A stretch of DNA of 42,837 nucleotides from Blastococcus sp. CT_GayMR20. GTDB taxonomy: Bacteria; Actinomycetota; Actinomycetes; Mycobacteriales; Geodermatophilaceae. Under the pieces are notes generated by a model. The model ran no database searches. It was not told the DNA's origin and worked only from the letters and a program-made list of their open reading frames with translations. Within the stretch, counting starts at the first letter, position 1; every line of letters starts with the position of its first letter. The stretch lies in assembly GCF_004570345.1 (NCBI RefSeq), contig NZ_SPQM01000024.1, forward strand, positions 1 through 42,837, read 5' to 3'. Made by a program: the position numbers and the translations under genes. Positions 1 through 42,837 of this stretch are shown piece by piece.

Positions 1-132
1 ACATCCGAAACCGCACGCCGAGCGGCTCTGTCAGGCTGGCTCCACCACTACAACAACCACCGGCCCCACACCGCCCTGGGCAACCTCCCGCCCATCAACC
101 GTTGCACCAACGTCTCCGGGCAGTACACCTAG
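1..132 (+). CDS. IS481/IS3-type transposase, C-terminal end (partial)
   Basis: Frame 1 is open from the window edge and encodes 43 residues before a TAG: it includes GWLHHYNNHRPHTALGNLPP and ends NVSGQYT. The WLHHYNNHRPHTAL block is the characteristic end of the rve/rve_3 integrase core of IS481 (and IS3) transposases, which cut and join DNA through a DDE active site. The catalytic part lies outside the window. The stop overlaps the convergent stop of the DinB-like gene (129-131), and no terminal inverted repeat of an IS is recognisable after it, so it may be a degenerate or orphan copy. The window stops inside this gene, which fits an assembly break at a multicopy element. Confidence 0.8.
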   Translation, partial: TSETARRAALSGWLHHYNNHRPHTALGNLPPINRCTNVSGQYT

Positions 133-1022
133 CCCTTCCGGAACAGGCGGCCGAGCATGCCGCCGGCACCGCCGACCGTCCGCGCGGCCAGCTGCAGGAT
201 CGGGCCCCCCGGGATGCCGGGCACGGCCTGCACGATGGGGGCCAGCTGCAGCAGCCCGCCGACGTCGTGGACCTTCAGCCTGCGGCGGGCCACCGCGGGT
301 ACCGGGTTGATCCGGCCCGACGCCGCCTCGAGCAGCAGGTCCGCGGGCGCCTCCACGGCCGGCCCGGTGAAGGCGTCGGGGGCCACCCGGCGGACGGTCC
401 AGCCGTCGGCCGCGGACGCGAATGCCCACCCACCCTCCGGCGTGGCCAGCGTGACGCCGCCGGAGATGGCCATCGACGCGGCCAGGGCGCCGGTCACGTC
501 GGCGAGCGCGGCCAGGCCCGACTGCAGCACGTCCGGAGGCGGGGGAGCGGCCCCGCACGAGACCAGGTCCAGGCCGTGGACGGCGAGCTCGTACGCCTGA
601 CCCAGGACGACGCTCAGCAGCGGGATGCTCCCGACGACCGACACGGTGGGCGCGGTGTCGAGCTCGACGGGCTCCTTGGCCAGGTAGTCGGCGGTCGCGT
701 CCCGGTTCCGCTGCAGCGCCGCCACGACCTCCTCGCGAGGGGCGTCCCGGTGGGCAGCGGTCACGCGGGCGTTGACGGCGTCCACGTCCGGGGGAGTGCC
801 GGCCCCGCCGTCGCGCGCCGACGCGATCAGATCGGCGAGCGCGGTGTGGTCGTCCCAGCAGCCCAGGTGGACGCAGATCTCCTGCGCCCGCCAGCCGCGC
901 AGCCGCGACGGCCGGCTCAGCTCGACCTGCTCCGCCTGCGCGAGGAACGCGTCCCACGCCCCCAGCACCATGCCGGCGATCTCGTCGCGACCGGCGTCGG
1001 CCATGCCCTGGTGTCGGTCCAT
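129..1022 (-). CDS. Maleylpyruvate isomerase-family (mycothiol-dependent DinB-like) protein
   Basis: 297 residues. The N-terminal third (about 15-60) has the four-helix DinB/MDMPI pattern, with WDAFLAQAEQVEL, then SRLRGWRAQEICVHLGCWDDH, including the His and Asp positions that often bind metal in this fold. The C-terminal half (about 200-260) resembles the MDMPI C-terminal or SCP2-like part. Actinobacterial family members catalyse mycothiol-dependent isomerisation or transfer reactions, but most are uncharacterised, so the substrate is unknown. ATG at 1022 gives MDRHQGM; an internal ATG (residue 7) is equally possible because neither has a clear ribosome site. Divergent from the diguanylate cyclase, with 137 bp between; its stop overlaps the transposase stop. 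Confidence 0.72.
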   Translation of the reverse strand: MDRHQGMADAGRDEIAGMVLGAWDAFLAQAEQVELSRPSRLRGWRAQEICVHLGCWDDHTALADLIASARDGGAGTPPDVDAVNARVTAAHRDAPREEVVAALQRNRDATADYLAKEPVELDTAPTVSVVGSIPLLSVVLGQAYELAVHGLDLVSCGAAPPPPDVLQSGLAALADVTGALAASMAISGGVTLATPEGGWAFASAADGWTVRRVAPDAFTGPAVEAPADLLLEAASGRINPVPAVARRRLKVHDVGGLLQLAPIVQAVPGIPGGPILQLAARTVGGAGGMLGRLFRKG

Positions 1023-1065
1023 CGGCGACCACTACCCGGCTCCGGCGACGGCAGGCGTGGAGACG

Positions 1066-1085
1066 GACGTGGCACGCGCCACGTC
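1066..1085. promoter_or_regulatory. Operator-like palindrome between divergent genes
   Basis: Perfect inverted repeat gacgtggc / gccacgtc with a 4 nt centre (acgc), in the 137 bp gap between the DinB-like gene (-) and the diguanylate cyclase (+). Position and symmetry fit a dimeric repressor or activator site that could serve both promoters. An overlapping outer pairing, cggacg / cgtccg, also exists. No regulator gene lies next to it, and the protein that binds is unknown. Confidence 0.4.
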
Positions 1086-1159
1086 GTCCGGCAACCGATC
1101 TCCCTCCGAGGGGTGAGGCGCGGATCAAGCAGGGGTCCCGAACCGCCGATCGCAGGACC

Positions 1160-2305
1160 GTGACCGAAGCAGCGGCAGCCGAACGCCGCGCCACCCGTGC
1201 GCCCCTCGGCGCACCCACCCGGCCAGGACTCCTGCGCCGGGTGCTCTCCGCGGTGCGCGACGGTCTCTACCGCCCGCTGGCCGGGGACGACGACCGGGTG
1301 GCCTACTGGCTCGGCCACGTGCGCATCGGCGTGATCGTCAGCGAGGTCGCGTGCTGGTCGGTCGTCGGGTACGTGCTCCTCACCGGCAGCCCCGGGCGGC
1401 ACTCCTTTGCCATCTTGGCCGCACTCGCGCTCGTCATCGTCGCCTGCCCGTGCATCCTCCTGCTCCCGTTGAGCGCGATGATGCGCGACTCCCGCGGTCC
1501 CACCTTGTTCTACGTCTGGAGCTTGGCCGAGACGGCCGTCGTGGTCCTCGTGACACGACTCGACGGGGGGTCGTCCAGTCCGCTGGACGCGCTGCTCTTC
1601 CTCGCGCTCACCTACGCCGCGGTGGCCTACTCCCCGTACGGCGTCGTGGCCATGGGCAGCGTCATGACCCTCAGCTACCTGTTCGTCGTCGAGCTTCCTG
1701 GCGTCACCACGGCCGGCCTGTTCTTCATGGTGATCATGGGTTCCTTCACCCTGATCTGTGCCATGGCCTCGGCAAATTCATGGGCCATCTACGACCGCCA
1801 GGTCCTGCTGATCCGCACGCAGGAGACGCTTGCCTCGACCGACCCGCTGACCGGCATCCCGAACCGACGGGCGTACATGGAGCGCGTCGCTGCGGCCGTG
1901 AACGCCGCCGCGTGGGGTCACCAGACGGTCGTCTGCCTGGTCGACCTGGACGGCTTCAAGGCCGTCAACGACGTCGGTGGCCACGCGGCCGGCGACTACA
2001 TGCTGAAGTCGGTGGCCACGGCCCTGGGCGGCGCGGTGCGGGAGACCGACACCGTCGCCCGCCTCGGCGGTGACGAGTTCGCCGTCCTGGCCGACGTCTC
2101 GGTGACCTTCTCCGGCGAGATGCTCGCCGAGCGGGTCCGCCAGGCCGTCGCGGCGGTCGGCGCCGCCTCCGGTGTGACCGCCAGCGTCGGCGTCGCCGAG
2201 GTCCAGCCCGGGGACGACGTCGAGGACCTCATGCACCGTGCGGACGCCGCCATGTACCGCTCGAAGAGCGCCGGCGGCAACCGGGTCACCGCGCTCGCCT
2301 GCTGA
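1160..2305 (+). CDS. Membrane-bound diguanylate cyclase (GGDEF)
   Basis: 381 residues, GTG start. About six hydrophobic segments (roughly 55-77, 83-105, 114-132, 142-160, 161-179, 183-205) form a membrane sensor region with no named domain that I recognise. A GGDEF domain follows (about 225-381). It has the DPLTGIPNRRAY entry motif, the metal/GTP part VDLDGFKAVND, and an intact GGDEF active site at 303-307. The inhibitory I-site RETD sits at 294-297, exactly five residues before GGDEF. It should therefore make c-di-GMP from two GTP at the inner membrane face and be inhibited by its product. There is no EAL domain. It is followed after 47 bp by the cold-shock-like gene on the same strand. Confidence 0.92.
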   Translation: MTEAAAAERRATRAPLGAPTRPGLLRRVLSAVRDGLYRPLAGDDDRVAYWLGHVRIGVIVSEVACWSVVGYVLLTGSPGRHSFAILAALALVIVACPCILLLPLSAMMRDSRGPTLFYVWSLAETAVVVLVTRLDGGSSSPLDALLFLALTYAAVAYSPYGVVAMGSVMTLSYLFVVELPGVTTAGLFFMVIMGSFTLICAMASANSWAIYDRQVLLIRTQETLASTDPLTGIPNRRAYMERVAAAVNAAAWGHQTVVCLVDLDGFKAVNDVGGHAAGDYMLKSVATALGGAVRETDTVARLGGDEFAVLADVSVTFSGEMLAERVRQAVAAVGAASGVTASVGVAEVQPGDDVEDLMHRADAAMYRSKSAGGNRVTALAC

Positions 2306-2352
2306 CCCGCCCGGCTCTTGCTGCGCCGGCGCCGGGGGCGCAACCTGGCGGC

Positions 2353-2613
2353 ATGGCGCGCAGCGGCACCACCCTCGGCACGGTCATCCGCTGGGACGAG
2401 GACCGGCACGGCGCGGTCATCGAGGCCTCCGAGCTCCCCGGCGACTGCTGGGCGGACGCGTCGGTGGTCGAGCACAGCACCACGGGCGCCGGAACGCTGC
2501 GCGCCGGCCAGGTCGTCGAGGTCGACTGGACCGAGCCAGGGGACAACGGACGGCCGTTCCGGGCGGTGCGCGTGGTTCCGCGGGAGGACCTGCAGGCCAC
2601 CGTCGGCGGATGA
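2353..2613 (+). CDS. Cold-shock-domain-like small protein
   Basis: 86 residues, ATG start. The pattern GTVIRWDEDRHGAVIEA, then LPGDCWADASVVE, LRAGQVVEVDWTEPG and GRPFRAVRVVP follows the five-strand order of a CSD/OB fold (compare GxVKWF..GxGFI, DVFVH, LxxGQxVxFxV, GPxAxxV). The aromatic RNP1 and RNP2 residues are mostly replaced, as in a divergent actinobacterial CSD subfamily with GGCWAHFS-like motifs. A nucleic-acid-binding role is inferred only. The ribosome site is weak (ggcggc). It lies 47 bp after the diguanylate cyclase and could be cotranscribed. A short GC hairpin (2322-2327 / 2337-2342) sits in that gap. Confidence 0.68.
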   Translation: MARSGTTLGTVIRWDEDRHGAVIEASELPGDCWADASVVEHSTTGAGTLRAGQVVEVDWTEPGDNGRPFRAVRVVPREDLQATVGG

Positions 2614-2986
2614 CTCTTCGGCCCCGGGCCACCCCTCATATCCGCGTCCGTCACTCTGAGTGACGAGAACCGGGTGATGGTCACTCAACTGGAACGAGGC
2701 GCTGACCAGCGGTCACACCCCGGACGGCCGGTCTCGCGATGCCGCGCCGAGCCCGGTGGACTCATCGGCGTACCCCGTGGTATTGCGCCTGACCAGCAGT
2801 AAGACGCATCACAGGTCACCTTCAGTCACATTCGAACCAACTGTCCCAACCGGGCTGGCGCGATGGGGCACCTATCGTGCAGACTGTTCGCAGGAGCCCT
2901 GCTCCGTCACTGCCGAATACAGCGCGTCACCGAGTCGCTTGGTCCGTAGGGGAAGACGAGACCAGTCGAGTCGATGGAGGTGCCCC
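2614..2986. other. Intergenic region upstream of DUF3145 with TCAC-type dyads
   Basis: 373 bp without a credible gene. An open frame runs through it into DUF3145, but lacks a ribosome site and reads as non-protein-like sequence. It holds a 15 nt dyad (2650-2664) and a second one, gtga-tgg-tcac (2674-2684). More ggtcac/gtcac half-sites occur near 2710, 2815 and 2825. A TANNNT box (tatcgt, 2873-2878) could be a -10 for DUF3145, but I see no matching -35. Confidence 0.6.
2650..2684. promoter_or_regulatory. Tandem GTCACTC dyads, putative operator
   Basis: gtcactc-t-gagtgac is a perfect palindrome at 2650-2664. Ten bases later gtga-tgg-tcac (2674-2684) is followed by tc, so the gtcactc half-site repeats. 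Two related dyads with about 22 bp between centres, two helical turns, suggest a dimeric regulator binding cooperatively on one DNA face upstream of DUF3145. The binding protein is unknown. Confidence 0.4.
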
Positions 2987-3487
2987 GTGCAGCGACGGTC
3001 AACCCAGGGTGTCGTCTTCGTGCACGCGTGCCCGAAGGCGCTCTGCCAGCATGTCGAGTGGGCGCTTGAACGCGTCGTCGGCGCGCCGGTCTCCCTGTCG
3101 TGGGACGAACAGCCCGCGGCGCACGGTTCCTACCGTGCCGAGGTGGCATGGACAGGTTCGCCGGGAACAGGCGCCAGGCTGGTCGCTGCCCTGCGCGCGT
3201 GGCCGATGCTGCGCTTCGAGGTCACCGAGGAAGCCAGCCACGGCAACGACGGCGAGCGCATGTCGTACGTGCCGGGTCACGGCGTCTTCCGCGCTCCCAC
3301 CAGCGCCAATGGCGACATCATGATCAGCGAGCAGCAGCTGCGGCACCTGGCCGCGACCGCCGGCTCCGCCGAGGCCTTCCGCCACGGCGTGGACGAGCTC
3401 CTCGGTGCGGCCTGGGACGCCGACCTCGAGGTCTACCGCCACGCCGGCGACGGCAGCCCGGTCACCTGGCTCCACCAGGTGGTCTGA
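2987..3487 (+). CDS. DUF3145 family protein
   Basis: 166 residues. GTG at 2987 is chosen because GGAGG (2976-2980) lies 6 bases before it and the family match starts right after it (TQGVVFVHACPKALCQHVEW). Further family blocks are VSLSWDEQPAAHGSYRAE, LRFEVTEEA and the end AWDADLEVYRHAGDGSPVTW followed by LHQVV. DUF3145 is an actinobacterial family of unknown function that is often found near the FAS-II genes, as here: it converges on accD across a terminator. No transmembrane segment or known catalytic motif is visible. Its conserved linkage to fatty acid synthesis is the only functional hint. Confidence 0.88.
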   Translation: MQRRSTQGVVFVHACPKALCQHVEWALERVVGAPVSLSWDEQPAAHGSYRAEVAWTGSPGTGARLVAALRAWPMLRFEVTEEASHGNDGERMSYVPGHGVFRAPTSANGDIMISEQQLRHLAATAGSAEAFRHGVDELLGAAWDADLEVYRHAGDGSPVTWLHQVV

Positions 3488-3510
3488 GCTCATCACGATC
3501 TGAACACGAC

Positions 3511-3532
3511 ACTCCGCGGCGACTCGCGGAGT
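3511..3532. terminator. Hairpin after DUF3145
   Basis: actccgcg / cgcggagt, an 8 bp perfect stem with a 6 nt loop, 24 bases after the DUF3145 stop. There is no T-run, so it may act as a 3' stabiliser or a Rho-assisted terminator. Confidence 0.5.
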
Positions 3533-3550
3533 CGTCGTAGCCTGGGACCG

Positions 3551-3589
3551 GTCGTTCGGGCGCCGTCGGGGAAGCGGCGCCCGGACGAC
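3551..3589. terminator. Bidirectional terminator hairpin between DUF3145 and accD
   Basis: gtcgttcgggcgccg / cggcgcccggacgac is a 15-pair stem with a single G-U pair and a 9 nt loop, followed by catttctcg. It is the strongest hairpin in the convergent gap and could stop both DUF3145 and accD transcripts. The T-tract is short. Confidence 0.7.
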
Positions 3590-3630
3590 CATTTCTCGTA
3601 GCGACGCACTGGAGCGGCCCCGCGCACGGC

Positions 3631-3661
3631 CCCGCCGCGAGCGTGCGAGCGGTGGGGGGCA
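3631..3661. repeat. 31 bp hairpin repeat, copy downstream of accD
   Basis: Identical to 6409-6439. It consists of an 8-pair inner stem cccgccgc / gcggtggg (one G-T pair) around a 10 nt loop gagcgtgcga, then ggca. Flanking G/C tracts extend the pairing imperfectly. It lies 13 bases beyond the accD stop, suggesting a mobile or amplified terminator-like intergenic element. Confidence 0.75.
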
Positions 3662-3673
3662 CGGGGCCCTTGC

Positions 3674-5089
3674 TCAGAGCGGGATGTTGCCGTGCGCTCC
3701 GCGGCCCGGCGGGGCGTCGGACAGCGCGTCCACCAGCCGGCGCCGGGTGTGCGACGGCTGCACGACATCATCGACGACGCCGATCTCCAGCGCGCGGTGC
3801 ACGCCTCCGGCGATCCGCTCGTGCTCCTCGGCCAGGCGGGCGTGCAGCGCCTCGCGCTCCCCGGGCGGCACCGCGGCCAGCTTCCTGCGGTGCAGGATGC
3901 CGACGGCGGCCTTGGCACCCATGACCGCGACCTCGGCGCCGGGCCACGCGAAGACCTTCGTCGCCCCGAGCGACCGGGCGTTCATCGCGATGTACGCACC
4001 GCCGTAGGACTTGCGGGTCACCAGCGTCACGCGGGGGACCACCGCCTCGGCGAACGCGTGCAGCAGCTTGGCGCCCCGCCGCACGACGCCGTCCCACTCC
4101 TGGCCGACGCCGGGCAGGTAGCCGGGCACGTCGACCAGGACGACCAGCGGGATGCCGAAGGCGTCGCACATCCGCACGAAGCGGGCCGCCTTCTCGGCCG
4201 AGGCGGAGTCCAGGCAGCCGCCGAGCCGCAGCGGGTTGTTGGCGATGACGCCGACCGTCCGCCCCGACATCCGGCCGAGGGTCGTCACGACGTTGGGCGC
4301 GAACCGCGGATGCAGCTCCAGCCCCGGCCCGTCGAGCACCCCGACCACCAGCGGCTTGACGTCGTAGGCGCGGTTCCGCTGTTCGGGCAGCAGGGCGGCG
4401 AGGTCGACGTCCGGCTCGTCGCCGAGCGGCCGGAACGTCCCCTGGGCGGCGAGCAGGTCGACCGCCGTCCGGGCCGTCGCGAGGGCCGCCTCCTCGGAGT
4501 CGGTCACCACGTGGACGACGCCGCTGCGCCGGCCGTGGGTGTCCGGCCCGCCGAGGCTCTCCATGTCCACGTCCTCGCCGGTCACCGAGCGGACGACGTC
4601 CGGACCGGTGACGAAGACGCGCCCGGCCGGACCCATGATCACGAGGTCGGTGAGCGCCGGCCCGTAGGCGGCGCCGCCGGCGGCCGGTCCCAGGACGACG
4701 GAGATCTGCGGGATGCGCCCCGACGCGCGCACCATCGCGGCGAACACCTCGCCGACGGCGTGCAGGGCGGTGACCCCCTCGGCCAGGCGGGCGCCGCCGG
4801 AGTGCCAGATGCCGACGGCCGGCATCCGCTCGCGCAGCGCCGTGTCGATGGCGTCGACGATGTGCAGGCAGCCGTCGACCCCCATGGCGCCGCCCATGAC
4901 TGTGGCGTCGGTGCAGTAGGCGATGGCCGGGGTGCCCTGCACGGTGCCCCGCGCCGCGAGGACGCCCGAGGTGTCGCGGCCGGTCAGCGGCTGCATCGTC
5001 CCGTCGTCGAAGAACCGGGCGAGACGGTCCTCAGGGTTCCGCGGGTCGAGGGCAGGCGGGGGCGGCGCGGCCGAGACCGTCGTCAACAA
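3674..5089 (-). CDS. accD: Acyl-CoA carboxylase carboxyltransferase (AccD6-like)
   Basis: 471 residues, the usual length for actinobacterial AccD beta subunits, without the E. coli-type zinc finger. Transfers CO2 from carboxybiotin to acetyl- or propionyl-CoA to make malonyl- or methylmalonyl-CoA. Both crotonase-fold halves are present. The N-domain oxyanion loop is SGGARLAEG (97-105), the C-domain loop is TRKSYGGAY (358-366), and GPAAGGAAYGPALTD also appears. Last gene of the FAS-II run, 21 bp after fabF, the position held by accD6 in mycobacteria, so malonyl-CoA supply for FAS-II is likely. Start is TTG at 5089, or more probably the next codon TTG at 5086, which is 6 bases from GGAGG. The biotinylated alpha partner is not in the window. 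Confidence 0.93.
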   Translation of the reverse strand: MLTTVSAAPPPPALDPRNPEDRLARFFDDGTMQPLTGRDTSGVLAARGTVQGTPAIAYCTDATVMGGAMGVDGCLHIVDAIDTALRERMPAVGIWHSGGARLAEGVTALHAVGEVFAAMVRASGRIPQISVVLGPAAGGAAYGPALTDLVIMGPAGRVFVTGPDVVRSVTGEDVDMESLGGPDTHGRRSGVVHVVTDSEEAALATARTAVDLLAAQGTFRPLGDEPDVDLAALLPEQRNRAYDVKPLVVGVLDGPGLELHPRFAPNVVTTLGRMSGRTVGVIANNPLRLGGCLDSASAEKAARFVRMCDAFGIPLVVLVDVPGYLPGVGQEWDGVVRRGAKLLHAFAEAVVPRVTLVTRKSYGGAYIAMNARSLGATKVFAWPGAEVAVMGAKAAVGILHRRKLAAVPPGEREALHARLAEEHERIAGGVHRALEIGVVDDVVQPSHTRRRLVDALSDAPPGRGAHGNIPL

Positions 5090-5110
5090 GGGCCTCCAAG
5101 GTCCTGATCG

Positions 5111-6352
5111 TCAGGCCGTGGTGAAGACCAGGGCGATGTTGTGGCCGCCGAAGCCGAAGGAGTCGTTGACGGCGGCGCTGATGCTGGCGCGACGCGGTTC
5201 GGTGCGGACGATGTCGAGCGCCTGCACGGCGGCGTCGTCGTCCGGGTCGTCGAGGTTCGCCGTGGCGGGGACGATCTGCTCGCGCAGCGCCAGGATCGTG
5301 AACACCGACTCCAGCGCCCCGGCGGCACCCAGCAGGTGGCCCGTCTGGCTCTTGGTGGCGCTCACCAGCACGTGCTCCCCGAGCGAGGAGCGGATGGCCG
5401 CGGCCTCCGCCGTGTCGCCGACCGGCGTCGACGTGGCGTGGGCGTTGACGTGGCCGATGTCGGCGGGGCTGAGGCCGGCGTCGCGCAGCGCCGCGGTGAT
5501 GGCGCGCGCCGCGCCCTCGCCCTCGGGGTGCGGGGCCACCAGGTCGTAGCCGTCGGCGGTGCCGGCGGCACCGGCCAGCCGGGCGTGGATGCGGGCGCCG
5601 CGCGCTCGGGCGGCGTCGCCGCGCTCGAGCACGATGCATGCCGCGCCCTCGCCCAGCACGAAGCCGTCCCGGCCCTTGTCGAACGGGCGGGAGGCCCGCT
5701 CCGGCTCGTCGTTGCGGGTGGACATGGCGCGCATCGCTGCGAAGCCGGCCATGGGCAGCGGGTGGACGCAGGCCTCGGTGCCGCCGACGAGGACGACGTC
5801 CGCGCGGTCGAACCGCAGCAGGTCCAGGCCCCAGCGGATCGCCTCGGCGCCGGACGCGCACGCGCTCACCGGGGCGTGGACGCCGCCCTTCGCGCCGACC
5901 GCCAGCCCCACGGCCGCGGCCGGGCCGTTGGGCATGAGCATGGGGATGGTGAAGGGGGAGACCCGCTTGGGGCCCTTCTCCTCCAGCACGTCGTCCTGAC
6001 CGAGGAGCGTGAGCGCGCCACCGATGCCGGTGCCGATGACGACCGCGATGCGCAGGGGGTCGATGCCCGCCTCGCCGGCGCCGGAGTCCCGCCAGGCCTC
6101 CTCGGCGGCGATCACCGCGACCTGCTGGCTGCGGTCGAGCCGGCGGGCGCGGACGCGGTCGATCTGGTTGACAGGGTCCGAGGCGAGCCGCGCGACGAGC
6201 TGGGCCGGGTACTCCTTGATCCAGTCGTCGGTGATCCGGCTGACCCCCGACGTGCCGGCGAGCAGGGCGTCCCAGGTCGTGGCGACGTCCCCGCCGAGAG
6301 GCGTGGTGGCGCCGAGACCGGTGACGACGACGTCGGTGTCGGACGGGCTCAT
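5111..6352 (-). CDS. fabF: 3-oxoacyl-ACP synthase II (FabF/KasA-like)
   Basis: 413 residues. Condenses malonyl-ACP with a growing acyl-ACP in FAS-II elongation. The thiolase-fold catalytic set is complete: Cys165 in SACASGAEA, His305 in NAHATSTPVGDT, Lys334 and His339 in KSQTGHLLGAAG, with the ending NDSFGFGGHN. ATG at 6352 follows AGGAGG with a 7-base spacer, a very strong site that rules out the longer open frame upstream. It lies 100 bp after acpP across a hairpin repeat, and 21 bp before accD. One fabF is seen here, where mycobacteria have the kasA-kasB pair. Confidence 0.96.
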   Translation of the reverse strand: MSPSDTDVVVTGLGATTPLGGDVATTWDALLAGTSGVSRITDDWIKEYPAQLVARLASDPVNQIDRVRARRLDRSQQVAVIAAEEAWRDSGAGEAGIDPLRIAVVIGTGIGGALTLLGQDDVLEEKGPKRVSPFTIPMLMPNGPAAAVGLAVGAKGGVHAPVSACASGAEAIRWGLDLLRFDRADVVLVGGTEACVHPLPMAGFAAMRAMSTRNDEPERASRPFDKGRDGFVLGEGAACIVLERGDAARARGARIHARLAGAAGTADGYDLVAPHPEGEGAARAITAALRDAGLSPADIGHVNAHATSTPVGDTAEAAAIRSSLGEHVLVSATKSQTGHLLGAAGALESVFTILALREQIVPATANLDDPDDDAAVQALDIVRTEPRRASISAAVNDSFGFGGHNIALVFTTA

Positions 6353-6390
6353 GACGTTTCCTCCTGCAGTGGTGGCCGGGTGACCGGGGT

Positions 6391-6450
6391 AAGGCCCCCC
6401 TGCAGGGGCCCGCCGCGAGCGTGCGAGCGGTGGGGGGCAGGGGGGTCCTT
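6391..6450. terminator. Extended hairpin in the acpP-fabF gap (contains 31 bp repeat copy)
   Basis: The outer stem pairs aaggcccccctgc with gcaggggggtcctt (13 pairs, one bulged T). The inner stem is the 31 bp repeat 6409-6439, cccgccgc / gcggtggg. It begins 2 bases after the acpP stop and ends 38 bases before fabF, so it could partly terminate, or protect the 3' end of an acpP transcript, giving more acpP than fabF mRNA. Confidence 0.6.
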
Positions 6451-6452
6451 CG

Positions 6453-6698
6453 TCAGCCCTGGTTCTTCTCGATGAAGCTGATCGCGTCGCCGACCGTCTT
6501 GATGTTGCCGAGCTCGTCGTCGGGGATGGCAACGCCGAACTTGTCCTCGACGGCGGTGGCGATCTCGACCATCGACAGGGAGTCGACGTCGAGGTCGTCG
6601 GTGAACGACTTCTCGGGGGTGGCGTCGGCAGGCGTGACGCCGGCGACCTCCTCCAGGATCTCGGCCAGACCGGACTGGATCTCCTGGGTGCTGCTCAC
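6453..6698 (-). CDS. acpP: Acyl carrier protein
   Basis: 81 residues, acidic. Carries acyl chains on a 4'-phosphopantetheine arm attached to Ser40 in DDLDVDSLSMVEIA. The four-helix ACP pattern is complete, from IQSGLAEILEEVAGV to TVGDAISFIEKNQG. GTG start with a GAGAGAGGA ribosome site 5-6 bases upstream. It sits between fabH and fabF with 76 and 100 bp gaps, unusually wide for this otherwise tight operon, and both gaps hold hairpins, suggesting separate tuning of the abundant ACP. Confidence 0.97.
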   Translation of the reverse strand: MSSTQEIQSGLAEILEEVAGVTPADATPEKSFTDDLDVDSLSMVEIATAVEDKFGVAIPDDELGNIKTVGDAISFIEKNQG

Positions 6699-6720
6699 GC
6701 GGGTCCTCTCTCTCGGATGG

Positions 6721-6761
6721 GGCGGGCGGGGCCCGCCGACGTCCGGGACCGGGTGTCCCGG
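6721..6761. promoter_or_regulatory. Two hairpins just upstream of acpP
   Basis: On the coding (minus) strand ccgggac / gtcccgg (6743-6761, 5 nt loop) is followed by ggcggg / cccgcc (6721-6737, 5 nt loop), immediately before the acpP ribosome site. They could be an RNase processing boundary or attenuator separating fabH from acpP. There is no T-run. Confidence 0.45.
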
Positions 6762-6774
6762 AGGGTTGTGGGTA

Positions 6775-7740
6775 TCACGGAAGGACCAGTACCTGCCCGG
6801 CGAAGGTCAGGCCGGCGCCGTAGCCGAGGACGAGCGCCAGGTCGCCGGACTTGGCCTCGCCGGACTCCATGAGCGCGGTGAGCGCCAGCGGGATCGAGGC
6901 CGCCGAGGTGTTGCCCGACTGCACGATGTCGCGGGCGACGACGGTGGTCTCCGGGAAGCCGAGCCGCTTGGTCATCGACTCGACGATGCGCAGATTGGCC
7001 TGGTGGGGGGCGAACACGTCGATGTCGGCCGGTCCGACGCCGGCCCTCTCCATCGCCTCGACCAGGGTCTCGGTGAGCTTCGTCGTCGCCCAGCGGTAGA
7101 CCGCCTGACCCGCCATGGTCATCGTCGAGCTGCCGGCGGCGATCTCGATGGCGTTGTACTGGTCGCCGTCGCTGCCCCAGGCGACCGGGCCGATGCCGGG
7201 CTCGTCGGAGGCGCCGACCACGGCCGCGCCGGCGCCGTCGGCGAAGATCACCGCCGTCGTCCGGTCCTCCAGGTTGGTGACGTCGGTGAGCCGTTCGACC
7301 CCGACGACCAGCGCGTTGCGCGAGGAGCCGGCGCGGATGTTGTCACTCGCGACGCCGAGCGCGTAGCAGAAGCCGGCGCAGCCCGCGTTGAGGTCGAAGG
7401 AGCCGGGGCGCGGCACGCCCAGCCGGTGGGCGACCTGCGGGCCGATGCCCGGGATCGGCGCGCGGAGGCTGGCGCTGGCGACGATGACGAGGTCGATCTC
7501 GTCGGGCGCGAGGCCGCTGGCCGCGAGCGCCTTGCCGCCGGCGGCGACGGCCATCTCGACGAGCGTCTCGTCCTCGGACGCCCAGCGGCGTTCGGCGATG
7601 CCGACGCGGCTCTGGATCCACTCGTCGTTGGTGTCCATCATCTGGGCGAGGTCGTCGTTGGTGACCCGACGGCGGGGCCGGTAGGAGCCGAGGCCGAGAA
7701 TGCGTGCCCCCGGGGCACCGGTCGGCAGCTGAATGGTCAT
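6775..7740 (-). CDS. fabH: 3-oxoacyl-ACP synthase III (FabH)
   Basis: 321 residues. Starts fatty acid synthesis by condensing an acyl-CoA primer with malonyl-ACP. The catalytic triad is complete: Cys121 in NAGCAGFCYAL, His246 in APHQANLRI, and Asn277 in QSGNTSAAS. The N-terminus ILGLGSYRPRRRVTNDDL and DTNDEWIQSRVGI are typical. ATG at 7740 is fixed by GGAGG seven bases upstream and by a 4 bp ATGA overlap with the preceding small gene, so the longer open frame is rejected. Actinobacterial FabH enzymes often accept branched primers, but specificity cannot be read here. Confidence 0.96.
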   Translation of the reverse strand: MTIQLPTGAPGARILGLGSYRPRRRVTNDDLAQMMDTNDEWIQSRVGIAERRWASEDETLVEMAVAAGGKALAASGLAPDEIDLVIVASASLRAPIPGIGPQVAHRLGVPRPGSFDLNAGCAGFCYALGVASDNIRAGSSRNALVVGVERLTDVTNLEDRTTAVIFADGAGAAVVGASDEPGIGPVAWGSDGDQYNAIEIAAGSSTMTMAGQAVYRWATTKLTETLVEAMERAGVGPADIDVFAPHQANLRIVESMTKRLGFPETTVVARDIVQSGNTSAASIPLALTALMESGEAKSGDLALVLGYGAGLTFAGQVLVLP

Positions 7741-7985
7741 GCGCTGACCTCCGGGTAGAGACGGGCGATCGGATCTCCGGCGTCGACGAGGTCGCCGTCG
7801 TGGACGAGCCACTCCGCCAGTACCCCGCCGTAGGCCGCCGAGACGTGGACATCCTCGCGACGGCTGCGGATCGAGCCGAGCCGGCTGCCCGCGGGCAGCG
7901 AGCTGCCTTCCGGGACGTCGACCGGGCTGACCGTGCCTCGCACGGGGGCGACGACGAGCCGCCAGCCGAAGCCGAGCTCGCTCAC
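7737..7985 (-). CDS. Biotinyl/lipoyl-like domain protein without lysine
   Basis: 82 residues. The whole protein is one hammerhead-like domain. LVVAPVRGTVSPV (10-22) matches the first beta strands of biotin carboxyl carrier domains, PEGSSLPAGSRLGSI (25-39) the usual EGD.V..G..L.., and YGGVLAEWLVHDGDLVDAGD with PIARL (52-76) the returning half. Where carriers have EAMKM, this has RSRREDV (40-46), and the protein contains no lysine at all, so it cannot be biotinylated or lipoylated. It overlaps fabD and fabH by 4 bp on each side (GTGA, ATGA), hence is translationally coupled with both. A structural or docking role in the FAS/carboxylase assembly is inferred only. Confidence 0.75.
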   Translation of the reverse strand: MSELGFGWRLVVAPVRGTVSPVDVPEGSSLPAGSRLGSIRSRREDVHVSAAYGGVLAEWLVHDGDLVDAGDPIARLYPEVSA

Positions 7986-8920
7986 GCTGCGCCCCCGAGC
8001 AGCTCACGGGCGCGGTCGAGGTCGGCCGGGGTGCTCAGCGCGAGGATCTCGACACCGGCGCCCTTCCACTCGCGCTTGGCGAGCCCGGCCAGCGCCCCGG
8101 CCGGCGGCAGCTCGATCACGGCGGTGACGCCGAGGTCGCGCATCGTGGCGAGACAGGAGTCGAAGCGCACGGGGCTGGTGACCTGGCTGACCAGGCGGCG
8201 CACGACCTCGGCCCCGGAGTCGATCGCTGTGCCGTCGGCGTTGGAGAGCAGCCGCCGGCTGGGATCGGCCGGTGTCAGACCGTCCACCCGGCCCGCCAGT
8301 TCCTCGCGCGCCGAGGCCATGTAGTCGGTGTGGAAGGCACCGGCCACCGAGAGCGGCATGATCCGCGCCTTCGCCGGGGGGTCGGCCTTCAGCGCCTCCA
8401 GGCCCTCGAGCGCGCCGGCGGCCACGACCTGGCCGGCGCCGTTCATGTTGGCCGGGCTGAGGCCGAGCTTGTCGATCGCGGCCAGCACCTCCTCGGGGTC
8501 GCCCCCGAGGACGGCCGACATCCCGGTCGGCGTCTGCGCGCACGCGGCGGCCATCGCCCGGCCGCGGGCGGCGGTCAGCGCGATCGCCTCCTCGGCGGTC
8601 AGCACGCCGGCGAGGGCGGCGGCCGTGAGCTCTCCGACGCTGTGCCCGGTGATCACGACGTCGTCGCGCGGCGGTGCGCCGGGCTCCGGGAGGACGCCGA
8701 GCTCCCCGGCCACGAACAGGCTCATCGCGACGACGAGGGGCTGGGTGACCGCGGTGTCCTTGATCGCCTCGGCGTCGCCCGTGGTGCCCAGGGTCAGCAG
8801 GTCGGCGTCGGCGATGTCGCCGGCCCGGCGGAAGAAGGACTCCGCGCCCGGGAGATCGAGCCAGTCGGTGAGCATTCCGGGTTTCTGCGCACCCTGTCCG
8901 GGGGCGAGTACGGCCAGCAC
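7982..8920 (-). CDS. fabD: Malonyl-CoA:ACP transacylase (FabD)
   Basis: 312 residues from GTG at 8920. Moves malonyl from CoA to AcpP. The N-terminus LAVLAPGQGAQKPGML and the LGTTGDAEAIKDTAVTQPL block closely follow mycobacterial FabD. The nucleophile is Ser94 in GHSVGE, with His197 in GAFHTDYM. The start is set by family homology: the open frame extends 28 codons further, but its first codon (TTG) has no support. A GTG at codon 13 of that extension is an alternative. First gene of the coupled fabD - 82-residue protein - fabH set, 165 bp after fasR. Confidence 0.94.
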   Translation of the reverse strand: MLAVLAPGQGAQKPGMLTDWLDLPGAESFFRRAGDIADADLLTLGTTGDAEAIKDTAVTQPLVVAMSLFVAGELGVLPEPGAPPRDDVVITGHSVGELTAAALAGVLTAEEAIALTAARGRAMAAACAQTPTGMSAVLGGDPEEVLAAIDKLGLSPANMNGAGQVVAAGALEGLEALKADPPAKARIMPLSVAGAFHTDYMASAREELAGRVDGLTPADPSRRLLSNADGTAIDSGAEVVRRLVSQVTSPVRFDSCLATMRDLGVTAVIELPPAGALAGLAKREWKGAGVEILALSTPADLDRARELLGGAA

Positions 8921-9085
8921 CCCTTCACCGTGCCAGTGATCATCGGTCGGCGGGCGGTCGAGCGGCACGAAAGCACACGGCTGATCTTTGTGAGAACCCT
9001 CCAAAGGCGGGCCCCCGTCACGGCTCGTTCACGCATTCCAGTGGTGGACTCCACACCGCACGACGGGCCGGAGCTGCTATGGCGC
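8921..9085. promoter_or_regulatory. fasR-fabD intergenic region with short palindrome
   Basis: 165 bp between the fasR stop and fabD start, the expected place for the fab operon promoter and FasR binding. It contains gtgga-c-tccac (9044-9054), a perfect 11 nt palindrome read from either strand. I find no confident -10/-35 pair. A GGAGG 78 bases before the GTG is unused by any good start. Confidence 0.4.
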
Positions 9086-10255
9086 TCAGTGCCAGAGGGA
9101 GCGGTCGCGGTCGAGCTGGGCGAGGGCGAGCGCCACCTGCAGCGTCCAGCTGCCCCGGGGATCGGTGGCCGACAGCCCGGTCAGGTCGGCGGCCCGTTTC
9201 AGGCGGTACCGGACCGTGTTCGGGTGCACGAAGATGGCCCGCGCGCTGGCCTCCAGGTTGCCTCCGCTGTTGAGCACGGCGCGCACCGTCTCGAGCACCT
9301 CGCCCCCTGCCGCCGCCAGCGGTGCGGCGACCCGGTCGTGCAGCGCGGCGCGGGCCAGCGGGTCGCCGTTCAGCGCGCGCTCGGCCAGCAGTGCGTCCGC
9401 CGCCACCGGGCGGGGGGCTTCCGGCCAGGCACGGGCGGCACGCAGCCCGGCCAGCGCGACGGCCGCCGACTCGCCCGCCCGGCCCAGCCCGTCGACGACC
9501 GGCCCGGTCACCACCGGGCCGTCGCCGAACTCGTCGCTGACCCGCTCGGCCACGCCCTCGAGGTCGTCGTGCCGCCCGAGCACGACGACCAGCTGCTCGG
9601 CGTGCACGCCGACGAGCACCTCGGTGGACAGCGAGCGCGCCGTCCGCCGGACCGCCGCGTGCGGGTCGTCCACCCCGGACGGCGTCGCACCCACCACGAC
9701 CACCACCGGGGTGTTCGTGGCCCAGCCGAGGGCGGCGGCCCGCCCGGACAGCTCCTCGGACCGCTCGCCGCGGACGAGGGCGTCGACGACCAGCGCCTCC
9801 AGGCGCGCGTCCCAGGCGCCGCGGTTCTCCGCGAAGCTCGCGTAGATGTGCGCGGTGGCGAAGGCGACCTCGCGGCTGAACTGGAGGACGGCGAGGTGCA
9901 GCGCGTCCTCGTCGCCGGGCTCCGCCACCGTGCGCACGTGGTCCTCCAGCACGTCGACGGTGACCCGGATCAGGTCGACGGTCTGCTTCAGGGCGACCAC
10001 CCGGACAAGCTCTCGAGGCGCGGCACCGAACACGTCCCCGGTCAGGGTCGGCGGGCGCCCGGGGTTGCGGCACCAGTCGACCAGCGAGGCGATGCCGGCC
10101 TGCGCGACGAGGGTGACCCAGGAGCGCCGGTCGGCCGGCATGGCGCGGAACCAGGACAGCTCGTCGTCCATCCGGGCCACGGCCTGGGTGGCCAGCGACC
10201 CCGACGAGCGCTCCAGCCGCCGCAGCGTGGCCTCGGTCGGCGGGCGGTGACTCAC
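9086..10255 (-). CDS. fasR: PucR-type transcriptional activator of fatty acid synthesis (FasR-like)
   Basis: 389 residues from GTG at 10255 (GGAG 4 bases upstream); GTG at 10267 would add MRSR but has no ribosome site. The C-terminal 60 residues form the PucR helix-turn-helix: LNSGGNLEASARAIFVHPNT then VRYRLKRAADLTGL. The middle has a GGDEF-like/PucR linker fold with VVVVVGATPSG and VLVGVHAEQLVVVLGRHDD. The N-terminus is alpha-helical. It lies directly upstream of fabD on the same strand, as does Streptomyces fasR (an activator of the fab operon) and mycobacterial Rv2242, so the same role is likely. Divergent from the PAP2 gene across 56 bp. Confidence 0.85.
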   Translation of the reverse strand: MSHRPPTEATLRRLERSSGSLATQAVARMDDELSWFRAMPADRRSWVTLVAQAGIASLVDWCRNPGRPPTLTGDVFGAAPRELVRVVALKQTVDLIRVTVDVLEDHVRTVAEPGDEDALHLAVLQFSREVAFATAHIYASFAENRGAWDARLEALVVDALVRGERSEELSGRAAALGWATNTPVVVVVGATPSGVDDPHAAVRRTARSLSTEVLVGVHAEQLVVVLGRHDDLEGVAERVSDEFGDGPVVTGPVVDGLGRAGESAAVALAGLRAARAWPEAPRPVAADALLAERALNGDPLARAALHDRVAAPLAAAGGEVLETVRAVLNSGGNLEASARAIFVHPNTVRYRLKRAADLTGLSATDPRGSWTLQVALALAQLDRDRSLWH

Positions 10256-10311
10256 CCGGCTCCTCACGCCGTCAGCGTGTCACGCGAACCGGCGTCGGGG
10301 AGAGTGGTGCG

Positions 10312-11016
10312 GTGAACGTTCCCCCGGACGGCGACGCCACCCTCATCCGGAGGCGGGCGGCGGGTGCGGTCCCGGCGGCGGTGATCAGCGCTGCGTCCTG
10401 CCTGGTGCTCCTGGCCCTGCTCGGCGCCGGGGTGCGGGCCGGCTTCGGTCCGCAGCTTCGCCTGGACGCCACCGTCAGCGAGGCGCTCTACGTCGGCGAC
10501 GACCGTGCCGGCGGGTTCGGCGCGCTGCTGGAGGTGCTCACCGCCCCGGGCTCGTGGTGGTTCCGCGCCCTGGTCTTCCTCCCCGTGCTCGTGCTGCTGC
10601 TGCGCCGGCGGCTCTGGTGGACGGCGGGGTGGATGGCGGCCGCGGTGGTGCTCGTCGGCCCGCTGACGACGCTGCTCAAGGAGTACTTCGGCCGCGTGCG
10701 CCCCGAGTTCGCCGAGGGCGGCGCGCGCCTGGACTCGTTGAGCTACCCGAGCGGGCATGCGTCCGGGATCGCGACGCTGGTGTCCGTCGGGCTCATCCTC
10801 GCCTGGCCGCTCCTGGCCGCCCGCGCGCGGCACTGGGCCCTGGCCGGCGGGGTGCTGCTCGTCCTGCTCGTCGGACTCACCCGGATGTGGCTCGGCGTCC
10901 ACTTCCTGTCCGACGTCATCGGCGGCTGGTCGCTCGGGGTCGCCTGGTCGCTGGTCACCGCCCTGGTGTTCGGTGCCTTCGCCGAGGGCCGGGCAGCGCT
11001 GCGGCCGACGTCGTGA
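10312..11016 (+). CDS. PAP2-superfamily membrane phosphatase
   Basis: 234 residues, GTG start. Hydrolyses a lipid (di)phosphate such as phosphatidic acid or undecaprenyl pyrophosphate at the membrane. The three-part PAP2 signature is complete: KEYFGRVRP (123-131, KX6RP), YPSGH (145-149), and TRMWLGVHFLSD (190-201, with R191, H197 and D201). Around five to six membrane helices are visible (about 20-42, 82-97, 103-121, 150-169, 176-190, 203-222). Its stop overlaps the pirin-like gene (GTGA). Divergent from fasR; the true substrate is unknown. Confidence 0.92.
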   Translation: MNVPPDGDATLIRRRAAGAVPAAVISAASCLVLLALLGAGVRAGFGPQLRLDATVSEALYVGDDRAGGFGALLEVLTAPGSWWFRALVFLPVLVLLLRRRLWWTAGWMAAAVVLVGPLTTLLKEYFGRVRPEFAEGGARLDSLSYPSGHASGIATLVSVGLILAWPLLAARARHWALAGGVLLVLLVGLTRMWLGVHFLSDVIGGWSLGVAWSLVTALVFGAFAEGRAALRPTS

Positions 11017-11552
11017 CGGGGCTGGAGCAACGCGTCGTCCTGGCGCCGGACGACGGATCCCTCGGCCCGCTGCTGCGGATCGCCGACGACCGGCTCGATC
11101 CGGGGGCCGGTTACGGGCGGCACGAGCACCGGGCCGTGGACGTCGTCGCCGTCGTCCTCGGCGGGTCGCTGCACCACCGGTGGGACGGCGACGTGCCCCT
11201 GGCCGCCGGTGACGTCGCCGTGCTGCGCGCGGGCACGGGGCTGGACCACGACGAGGTGGCCGGGGACGACGGAGCGCGGGTGCTGCAGTGCTACCTGCGC
11301 AGTGCCGAGCCGGCCGCCGCGCCCCGGCACGAGGTGCACCGCGCGGCCTCGGGCTGGCTCGACCTCGGCCGCCCGGACGCGCGGCTGTGGCTGGGTCGCA
11401 TCGGGCCGGGGGACGCCGTCCCGGCCGGCCTGCTGGTGCTGCGCGGCGCCGACCGCGTGCTGGTCGAGCAGCAGCCCGGCCGCGAGGTCCAGGACCCGGG
11501 GCTGGCCCTGGTCTGGCAGCTGGAGACCGCCCGGCCGGCCTGGGCGGACTGA
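11013..11552 (+). CDS. Pirin-like cupin protein
   Basis: 179 residues, GTG start overlapping the PAP2 stop by 4 bp, so translationally coupled. The N-terminal cupin has GYGRHEHRAVDVVAVVLGGS, then LHHRWDG, AGDVAVLRAGTGLDHDE and RVLQCYL, matching the pirin/YhaK pattern (HPHRGFD..TYVLEG, HRDS.G, ..GDVQ.M.AG.G..HSE). The metal-binding His set is partly kept. It is shorter than full pirins (about 230-290), with a reduced second cupin. Some pirins are quercetinases or redox sensors; no activity can be assigned here. Confidence 0.7.
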   Translation: MTGLEQRVVLAPDDGSLGPLLRIADDRLDPGAGYGRHEHRAVDVVAVVLGGSLHHRWDGDVPLAAGDVAVLRAGTGLDHDEVAGDDGARVLQCYLRSAEPAAAPRHEVHRAASGWLDLGRPDARLWLGRIGPGDAVPAGLLVLRGADRVLVEQQPGREVQDPGLALVWQLETARPAWAD

Positions 11553-11601
11553 CCGGCACGATCGGTCAGGAATCGAGAAGCGCCGGGTCGAGGCTCGTCC
11601 C

Positions 11602-11617
11602 TAGCCTTGTCGCGACA
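11602..11617 (+). promoter_or_regulatory. Possible promoter and palindrome before the DUF1801 gene
   Basis: tagcct (11602-11607) fits the actinobacterial TANNNT -10 box; no clear -35. It is directly followed by the perfect palindrome tgtcgcgaca (11608-11617), where a start site or repressor would lie, 45 bases before the ATG. Confidence 0.35.
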
Positions 11618-11662
11618 GGTCGGCGACCGCGCCGGACCTCCGATCGCCGAAGGGAGCGGGAC

Positions 11663-12112
11663 ATGCCCACGAAGAACACGACCCGGGAGTCCGCCGGCTT
11701 CACCGCCGAGGAGCGAGCCGCGATGAAGGAGCGCGCCGCCGAGCTCCGCGCCGAGGGGAAGAAGGGCGCCAAGAAGGCCGATGGCCTGACGGCCGTCCTG
11801 GACGCGATCGCGGCGATGGCACCGGAGGACCGTGCGCTCGCCGAGCGGGTGCACGTGGCGGTGACCGCGACCGCCCCCGAGCTGTCGCCGAAGACCTGGT
11901 ACGGCATGCCTGCGTACGCCGACGCCGACGGCAAGGTCGTCGTCTTCTTCCAGGATGCGGGCAAGTTCAAGGCCAGGTACTCGACTCTCGGTTTCAACGA
12001 CGCGGCGACGCTCGACGACGGCGACTTCTGGCCGACGTCCTTCGCGCTCAGGGGTTGGAGCCCCGAGGTGGAGAAGAAGGTCGTCGGGCTGGTGGCAGCC
12101 GCCATCTCCTGA
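11663..12112 (+). CDS. DUF1801 domain protein (YdhG-like)
   Basis: 149 residues, ATG with GGGAG nearby upstream. A lysine- and glutamate-rich helical N-terminus (about 1-45, FTAEERAAMKERAAELRAEG) precedes a DUF1801-type fold: PKTWYGMPAYADADGKVVVF, then KFKARYSTLGFND, LDDGDFWPTSFALRGWSPEV, and EKKVVGLVAAA. Related small proteins are annotated as iron-chaperone-like or of unknown function; no catalytic residues are evident. The 110 bp gap from the pirin-like gene with its own -10-like box suggests a separate transcript. Confidence 0.78.
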   Translation: MPTKNTTRESAGFTAEERAAMKERAAELRAEGKKGAKKADGLTAVLDAIAAMAPEDRALAERVHVAVTATAPELSPKTWYGMPAYADADGKVVVFFQDAGKFKARYSTLGFNDAATLDDGDFWPTSFALRGWSPEVEKKVVGLVAAAIS

Positions 12113-12167
12113 CCCGTGCCGACCCGGCGGCGAGCGGGCCCGGTCGGTCGTGCGTCAGAGTGGGGGG

Positions 12168-13370
12168 ATGCCGACCAGCGCCGCCGATCTGCTCTCCGCC
12201 GCCTACAACGACGCCGACCGGACGATCGACCTGCGCCGCCGCCTGCACCGGCACCCCGAGGTAGGGCTGCACCTGCCGCGCACCCAGGAGCTGGTGCTGG
12301 AGGCCCTCGCCGACCTGCCGGTCGACGTGACGACGGGGAAGTCGACCACCTCGGTGGTCGGCGTCCTGCGCGGCGCCCGGCCCGGCCCCACCTACCTGCT
12401 GCGCGCCGACATGGACGCGCTGCAGGTGCACGAGGACACCGGGCTGCCCTTCGCGTCCGAGGTGCCCGGCGCCATGCACGCCTGCGGGCACGACACCCAC
12501 GTGGCGATGCTGCTCGGCGCGGCCCGGCTGCTGGCCGAGCGCCGCGACGACCTCACCGGCCAGGTCGTGTTCATGCTCCAGCCGGGCGAGGAGGGGCTGC
12601 ACGGCGCCCGCTACATGCTCGAGGAAGGCCTGCTCGAGGTCGTGCCGGAGGCCCCGGTCAGCGGCGCGTTCGCCATGCACACGATCTCGAACATGGTCAG
12701 CGGCAGCGTCAACGTGCGGCCCGGGCCGATGATGGCGGCGGCCGACCAGTGGCGGATGACGGTCCGCGGTCGCGGCGGCCATGCGTCCATGCCGCACAGC
12801 GCCGCCGACCCTGTTCCCGTGGCGGCCGAGATCGTCCTCGCCCTGCAGTCGATGGTCACCCGCCGCGTCGACGTCTTCGACCCGGCCGTGGTGACCGTGG
12901 CCCACATCGAGGCCGGCTCGCGCGACAACGTCATCCCCGACTCGGTGTTCCTCGAGGGGACGATCCGCACGCTGTCGCCCGAACGACGGCGCGACGTCGT
13001 GGACGCCGTCCAGCGGGTGGCCACCCACGTCGCAGCGGCGCACGAGATGACGCTGGAGTGGGAGCACATCGCGGGCTATCCCGTGACCGTGAACGACGCA
13101 GGGGTGGCCGCGCAGGTGCTCGAGACGGCGGCCGAGCTGCTGGGGGAGCGGGCCACCGCGCTGATGCCGGCGCCGGTCATGGGGGCCGAGGACTTCTCCT
13201 ACGTACTGCAGCGGGTGCCAGGTGCGATGGCGTTCCTGGGCGCGTGCCCACCCGGCCTCGAGCCGGGGAGCGCGCCGGCGAACCACTCCAACCTCGTGGT
13301 CTTCGACGAGGAGCCGCTGCCGGCGGGGGTCGCGTTGTACGCCCAGATGGCGCTGCGGGCGCTCGCCTGA
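12168..13370 (+). CDS. M20D-family amidohydrolase (N-acyl-amino-acid hydrolase type)
   Basis: 400 residues, ATG preceded by a G-run. Metal-dependent hydrolase removing acyl groups from amino acids (hippurate, IAA-amino acids or similar). Motifs: LRRRLHRHPEVGLHLPRTQE, RADMDAL (79-85), ACGHDTH (105-111, metal-binding Cys106 and His108), QPGEEGLHGARYM (Glu141/142 catalytic and metal), GRGGHASMPH, and MGAEDFSYVLQ near the C-terminus. Full length for the family, with no signal peptide. It converges on the LacI remnant and D-amino-acid oxidase. Together with the oxidase it suggests amino-acid derivative catabolism, but the exact substrate is not readable. Confidence 0.92.
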   Translation: MPTSAADLLSAAYNDADRTIDLRRRLHRHPEVGLHLPRTQELVLEALADLPVDVTTGKSTTSVVGVLRGARPGPTYLLRADMDALQVHEDTGLPFASEVPGAMHACGHDTHVAMLLGAARLLAERRDDLTGQVVFMLQPGEEGLHGARYMLEEGLLEVVPEAPVSGAFAMHTISNMVSGSVNVRPGPMMAAADQWRMTVRGRGGHASMPHSAADPVPVAAEIVLALQSMVTRRVDVFDPAVVTVAHIEAGSRDNVIPDSVFLEGTIRTLSPERRRDVVDAVQRVATHVAAAHEMTLEWEHIAGYPVTVNDAGVAAQVLETAAELLGERATALMPAPVMGAEDFSYVLQRVPGAMAFLGACPPGLEPGSAPANHSNLVVFDEEPLPAGVALYAQMALRALA

Positions 13371-13389
13371 GCAGGACGGCGTCCTCCCG

Positions 13390-13554
13390 CTAGGCGCAGG
13401 CCCGTCGGACCAGGAGCGTGTCGCAGACGCGGGACTCGACGTCGTCGTCGCCGTCCTCGATCCGGCGCAGCAGCAGGTCGACCATGAGCGCGGTCATGTC
13501 GCCCAGCGGCTGGGCCACCGTGGTGAGCGGGGGGTCGCAGGTCTGCGCCGGCAC
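13390..13554 (-). pseudogene. LacI-family regulator, C-terminal remnant
   Basis: On the minus strand a frame ending in TAG (13390-13392) reads AVPAQTCDPPLTTVAQPLGD then MTALMVDLLLRRIEDG and SRVCDTLLVRRACA, the C-terminal end of a LacI/GalR ligand-binding domain (PPLTTVxQPxxxMGxxAxxLLLxRIxG...RxxxxxLVxRxSc). The HTH and most of the periplasmic-binding-like domain are missing. The frame runs back without a stop to the oxidase stop and has no ribosome site. It is therefore a deletion remnant of a regulator that once stood here, between the oxidase and the amidohydrolase. Confidence 0.75.
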
Positions 13555-13584
13555 CGCGAGGCGCGCTGAGCCGGACGACGCGGA

Positions 13585-14535
13585 TCAGACCAGCGCGACG
13601 ACGTCGTCCGCGCAGCCCCAGGACAGGGTGACGCCCGATCCGCCGTGCCCGTAGCAGGCGATCACCGGGCGGCCGTCGACCAGCGTCCGGTCCAACCGCA
13701 CGGTGGGGCGGGCCGGCCGCAGGCCGACGGCCCGGGACAGCACCGGCGCCCCGCGCAGCTCGGGCACCAGCGAGCAGGCGCGCTCGAGGATCGCCCGCTC
13801 CACCTCGGGGTCGGGCTCGCGGCCGGTCGCCCCCGCGACGGCGGTGCCGCCGACCACGACGTCGTCCCCGCGCGGCACGACGTAGGTGAGGCCGGCGGGG
13901 TTGTCCTCGTCCAGGAGCCAGCCGGGAAGCCCGGGATCGGCCAGCCGCACGACCTGGCCCTGCACCGGCACGCCGGTGTCGTCGTCCAGGAGCGGACCGG
14001 ACCGGAGCCCCGCGGCGACGACCAGCACGTCACCGGGGACGGCGGAGAGCCGGTCGACCTGCGTGGTCACCACCTCCACCCCGGCGGACCGGCAGGCGGC
14101 GAGCAGCCAGGTCAGGTAGCGCCGCATGTCGACGACCGGCAGCGTGCACCGGGTGCCGGCCGGAGCTCCGGCGGGGAGCTCGTCGGGCGTCGCGGGGCGG
14201 TGCCCGACCACGGCCTCGCCCCACCACAGATCCGGTTCGGGCGTGCGGTGCACGACGGTGCCGGGCAGGAGGCGGACGCCGGTCGCCTCGTCGTCCGCCA
14301 GGTCCGTGAGGACGGTGAGCGTCCGGGCGCCCCAGCGCAGGACGGACTCGGCCGGGAACGCGCGGTACGGGAACCAGAGCGCGGCCGCGACCGCCGACGT
14401 CGTGTCGGCGACCGCGTCCGCGGCGCGCACCTCGACGGTGTGCCCGGCCCGCGCCAGTTGCAGCGCGCAGGTCAGGCCGACGACCCCGCCGCCGACGACG
14501 GTGACCCGGGCGGACCGGCCACCGTCGTCAGCCAC
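13585..14535 (-). CDS. D-amino-acid oxidase-like FAD enzyme
   Basis: 316 residues, GTG start 2 bp after the aceE stop. Oxidises D-amino acids to 2-oxoacids with H2O2 release. The N-terminal FAD-binding GGGVVG (15-20) lies in VTVVGGGVVGLTCALQLARA. DAAO blocks follow: TSAVAAALWFPYRAFP, YVVPRGDDVVVGGT, VGLRPARPTVRLDR, and the C-terminal signature CYGHGGSGVTLSWGCA. The length (about 320-340) fits bacterial DAAO. Directly behind aceE on the same strand, it may be read through from it. The ahpE-like peroxidase nearby could deal with the H2O2, though they are not cotranscribed. Confidence 0.88.
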   Translation of the reverse strand: MADDGGRSARVTVVGGGVVGLTCALQLARAGHTVEVRAADAVADTTSAVAAALWFPYRAFPAESVLRWGARTLTVLTDLADDEATGVRLLPGTVVHRTPEPDLWWGEAVVGHRPATPDELPAGAPAGTRCTLPVVDMRRYLTWLLAACRSAGVEVVTTQVDRLSAVPGDVLVVAAGLRSGPLLDDDTGVPVQGQVVRLADPGLPGWLLDEDNPAGLTYVVPRGDDVVVGGTAVAGATGREPDPEVERAILERACSLVPELRGAPVLSRAVGLRPARPTVRLDRTLVDGRPVIACYGHGGSGVTLSWGCADDVVALV

Positions 14536-14537
14536 GG

Positions 14538-17342
<2,805 letters not shown>

Positions 17343-17457
17343 GTCTCCATCGTCTCCCGTCGGGGTCACCGGCGTCACGCCTACCGGCCGGTTGTGTGCC
17401 GAGTCGTGCGTGCTCGCCCGATCGTCCTCCCACCAGGCGTTGTCCGCCGCACGCGGC

Positions 17458-17485
17458 TTGCGTCCGGCCCGCCATGCCCTACGCT
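17458..17485 (+). promoter_or_regulatory. Possible sigma-A-type promoter
   Basis: ttgcgt and tacgct, 16 bp apart, on the plus strand. It would drive the 28-codon ORF and DUF3052/ahpE. Boxes only partly match TTGACA/TANNNT. Confidence 0.3.
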
Positions 17486-17578
17486 TCCGCCAGCGGTCGC
17501 TCGCTGGAACGGGCTCCGCACCGCACGCCCTGCCGCCACGGCCTGGCGGCGGCTGCCGGCAAGGACGAGAGGGGTGAC

Positions 17579-17665
17579 ATGACCAGGCTGCGGGGAGCGC
17601 TCCCGCCGGTCGTGTCCGTCCTGAGCCACGTGATCCCGGCAGACGACGCGGATCCGGCACTGTGA
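17579..17665 (+). CDS. Possible 28-residue small ORF upstream of DUF3052
   Basis: ATG preceded by gagagggg with a 4-base spacer, then 28 codons ([20 protein letters not shown] ... ADPAL) to TGA. Not recognised as any family; a hydrophobic middle, two acidic residues near the end. It lies 88 bp before DUF3052 on the same strand and could be a leader peptide or a chance ORF. The good ribosome site is the only support. Confidence 0.3.
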
Positions 17666-17753
17666 CGCGTCCGCGCGCATTCGGCGCCCCGACAGGGCAC
17701 CATCCAACCGACGGCCGGTCAGCAGCAGGCCAACCCACGGAGGAGCAGCAGGG

Positions 17754-18173
17754 ATGAGCGTCGACAGCGCCGGCATGGCGGCCCGGCTGGGCATCAAGCC
17801 GGGCATGGTCGTGCAGGAGCTCGGCTGGGACGAGGACGCCGACGAGGACCTGCGCGACGCGATCATCGAGGTGTCCGGCGGCGAGATGGTCGACGAGGAC
17901 ACCGACGAGGTGGCCGACGTCGTGATCCTCTGGTGGCGGGAGGACGACGGCGACCTGTTCGACGCCCTCACCGACGCGATCACCTCCCTCGCCGACGACG
18001 GCGTGGTGTGGCTGCTGGTCCCGAAGTCCGGTCGCCCCGGGCACGTGGAGCCCGGTGACGTCACCGAGGTGGCCCCGACCGCGGGCCTCTCGCAGACGAG
18101 CAGCATCTCCGCGGCCAAGGACTGGTCCGGCATCCGCCTGGTGACCCCCAAGGCGGCCCGCTCCCGCCGCTGA
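17754..18173 (+). CDS. DUF3052 family protein
   Basis: 139 residues, ATG after GGAGGAGCAGCAGGG. Acidic N-terminal half ([20 protein letters not shown]), then [20 protein letters not shown] and [20 protein letters not shown], and an end like [20 protein letters not shown], all typical of actinobacterial DUF3052 (Rv2239c-like). Function unknown; the fold resembles nothing I can assign. It is 14 bp from the ahpE-like gene and divergent from aceE, the same neighbourhood as in mycobacteria. Confidence 0.9.
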
Positions 18174-18187
18174 GGCACGATCGGGGC

Positions 18188-18661
18188 ATGACGATCTCCG
18201 TCGGCGACAGCGCCCCCGAGTTCAGCCTCCCCGACCAGGACAAGCAGGTCGTGTCCCTCGCGGAGCTGCGCGGTACCCCTGTTCTGCTGGTCTTCTACCC
18301 CTTCGCCTTCTCCGGTCTGTGCACCGGCGAGCTGTGCCAGCTGCGCGACGAGCTGGCCGAGTACACCGACGCCGGGGTGAGGGTGCTGGCGATCAGCACC
18401 GACCCTGTGTTCAGCCTCAAGGCCTTCCGCGAGAAGGAGGGCTTCGAGTTCCCGCTGCTGAGCGACTTCTGGCCGCACGGGGCGACCGCCCAGGCCTACG
18501 GCGCCTTCAACGAGAAGGCGGGCATGGCCCTGCGTGCGACGTTCCTGGTCGACGCGGAGGGGAAGGTCGCCTTCGCCGAGGTCAACTCGCCCGGTGACGT
18601 GCGCGAGCAGTCCGGTTGGAAGCAGGCGGTGTCCGAACTGGACGACGAGGCCGCCGCCTGA
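18188..18661 (+). CDS. ahpE: AhpE-like peroxiredoxin with a second cysteine
   Basis: 157 residues, ATG start. Reduces peroxides through Cys45 in [14 protein letters not shown], in the thioredoxin fold ([14 protein letters not shown] at the N-terminus, [16 protein letters not shown] near the end). Length and sequence fit AhpE. Mycobacterial AhpE is a one-Cys enzyme with Asp five residues after the active Cys. Here that position is Cys50, giving the C-x4-C spacing of PrxQ-type two-Cys enzymes, so an intramolecular disulphide and a different reductant are possible. Cotranscribed with DUF3052 (14 bp gap), and followed by the tRNA. Confidence 0.9.
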
Positions 18662-18704
18662 GCCTGGTCGGGACCGGGCTCGGGGCACATACCCTGAGCC
18701 CGCC

Positions 18705-18776
18705 GGGCGCGTAGCTCAGCGGTAGAGCTCTCGCCTTACAAGCGAGCGGTCGCAGGTTCGAACCCTGCCGCGCCCA
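18705..18776 (+). tRNA. tRNA-Val (anticodon UAC)
   Basis: 72 nt cloverleaf. The acceptor gggcgcg pairs with cgcgccc, the D stem gctc with gagc, the anticodon stem ctcgc with gcgag around loop cttacaa (anticodon TAC), and the T stem gcagg with cctgc around ttcgaac. Discriminator A; CCA not encoded. Reads GUA (and possibly other GUN) valine codons. Confidence 0.97.
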
Positions 18777-18790
18777 CCTGTGCCCCCGCT

Positions 18791-18818
18791 GACCGCCGCG
18801 ATGCGCATCGCGGCGGTC
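18791..18818. terminator. 28 nt perfect palindrome downstream of tRNA-Val
   Basis: gaccgccgcgatgc followed by its exact reverse complement, 14 bases after the tRNA end. Very stable hairpin; no T-run, so it may be a tRNA 3' processing or termination structure, or a repeat. A related imperfect copy (ccacc ... gcatcgc ... ggtgg) lies at 18838-18858. Confidence 0.6.
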
Positions 18819-18837
18819 ATGGACGCCCGCGAAACCG

Positions 18838-18858
18838 CCACCATCCGCATCGCGGTGG
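18838..18858. repeat. Degenerate second copy of the GATGCG palindrome
   Basis: Outer ccacc / ggtgg pair, inner atccgcatcgc, 19 bases after the 28 nt palindrome and sharing the core gcatcgcgg. It looks like a mutated duplicate. Confidence 0.4.
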
Positions 18859-19059
18859 GAATCAACGACCTCGACGCTCGGCGCGAGTGCTCGGTGGCAA
18901 CGCTGTCGCCATCAGGCGGGGATGGCGGCGCCGGAGCCTTCGCGGCTCCAAGTGGCGGTTCCTGCACGAGCCGGCGGTGGTCTCCGGCGTCCGCGTGGTG
19001 GCTCCCGATCGCCCCGATACGGGGGAGTGACCCGATGCCGGGCGGTGCCACGTTCACCG

Positions 19060-19146
19060 GGTACGCCGACGACCTCCGTCAACTCCAGCCGGTTGATCGA
19101 GATTCCCGGGGCCGCCCACCTGTTCACGCTCGAGCGCGCGAACTGA
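19060..19146 (+). pseudogene. Alpha/beta-hydrolase C-terminal remnant
   Basis: The plus-strand frame ending at TGA 19144-19146 reads SVNSSRLIEIPGAAHLFTLE then RAN. The IPGAAHLF block, with the catalytic-type His, is the standard last part of alpha/beta hydrolases. Upstream sequence in the frame is not hydrolase-like, and no start or nucleophile elbow is present. Probably a decayed gene end. Confidence 0.4.
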
Positions 19147-19199
19147 TCCTCGAGTCCGTCGTCAGCTGAGCGCAGCCAGGCGCTCCACCGCCGCGATCC

Positions 19200-20006
19200 T
19201 CAGGCGGCGGAGGTGGTCGCCACCGGGTCGCAGGGCGTGGGGACGGCGGGCTTCGGGAACGCCGGGCGCAGGAACCGCGGCGCCTTGAACGGCTTCCAGG
19301 TGCCCTCGGGCTGCGCCAGCCGGTCGGCGATGGCCCAGATCGCTGCGGGGTGGTGGCCGAGGCCGAGGTGGCTGGCCATGACGGCGATGTTCTCGCAGCG
19401 CTCGCCGGGGGTGTCCAGACAGGTCTGCCAGTGGACGATGCCGTCGTAGTGCGAGTAGATCGAGCTCGCCGGCACCGGCAGCGGCGTCGTCTCCGACTCC
19501 AGCGGCAGCGTGCGGTGCTCCACGTGCAGGTGCGAGTAGCGGTCGAACACCTTCGTCGCCCGGCTCTGGCTGTGGCGGGCCAGGCGGAACGGGCTGCCGA
19601 GGGTGACGACCTGGCGTACCGACTCCGGCGTCCGGCGGGCCAGGTCGCGGGCGAAGATGCCGCCGAGGCTCCAGCCGATGAGGGTGACCGGCTTGCCGTG
19701 CTTGTCCGACAGGTGGCTCACCAGGTCGCGCATCCCGGTGACGCAGGCAGCGGTCGGGCCGATGTTGCGGCCCAGGCCCCAGCCGTGGACGTCGTAGCCG
19801 AGCCGGCGCAGCACCGCGCGCAGTGCCCGGGTGGAGACGTCGTCGGCGAGGAGGCCGGGGAGCACGAGGACGGGGTGGCCGTCGCCGCGGGGGAGGCTGG
19901 GCATCAGGGGGCGGGCGGCGAGGTAGAGGCCGTAGTCCGCGACGGCCCTGCCCGGCTCACTGAGGTAGAGCGGGAGTGCGGGCCCGTCGTCCTGCCGTCG
20001 TGCCAC
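19200..20006 (-). CDS. Alpha/beta-hydrolase, lipase-like
   Basis: 268 residues from GTG at 20006, chosen because GGGAGG lies 5 bases before it; the frame is open for 42 more codons without a good start. Nucleophile Ser113 in LIGWSLGGIFARDLARRTPE. HPVLVLPGLLADDVSTR, then YDVHGWGLGRNIGPT and VVTLGSPFR resemble bacterial class lipases/esterases and PGAP1-like hydrolases. A catalytic His is probably in VMASHLGLGHHP. No signal peptide, so likely cytoplasmic. Divergent from the next hydrolase with an operator-like palindrome between them. Substrate unknown. Confidence 0.85.
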   Translation of the reverse strand: MARRQDDGPALPLYLSEPGRAVADYGLYLAARPLMPSLPRGDGHPVLVLPGLLADDVSTRALRAVLRRLGYDVHGWGLGRNIGPTAACVTGMRDLVSHLSDKHGKPVTLIGWSLGGIFARDLARRTPESVRQVVTLGSPFRLARHSQSRATKVFDRYSHLHVEHRTLPLESETTPLPVPASSIYSHYDGIVHWQTCLDTPGERCENIAVMASHLGLGHHPAAIWAIADRLAQPEGTWKPFKAPRFLRPAFPKPAVPTPCDPVATTSAA

Positions 20007-20029
20007 TTCTGCCTCCCGCTGCCGAACCT

Positions 20030-20049
20030 TTGGTACCGACGTGTACCAA
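20030..20049. promoter_or_regulatory. TTGGTAC operator-like palindrome
   Basis: ttggtac-cgacgt-gtaccaa (read on the plus strand), a 20 bp inverted repeat with 7 bp arms and 6 bp spacer, 23 bases upstream of the lipase-like GTG and in the 231 bp gap between two divergent hydrolases. The form is typical of TetR-family sites; no regulator gene is adjacent in the window. Confidence 0.55.
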
Positions 20050-20237
20050 GATGGGGCCTGGCTCACACGTCGGTGGTTGAACTCGCAGGCACATGTTGCC
20101 GAATTGTGTCCTGCGTCATATGAGCCGTTCACGTTCCGCCTGCAGAGGCGGCTCGGCGTGACGGCCCTGCGGCGGTTCGATCACCGGCGTGTAACCGTGG
20201 ACAGCAGCACACAGGACGACGAGAGGGACGACGAGGC

Positions 20238-21155
20238 ATGACCGAGACGCAGCGGGACACCTTCGGTGAGAGCCGGACGGTCGATCTCGGTGGCCCTGTC
20301 CACTACGTCGACTTCGGCGGACCCGAGCAGGCGCCGACGGTGGTGCTCGTGCACGGCCTGGGCGGCTCGCACCTGAACTGGGACCTCTTCGCGCCGCTGA
20401 TGCGCCCGCACGCCCGCGTCCTGGCGCTCGACCTGCCCGGCTTCGGCCGCAGCGAGCCCGGCGACCGCAGGACGACGGTGCACGACAACGTCAAGGTCCT
20501 CGACCGCTTCCTGCGCGAGGTGGCCGGCACGCCGGTGGTCCTCGTGGGCAACTCGATGGGCGGGATGATCTCCATCCTGCAGACCGCCGGGTCCCCGGAG
20601 ACGGTCAACGGCCTGGTGCTCCTCGACGCCGCCGTCCCCGGGCCACGCCGGGCGCTCGACCCGCTGGTGGCCGTCACCTTCGCCGTCTACGCGGTACCGG
20701 TGCTGGGGGAGCGGTTCCTCAGGCTCCGGCGGAGGCGCACGACCCCACTGCGCCACGTCCGCGACATGCTCCGGCTGTGCGGCGTCGACCCGGACGCGCT
20801 GCCCCCGTCGACTATCGACCGCTCCATCTCGCTCATCGAACAACGCGAGGACGTCGCGGGAATGGACCGGGCGTTCCTGTCGGCCACCCGGTCGCTGCTG
20901 CGCCTGCTCGTCGACCCGCGCAGCTACCGGCGGTCGATGGCGTCGATCGACGTCCCCGTGCTGCTGGTGCAGGGCGACAAGGACCGGCTCGTGCCGGTGG
21001 CCGCCGCGCGCGACATCGCCGAGCGCCATCCCGAGTGGGAGTACCTCGAGCTGCCCGGCGTCGGGCACGTGCCGCAGCTGCAGGTGCCCGACCGGCTGGC
21101 GACGAAGGTCATCGCCTGGCTCGAGGCGACCGCGTCGGCCCGCGCGTCGGCCTGA
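20238..21155 (+). CDS. Alpha/beta-hydrolase fold enzyme
   Basis: 305 residues, ATG after gagaggg. Complete catalytic triad: Ser106 in LVGNSMGGM, Asp249 (or 247) in QGDKDRLVP, His277 in LPGVGHVPQ. The oxyanion motif is HGLGG (39-43), and LALDLPGFGRSEPG follows. This is the pattern of C-C bond hydrolases, esterases and haloalkane-dehalogenase relatives; the SMG elbow favours esterase or lyase-type hydrolases. A basic stretch RLRRRRTTPLRHVRD occurs in the cap. It converges on the acyl-CoA ligase, 7 bp between stops, suggesting a lipid or acid degradation setting. Confidence 0.88.
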   Translation: MTETQRDTFGESRTVDLGGPVHYVDFGGPEQAPTVVLVHGLGGSHLNWDLFAPLMRPHARVLALDLPGFGRSEPGDRRTTVHDNVKVLDRFLREVAGTPVVLVGNSMGGMISILQTAGSPETVNGLVLLDAAVPGPRRALDPLVAVTFAVYAVPVLGERFLRLRRRRTTPLRHVRDMLRLCGVDPDALPPSTIDRSISLIEQREDVAGMDRAFLSATRSLLRLLVDPRSYRRSMASIDVPVLLVQGDKDRLVPVAAARDIAERHPEWEYLELPGVGHVPQLQVPDRLATKVIAWLEATASARASA

Positions 21156-21162
21156 CGAGGAG

Positions 21163-21331
21163 TCAGAGGCTGGCCCGCAGCTCGGTCTTCAGGACCTTGC
21201 CGCTGCCGCCCTTCGGCAACTCGTCGAGGACGACGACCTCGCGCGGGTACTTGTAGGCGGCCAGCCGCTCCTTGCAGAACGCGACGACCTCGTCCGGCGT
21301 CGCGCTCGTCCCGTTCTTCAGCGCGATGAAG
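21163..21331 (-). CDS. Acyl-CoA ligase, C-terminal 56 residues (cut by the palindrome junction)
   Basis: Minus-strand frame FIALKNGTSATPDEVVAFCK ... LPKGGSGKVLKTELRASL to the stop. It is the end of an AMP-forming acyl-CoA synthetase, with the A10 lysine in PKGGSGKVLK. At 21331 the reading passes into the unrelated antisense of the spacer (VDVEEAVVVPF), so the rest of the gene is missing on this side. This is a junction effect, not a natural gene end. Confidence 0.85.
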
Positions 21332-21675
21332 AACGGGACGACGACGGCTTCTTCTACATCGTCGACCGCAAGAAGGACCTGGTGATCCGCGGCGGGTTCA
21401 ACGTCTACCCGCGCGAGATCGAGGAGGTGCTGCACGAGCACCCCGCCGTCCTGGAGGCCGCGGTGATCGGCCGACCCGACGACCGCCTCGGTGAGGAGGT
21501 GGTCGCCTTCATCGCGCTGAAGAACGGGACGAGCGCGACGCCGGACGAGGTCGTCGCGTTCTGCAAGGAGCGGCTGGCCGCCTACAAGTACCCGCGCGAG
21601 GTCGTCGTCCTCGACGAGTTGCCGAAGGGCGGCAGCGGCAAGGTCCTGAAGACCGAGCTGCGGGCCAGCCTCTGA
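21331..21675 (+). CDS. Acyl-CoA ligase (AMP-forming), C-terminal 114 residues
   Basis: Partial at 5' because the palindrome junction removes the upstream part. It reads RDDDGFFYIVDRKKDLVIRG, NVYPREIEEVLHEHPAVLEA, VIGRPDDRLGEEVVAFIALK and ends LPKGGSGKVLKTELRASL. The DRKKDxxxRGGxNxYPxEIE hinge (A8) and the A10 lysine are those of class I adenylate-forming fatty-acid/aryl-CoA ligases, which activate a carboxylic acid with ATP and join it to CoA. The adenylation core lies outside. The first possible internal ATG (21382) is inside the motif and is not a real start. Convergent with the hydrolase mirror copy at 21683. Confidence 0.9.
   Translation, partial: ERDDDGFFYIVDRKKDLVIRGGFNVYPREIEEVLHEHPAVLEAAVIGRPDDRLGEEVVAFIALKNGTSATPDEVVAFCKERLAAYKYPREVVVLDELPKGGSGKVLKTELRASL
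21332..21506. other. Unique spacer at the centre of the palindrome
   Basis: These 175 bases are the only part of the window without a reverse-complement partner. They encode, on the plus strand, the segment of an acyl-CoA ligase containing DRKKDLVIRGG and NVYPREIEEVL, continuous with the right-arm copy of that gene. The left boundary (21306-21341) is a 14 bp inverted repeat, tcgtcccgttcttc / gaagaacgggacga, with an 8 nt loop. The second half of it also occurs as a direct repeat at 21519-21532. This geometry fits a strand switch at short homology. Confidence 0.93.
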
Positions 21676-21682
21676 CTCCTCG

Positions 21683-22600
21683 TCAGGCCGACGCGCGGGC
21701 CGACGCGGTCGCCTCGAGCCAGGCGATGACCTTCGTCGCCAGCCGGTCGGGCACCTGCAGCTGCGGCACGTGCCCGACGCCGGGCAGCTCGAGGTACTCC
21801 CACTCGGGATGGCGCTCGGCGATGTCGCGCGCGGCGGCCACCGGCACGAGCCGGTCCTTGTCGCCCTGCACCAGCAGCACGGGGACGTCGATCGACGCCA
21901 TCGACCGCCGGTAGCTGCGCGGGTCGACGAGCAGGCGCAGCAGCGACCGGGTGGCCGACAGGAACGCCCGGTCCATTCCCGCGACGTCCTCGCGTTGTTC
22001 GATGAGCGAGATGGAGCGGTCGATAGTCGACGGGGGCAGCGCGTCCGGGTCGACGCCGCACAGCCGGAGCATGTCGCGGACGTGGCGCAGTGGGGTCGTG
22101 CGCCTCCGCCGGAGCCTGAGGAACCGCTCCCCCAGCACCGGTACCGCGTAGACGGCGAAGGTGACGGCCACCAGCGGGTCGAGCGCCCGGCGTGGCCCGG
22201 GGACGGCGGCGTCGAGGAGCACCAGGCCGTTGACCGTCTCCGGGGACCCGGCGGTCTGCAGGATGGAGATCATCCCGCCCATCGAGTTGCCCACGAGGAC
22301 CACCGGCGTGCCGGCCACCTCGCGCAGGAAGCGGTCGAGGACCTTGACGTTGTCGTGCACCGTCGTCCTGCGGTCGCCGGGCTCGCTGCGGCCGAAGCCG
22401 GGCAGGTCGAGCGCCAGGACGCGGGCGTGCGGGCGCATCAGCGGCGCGAAGAGGTCCCAGTTCAGGTGCGAGCCGCCCAGGCCGTGCACGAGCACCACCG
22501 TCGGCGCCTGCTCGGGTCCGCCGAAGTCGACGTAGTGGACAGGGCCACCGAGATCGACCGTCCGGCTCTCACCGAAGGTGTCCCGCTGCGTCTCGGTCAT
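21683..22600 (-). CDS. Alpha/beta-hydrolase fold enzyme (mirror copy)
   Basis: Reverse-complement copy of 20238-21155; Ser106, Asp249 and His277 unchanged. Its stop lies 7 bp from the ligase stop at 21675, and here the ligase retains its A8 hinge. Confidence 0.88.
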   Translation of the reverse strand: MTETQRDTFGESRTVDLGGPVHYVDFGGPEQAPTVVLVHGLGGSHLNWDLFAPLMRPHARVLALDLPGFGRSEPGDRRTTVHDNVKVLDRFLREVAGTPVVLVGNSMGGMISILQTAGSPETVNGLVLLDAAVPGPRRALDPLVAVTFAVYAVPVLGERFLRLRRRRTTPLRHVRDMLRLCGVDPDALPPSTIDRSISLIEQREDVAGMDRAFLSATRSLLRLLVDPRSYRRSMASIDVPVLLVQGDKDRLVPVAAARDIAERHPEWEYLELPGVGHVPQLQVPDRLATKVIAWLEATASARASA

Positions 22601-22788
22601 GCCTCGTCGTCCCTCTCGTCGTCCTGTGTGCTGCTGTCCACGGTTACACGCCGGTGATCGAACCGCCGCAGGGCCGTCACGCCGAGCCGCCTCTGCAGGC
22701 GGAACGTGAACGGCTCATATGACGCAGGACACAATTCGGCAACATGTGCCTGCGAGTTCAACCACCGACGTGTGAGCCAGGCCCCATC

Positions 22789-22808
22789 TTGGTACACGTC
22801 GGTACCAA
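22789..22808. promoter_or_regulatory. TTGGTAC operator-like palindrome (mirror copy)
   Basis: ttggtac-acgtcg-gtaccaa, mirror of 20030-20049, just upstream of the lipase-like gene at 22832. Confidence 0.55.
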
Positions 22809-22831
22809 AGGTTCGGCAGCGGGAGGCAGAA

Positions 22832-23638
22832 GTGGCACGACGGCAGGACGACGGGCCCGCACTCCCGCTCTACCTCAGTGAGCCGGGCAGGGCCGTCGCG
22901 GACTACGGCCTCTACCTCGCCGCCCGCCCCCTGATGCCCAGCCTCCCCCGCGGCGACGGCCACCCCGTCCTCGTGCTCCCCGGCCTCCTCGCCGACGACG
23001 TCTCCACCCGGGCACTGCGCGCGGTGCTGCGCCGGCTCGGCTACGACGTCCACGGCTGGGGCCTGGGCCGCAACATCGGCCCGACCGCTGCCTGCGTCAC
23101 CGGGATGCGCGACCTGGTGAGCCACCTGTCGGACAAGCACGGCAAGCCGGTCACCCTCATCGGCTGGAGCCTCGGCGGCATCTTCGCCCGCGACCTGGCC
23201 CGCCGGACGCCGGAGTCGGTACGCCAGGTCGTCACCCTCGGCAGCCCGTTCCGCCTGGCCCGCCACAGCCAGAGCCGGGCGACGAAGGTGTTCGACCGCT
23301 ACTCGCACCTGCACGTGGAGCACCGCACGCTGCCGCTGGAGTCGGAGACGACGCCGCTGCCGGTGCCGGCGAGCTCGATCTACTCGCACTACGACGGCAT
23401 CGTCCACTGGCAGACCTGTCTGGACACCCCCGGCGAGCGCTGCGAGAACATCGCCGTCATGGCCAGCCACCTCGGCCTCGGCCACCACCCCGCAGCGATC
23501 TGGGCCATCGCCGACCGGCTGGCGCAGCCCGAGGGCACCTGGAAGCCGTTCAAGGCGCCGCGGTTCCTGCGCCCGGCGTTCCCGAAGCCCGCCGTCCCCA
23601 CGCCCTGCGACCCGGTGGCGACCACCTCCGCCGCCTGA
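22832..23638 (+). CDS. Alpha/beta-hydrolase, lipase-like (mirror copy)
   Basis: Mirror of 19200-20006. In this orientation the deciding ribosome site reads gggagg at 22821-22826, then five bases to GTG. Identical 268-residue product with GWSLGG. Confidence 0.85.
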   Translation: MARRQDDGPALPLYLSEPGRAVADYGLYLAARPLMPSLPRGDGHPVLVLPGLLADDVSTRALRAVLRRLGYDVHGWGLGRNIGPTAACVTGMRDLVSHLSDKHGKPVTLIGWSLGGIFARDLARRTPESVRQVVTLGSPFRLARHSQSRATKVFDRYSHLHVEHRTLPLESETTPLPVPASSIYSHYDGIVHWQTCLDTPGERCENIAVMASHLGLGHHPAAIWAIADRLAQPEGTWKPFKAPRFLRPAFPKPAVPTPCDPVATTSAA

Positions 23639-23691
23639 GGATCGCGGCGGTGGAGCGCCTGGCTGCGCTCAGCTGACGACGGACTCGAGGA

Positions 23692-23778
23692 TCAGTTCGC
23701 GCGCTCGAGCGTGAACAGGTGGGCGGCCCCGGGAATCTCGATCAACCGGCTGGAGTTGACGGAGGTCGTCGGCGTACC
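23692..23778 (-). pseudogene. Alpha/beta-hydrolase C-terminal remnant (mirror copy)
   Basis: Mirror of 19060-19146, with the IPGAAHLF block and no start. Confidence 0.4.
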
Positions 23779-23979
23779 CGGTGAACGTGGCACCGCCCGG
23801 CATCGGGTCACTCCCCCGTATCGGGGCGATCGGGAGCCACCACGCGGACGCCGGAGACCACCGCCGGCTCGTGCAGGAACCGCCACTTGGAGCCGCGAAG
23901 GCTCCGGCGCCGCCATCCCCGCCTGATGGCGACAGCGTTGCCACCGAGCACTCGCGCCGAGCGTCGAGGTCGTTGATTC

Positions 23980-24000
23980 CCACCGCGATGCGGATGGTGG
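23980..24000. repeat. Degenerate GATGCG palindrome (mirror copy)
   Basis: Mirror of 18838-18858; ccaccgcgatgcggatggtgg on this strand shows the imperfect symmetry. Confidence 0.4.
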
Positions 24001-24019
24001 CGGTTTCGCGGGCGTCCAT

Positions 24020-24047
24020 GACCGCCGCGATGCGCATCGCGGCGGTC
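24020..24047. terminator. 28 nt palindrome by tRNA-Val (mirror copy)
   Basis: Mirror of 18791-18818; being itself palindromic it reads the same in both arms. Confidence 0.6.
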
Positions 24048-24061
24048 AGCGGGGGCACAGG

Positions 24062-24133
24062 TGGGCGCGGCAGGGTTCGAACCTGCGACCGCTCGCTTGT
24101 AAGGCGAGAGCTCTACCGCTGAGCTACGCGCCC
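24062..24133 (-). tRNA. tRNA-Val (anticodon UAC) (mirror copy)
   Basis: Mirror of 18705-18776 with all stems intact; not independent evidence for a second tRNA-Val gene. Confidence 0.96.
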
Positions 24134-24176
24134 GGCGGGCTCAGGGTATGTGCCCCGAGCCCGGTCCCGACCAGGC

Positions 24177-24650
24177 TCAGGCGGCGGCCTCGTCGTCCAG
24201 TTCGGACACCGCCTGCTTCCAACCGGACTGCTCGCGCACGTCACCGGGCGAGTTGACCTCGGCGAAGGCGACCTTCCCCTCCGCGTCGACCAGGAACGTC
24301 GCACGCAGGGCCATGCCCGCCTTCTCGTTGAAGGCGCCGTAGGCCTGGGCGGTCGCCCCGTGCGGCCAGAAGTCGCTCAGCAGCGGGAACTCGAAGCCCT
24401 CCTTCTCGCGGAAGGCCTTGAGGCTGAACACAGGGTCGGTGCTGATCGCCAGCACCCTCACCCCGGCGTCGGTGTACTCGGCCAGCTCGTCGCGCAGCTG
24501 GCACAGCTCGCCGGTGCACAGACCGGAGAAGGCGAAGGGGTAGAAGACCAGCAGAACAGGGGTACCGCGCAGCTCCGCGAGGGACACGACCTGCTTGTCC
24601 TGGTCGGGGAGGCTGAACTCGGGGGCGCTGTCGCCGACGGAGATCGTCAT
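24177..24650 (-). CDS. ahpE: AhpE-like peroxiredoxin (mirror copy)
   Basis: Mirror of 18188-18661, same Cys45 and Cys50. Confidence 0.9.
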
Positions 24651-24664
24651 GCCCCGATCGTGCC

Positions 24665-25084
24665 TCAGCGGCGGGAGCGGGCCGCCTTGGGGGTCACCAG
24701 GCGGATGCCGGACCAGTCCTTGGCCGCGGAGATGCTGCTCGTCTGCGAGAGGCCCGCGGTCGGGGCCACCTCGGTGACGTCACCGGGCTCCACGTGCCCG
24801 GGGCGACCGGACTTCGGGACCAGCAGCCACACCACGCCGTCGTCGGCGAGGGAGGTGATCGCGTCGGTGAGGGCGTCGAACAGGTCGCCGTCGTCCTCCC
24901 GCCACCAGAGGATCACGACGTCGGCCACCTCGTCGGTGTCCTCGTCGACCATCTCGCCGCCGGACACCTCGATGATCGCGTCGCGCAGGTCCTCGTCGGC
25001 GTCCTCGTCCCAGCCGAGCTCCTGCACGACCATGCCCGGCTTGATGCCCAGCCGGGCCGCCATGCCGGCGCTGTCGACGCTCAT
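24665..25084 (-). CDS. DUF3052 family protein (mirror copy)
   Basis: Mirror of 17754-18173, 14 bp upstream of the ahpE-like gene. Confidence 0.9.
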
Positions 25085-25495
25085 CCCTGCTGCTCCTCCG
25101 TGGGTTGGCCTGCTGCTGACCGGCCGTCGGTTGGATGGTGCCCTGTCGGGGCGCCGAATGCGCGCGGACGCGTCACAGTGCCGGATCCGCGTCGTCTGCC
25201 GGGATCACGTGGCTCAGGACGGACACGACCGGCGGGAGCGCTCCCCGCAGCCTGGTCATGTCACCCCTCTCGTCCTTGCCGGCAGCCGCCGCCAGGCCGT
25301 GGCGGCAGGGCGTGCGGTGCGGAGCCCGTTCCAGCGAGCGACCGCTGGCGGAAGCGTAGGGCATGGCGGGCCGGACGCAAGCCGCGTGCGGCGGACAACG
25401 CCTGGTGGGAGGACGATCGGGCGAGCACGCACGACTCGGCACACAACCGGCCGGTAGGCGTGACGCCGGTGACCCCGACGGGAGACGATGGAGAC
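25085..25495. other. Divergent DUF3052 / aceE intergenic region (mirror copy)
   Basis: Mirror of 17343-17753, with the small ORF at 25173-25259 and the promoter-like pair at 25353-25380 on the minus strand. Confidence 0.5.
25173..25259 (-). CDS. Possible 28-residue small ORF (mirror copy)
   Basis: Mirror of 17579-17665; weakly supported, unrecognised. Confidence 0.3.
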
Positions 25496-28300
<2,805 letters not shown>

Positions 28301-28302
28301 CC

Positions 28303-29253
28303 GTGGCTGACGACGGTGGCCGGTCCGCCCGGGTCACCGTCGTCGGCGGCGGGGTCGTCGGCCTGACCTGCGCGCTGCAACTGGCGCGGGCCGGGCACAC
28401 CGTCGAGGTGCGCGCCGCGGACGCGGTCGCCGACACGACGTCGGCGGTCGCGGCCGCGCTCTGGTTCCCGTACCGCGCGTTCCCGGCCGAGTCCGTCCTG
28501 CGCTGGGGCGCCCGGACGCTCACCGTCCTCACGGACCTGGCGGACGACGAGGCGACCGGCGTCCGCCTCCTGCCCGGCACCGTCGTGCACCGCACGCCCG
28601 AACCGGATCTGTGGTGGGGCGAGGCCGTGGTCGGGCACCGCCCCGCGACGCCCGACGAGCTCCCCGCCGGAGCTCCGGCCGGCACCCGGTGCACGCTGCC
28701 GGTCGTCGACATGCGGCGCTACCTGACCTGGCTGCTCGCCGCCTGCCGGTCCGCCGGGGTGGAGGTGGTGACCACGCAGGTCGACCGGCTCTCCGCCGTC
28801 CCCGGTGACGTGCTGGTCGTCGCCGCGGGGCTCCGGTCCGGTCCGCTCCTGGACGACGACACCGGCGTGCCGGTGCAGGGCCAGGTCGTGCGGCTGGCCG
28901 ATCCCGGGCTTCCCGGCTGGCTCCTGGACGAGGACAACCCCGCCGGCCTCACCTACGTCGTGCCGCGCGGGGACGACGTCGTGGTCGGCGGCACCGCCGT
29001 CGCGGGGGCGACCGGCCGCGAGCCCGACCCCGAGGTGGAGCGGGCGATCCTCGAGCGCGCCTGCTCGCTGGTGCCCGAGCTGCGCGGGGCGCCGGTGCTG
29101 TCCCGGGCCGTCGGCCTGCGGCCGGCCCGCCCCACCGTGCGGTTGGACCGGACGCTGGTCGACGGCCGCCCGGTGATCGCCTGCTACGGGCACGGCGGAT
29201 CGGGCGTCACCCTGTCCTGGGGCTGCGCGGACGACGTCGTCGCGCTGGTCTGA
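28303..29253 (+). CDS. D-amino-acid oxidase-like FAD enzyme (mirror copy)
   Basis: Mirror of 13585-14535; GGGVVG and the C-terminal YGHGGSG signature unchanged. Confidence 0.88.
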   Translation: MADDGGRSARVTVVGGGVVGLTCALQLARAGHTVEVRAADAVADTTSAVAAALWFPYRAFPAESVLRWGARTLTVLTDLADDEATGVRLLPGTVVHRTPEPDLWWGEAVVGHRPATPDELPAGAPAGTRCTLPVVDMRRYLTWLLAACRSAGVEVVTTQVDRLSAVPGDVLVVAAGLRSGPLLDDDTGVPVQGQVVRLADPGLPGWLLDEDNPAGLTYVVPRGDDVVVGGTAVAGATGREPDPEVERAILERACSLVPELRGAPVLSRAVGLRPARPTVRLDRTLVDGRPVIACYGHGGSGVTLSWGCADDVVALV

Positions 29254-29283
29254 TCCGCGTCGTCCGGCTCAGCGCGCCTCGCG

Positions 29284-29448
29284 GTGCCGGCGCAGACCTG
29301 CGACCCCCCGCTCACCACGGTGGCCCAGCCGCTGGGCGACATGACCGCGCTCATGGTCGACCTGCTGCTGCGCCGGATCGAGGACGGCGACGACGACGTC
29401 GAGTCCCGCGTCTGCGACACGCTCCTGGTCCGACGGGCCTGCGCCTAG
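29284..29448 (+). pseudogene. LacI-family regulator C-terminal remnant (mirror copy)
   Basis: Mirror of 13390-13554. In this orientation the frame is continuous with the oxidase stop (29251-29253) and reads PPLTTVAQPLGDM to the TAG at 29446. Confidence 0.75.
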
Positions 29449-29467
29449 CGGGAGGACGCCGTCCTGC

Positions 29468-30670
29468 TCAGGCGAGCGCCCGCAGCGCCATCTGGGCGTA
29501 CAACGCGACCCCCGCCGGCAGCGGCTCCTCGTCGAAGACCACGAGGTTGGAGTGGTTCGCCGGCGCGCTCCCCGGCTCGAGGCCGGGTGGGCACGCGCCC
29601 AGGAACGCCATCGCACCTGGCACCCGCTGCAGTACGTAGGAGAAGTCCTCGGCCCCCATGACCGGCGCCGGCATCAGCGCGGTGGCCCGCTCCCCCAGCA
29701 GCTCGGCCGCCGTCTCGAGCACCTGCGCGGCCACCCCTGCGTCGTTCACGGTCACGGGATAGCCCGCGATGTGCTCCCACTCCAGCGTCATCTCGTGCGC
29801 CGCTGCGACGTGGGTGGCCACCCGCTGGACGGCGTCCACGACGTCGCGCCGTCGTTCGGGCGACAGCGTGCGGATCGTCCCCTCGAGGAACACCGAGTCG
29901 GGGATGACGTTGTCGCGCGAGCCGGCCTCGATGTGGGCCACGGTCACCACGGCCGGGTCGAAGACGTCGACGCGGCGGGTGACCATCGACTGCAGGGCGA
30001 GGACGATCTCGGCCGCCACGGGAACAGGGTCGGCGGCGCTGTGCGGCATGGACGCATGGCCGCCGCGACCGCGGACCGTCATCCGCCACTGGTCGGCCGC
30101 CGCCATCATCGGCCCGGGCCGCACGTTGACGCTGCCGCTGACCATGTTCGAGATCGTGTGCATGGCGAACGCGCCGCTGACCGGGGCCTCCGGCACGACC
30201 TCGAGCAGGCCTTCCTCGAGCATGTAGCGGGCGCCGTGCAGCCCCTCCTCGCCCGGCTGGAGCATGAACACGACCTGGCCGGTGAGGTCGTCGCGGCGCT
30301 CGGCCAGCAGCCGGGCCGCGCCGAGCAGCATCGCCACGTGGGTGTCGTGCCCGCAGGCGTGCATGGCGCCGGGCACCTCGGACGCGAAGGGCAGCCCGGT
30401 GTCCTCGTGCACCTGCAGCGCGTCCATGTCGGCGCGCAGCAGGTAGGTGGGGCCGGGCCGGGCGCCGCGCAGGACGCCGACCACCGAGGTGGTCGACTTC
30501 CCCGTCGTCACGTCGACCGGCAGGTCGGCGAGGGCCTCCAGCACCAGCTCCTGGGTGCGCGGCAGGTGCAGCCCTACCTCGGGGTGCCGGTGCAGGCGGC
30601 GGCGCAGGTCGATCGTCCGGTCGGCGTCGTTGTAGGCGGCGGAGAGCAGATCGGCGGCGCTGGTCGGCAT
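29468..30670 (-). CDS. M20D-family amidohydrolase (mirror copy)
   Basis: Mirror of 12168-13370 with the ACGHDTH metal site. Confidence 0.92.
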   Translation of the reverse strand: MPTSAADLLSAAYNDADRTIDLRRRLHRHPEVGLHLPRTQELVLEALADLPVDVTTGKSTTSVVGVLRGARPGPTYLLRADMDALQVHEDTGLPFASEVPGAMHACGHDTHVAMLLGAARLLAERRDDLTGQVVFMLQPGEEGLHGARYMLEEGLLEVVPEAPVSGAFAMHTISNMVSGSVNVRPGPMMAAADQWRMTVRGRGGHASMPHSAADPVPVAAEIVLALQSMVTRRVDVFDPAVVTVAHIEAGSRDNVIPDSVFLEGTIRTLSPERRRDVVDAVQRVATHVAAAHEMTLEWEHIAGYPVTVNDAGVAAQVLETAAELLGERATALMPAPVMGAEDFSYVLQRVPGAMAFLGACPPGLEPGSAPANHSNLVVFDEEPLPAGVALYAQMALRALA

Positions 30671-30725
30671 CCCCCCACTCTGACGCACGACCGACCGGGC
30701 CCGCTCGCCGCCGGGTCGGCACGGG

Positions 30726-31175
30726 TCAGGAGATGGCGGCTGCCACCAGCCCGACGACCTTCTTCTCCACCTCGGGGCTCCAACCCCTGAGCGCGAAGGA
30801 CGTCGGCCAGAAGTCGCCGTCGTCGAGCGTCGCCGCGTCGTTGAAACCGAGAGTCGAGTACCTGGCCTTGAACTTGCCCGCATCCTGGAAGAAGACGACG
30901 ACCTTGCCGTCGGCGTCGGCGTACGCAGGCATGCCGTACCAGGTCTTCGGCGACAGCTCGGGGGCGGTCGCGGTCACCGCCACGTGCACCCGCTCGGCGA
31001 GCGCACGGTCCTCCGGTGCCATCGCCGCGATCGCGTCCAGGACGGCCGTCAGGCCATCGGCCTTCTTGGCGCCCTTCTTCCCCTCGGCGCGGAGCTCGGC
31101 GGCGCGCTCCTTCATCGCGGCTCGCTCCTCGGCGGTGAAGCCGGCGGACTCCCGGGTCGTGTTCTTCGTGGGCAT
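30726..31175 (-). CDS. DUF1801 domain protein (mirror copy)
   Basis: Mirror of 11663-12112. Confidence 0.78.
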   Translation of the reverse strand: MPTKNTTRESAGFTAEERAAMKERAAELRAEGKKGAKKADGLTAVLDAIAAMAPEDRALAERVHVAVTATAPELSPKTWYGMPAYADADGKVVVFFQDAGKFKARYSTLGFNDAATLDDGDFWPTSFALRGWSPEVEKKVVGLVAAAIS

Positions 31176-31220
31176 GTCCCGCTCCCTTCGGCGATCGGAG
31201 GTCCGGCGCGGTCGCCGACC

Positions 31221-31236
31221 TGTCGCGACAAGGCTA
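31221..31236 (-). promoter_or_regulatory. Possible DUF1801 promoter and palindrome (mirror copy)
   Basis: Mirror of 11602-11617: tgtcgcgaca beside an aggcta (tagcct) box. Confidence 0.35.
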
Positions 31237-31285
31237 GGGACGAGCCTCGACCCGGCGCTTCTCGATTCCTGACCGATCGTGCCGG

Positions 31286-31825
31286 TCAGTCCGCCCAGGC
31301 CGGCCGGGCGGTCTCCAGCTGCCAGACCAGGGCCAGCCCCGGGTCCTGGACCTCGCGGCCGGGCTGCTGCTCGACCAGCACGCGGTCGGCGCCGCGCAGC
31401 ACCAGCAGGCCGGCCGGGACGGCGTCCCCCGGCCCGATGCGACCCAGCCACAGCCGCGCGTCCGGGCGGCCGAGGTCGAGCCAGCCCGAGGCCGCGCGGT
31501 GCACCTCGTGCCGGGGCGCGGCGGCCGGCTCGGCACTGCGCAGGTAGCACTGCAGCACCCGCGCTCCGTCGTCCCCGGCCACCTCGTCGTGGTCCAGCCC
31601 CGTGCCCGCGCGCAGCACGGCGACGTCACCGGCGGCCAGGGGCACGTCGCCGTCCCACCGGTGGTGCAGCGACCCGCCGAGGACGACGGCGACGACGTCC
31701 ACGGCCCGGTGCTCGTGCCGCCCGTAACCGGCCCCCGGATCGAGCCGGTCGTCGGCGATCCGCAGCAGCGGGCCGAGGGATCCGTCGTCCGGCGCCAGGA
31801 CGACGCGTTGCTCCAGCCCCGTCAC
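31286..31825 (-). CDS. Pirin-like cupin protein (mirror copy)
   Basis: Mirror of 11013-11552; start overlaps the PAP2 stop by 4 bp. Confidence 0.7.
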   Translation of the reverse strand: MTGLEQRVVLAPDDGSLGPLLRIADDRLDPGAGYGRHEHRAVDVVAVVLGGSLHHRWDGDVPLAAGDVAVLRAGTGLDHDEVAGDDGARVLQCYLRSAEPAAAPRHEVHRAASGWLDLGRPDARLWLGRIGPGDAVPAGLLVLRGADRVLVEQQPGREVQDPGLALVWQLETARPAWAD

Positions 31826-32526
31826 GACGTCGGCCGCAGCGCTGCCCGGCCCTCGGCGAAGGCACCGAACACCAGGGCGGTGACCAGCGACCAGGCGACC
31901 CCGAGCGACCAGCCGCCGATGACGTCGGACAGGAAGTGGACGCCGAGCCACATCCGGGTGAGTCCGACGAGCAGGACGAGCAGCACCCCGCCGGCCAGGG
32001 CCCAGTGCCGCGCGCGGGCGGCCAGGAGCGGCCAGGCGAGGATGAGCCCGACGGACACCAGCGTCGCGATCCCGGACGCATGCCCGCTCGGGTAGCTCAA
32101 CGAGTCCAGGCGCGCGCCGCCCTCGGCGAACTCGGGGCGCACGCGGCCGAAGTACTCCTTGAGCAGCGTCGTCAGCGGGCCGACGAGCACCACCGCGGCC
32201 GCCATCCACCCCGCCGTCCACCAGAGCCGCCGGCGCAGCAGCAGCACGAGCACGGGGAGGAAGACCAGGGCGCGGAACCACCACGAGCCCGGGGCGGTGA
32301 GCACCTCCAGCAGCGCGCCGAACCCGCCGGCACGGTCGTCGCCGACGTAGAGCGCCTCGCTGACGGTGGCGTCCAGGCGAAGCTGCGGACCGAAGCCGGC
32401 CCGCACCCCGGCGCCGAGCAGGGCCAGGAGCACCAGGCAGGACGCAGCGCTGATCACCGCCGCCGGGACCGCACCCGCCGCCCGCCTCCGGATGAGGGTG
32501 GCGTCGCCGTCCGGGGGAACGTTCAC
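31822..32526 (-). CDS. PAP2-superfamily membrane phosphatase (mirror copy)
   Basis: Mirror of 10312-11016 with the complete three-part phosphatase signature. Confidence 0.92.
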   Translation of the reverse strand: MNVPPDGDATLIRRRAAGAVPAAVISAASCLVLLALLGAGVRAGFGPQLRLDATVSEALYVGDDRAGGFGALLEVLTAPGSWWFRALVFLPVLVLLLRRRLWWTAGWMAAAVVLVGPLTTLLKEYFGRVRPEFAEGGARLDSLSYPSGHASGIATLVSVGLILAWPLLAARARHWALAGGVLLVLLVGLTRMWLGVHFLSDVIGGWSLGVAWSLVTALVFGAFAEGRAALRPTS

Positions 32527-32582
32527 CGCACCACTCTCCCCGACGCCGGTTCGCGTGACACGCTGACGGCGTGAGGAGCCGG

Positions 32583-33752
32583 GTGAGTCACCGCCCGCCG
32601 ACCGAGGCCACGCTGCGGCGGCTGGAGCGCTCGTCGGGGTCGCTGGCCACCCAGGCCGTGGCCCGGATGGACGACGAGCTGTCCTGGTTCCGCGCCATGC
32701 CGGCCGACCGGCGCTCCTGGGTCACCCTCGTCGCGCAGGCCGGCATCGCCTCGCTGGTCGACTGGTGCCGCAACCCCGGGCGCCCGCCGACCCTGACCGG
32801 GGACGTGTTCGGTGCCGCGCCTCGAGAGCTTGTCCGGGTGGTCGCCCTGAAGCAGACCGTCGACCTGATCCGGGTCACCGTCGACGTGCTGGAGGACCAC
32901 GTGCGCACGGTGGCGGAGCCCGGCGACGAGGACGCGCTGCACCTCGCCGTCCTCCAGTTCAGCCGCGAGGTCGCCTTCGCCACCGCGCACATCTACGCGA
33001 GCTTCGCGGAGAACCGCGGCGCCTGGGACGCGCGCCTGGAGGCGCTGGTCGTCGACGCCCTCGTCCGCGGCGAGCGGTCCGAGGAGCTGTCCGGGCGGGC
33101 CGCCGCCCTCGGCTGGGCCACGAACACCCCGGTGGTGGTCGTGGTGGGTGCGACGCCGTCCGGGGTGGACGACCCGCACGCGGCGGTCCGGCGGACGGCG
33201 CGCTCGCTGTCCACCGAGGTGCTCGTCGGCGTGCACGCCGAGCAGCTGGTCGTCGTGCTCGGGCGGCACGACGACCTCGAGGGCGTGGCCGAGCGGGTCA
33301 GCGACGAGTTCGGCGACGGCCCGGTGGTGACCGGGCCGGTCGTCGACGGGCTGGGCCGGGCGGGCGAGTCGGCGGCCGTCGCGCTGGCCGGGCTGCGTGC
33401 CGCCCGTGCCTGGCCGGAAGCCCCCCGCCCGGTGGCGGCGGACGCACTGCTGGCCGAGCGCGCGCTGAACGGCGACCCGCTGGCCCGCGCCGCGCTGCAC
33501 GACCGGGTCGCCGCACCGCTGGCGGCGGCAGGGGGCGAGGTGCTCGAGACGGTGCGCGCCGTGCTCAACAGCGGAGGCAACCTGGAGGCCAGCGCGCGGG
33601 CCATCTTCGTGCACCCGAACACGGTCCGGTACCGCCTGAAACGGGCCGCCGACCTGACCGGGCTGTCGGCCACCGATCCCCGGGGCAGCTGGACGCTGCA
33701 GGTGGCGCTCGCCCTCGCCCAGCTCGACCGCGACCGCTCCCTCTGGCACTGA
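32583..33752 (+). CDS. fasR: PucR-type activator, FasR-like (mirror copy)
   Basis: Mirror of 9086-10255. In this orientation gtgaggagccgg precedes GTG at 32583; the earlier GTG at 32571 lacks a ribosome site. Confidence 0.85.
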   Translation: MSHRPPTEATLRRLERSSGSLATQAVARMDDELSWFRAMPADRRSWVTLVAQAGIASLVDWCRNPGRPPTLTGDVFGAAPRELVRVVALKQTVDLIRVTVDVLEDHVRTVAEPGDEDALHLAVLQFSREVAFATAHIYASFAENRGAWDARLEALVVDALVRGERSEELSGRAAALGWATNTPVVVVVGATPSGVDDPHAAVRRTARSLSTEVLVGVHAEQLVVVLGRHDDLEGVAERVSDEFGDGPVVTGPVVDGLGRAGESAAVALAGLRAARAWPEAPRPVAADALLAERALNGDPLARAALHDRVAAPLAAAGGEVLETVRAVLNSGGNLEASARAIFVHPNTVRYRLKRAADLTGLSATDPRGSWTLQVALALAQLDRDRSLWH

Positions 33753-33917
33753 GCGCCATAGCAGCTCCGGCCCGTCGTGCGGTGTGGAGTCCACCACTGG
33801 AATGCGTGAACGAGCCGTGACGGGGGCCCGCCTTTGGAGGGTTCTCACAAAGATCAGCCGTGTGCTTTCGTGCCGCTCGACCGCCCGCCGACCGATGATC
33901 ACTGGCACGGTGAAGGG
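33753..33917. promoter_or_regulatory. fasR-fabD intergenic region (mirror copy)
   Basis: Mirror of 8921-9085; palindrome gtgga-g-tccac at 33784-33794. Confidence 0.4.
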
Positions 33918-34856
33918 GTGCTGGCCGTACTCGCCCCCGGACAGGGTGCGCAGAAACCCGGAATGCTCACCGACTGGCTCGATCTCCCGGGCGCGGAGTC
34001 CTTCTTCCGCCGGGCCGGCGACATCGCCGACGCCGACCTGCTGACCCTGGGCACCACGGGCGACGCCGAGGCGATCAAGGACACCGCGGTCACCCAGCCC
34101 CTCGTCGTCGCGATGAGCCTGTTCGTGGCCGGGGAGCTCGGCGTCCTCCCGGAGCCCGGCGCACCGCCGCGCGACGACGTCGTGATCACCGGGCACAGCG
34201 TCGGAGAGCTCACGGCCGCCGCCCTCGCCGGCGTGCTGACCGCCGAGGAGGCGATCGCGCTGACCGCCGCCCGCGGCCGGGCGATGGCCGCCGCGTGCGC
34301 GCAGACGCCGACCGGGATGTCGGCCGTCCTCGGGGGCGACCCCGAGGAGGTGCTGGCCGCGATCGACAAGCTCGGCCTCAGCCCGGCCAACATGAACGGC
34401 GCCGGCCAGGTCGTGGCCGCCGGCGCGCTCGAGGGCCTGGAGGCGCTGAAGGCCGACCCCCCGGCGAAGGCGCGGATCATGCCGCTCTCGGTGGCCGGTG
34501 CCTTCCACACCGACTACATGGCCTCGGCGCGCGAGGAACTGGCGGGCCGGGTGGACGGTCTGACACCGGCCGATCCCAGCCGGCGGCTGCTCTCCAACGC
34601 CGACGGCACAGCGATCGACTCCGGGGCCGAGGTCGTGCGCCGCCTGGTCAGCCAGGTCACCAGCCCCGTGCGCTTCGACTCCTGTCTCGCCACGATGCGC
34701 GACCTCGGCGTCACCGCCGTGATCGAGCTGCCGCCGGCCGGGGCGCTGGCCGGGCTCGCCAAGCGCGAGTGGAAGGGCGCCGGTGTCGAGATCCTCGCGC
34801 TGAGCACCCCGGCCGACCTCGACCGCGCCCGTGAGCTGCTCGGGGGCGCAGCGTGA
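33918..34856 (+). CDS. fabD: Malonyl-CoA:ACP transacylase (mirror copy)
   Basis: Mirror of 7982-8920 with Ser94 and His197. Confidence 0.94.
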   Translation: MLAVLAPGQGAQKPGMLTDWLDLPGAESFFRRAGDIADADLLTLGTTGDAEAIKDTAVTQPLVVAMSLFVAGELGVLPEPGAPPRDDVVITGHSVGELTAAALAGVLTAEEAIALTAARGRAMAAACAQTPTGMSAVLGGDPEEVLAAIDKLGLSPANMNGAGQVVAAGALEGLEALKADPPAKARIMPLSVAGAFHTDYMASAREELAGRVDGLTPADPSRRLLSNADGTAIDSGAEVVRRLVSQVTSPVRFDSCLATMRDLGVTAVIELPPAGALAGLAKREWKGAGVEILALSTPADLDRARELLGGAA

Positions 34857-35101
34857 GCGAGCTCGGCTTCGGCTGGCGGCTCGTCGTCGCCCCCGTGCGA
34901 GGCACGGTCAGCCCGGTCGACGTCCCGGAAGGCAGCTCGCTGCCCGCGGGCAGCCGGCTCGGCTCGATCCGCAGCCGTCGCGAGGATGTCCACGTCTCGG
35001 CGGCCTACGGCGGGGTACTGGCGGAGTGGCTCGTCCACGACGGCGACCTCGTCGACGCCGGAGATCCGATCGCCCGTCTCTACCCGGAGGTCAGCGCATG
35101 A
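34853..35101 (+). CDS. Lysine-free biotinyl/lipoyl-like domain protein (mirror copy)
   Basis: Mirror of 7737-7985, with GTGA overlap to fabD and ATGA overlap to fabH. Being the same sequence, it is not an independent confirmation of the missing lysine. Confidence 0.75.
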   Translation: MSELGFGWRLVVAPVRGTVSPVDVPEGSSLPAGSRLGSIRSRREDVHVSAAYGGVLAEWLVHDGDLVDAGDPIARLYPEVSA

Positions 35102-36063
35102 CCATTCAGCTGCCGACCGGTGCCCCGGGGGCACGCATTCTCGGCCTCGGCTCCTACCGGCCCCGCCGTCGGGTCACCAACGACGACCTCGCCCAGATGA
35201 TGGACACCAACGACGAGTGGATCCAGAGCCGCGTCGGCATCGCCGAACGCCGCTGGGCGTCCGAGGACGAGACGCTCGTCGAGATGGCCGTCGCCGCCGG
35301 CGGCAAGGCGCTCGCGGCCAGCGGCCTCGCGCCCGACGAGATCGACCTCGTCATCGTCGCCAGCGCCAGCCTCCGCGCGCCGATCCCGGGCATCGGCCCG
35401 CAGGTCGCCCACCGGCTGGGCGTGCCGCGCCCCGGCTCCTTCGACCTCAACGCGGGCTGCGCCGGCTTCTGCTACGCGCTCGGCGTCGCGAGTGACAACA
35501 TCCGCGCCGGCTCCTCGCGCAACGCGCTGGTCGTCGGGGTCGAACGGCTCACCGACGTCACCAACCTGGAGGACCGGACGACGGCGGTGATCTTCGCCGA
35601 CGGCGCCGGCGCGGCCGTGGTCGGCGCCTCCGACGAGCCCGGCATCGGCCCGGTCGCCTGGGGCAGCGACGGCGACCAGTACAACGCCATCGAGATCGCC
35701 GCCGGCAGCTCGACGATGACCATGGCGGGTCAGGCGGTCTACCGCTGGGCGACGACGAAGCTCACCGAGACCCTGGTCGAGGCGATGGAGAGGGCCGGCG
35801 TCGGACCGGCCGACATCGACGTGTTCGCCCCCCACCAGGCCAATCTGCGCATCGTCGAGTCGATGACCAAGCGGCTCGGCTTCCCGGAGACCACCGTCGT
35901 CGCCCGCGACATCGTGCAGTCGGGCAACACCTCGGCGGCCTCGATCCCGCTGGCGCTCACCGCGCTCATGGAGTCCGGCGAGGCCAAGTCCGGCGACCTG
36001 GCGCTCGTCCTCGGCTACGGCGCCGGCCTGACCTTCGCCGGGCAGGTACTGGTCCTTCCGTGA
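35098..36063 (+). CDS. fabH: 3-oxoacyl-ACP synthase III (mirror copy)
   Basis: Mirror of 6775-7740; GGAGG at 35086-35090 sets the ATG at 35098. Confidence 0.96.
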   Translation: MTIQLPTGAPGARILGLGSYRPRRRVTNDDLAQMMDTNDEWIQSRVGIAERRWASEDETLVEMAVAAGGKALAASGLAPDEIDLVIVASASLRAPIPGIGPQVAHRLGVPRPGSFDLNAGCAGFCYALGVASDNIRAGSSRNALVVGVERLTDVTNLEDRTTAVIFADGAGAAVVGASDEPGIGPVAWGSDGDQYNAIEIAAGSSTMTMAGQAVYRWATTKLTETLVEAMERAGVGPADIDVFAPHQANLRIVESMTKRLGFPETTVVARDIVQSGNTSAASIPLALTALMESGEAKSGDLALVLGYGAGLTFAGQVLVLP

Positions 36064-36076
36064 TACCCACAACCCT

Positions 36077-36117
36077 CCGGGACACCCGGTCCCGGACGTC
36101 GGCGGGCCCCGCCCGCC
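36077..36117. promoter_or_regulatory. Two hairpins upstream of acpP (mirror copy)
   Basis: Mirror of 6721-6761: ccgggac / gtcccgg then ggcggg / cccgcc. Confidence 0.45.
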
Positions 36118-36139
36118 CCATCCGAGAGAGAGGACCCGC

Positions 36140-36385
36140 GTGAGCAGCACCCAGGAGATCCAGTCCGGTCTGGCCGAGATCCTGGAGGAGGTCGCCGGCG
36201 TCACGCCTGCCGACGCCACCCCCGAGAAGTCGTTCACCGACGACCTCGACGTCGACTCCCTGTCGATGGTCGAGATCGCCACCGCCGTCGAGGACAAGTT
36301 CGGCGTTGCCATCCCCGACGACGAGCTCGGCAACATCAAGACGGTCGGCGACGCGATCAGCTTCATCGAGAAGAACCAGGGCTGA
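36140..36385 (+). CDS. acpP: Acyl carrier protein (mirror copy)
   Basis: Mirror of 6453-6698, Ser40 attachment site intact. Confidence 0.97.
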   Translation: MSSTQEIQSGLAEILEEVAGVTPADATPEKSFTDDLDVDSLSMVEIATAVEDKFGVAIPDDELGNIKTVGDAISFIEKNQG

Positions 36386-36387
36386 CG

Positions 36388-36447
36388 AAGGACCCCCCTG
36401 CCCCCCACCGCTCGCACGCTCGCGGCGGGCCCCTGCAGGGGGGCCTT
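36388..36447. terminator. Hairpin in acpP-fabF gap with 31 bp repeat (mirror copy)
   Basis: Mirror of 6391-6450; the repeat core is 36399-36429. Confidence 0.6.
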
Positions 36448-36485
36448 ACCCCGGTCACCCGGCCACCACTGCAGGAGGAAACGTC

Positions 36486-37727
36486 ATGAGCCCGTCCGAC
36501 ACCGACGTCGTCGTCACCGGTCTCGGCGCCACCACGCCTCTCGGCGGGGACGTCGCCACGACCTGGGACGCCCTGCTCGCCGGCACGTCGGGGGTCAGCC
36601 GGATCACCGACGACTGGATCAAGGAGTACCCGGCCCAGCTCGTCGCGCGGCTCGCCTCGGACCCTGTCAACCAGATCGACCGCGTCCGCGCCCGCCGGCT
36701 CGACCGCAGCCAGCAGGTCGCGGTGATCGCCGCCGAGGAGGCCTGGCGGGACTCCGGCGCCGGCGAGGCGGGCATCGACCCCCTGCGCATCGCGGTCGTC
36801 ATCGGCACCGGCATCGGTGGCGCGCTCACGCTCCTCGGTCAGGACGACGTGCTGGAGGAGAAGGGCCCCAAGCGGGTCTCCCCCTTCACCATCCCCATGC
36901 TCATGCCCAACGGCCCGGCCGCGGCCGTGGGGCTGGCGGTCGGCGCGAAGGGCGGCGTCCACGCCCCGGTGAGCGCGTGCGCGTCCGGCGCCGAGGCGAT
37001 CCGCTGGGGCCTGGACCTGCTGCGGTTCGACCGCGCGGACGTCGTCCTCGTCGGCGGCACCGAGGCCTGCGTCCACCCGCTGCCCATGGCCGGCTTCGCA
37101 GCGATGCGCGCCATGTCCACCCGCAACGACGAGCCGGAGCGGGCCTCCCGCCCGTTCGACAAGGGCCGGGACGGCTTCGTGCTGGGCGAGGGCGCGGCAT
37201 GCATCGTGCTCGAGCGCGGCGACGCCGCCCGAGCGCGCGGCGCCCGCATCCACGCCCGGCTGGCCGGTGCCGCCGGCACCGCCGACGGCTACGACCTGGT
37301 GGCCCCGCACCCCGAGGGCGAGGGCGCGGCGCGCGCCATCACCGCGGCGCTGCGCGACGCCGGCCTCAGCCCCGCCGACATCGGCCACGTCAACGCCCAC
37401 GCCACGTCGACGCCGGTCGGCGACACGGCGGAGGCCGCGGCCATCCGCTCCTCGCTCGGGGAGCACGTGCTGGTGAGCGCCACCAAGAGCCAGACGGGCC
37501 ACCTGCTGGGTGCCGCCGGGGCGCTGGAGTCGGTGTTCACGATCCTGGCGCTGCGCGAGCAGATCGTCCCCGCCACGGCGAACCTCGACGACCCGGACGA
37601 CGACGCCGCCGTGCAGGCGCTCGACATCGTCCGCACCGAACCGCGTCGCGCCAGCATCAGCGCCGCCGTCAACGACTCCTTCGGCTTCGGCGGCCACAAC
37701 ATCGCCCTGGTCTTCACCACGGCCTGA
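36486..37727 (+). CDS. fabF: 3-oxoacyl-ACP synthase II (mirror copy)
   Basis: Mirror of 5111-6352; AGGAGG at 36473-36478 fixes the ATG. Confidence 0.96.
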   Translation: MSPSDTDVVVTGLGATTPLGGDVATTWDALLAGTSGVSRITDDWIKEYPAQLVARLASDPVNQIDRVRARRLDRSQQVAVIAAEEAWRDSGAGEAGIDPLRIAVVIGTGIGGALTLLGQDDVLEEKGPKRVSPFTIPMLMPNGPAAAVGLAVGAKGGVHAPVSACASGAEAIRWGLDLLRFDRADVVLVGGTEACVHPLPMAGFAAMRAMSTRNDEPERASRPFDKGRDGFVLGEGAACIVLERGDAARARGARIHARLAGAAGTADGYDLVAPHPEGEGAARAITAALRDAGLSPADIGHVNAHATSTPVGDTAEAAAIRSSLGEHVLVSATKSQTGHLLGAAGALESVFTILALREQIVPATANLDDPDDDAAVQALDIVRTEPRRASISAAVNDSFGFGGHNIALVFTTA

Positions 37728-37748
37728 CGATCAGGACCTTGGAGGCCC

Positions 37749-39164
37749 TTGTTGACGACGGTCTCGGCCGCGCCGCCCCCGCCTGCCCTCGACCCGCGGA
37801 ACCCTGAGGACCGTCTCGCCCGGTTCTTCGACGACGGGACGATGCAGCCGCTGACCGGCCGCGACACCTCGGGCGTCCTCGCGGCGCGGGGCACCGTGCA
37901 GGGCACCCCGGCCATCGCCTACTGCACCGACGCCACAGTCATGGGCGGCGCCATGGGGGTCGACGGCTGCCTGCACATCGTCGACGCCATCGACACGGCG
38001 CTGCGCGAGCGGATGCCGGCCGTCGGCATCTGGCACTCCGGCGGCGCCCGCCTGGCCGAGGGGGTCACCGCCCTGCACGCCGTCGGCGAGGTGTTCGCCG
38101 CGATGGTGCGCGCGTCGGGGCGCATCCCGCAGATCTCCGTCGTCCTGGGACCGGCCGCCGGCGGCGCCGCCTACGGGCCGGCGCTCACCGACCTCGTGAT
38201 CATGGGTCCGGCCGGGCGCGTCTTCGTCACCGGTCCGGACGTCGTCCGCTCGGTGACCGGCGAGGACGTGGACATGGAGAGCCTCGGCGGGCCGGACACC
38301 CACGGCCGGCGCAGCGGCGTCGTCCACGTGGTGACCGACTCCGAGGAGGCGGCCCTCGCGACGGCCCGGACGGCGGTCGACCTGCTCGCCGCCCAGGGGA
38401 CGTTCCGGCCGCTCGGCGACGAGCCGGACGTCGACCTCGCCGCCCTGCTGCCCGAACAGCGGAACCGCGCCTACGACGTCAAGCCGCTGGTGGTCGGGGT
38501 GCTCGACGGGCCGGGGCTGGAGCTGCATCCGCGGTTCGCGCCCAACGTCGTGACGACCCTCGGCCGGATGTCGGGGCGGACGGTCGGCGTCATCGCCAAC
38601 AACCCGCTGCGGCTCGGCGGCTGCCTGGACTCCGCCTCGGCCGAGAAGGCGGCCCGCTTCGTGCGGATGTGCGACGCCTTCGGCATCCCGCTGGTCGTCC
38701 TGGTCGACGTGCCCGGCTACCTGCCCGGCGTCGGCCAGGAGTGGGACGGCGTCGTGCGGCGGGGCGCCAAGCTGCTGCACGCGTTCGCCGAGGCGGTGGT
38801 CCCCCGCGTGACGCTGGTGACCCGCAAGTCCTACGGCGGTGCGTACATCGCGATGAACGCCCGGTCGCTCGGGGCGACGAAGGTCTTCGCGTGGCCCGGC
38901 GCCGAGGTCGCGGTCATGGGTGCCAAGGCCGCCGTCGGCATCCTGCACCGCAGGAAGCTGGCCGCGGTGCCGCCCGGGGAGCGCGAGGCGCTGCACGCCC
39001 GCCTGGCCGAGGAGCACGAGCGGATCGCCGGAGGCGTGCACCGCGCGCTGGAGATCGGCGTCGTCGATGATGTCGTGCAGCCGTCGCACACCCGGCGCCG
39101 GCTGGTGGACGCGCTGTCCGACGCCCCGCCGGGCCGCGGAGCGCACGGCAACATCCCGCTCTGA
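37749..39164 (+). CDS. accD: Acyl-CoA carboxylase carboxyltransferase, AccD6-like (mirror copy)
   Basis: Mirror of 3674-5089. Two adjacent TTG codons (37749, 37752); GGAGG at 37741-37745 is better spaced for the second. Confidence 0.93.
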   Translation: MLTTVSAAPPPPALDPRNPEDRLARFFDDGTMQPLTGRDTSGVLAARGTVQGTPAIAYCTDATVMGGAMGVDGCLHIVDAIDTALRERMPAVGIWHSGGARLAEGVTALHAVGEVFAAMVRASGRIPQISVVLGPAAGGAAYGPALTDLVIMGPAGRVFVTGPDVVRSVTGEDVDMESLGGPDTHGRRSGVVHVVTDSEEAALATARTAVDLLAAQGTFRPLGDEPDVDLAALLPEQRNRAYDVKPLVVGVLDGPGLELHPRFAPNVVTTLGRMSGRTVGVIANNPLRLGGCLDSASAEKAARFVRMCDAFGIPLVVLVDVPGYLPGVGQEWDGVVRRGAKLLHAFAEAVVPRVTLVTRKSYGGAYIAMNARSLGATKVFAWPGAEVAVMGAKAAVGILHRRKLAAVPPGEREALHARLAEEHERIAGGVHRALEIGVVDDVVQPSHTRRRLVDALSDAPPGRGAHGNIPL

Positions 39165-39176
39165 GCAAGGGCCCCG

Positions 39177-39207
39177 TGCCCCCCACCGCTCGCACGCTCG
39201 CGGCGGG
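39177..39207. repeat. 31 bp hairpin repeat downstream of accD (mirror copy)
   Basis: Mirror of 3631-3661. Confidence 0.75.
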
Positions 39208-39248
39208 GCCGTGCGCGGGGCCGCTCCAGTGCGTCGCTACGAGAAATG

Positions 39249-39287
39249 GTCGTCCGGGCGCCGCTTCCCCGACGGCGCCCGAACGAC
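39249..39287. terminator. Bidirectional terminator hairpin (mirror copy)
   Basis: Mirror of 3551-3589. Confidence 0.7.
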
Positions 39288-39305
39288 CGGTCCCAGGCTA
39301 CGACG

Positions 39306-39327
39306 ACTCCGCGAGTCGCCGCGGAGT
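39306..39327. terminator. Hairpin after DUF3145 (mirror copy)
   Basis: Mirror of 3511-3532. Confidence 0.5.
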
Positions 39328-39350
39328 GTCGTGTTCAGATCGTGATGAGC

Positions 39351-39851
39351 TCAGACCACCTGGTGGAGCCAGGTGACCGGGCTGCCGTCGCCGGCGTGGC
39401 GGTAGACCTCGAGGTCGGCGTCCCAGGCCGCACCGAGGAGCTCGTCCACGCCGTGGCGGAAGGCCTCGGCGGAGCCGGCGGTCGCGGCCAGGTGCCGCAG
39501 CTGCTGCTCGCTGATCATGATGTCGCCATTGGCGCTGGTGGGAGCGCGGAAGACGCCGTGACCCGGCACGTACGACATGCGCTCGCCGTCGTTGCCGTGG
39601 CTGGCTTCCTCGGTGACCTCGAAGCGCAGCATCGGCCACGCGCGCAGGGCAGCGACCAGCCTGGCGCCTGTTCCCGGCGAACCTGTCCATGCCACCTCGG
39701 CACGGTAGGAACCGTGCGCCGCGGGCTGTTCGTCCCACGACAGGGAGACCGGCGCGCCGACGACGCGTTCAAGCGCCCACTCGACATGCTGGCAGAGCGC
39801 CTTCGGGCACGCGTGCACGAAGACGACACCCTGGGTTGACCGTCGCTGCAC
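39351..39851 (-). CDS. DUF3145 family protein (mirror copy)
   Basis: Mirror of 2987-3487. Confidence 0.88.
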   Translation of the reverse strand: MQRRSTQGVVFVHACPKALCQHVEWALERVVGAPVSLSWDEQPAAHGSYRAEVAWTGSPGTGARLVAALRAWPMLRFEVTEEASHGNDGERMSYVPGHGVFRAPTSANGDIMISEQQLRHLAATAGSAEAFRHGVDELLGAAWDADLEVYRHAGDGSPVTWLHQVV

Positions 39852-40224
39852 GGGGCACCTCCATCGACTCGACTGGTCTCGTCTTCCCCTACGGACCAAG
39901 CGACTCGGTGACGCGCTGTATTCGGCAGTGACGGAGCAGGGCTCCTGCGAACAGTCTGCACGATAGGTGCCCCATCGCGCCAGCCCGGTTGGGACAGTTG
40001 GTTCGAATGTGACTGAAGGTGACCTGTGATGCGTCTTACTGCTGGTCAGGCGCAATACCACGGGGTACGCCGATGAGTCCACCGGGCTCGGCGCGGCATC
40101 GCGAGACCGGCCGTCCGGGGTGTGACCGCTGGTCAGCGCCTCGTTCCAGTTGAGTGACCATCACCCGGTTCTCGTCACTCAGAGTGACGGACGCGGATAT
40201 GAGGGGTGGCCCGGGGCCGAAGAG
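39852..40224. other. Intergenic region upstream of DUF3145 (mirror copy)
   Basis: Mirror of 2614-2986, with the GTCACTC dyads at 40154-40188. Confidence 0.6.
40154..40188. promoter_or_regulatory. Tandem GTCACTC dyads (mirror copy)
   Basis: Mirror of 2650-2684. Confidence 0.4.
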
Positions 40225-40485
40225 TCATCCGCCGACGGTGGCCTGCAGGTCCTCCCGCGGAACCACGCGCACCGCCCGGAACGGCCGTCCGTTGTCCCCT
40301 GGCTCGGTCCAGTCGACCTCGACGACCTGGCCGGCGCGCAGCGTTCCGGCGCCCGTGGTGCTGTGCTCGACCACCGACGCGTCCGCCCAGCAGTCGCCGG
40401 GGAGCTCGGAGGCCTCGATGACCGCGCCGTGCCGGTCCTCGTCCCAGCGGATGACCGTGCCGAGGGTGGTGCCGCTGCGCGCCAT
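40225..40485 (-). CDS. Cold-shock-domain-like small protein (mirror copy)
   Basis: Mirror of 2353-2613. Confidence 0.68.
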   Translation of the reverse strand: MARSGTTLGTVIRWDEDRHGAVIEASELPGDCWADASVVEHSTTGAGTLRAGQVVEVDWTEPGDNGRPFRAVRVVPREDLQATVGG

Positions 40486-40532
40486 GCCGCCAGGTTGCGC
40501 CCCCGGCGCCGGCGCAGCAAGAGCCGGGCGGG

Positions 40533-41678
40533 TCAGCAGGCGAGCGCGGTGACCCGGTTGCCGCCGGCGCTCTTCGAGCGGTACATGGCGGCGTCCGCAC
40601 GGTGCATGAGGTCCTCGACGTCGTCCCCGGGCTGGACCTCGGCGACGCCGACGCTGGCGGTCACACCGGAGGCGGCGCCGACCGCCGCGACGGCCTGGCG
40701 GACCCGCTCGGCGAGCATCTCGCCGGAGAAGGTCACCGAGACGTCGGCCAGGACGGCGAACTCGTCACCGCCGAGGCGGGCGACGGTGTCGGTCTCCCGC
40801 ACCGCGCCGCCCAGGGCCGTGGCCACCGACTTCAGCATGTAGTCGCCGGCCGCGTGGCCACCGACGTCGTTGACGGCCTTGAAGCCGTCCAGGTCGACCA
40901 GGCAGACGACCGTCTGGTGACCCCACGCGGCGGCGTTCACGGCCGCAGCGACGCGCTCCATGTACGCCCGTCGGTTCGGGATGCCGGTCAGCGGGTCGGT
41001 CGAGGCAAGCGTCTCCTGCGTGCGGATCAGCAGGACCTGGCGGTCGTAGATGGCCCATGAATTTGCCGAGGCCATGGCACAGATCAGGGTGAAGGAACCC
41101 ATGATCACCATGAAGAACAGGCCGGCCGTGGTGACGCCAGGAAGCTCGACGACGAACAGGTAGCTGAGGGTCATGACGCTGCCCATGGCCACGACGCCGT
41201 ACGGGGAGTAGGCCACCGCGGCGTAGGTGAGCGCGAGGAAGAGCAGCGCGTCCAGCGGACTGGACGACCCCCCGTCGAGTCGTGTCACGAGGACCACGAC
41301 GGCCGTCTCGGCCAAGCTCCAGACGTAGAACAAGGTGGGACCGCGGGAGTCGCGCATCATCGCGCTCAACGGGAGCAGGAGGATGCACGGGCAGGCGACG
41401 ATGACGAGCGCGAGTGCGGCCAAGATGGCAAAGGAGTGCCGCCCGGGGCTGCCGGTGAGGAGCACGTACCCGACGACCGACCAGCACGCGACCTCGCTGA
41501 CGATCACGCCGATGCGCACGTGGCCGAGCCAGTAGGCCACCCGGTCGTCGTCCCCGGCCAGCGGGCGGTAGAGACCGTCGCGCACCGCGGAGAGCACCCG
41601 GCGCAGGAGTCCTGGCCGGGTGGGTGCGCCGAGGGGCGCACGGGTGGCGCGGCGTTCGGCTGCCGCTGCTTCGGTCAC
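40533..41678 (-). CDS. Membrane-bound diguanylate cyclase (mirror copy)
   Basis: Mirror of 1160-2305, GGDEF and RETD I-site intact. Confidence 0.92.
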   Translation of the reverse strand: MTEAAAAERRATRAPLGAPTRPGLLRRVLSAVRDGLYRPLAGDDDRVAYWLGHVRIGVIVSEVACWSVVGYVLLTGSPGRHSFAILAALALVIVACPCILLLPLSAMMRDSRGPTLFYVWSLAETAVVVLVTRLDGGSSSPLDALLFLALTYAAVAYSPYGVVAMGSVMTLSYLFVVELPGVTTAGLFFMVIMGSFTLICAMASANSWAIYDRQVLLIRTQETLASTDPLTGIPNRRAYMERVAAAVNAAAWGHQTVVCLVDLDGFKAVNDVGGHAAGDYMLKSVATALGGAVRETDTVARLGGDEFAVLADVSVTFSGEMLAERVRQAVAAVGAASGVTASVGVAEVQPGDDVEDLMHRADAAMYRSKSAGGNRVTALAC

Positions 41679-41752
41679 GGTCCTGCGATCGGCGGTTCGG
41701 GACCCCTGCTTGATCCGCGCCTCACCCCTCGGAGGGAGATCGGTTGCCGGAC

Positions 41753-41772
41753 GACGTGGCGCGTGCCACGTC
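41753..41772. promoter_or_regulatory. Operator-like palindrome (mirror copy)
   Basis: Mirror of 1066-1085. Confidence 0.4.
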
Positions 41773-41815
41773 CGTCTCCACGCCTGCCGTCGCCGGAGCC
41801 GGGTAGTGGTCGCCG

Positions 41816-42709
41816 ATGGACCGACACCAGGGCATGGCCGACGCCGGTCGCGACGAGATCGCCGGCATGGTGCTGGGGGCGTGGGACGCGTTCCTCGCGC
41901 AGGCGGAGCAGGTCGAGCTGAGCCGGCCGTCGCGGCTGCGCGGCTGGCGGGCGCAGGAGATCTGCGTCCACCTGGGCTGCTGGGACGACCACACCGCGCT
42001 CGCCGATCTGATCGCGTCGGCGCGCGACGGCGGGGCCGGCACTCCCCCGGACGTGGACGCCGTCAACGCCCGCGTGACCGCTGCCCACCGGGACGCCCCT
42101 CGCGAGGAGGTCGTGGCGGCGCTGCAGCGGAACCGGGACGCGACCGCCGACTACCTGGCCAAGGAGCCCGTCGAGCTCGACACCGCGCCCACCGTGTCGG
42201 TCGTCGGGAGCATCCCGCTGCTGAGCGTCGTCCTGGGTCAGGCGTACGAGCTCGCCGTCCACGGCCTGGACCTGGTCTCGTGCGGGGCCGCTCCCCCGCC
42301 TCCGGACGTGCTGCAGTCGGGCCTGGCCGCGCTCGCCGACGTGACCGGCGCCCTGGCCGCGTCGATGGCCATCTCCGGCGGCGTCACGCTGGCCACGCCG
42401 GAGGGTGGGTGGGCATTCGCGTCCGCGGCCGACGGCTGGACCGTCCGCCGGGTGGCCCCCGACGCCTTCACCGGGCCGGCCGTGGAGGCGCCCGCGGACC
42501 TGCTGCTCGAGGCGGCGTCGGGCCGGATCAACCCGGTACCCGCGGTGGCCCGCCGCAGGCTGAAGGTCCACGACGTCGGCGGGCTGCTGCAGCTGGCCCC
42601 CATCGTGCAGGCCGTGCCCGGCATCCCGGGGGGCCCGATCCTGCAGCTGGCCGCGCGGACGGTCGGCGGTGCCGGCGGCATGCTCGGCCGCCTGTTCCGG
42701 AAGGGCTAG
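41816..42709 (+). CDS. Maleylpyruvate isomerase-family DinB-like protein (mirror copy)
   Basis: Mirror of 129-1022. Confidence 0.72.
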   Translation: MDRHQGMADAGRDEIAGMVLGAWDAFLAQAEQVELSRPSRLRGWRAQEICVHLGCWDDHTALADLIASARDGGAGTPPDVDAVNARVTAAHRDAPREEVVAALQRNRDATADYLAKEPVELDTAPTVSVVGSIPLLSVVLGQAYELAVHGLDLVSCGAAPPPPDVLQSGLAALADVTGALAASMAISGGVTLATPEGGWAFASAADGWTVRRVAPDAFTGPAVEAPADLLLEAASGRINPVPAVARRRLKVHDVGGLLQLAPIVQAVPGIPGGPILQLAARTVGGAGGMLGRLFRKG

Positions 42710-42837
42710 GTGTACTGCCCGGAGACGTTGGTGCAACGGTTGATGGGCGGGAGGTTGCCCAGGGCGGTGTGGGGCCGGTGGTTGTTGTAGTGGTGGAGCC
42801 AGCCTGACAGAGCCGCTCGGCGTGCGGTTTCGGATGT
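42706..42837 (-). CDS. IS481/IS3-type transposase C-terminal end (mirror copy)
   Basis: Mirror of 1-132, cut by the window edge at the same codon. Confidence 0.8.
   Translation of the reverse strand, partial: TSETARRAALSGWLHHYNNHRPHTALGNLPPINRCTNVSGQYT

Follow-up and report, generated by a model that had tools for sequence, protein, structure and literature searches.

A perfect 42.8-kb palindrome in a Blastococcus contig is almost certainly not a real one but a single arm written twice

Introduction

Chimeric molecules from multiple displacement amplification (MDA) of single cells are predominantly inversions. Lasken and Stockwell counted 406 inversions among 475 chimeras (85%), found at least two bases of complementarity in 76.8%, gave a range of 2–21 bases, and excluded hairpin priming as a major route (PMC1855051). 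With ChimeraMiner, the inverted type was reported to dominate single-end chimeras, at an average of 91.36% (PMC6515389). At the level of assembled sequence, contigs with exactly mirrored halves were discarded as likely assembly artefacts in a study of amplified single-cell Synechococcus genomes (PMC12755884).

Large inverted repeats are also found in nature. In Lactobacillus delbrueckii ssp. bulgaricus, arms of 23–37.6 kb flank centres of 1–8.8 kb at the replication terminus; three published complete genomes carry them and, by inference, two further strains (PMC5345009). In the chromosome survey given in the same report, however, terminus repeats that large were counted in 0 of 1373 other chromosomes, and elsewhere only two were listed, whose arms measure 8.7 and 9.4 kb.

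Here, we analyzed a stretch of 42,837 nucleotides from Blastococcus sp. CT_GayMR20, called the window throughout, which reads as two mirrored arms around a short spacer. Like the MDA inverted chimeras (PMC1855051, PMC6515389), its joint links, in opposite orientation and through short complementarity, segments of one locus separated by less than 10 kb. Unlike them, it has an extra 10-base snap-back copy, making two switches, and is built into a whole contig. Compared with the single-cell palindromic contigs, for which the passages describing them give no mechanism or amplification chemistry (PMC12755884), both the joint and the ends of the window could be traced. The window shares large arms and a short unique centre with the L. 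delbrueckii repeats, and differs from them in the size of that centre; those repeats lie at the terminus and occur across several genomes (PMC5345009).

Arms and spacer

Comparison of the window against its reverse complement showed that bases 1–21331 are the reverse complement of 21507–42837, with 0 mismatches over the 21,331 bases of each arm. All 117 differing positions fall within 21332–21506. This spacer of 175 bases is not self-complementary and is ordinary sequence, as just 58 of its 175 positions agree with its own reverse complement. The perfect palindrome described in the initial annotation is therefore present as written, and chance is out of the question as its source. Genes do occur twice in mirror order, as had also been stated; the tRNA-Val gene, for example, lies at 18705–18778 (+) and 24060–24133 (−). 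The layout, as we read it, is as follows.

1–21331, minus strand: left arm, the same DNA written out again rather than a second copy, with 0 mismatches to 21507–42837
21332–21506, plus strand: spacer, with 10 bases that repeat the arm (21332–21341), then the 3' portion of an acyl-CoA ligase gene, arranged natively relative to the right arm
21507–42837, plus strand: right arm, the copy natively continuous with the spacer; the gene order of relatives agrees

Gene content and related loci

The arm carries ordinary chromosomal genes, including a PucR-type regulator, a peroxiredoxin, a DUF3052 protein, and the following.

3674–9004, minus strand: fatty-acid cluster of the fabD-fabH-acpP-fabF-accD type (PF00698, PF08541, PF00109, PF01039), mirrored in the right arm
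6453–6698: ACP-like open reading frame of 81 amino acids, called as ACP by eye
14538–18044, minus strand: aceE, pyruvate dehydrogenase E1 (PF17831), within an open frame and mirrored in the right arm
21683–22600, minus strand: alpha/beta hydrolase (PF00561), convergent with the ligase; in the left arm at 20238–21155, plus strand

The hydrolase beside the centre is 84% identical at the amino acid level to that of Blastococcus haudaquaticus. A relative is encoded in 209 loci, of which 80 were kept. The arm was compared with seven loci (L001, L002, L003, L004, L006, L008, and L010). Six of these match it in at least three stretches in the same order, and L002 matches in a single stretch. None of the seven, at ~21 kb each, contains an inverted self-match that exceeds both 300 bp and 95% identity. 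In four genomes (G001, G003, G004, and G006), a single contig holds the outer 6 kb together with the hydrolase, over a span of 18.8–23.5 kb, compared with ~21 kb for one arm. The positions of dnaA and of the locus were read in two relatives, with dnaA at 66 kb and the locus at 3.22 Mb in G006, and at 3.23 Mb and 1.40 Mb, respectively, in G011.

The centre is very probably a chimeric joint inside an acyl-CoA ligase gene

Four features define the centre of the window.

21306–21341: chimeric joint, a 15-bp perfect inverted repeat (21306–21320 with 21327–21341) around a 6-base loop, the signature of a snap-back
21334–21341, plus strand: CGGGACGA, also found at 21525–21532 in the right arm; candidate site of a second template switch
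21340–21675, plus strand: C-terminal part of an acyl-CoA ligase, with the N-terminal part absent from the window
21507–21522: CTTCA-TCGCGC-TGAAG, a short native quasi-palindrome that could seed a fold-back

The ligase frame crosses unbroken out of the spacer and on into the right arm, and upstream of DDDGFF it runs into the mirrored arm. A ligase relative is present in 15 of the 80 loci, and in eight of them (seven from Geodermatophilus plus the Blastococcus MAG L015) it sits beside the hydrolase and convergent with it, as in the window. The frame extends upstream in all eight, via ...GDLG(Y/H)(Q/R)D(D/E)D(G/D)FF, and the ligase of L081 likewise extends upstream, via ...GDLGYRDADGFF. Each of the three full-length frames checked (L043, L054, and L028) is open. 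The nearest four loci (L001–L004) showed no ligase relative next to the hydrolase, and the joint was therefore checked in the eight loci that have one. Across 112 family genomes, the ligase and hydrolase occur in one stretch in 11, at an E value of 1e-150 or better.

The two sides join in inverted orientation at 21331/21332 and come from one locus, ~175 bases apart, well within the 10-kb limit of the MDA type. The complementarity also falls in the 2–21 base range, with a 5-bp TGAAG/CTTCA pairing in the 15-bp hairpin and the 8 shared bases of CGGGACGA. The 15-base word of the joint hairpin, TGAAGAACGGGACGA, appears again within the right arm, at 21518. At the corresponding place, the eight relative ligases carry CGGGACGA in two cases (L028 and L040), CAGGACGA in four, and CGCGACGA in two, from which we infer that the second microhomology would be 5–8 bases long. 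The exact 40-base pattern of the left joint had no match in viral_contigs.

These letters suggest how a fold-back molecule could have joined the minus strand of the ligase 3' region to the plus strand of the same gene ~175 bases away. A 3' end reading ...TGAAG may have snapped back onto CTTCA and copied 10 bases, and the copied end would then have re-annealed through the 5–8 base word shared inside the ligase.

The outer ends lie 127 bases inside an IS481-family element

Both ends of the window fall in the same insertion sequence.

1–127, plus strand: last 127 bases of an IS481-family element, comprising the transposase C-terminus (PF13683) and the terminal inverted repeat ending in GTACA
128–133: CCTAGC, a target site of the NCTAGN type adjoining the IS tip
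42711–42837, minus strand: the same 127 bases, mirroring 1–127

Bases 1–129 encode the C-terminus of an rve_3 (PF13683) protein, whose similarity to annotated plasmid copies assigns it to the IS481 family. The two arms stop at one and the same base of this element, in keeping with what had been noted from the sequence, and the window holds no flank beyond it. Window bases 1–150 were matched in 42 of the 96 family genomes searched. Ten complete copies in relatives are bounded by TGTAC and GTACA, which places the tip at window base 127. Identical six bases of NCTAGN form flank both sides in nine of the ten, with L101 and L108 counted after a one-base alignment shift; in the tenth, L105, the six bases differ between the two sides. 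The NCTAGN motif was read from these sequences; a link between it and IS481 has been published.

Sixteen contig starts were fetched from relatives, selected for a match to bases 1–150 or to the tip repeats near their start. The IS tip is visible in 13 and absent in three. Four of these 13 keep 127 bases (three genomes: G007, G076, and twice G065), three keep 95 (all G037), and two keep 99 (both G088). The remaining four keep 96, 122, 219, and 318 bases. De Bruijn assemblers tend to end contigs k bases inside a repeat, and 127 is a usual k-mer size; k = 127 is a common final value in (meta)SPAdes runs, and 95 is the final value in some single-cell pipelines. The window ends exactly 127 bases inside a presumably multi-copy element. 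Because the number of bases kept is the same as at some relatives' contig ends, and given this behavior of assemblers, the two identical ends are best read as one vertex of a k = 127 graph rather than as a pair of matching breakpoints. The coincidence of the ends had been counted as a further oddity; it is what a repeat vertex is expected to give and adds nothing to the strangeness of the contig.

A toy de Bruijn graph returns the window under one walking rule

The toy graph that we constructed held a single native arm, an IS copy at another place, with different flanks and a random stand-in interior, and a 600-base piece around the left joint. At k = 127, unique path extension from the spacer with trimming at the shared repeat returned exactly 1–42837. 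The output was 73–42765 at k = 55, 51–42787 at k = 77, and 29–42809 at k = 99. Since the IS boundary in the toy was taken from the ten-copy tip placement, the match between the ends and k = 127 repeats what that placement already gave and adds nothing to it. The exact output also depends on the walking rule, as one of the three that we devised, path extension with trimming, returns the window. A stricter unitig rule, which stopped at the inner vertex of the arm, produced 21,633 bases; when trimming was left out, the path continued through the IS and reached 44,807 bases. A joint piece of 256 bases was too short for linking.

In this model, one short joint can suffice for a perfect 42.8-kb palindrome. 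Perfect identity of the arms would then be uninformative, because both would be the same graph path. In the graph the arm would be present once, its inner end looped back to itself by the joint. From a seed in this loop, a path would extend uniquely outward in both directions through the same arm, and the repeat vertex in the IS481 element, 127 bases from its tip, would end it. When native upstream sequence was added, with a relative's sequence as stand-in, the path started at 21334 and no palindrome was formed. The model also suggests that the reads contained little or no native upstream sequence, as would fit amplification from one or a few molecules.

Origin of the palindrome

We consider it very probable that the window is a short-read contig in which ~21.5 kb of ordinary chromosome from a Blastococcus-like source was written twice, an artefact whether it came from MDA or from another library step. 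The initial annotation had proposed either a fold-back chimera or an assembler that walked both ways out of an inverted junction. The evidence supports the two together, with the chimera seen in the joint at 21306–21341 and the two-way walk in ends that fit a k = 127 vertex inside the IS. As for the origin of the joint, MDA with phi29 appears the likeliest and is favored over other library steps. The observations gathered in support are the perfect identity, the IS tip at 127, native order on the right side only, the hairpin joint, and the toy reproduction. As a counterpoint, the joint resembles hairpin priming plus a second switch, and hairpin self-priming is disfavored by Lasken and Stockwell as the main MDA route.

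Within the artefact reading, we give a smaller but appreciable chance to a joint made by PCR or low-input library preparation rather than by phi29, as a short inverted repeat and microhomology do not identify a polymerase. However, a chimera formed late would presumably be rare relative to native reads, and the native branch breaks the toy path. The dominance of the joint points instead to an early event and to amplification from few molecules.

A genuine chromosomal duplication would have arisen when replication folded back at a short quasi-palindrome following a break, and we regard it as highly improbable. A natural quasi-palindrome does lie at the edge of the right arm, and hairpin-capping inverted chromosome duplication has been shown in E. 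coli without SbcCD and RecA (PMC3315005). The initial annotation had judged a natural duplication of this size and completeness remarkable. Owing to the L. delbrueckii precedent for large natural inverted repeats, arm size alone is no disproof, although the same survey shows how rare such repeats are (PMC5345009). Against a genuine event, none of the seven related loci has a comparable inverted self-match, and zero mismatches with equal ends do not need one. A duplication that kept the original locus, as in a tandem inversion duplication, would leave native upstream reads, which break the toy contig at 21334; the N-terminal part of the ligase is absent from the window, to which this comparison was confined, and may lie on another contig. 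A living Blastococcus-like cell would then have a true fold-back chromosome end, or an inverted duplication spanning 21 kb or more, that started from the 5-bp quasi-palindrome in the ligase and reached or passed the IS481 copy, and to this we assign a very slim chance.

Least probable of all is a long-read artefact, in which a missed hairpin adapter or a strand-switch read was assembled as a palindrome; palindromic long reads have been described after whole-genome amplification (PMC6218980, PMC13265396), but read ends would be arbitrary, and ends exactly 127 bases inside a repeat point to short-read graph assembly.

Implications for annotation

An artefactual doubling of one arm, our preferred reading, has practical consequences. 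A contig like this inflates gene counts twofold, introduces spurious inverted terminal repeats, and produces false fusion frames across its joint. In CheckV, inverted terminal repeats of at least 20 bp count as one indication that a viral genome is closed, with a check against expected length where possible (PMC8116208), and such a contig could therefore be mislabelled. A simple filter would look for equal ends lying exactly k bases inside a repeat together with a one-sided microhomology joint. For the window itself, the advice to halve the gene counts was correct: each arm gene should be counted once, and open reading frames spanning 21331/21332 should be discarded.

The acyl-CoA ligase gene is patchily distributed beside the hydrolase gene

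The acyl-CoA ligase gene adjoins the alpha/beta hydrolase gene in seven Geodermatophilus loci and in L015, a locus of a Blastococcus MAG. No ligase relative was found adjoining the hydrolase in any of the four nearest relative loci (L001-L004, near 10900), one of which, L002, bears the label of an unverified Bacillus. The ligase gene is patchy at this site.

The IS481-family insertion point

The IS481-family element lies at the extreme 3' end of the following gene:

129-1022, minus strand, maleylpyruvate-isomerase-like gene (PF11716)

The stop of this gene falls within the NCTAGN target site (128-133) and may have been created by the insertion. Among the public contig starts from relatives (L127-L142), 13 have the IS481 tip, and nine of these 13 retain 127, 99, or 95 element bases, lengths that may read out the assembler's k-mer size.
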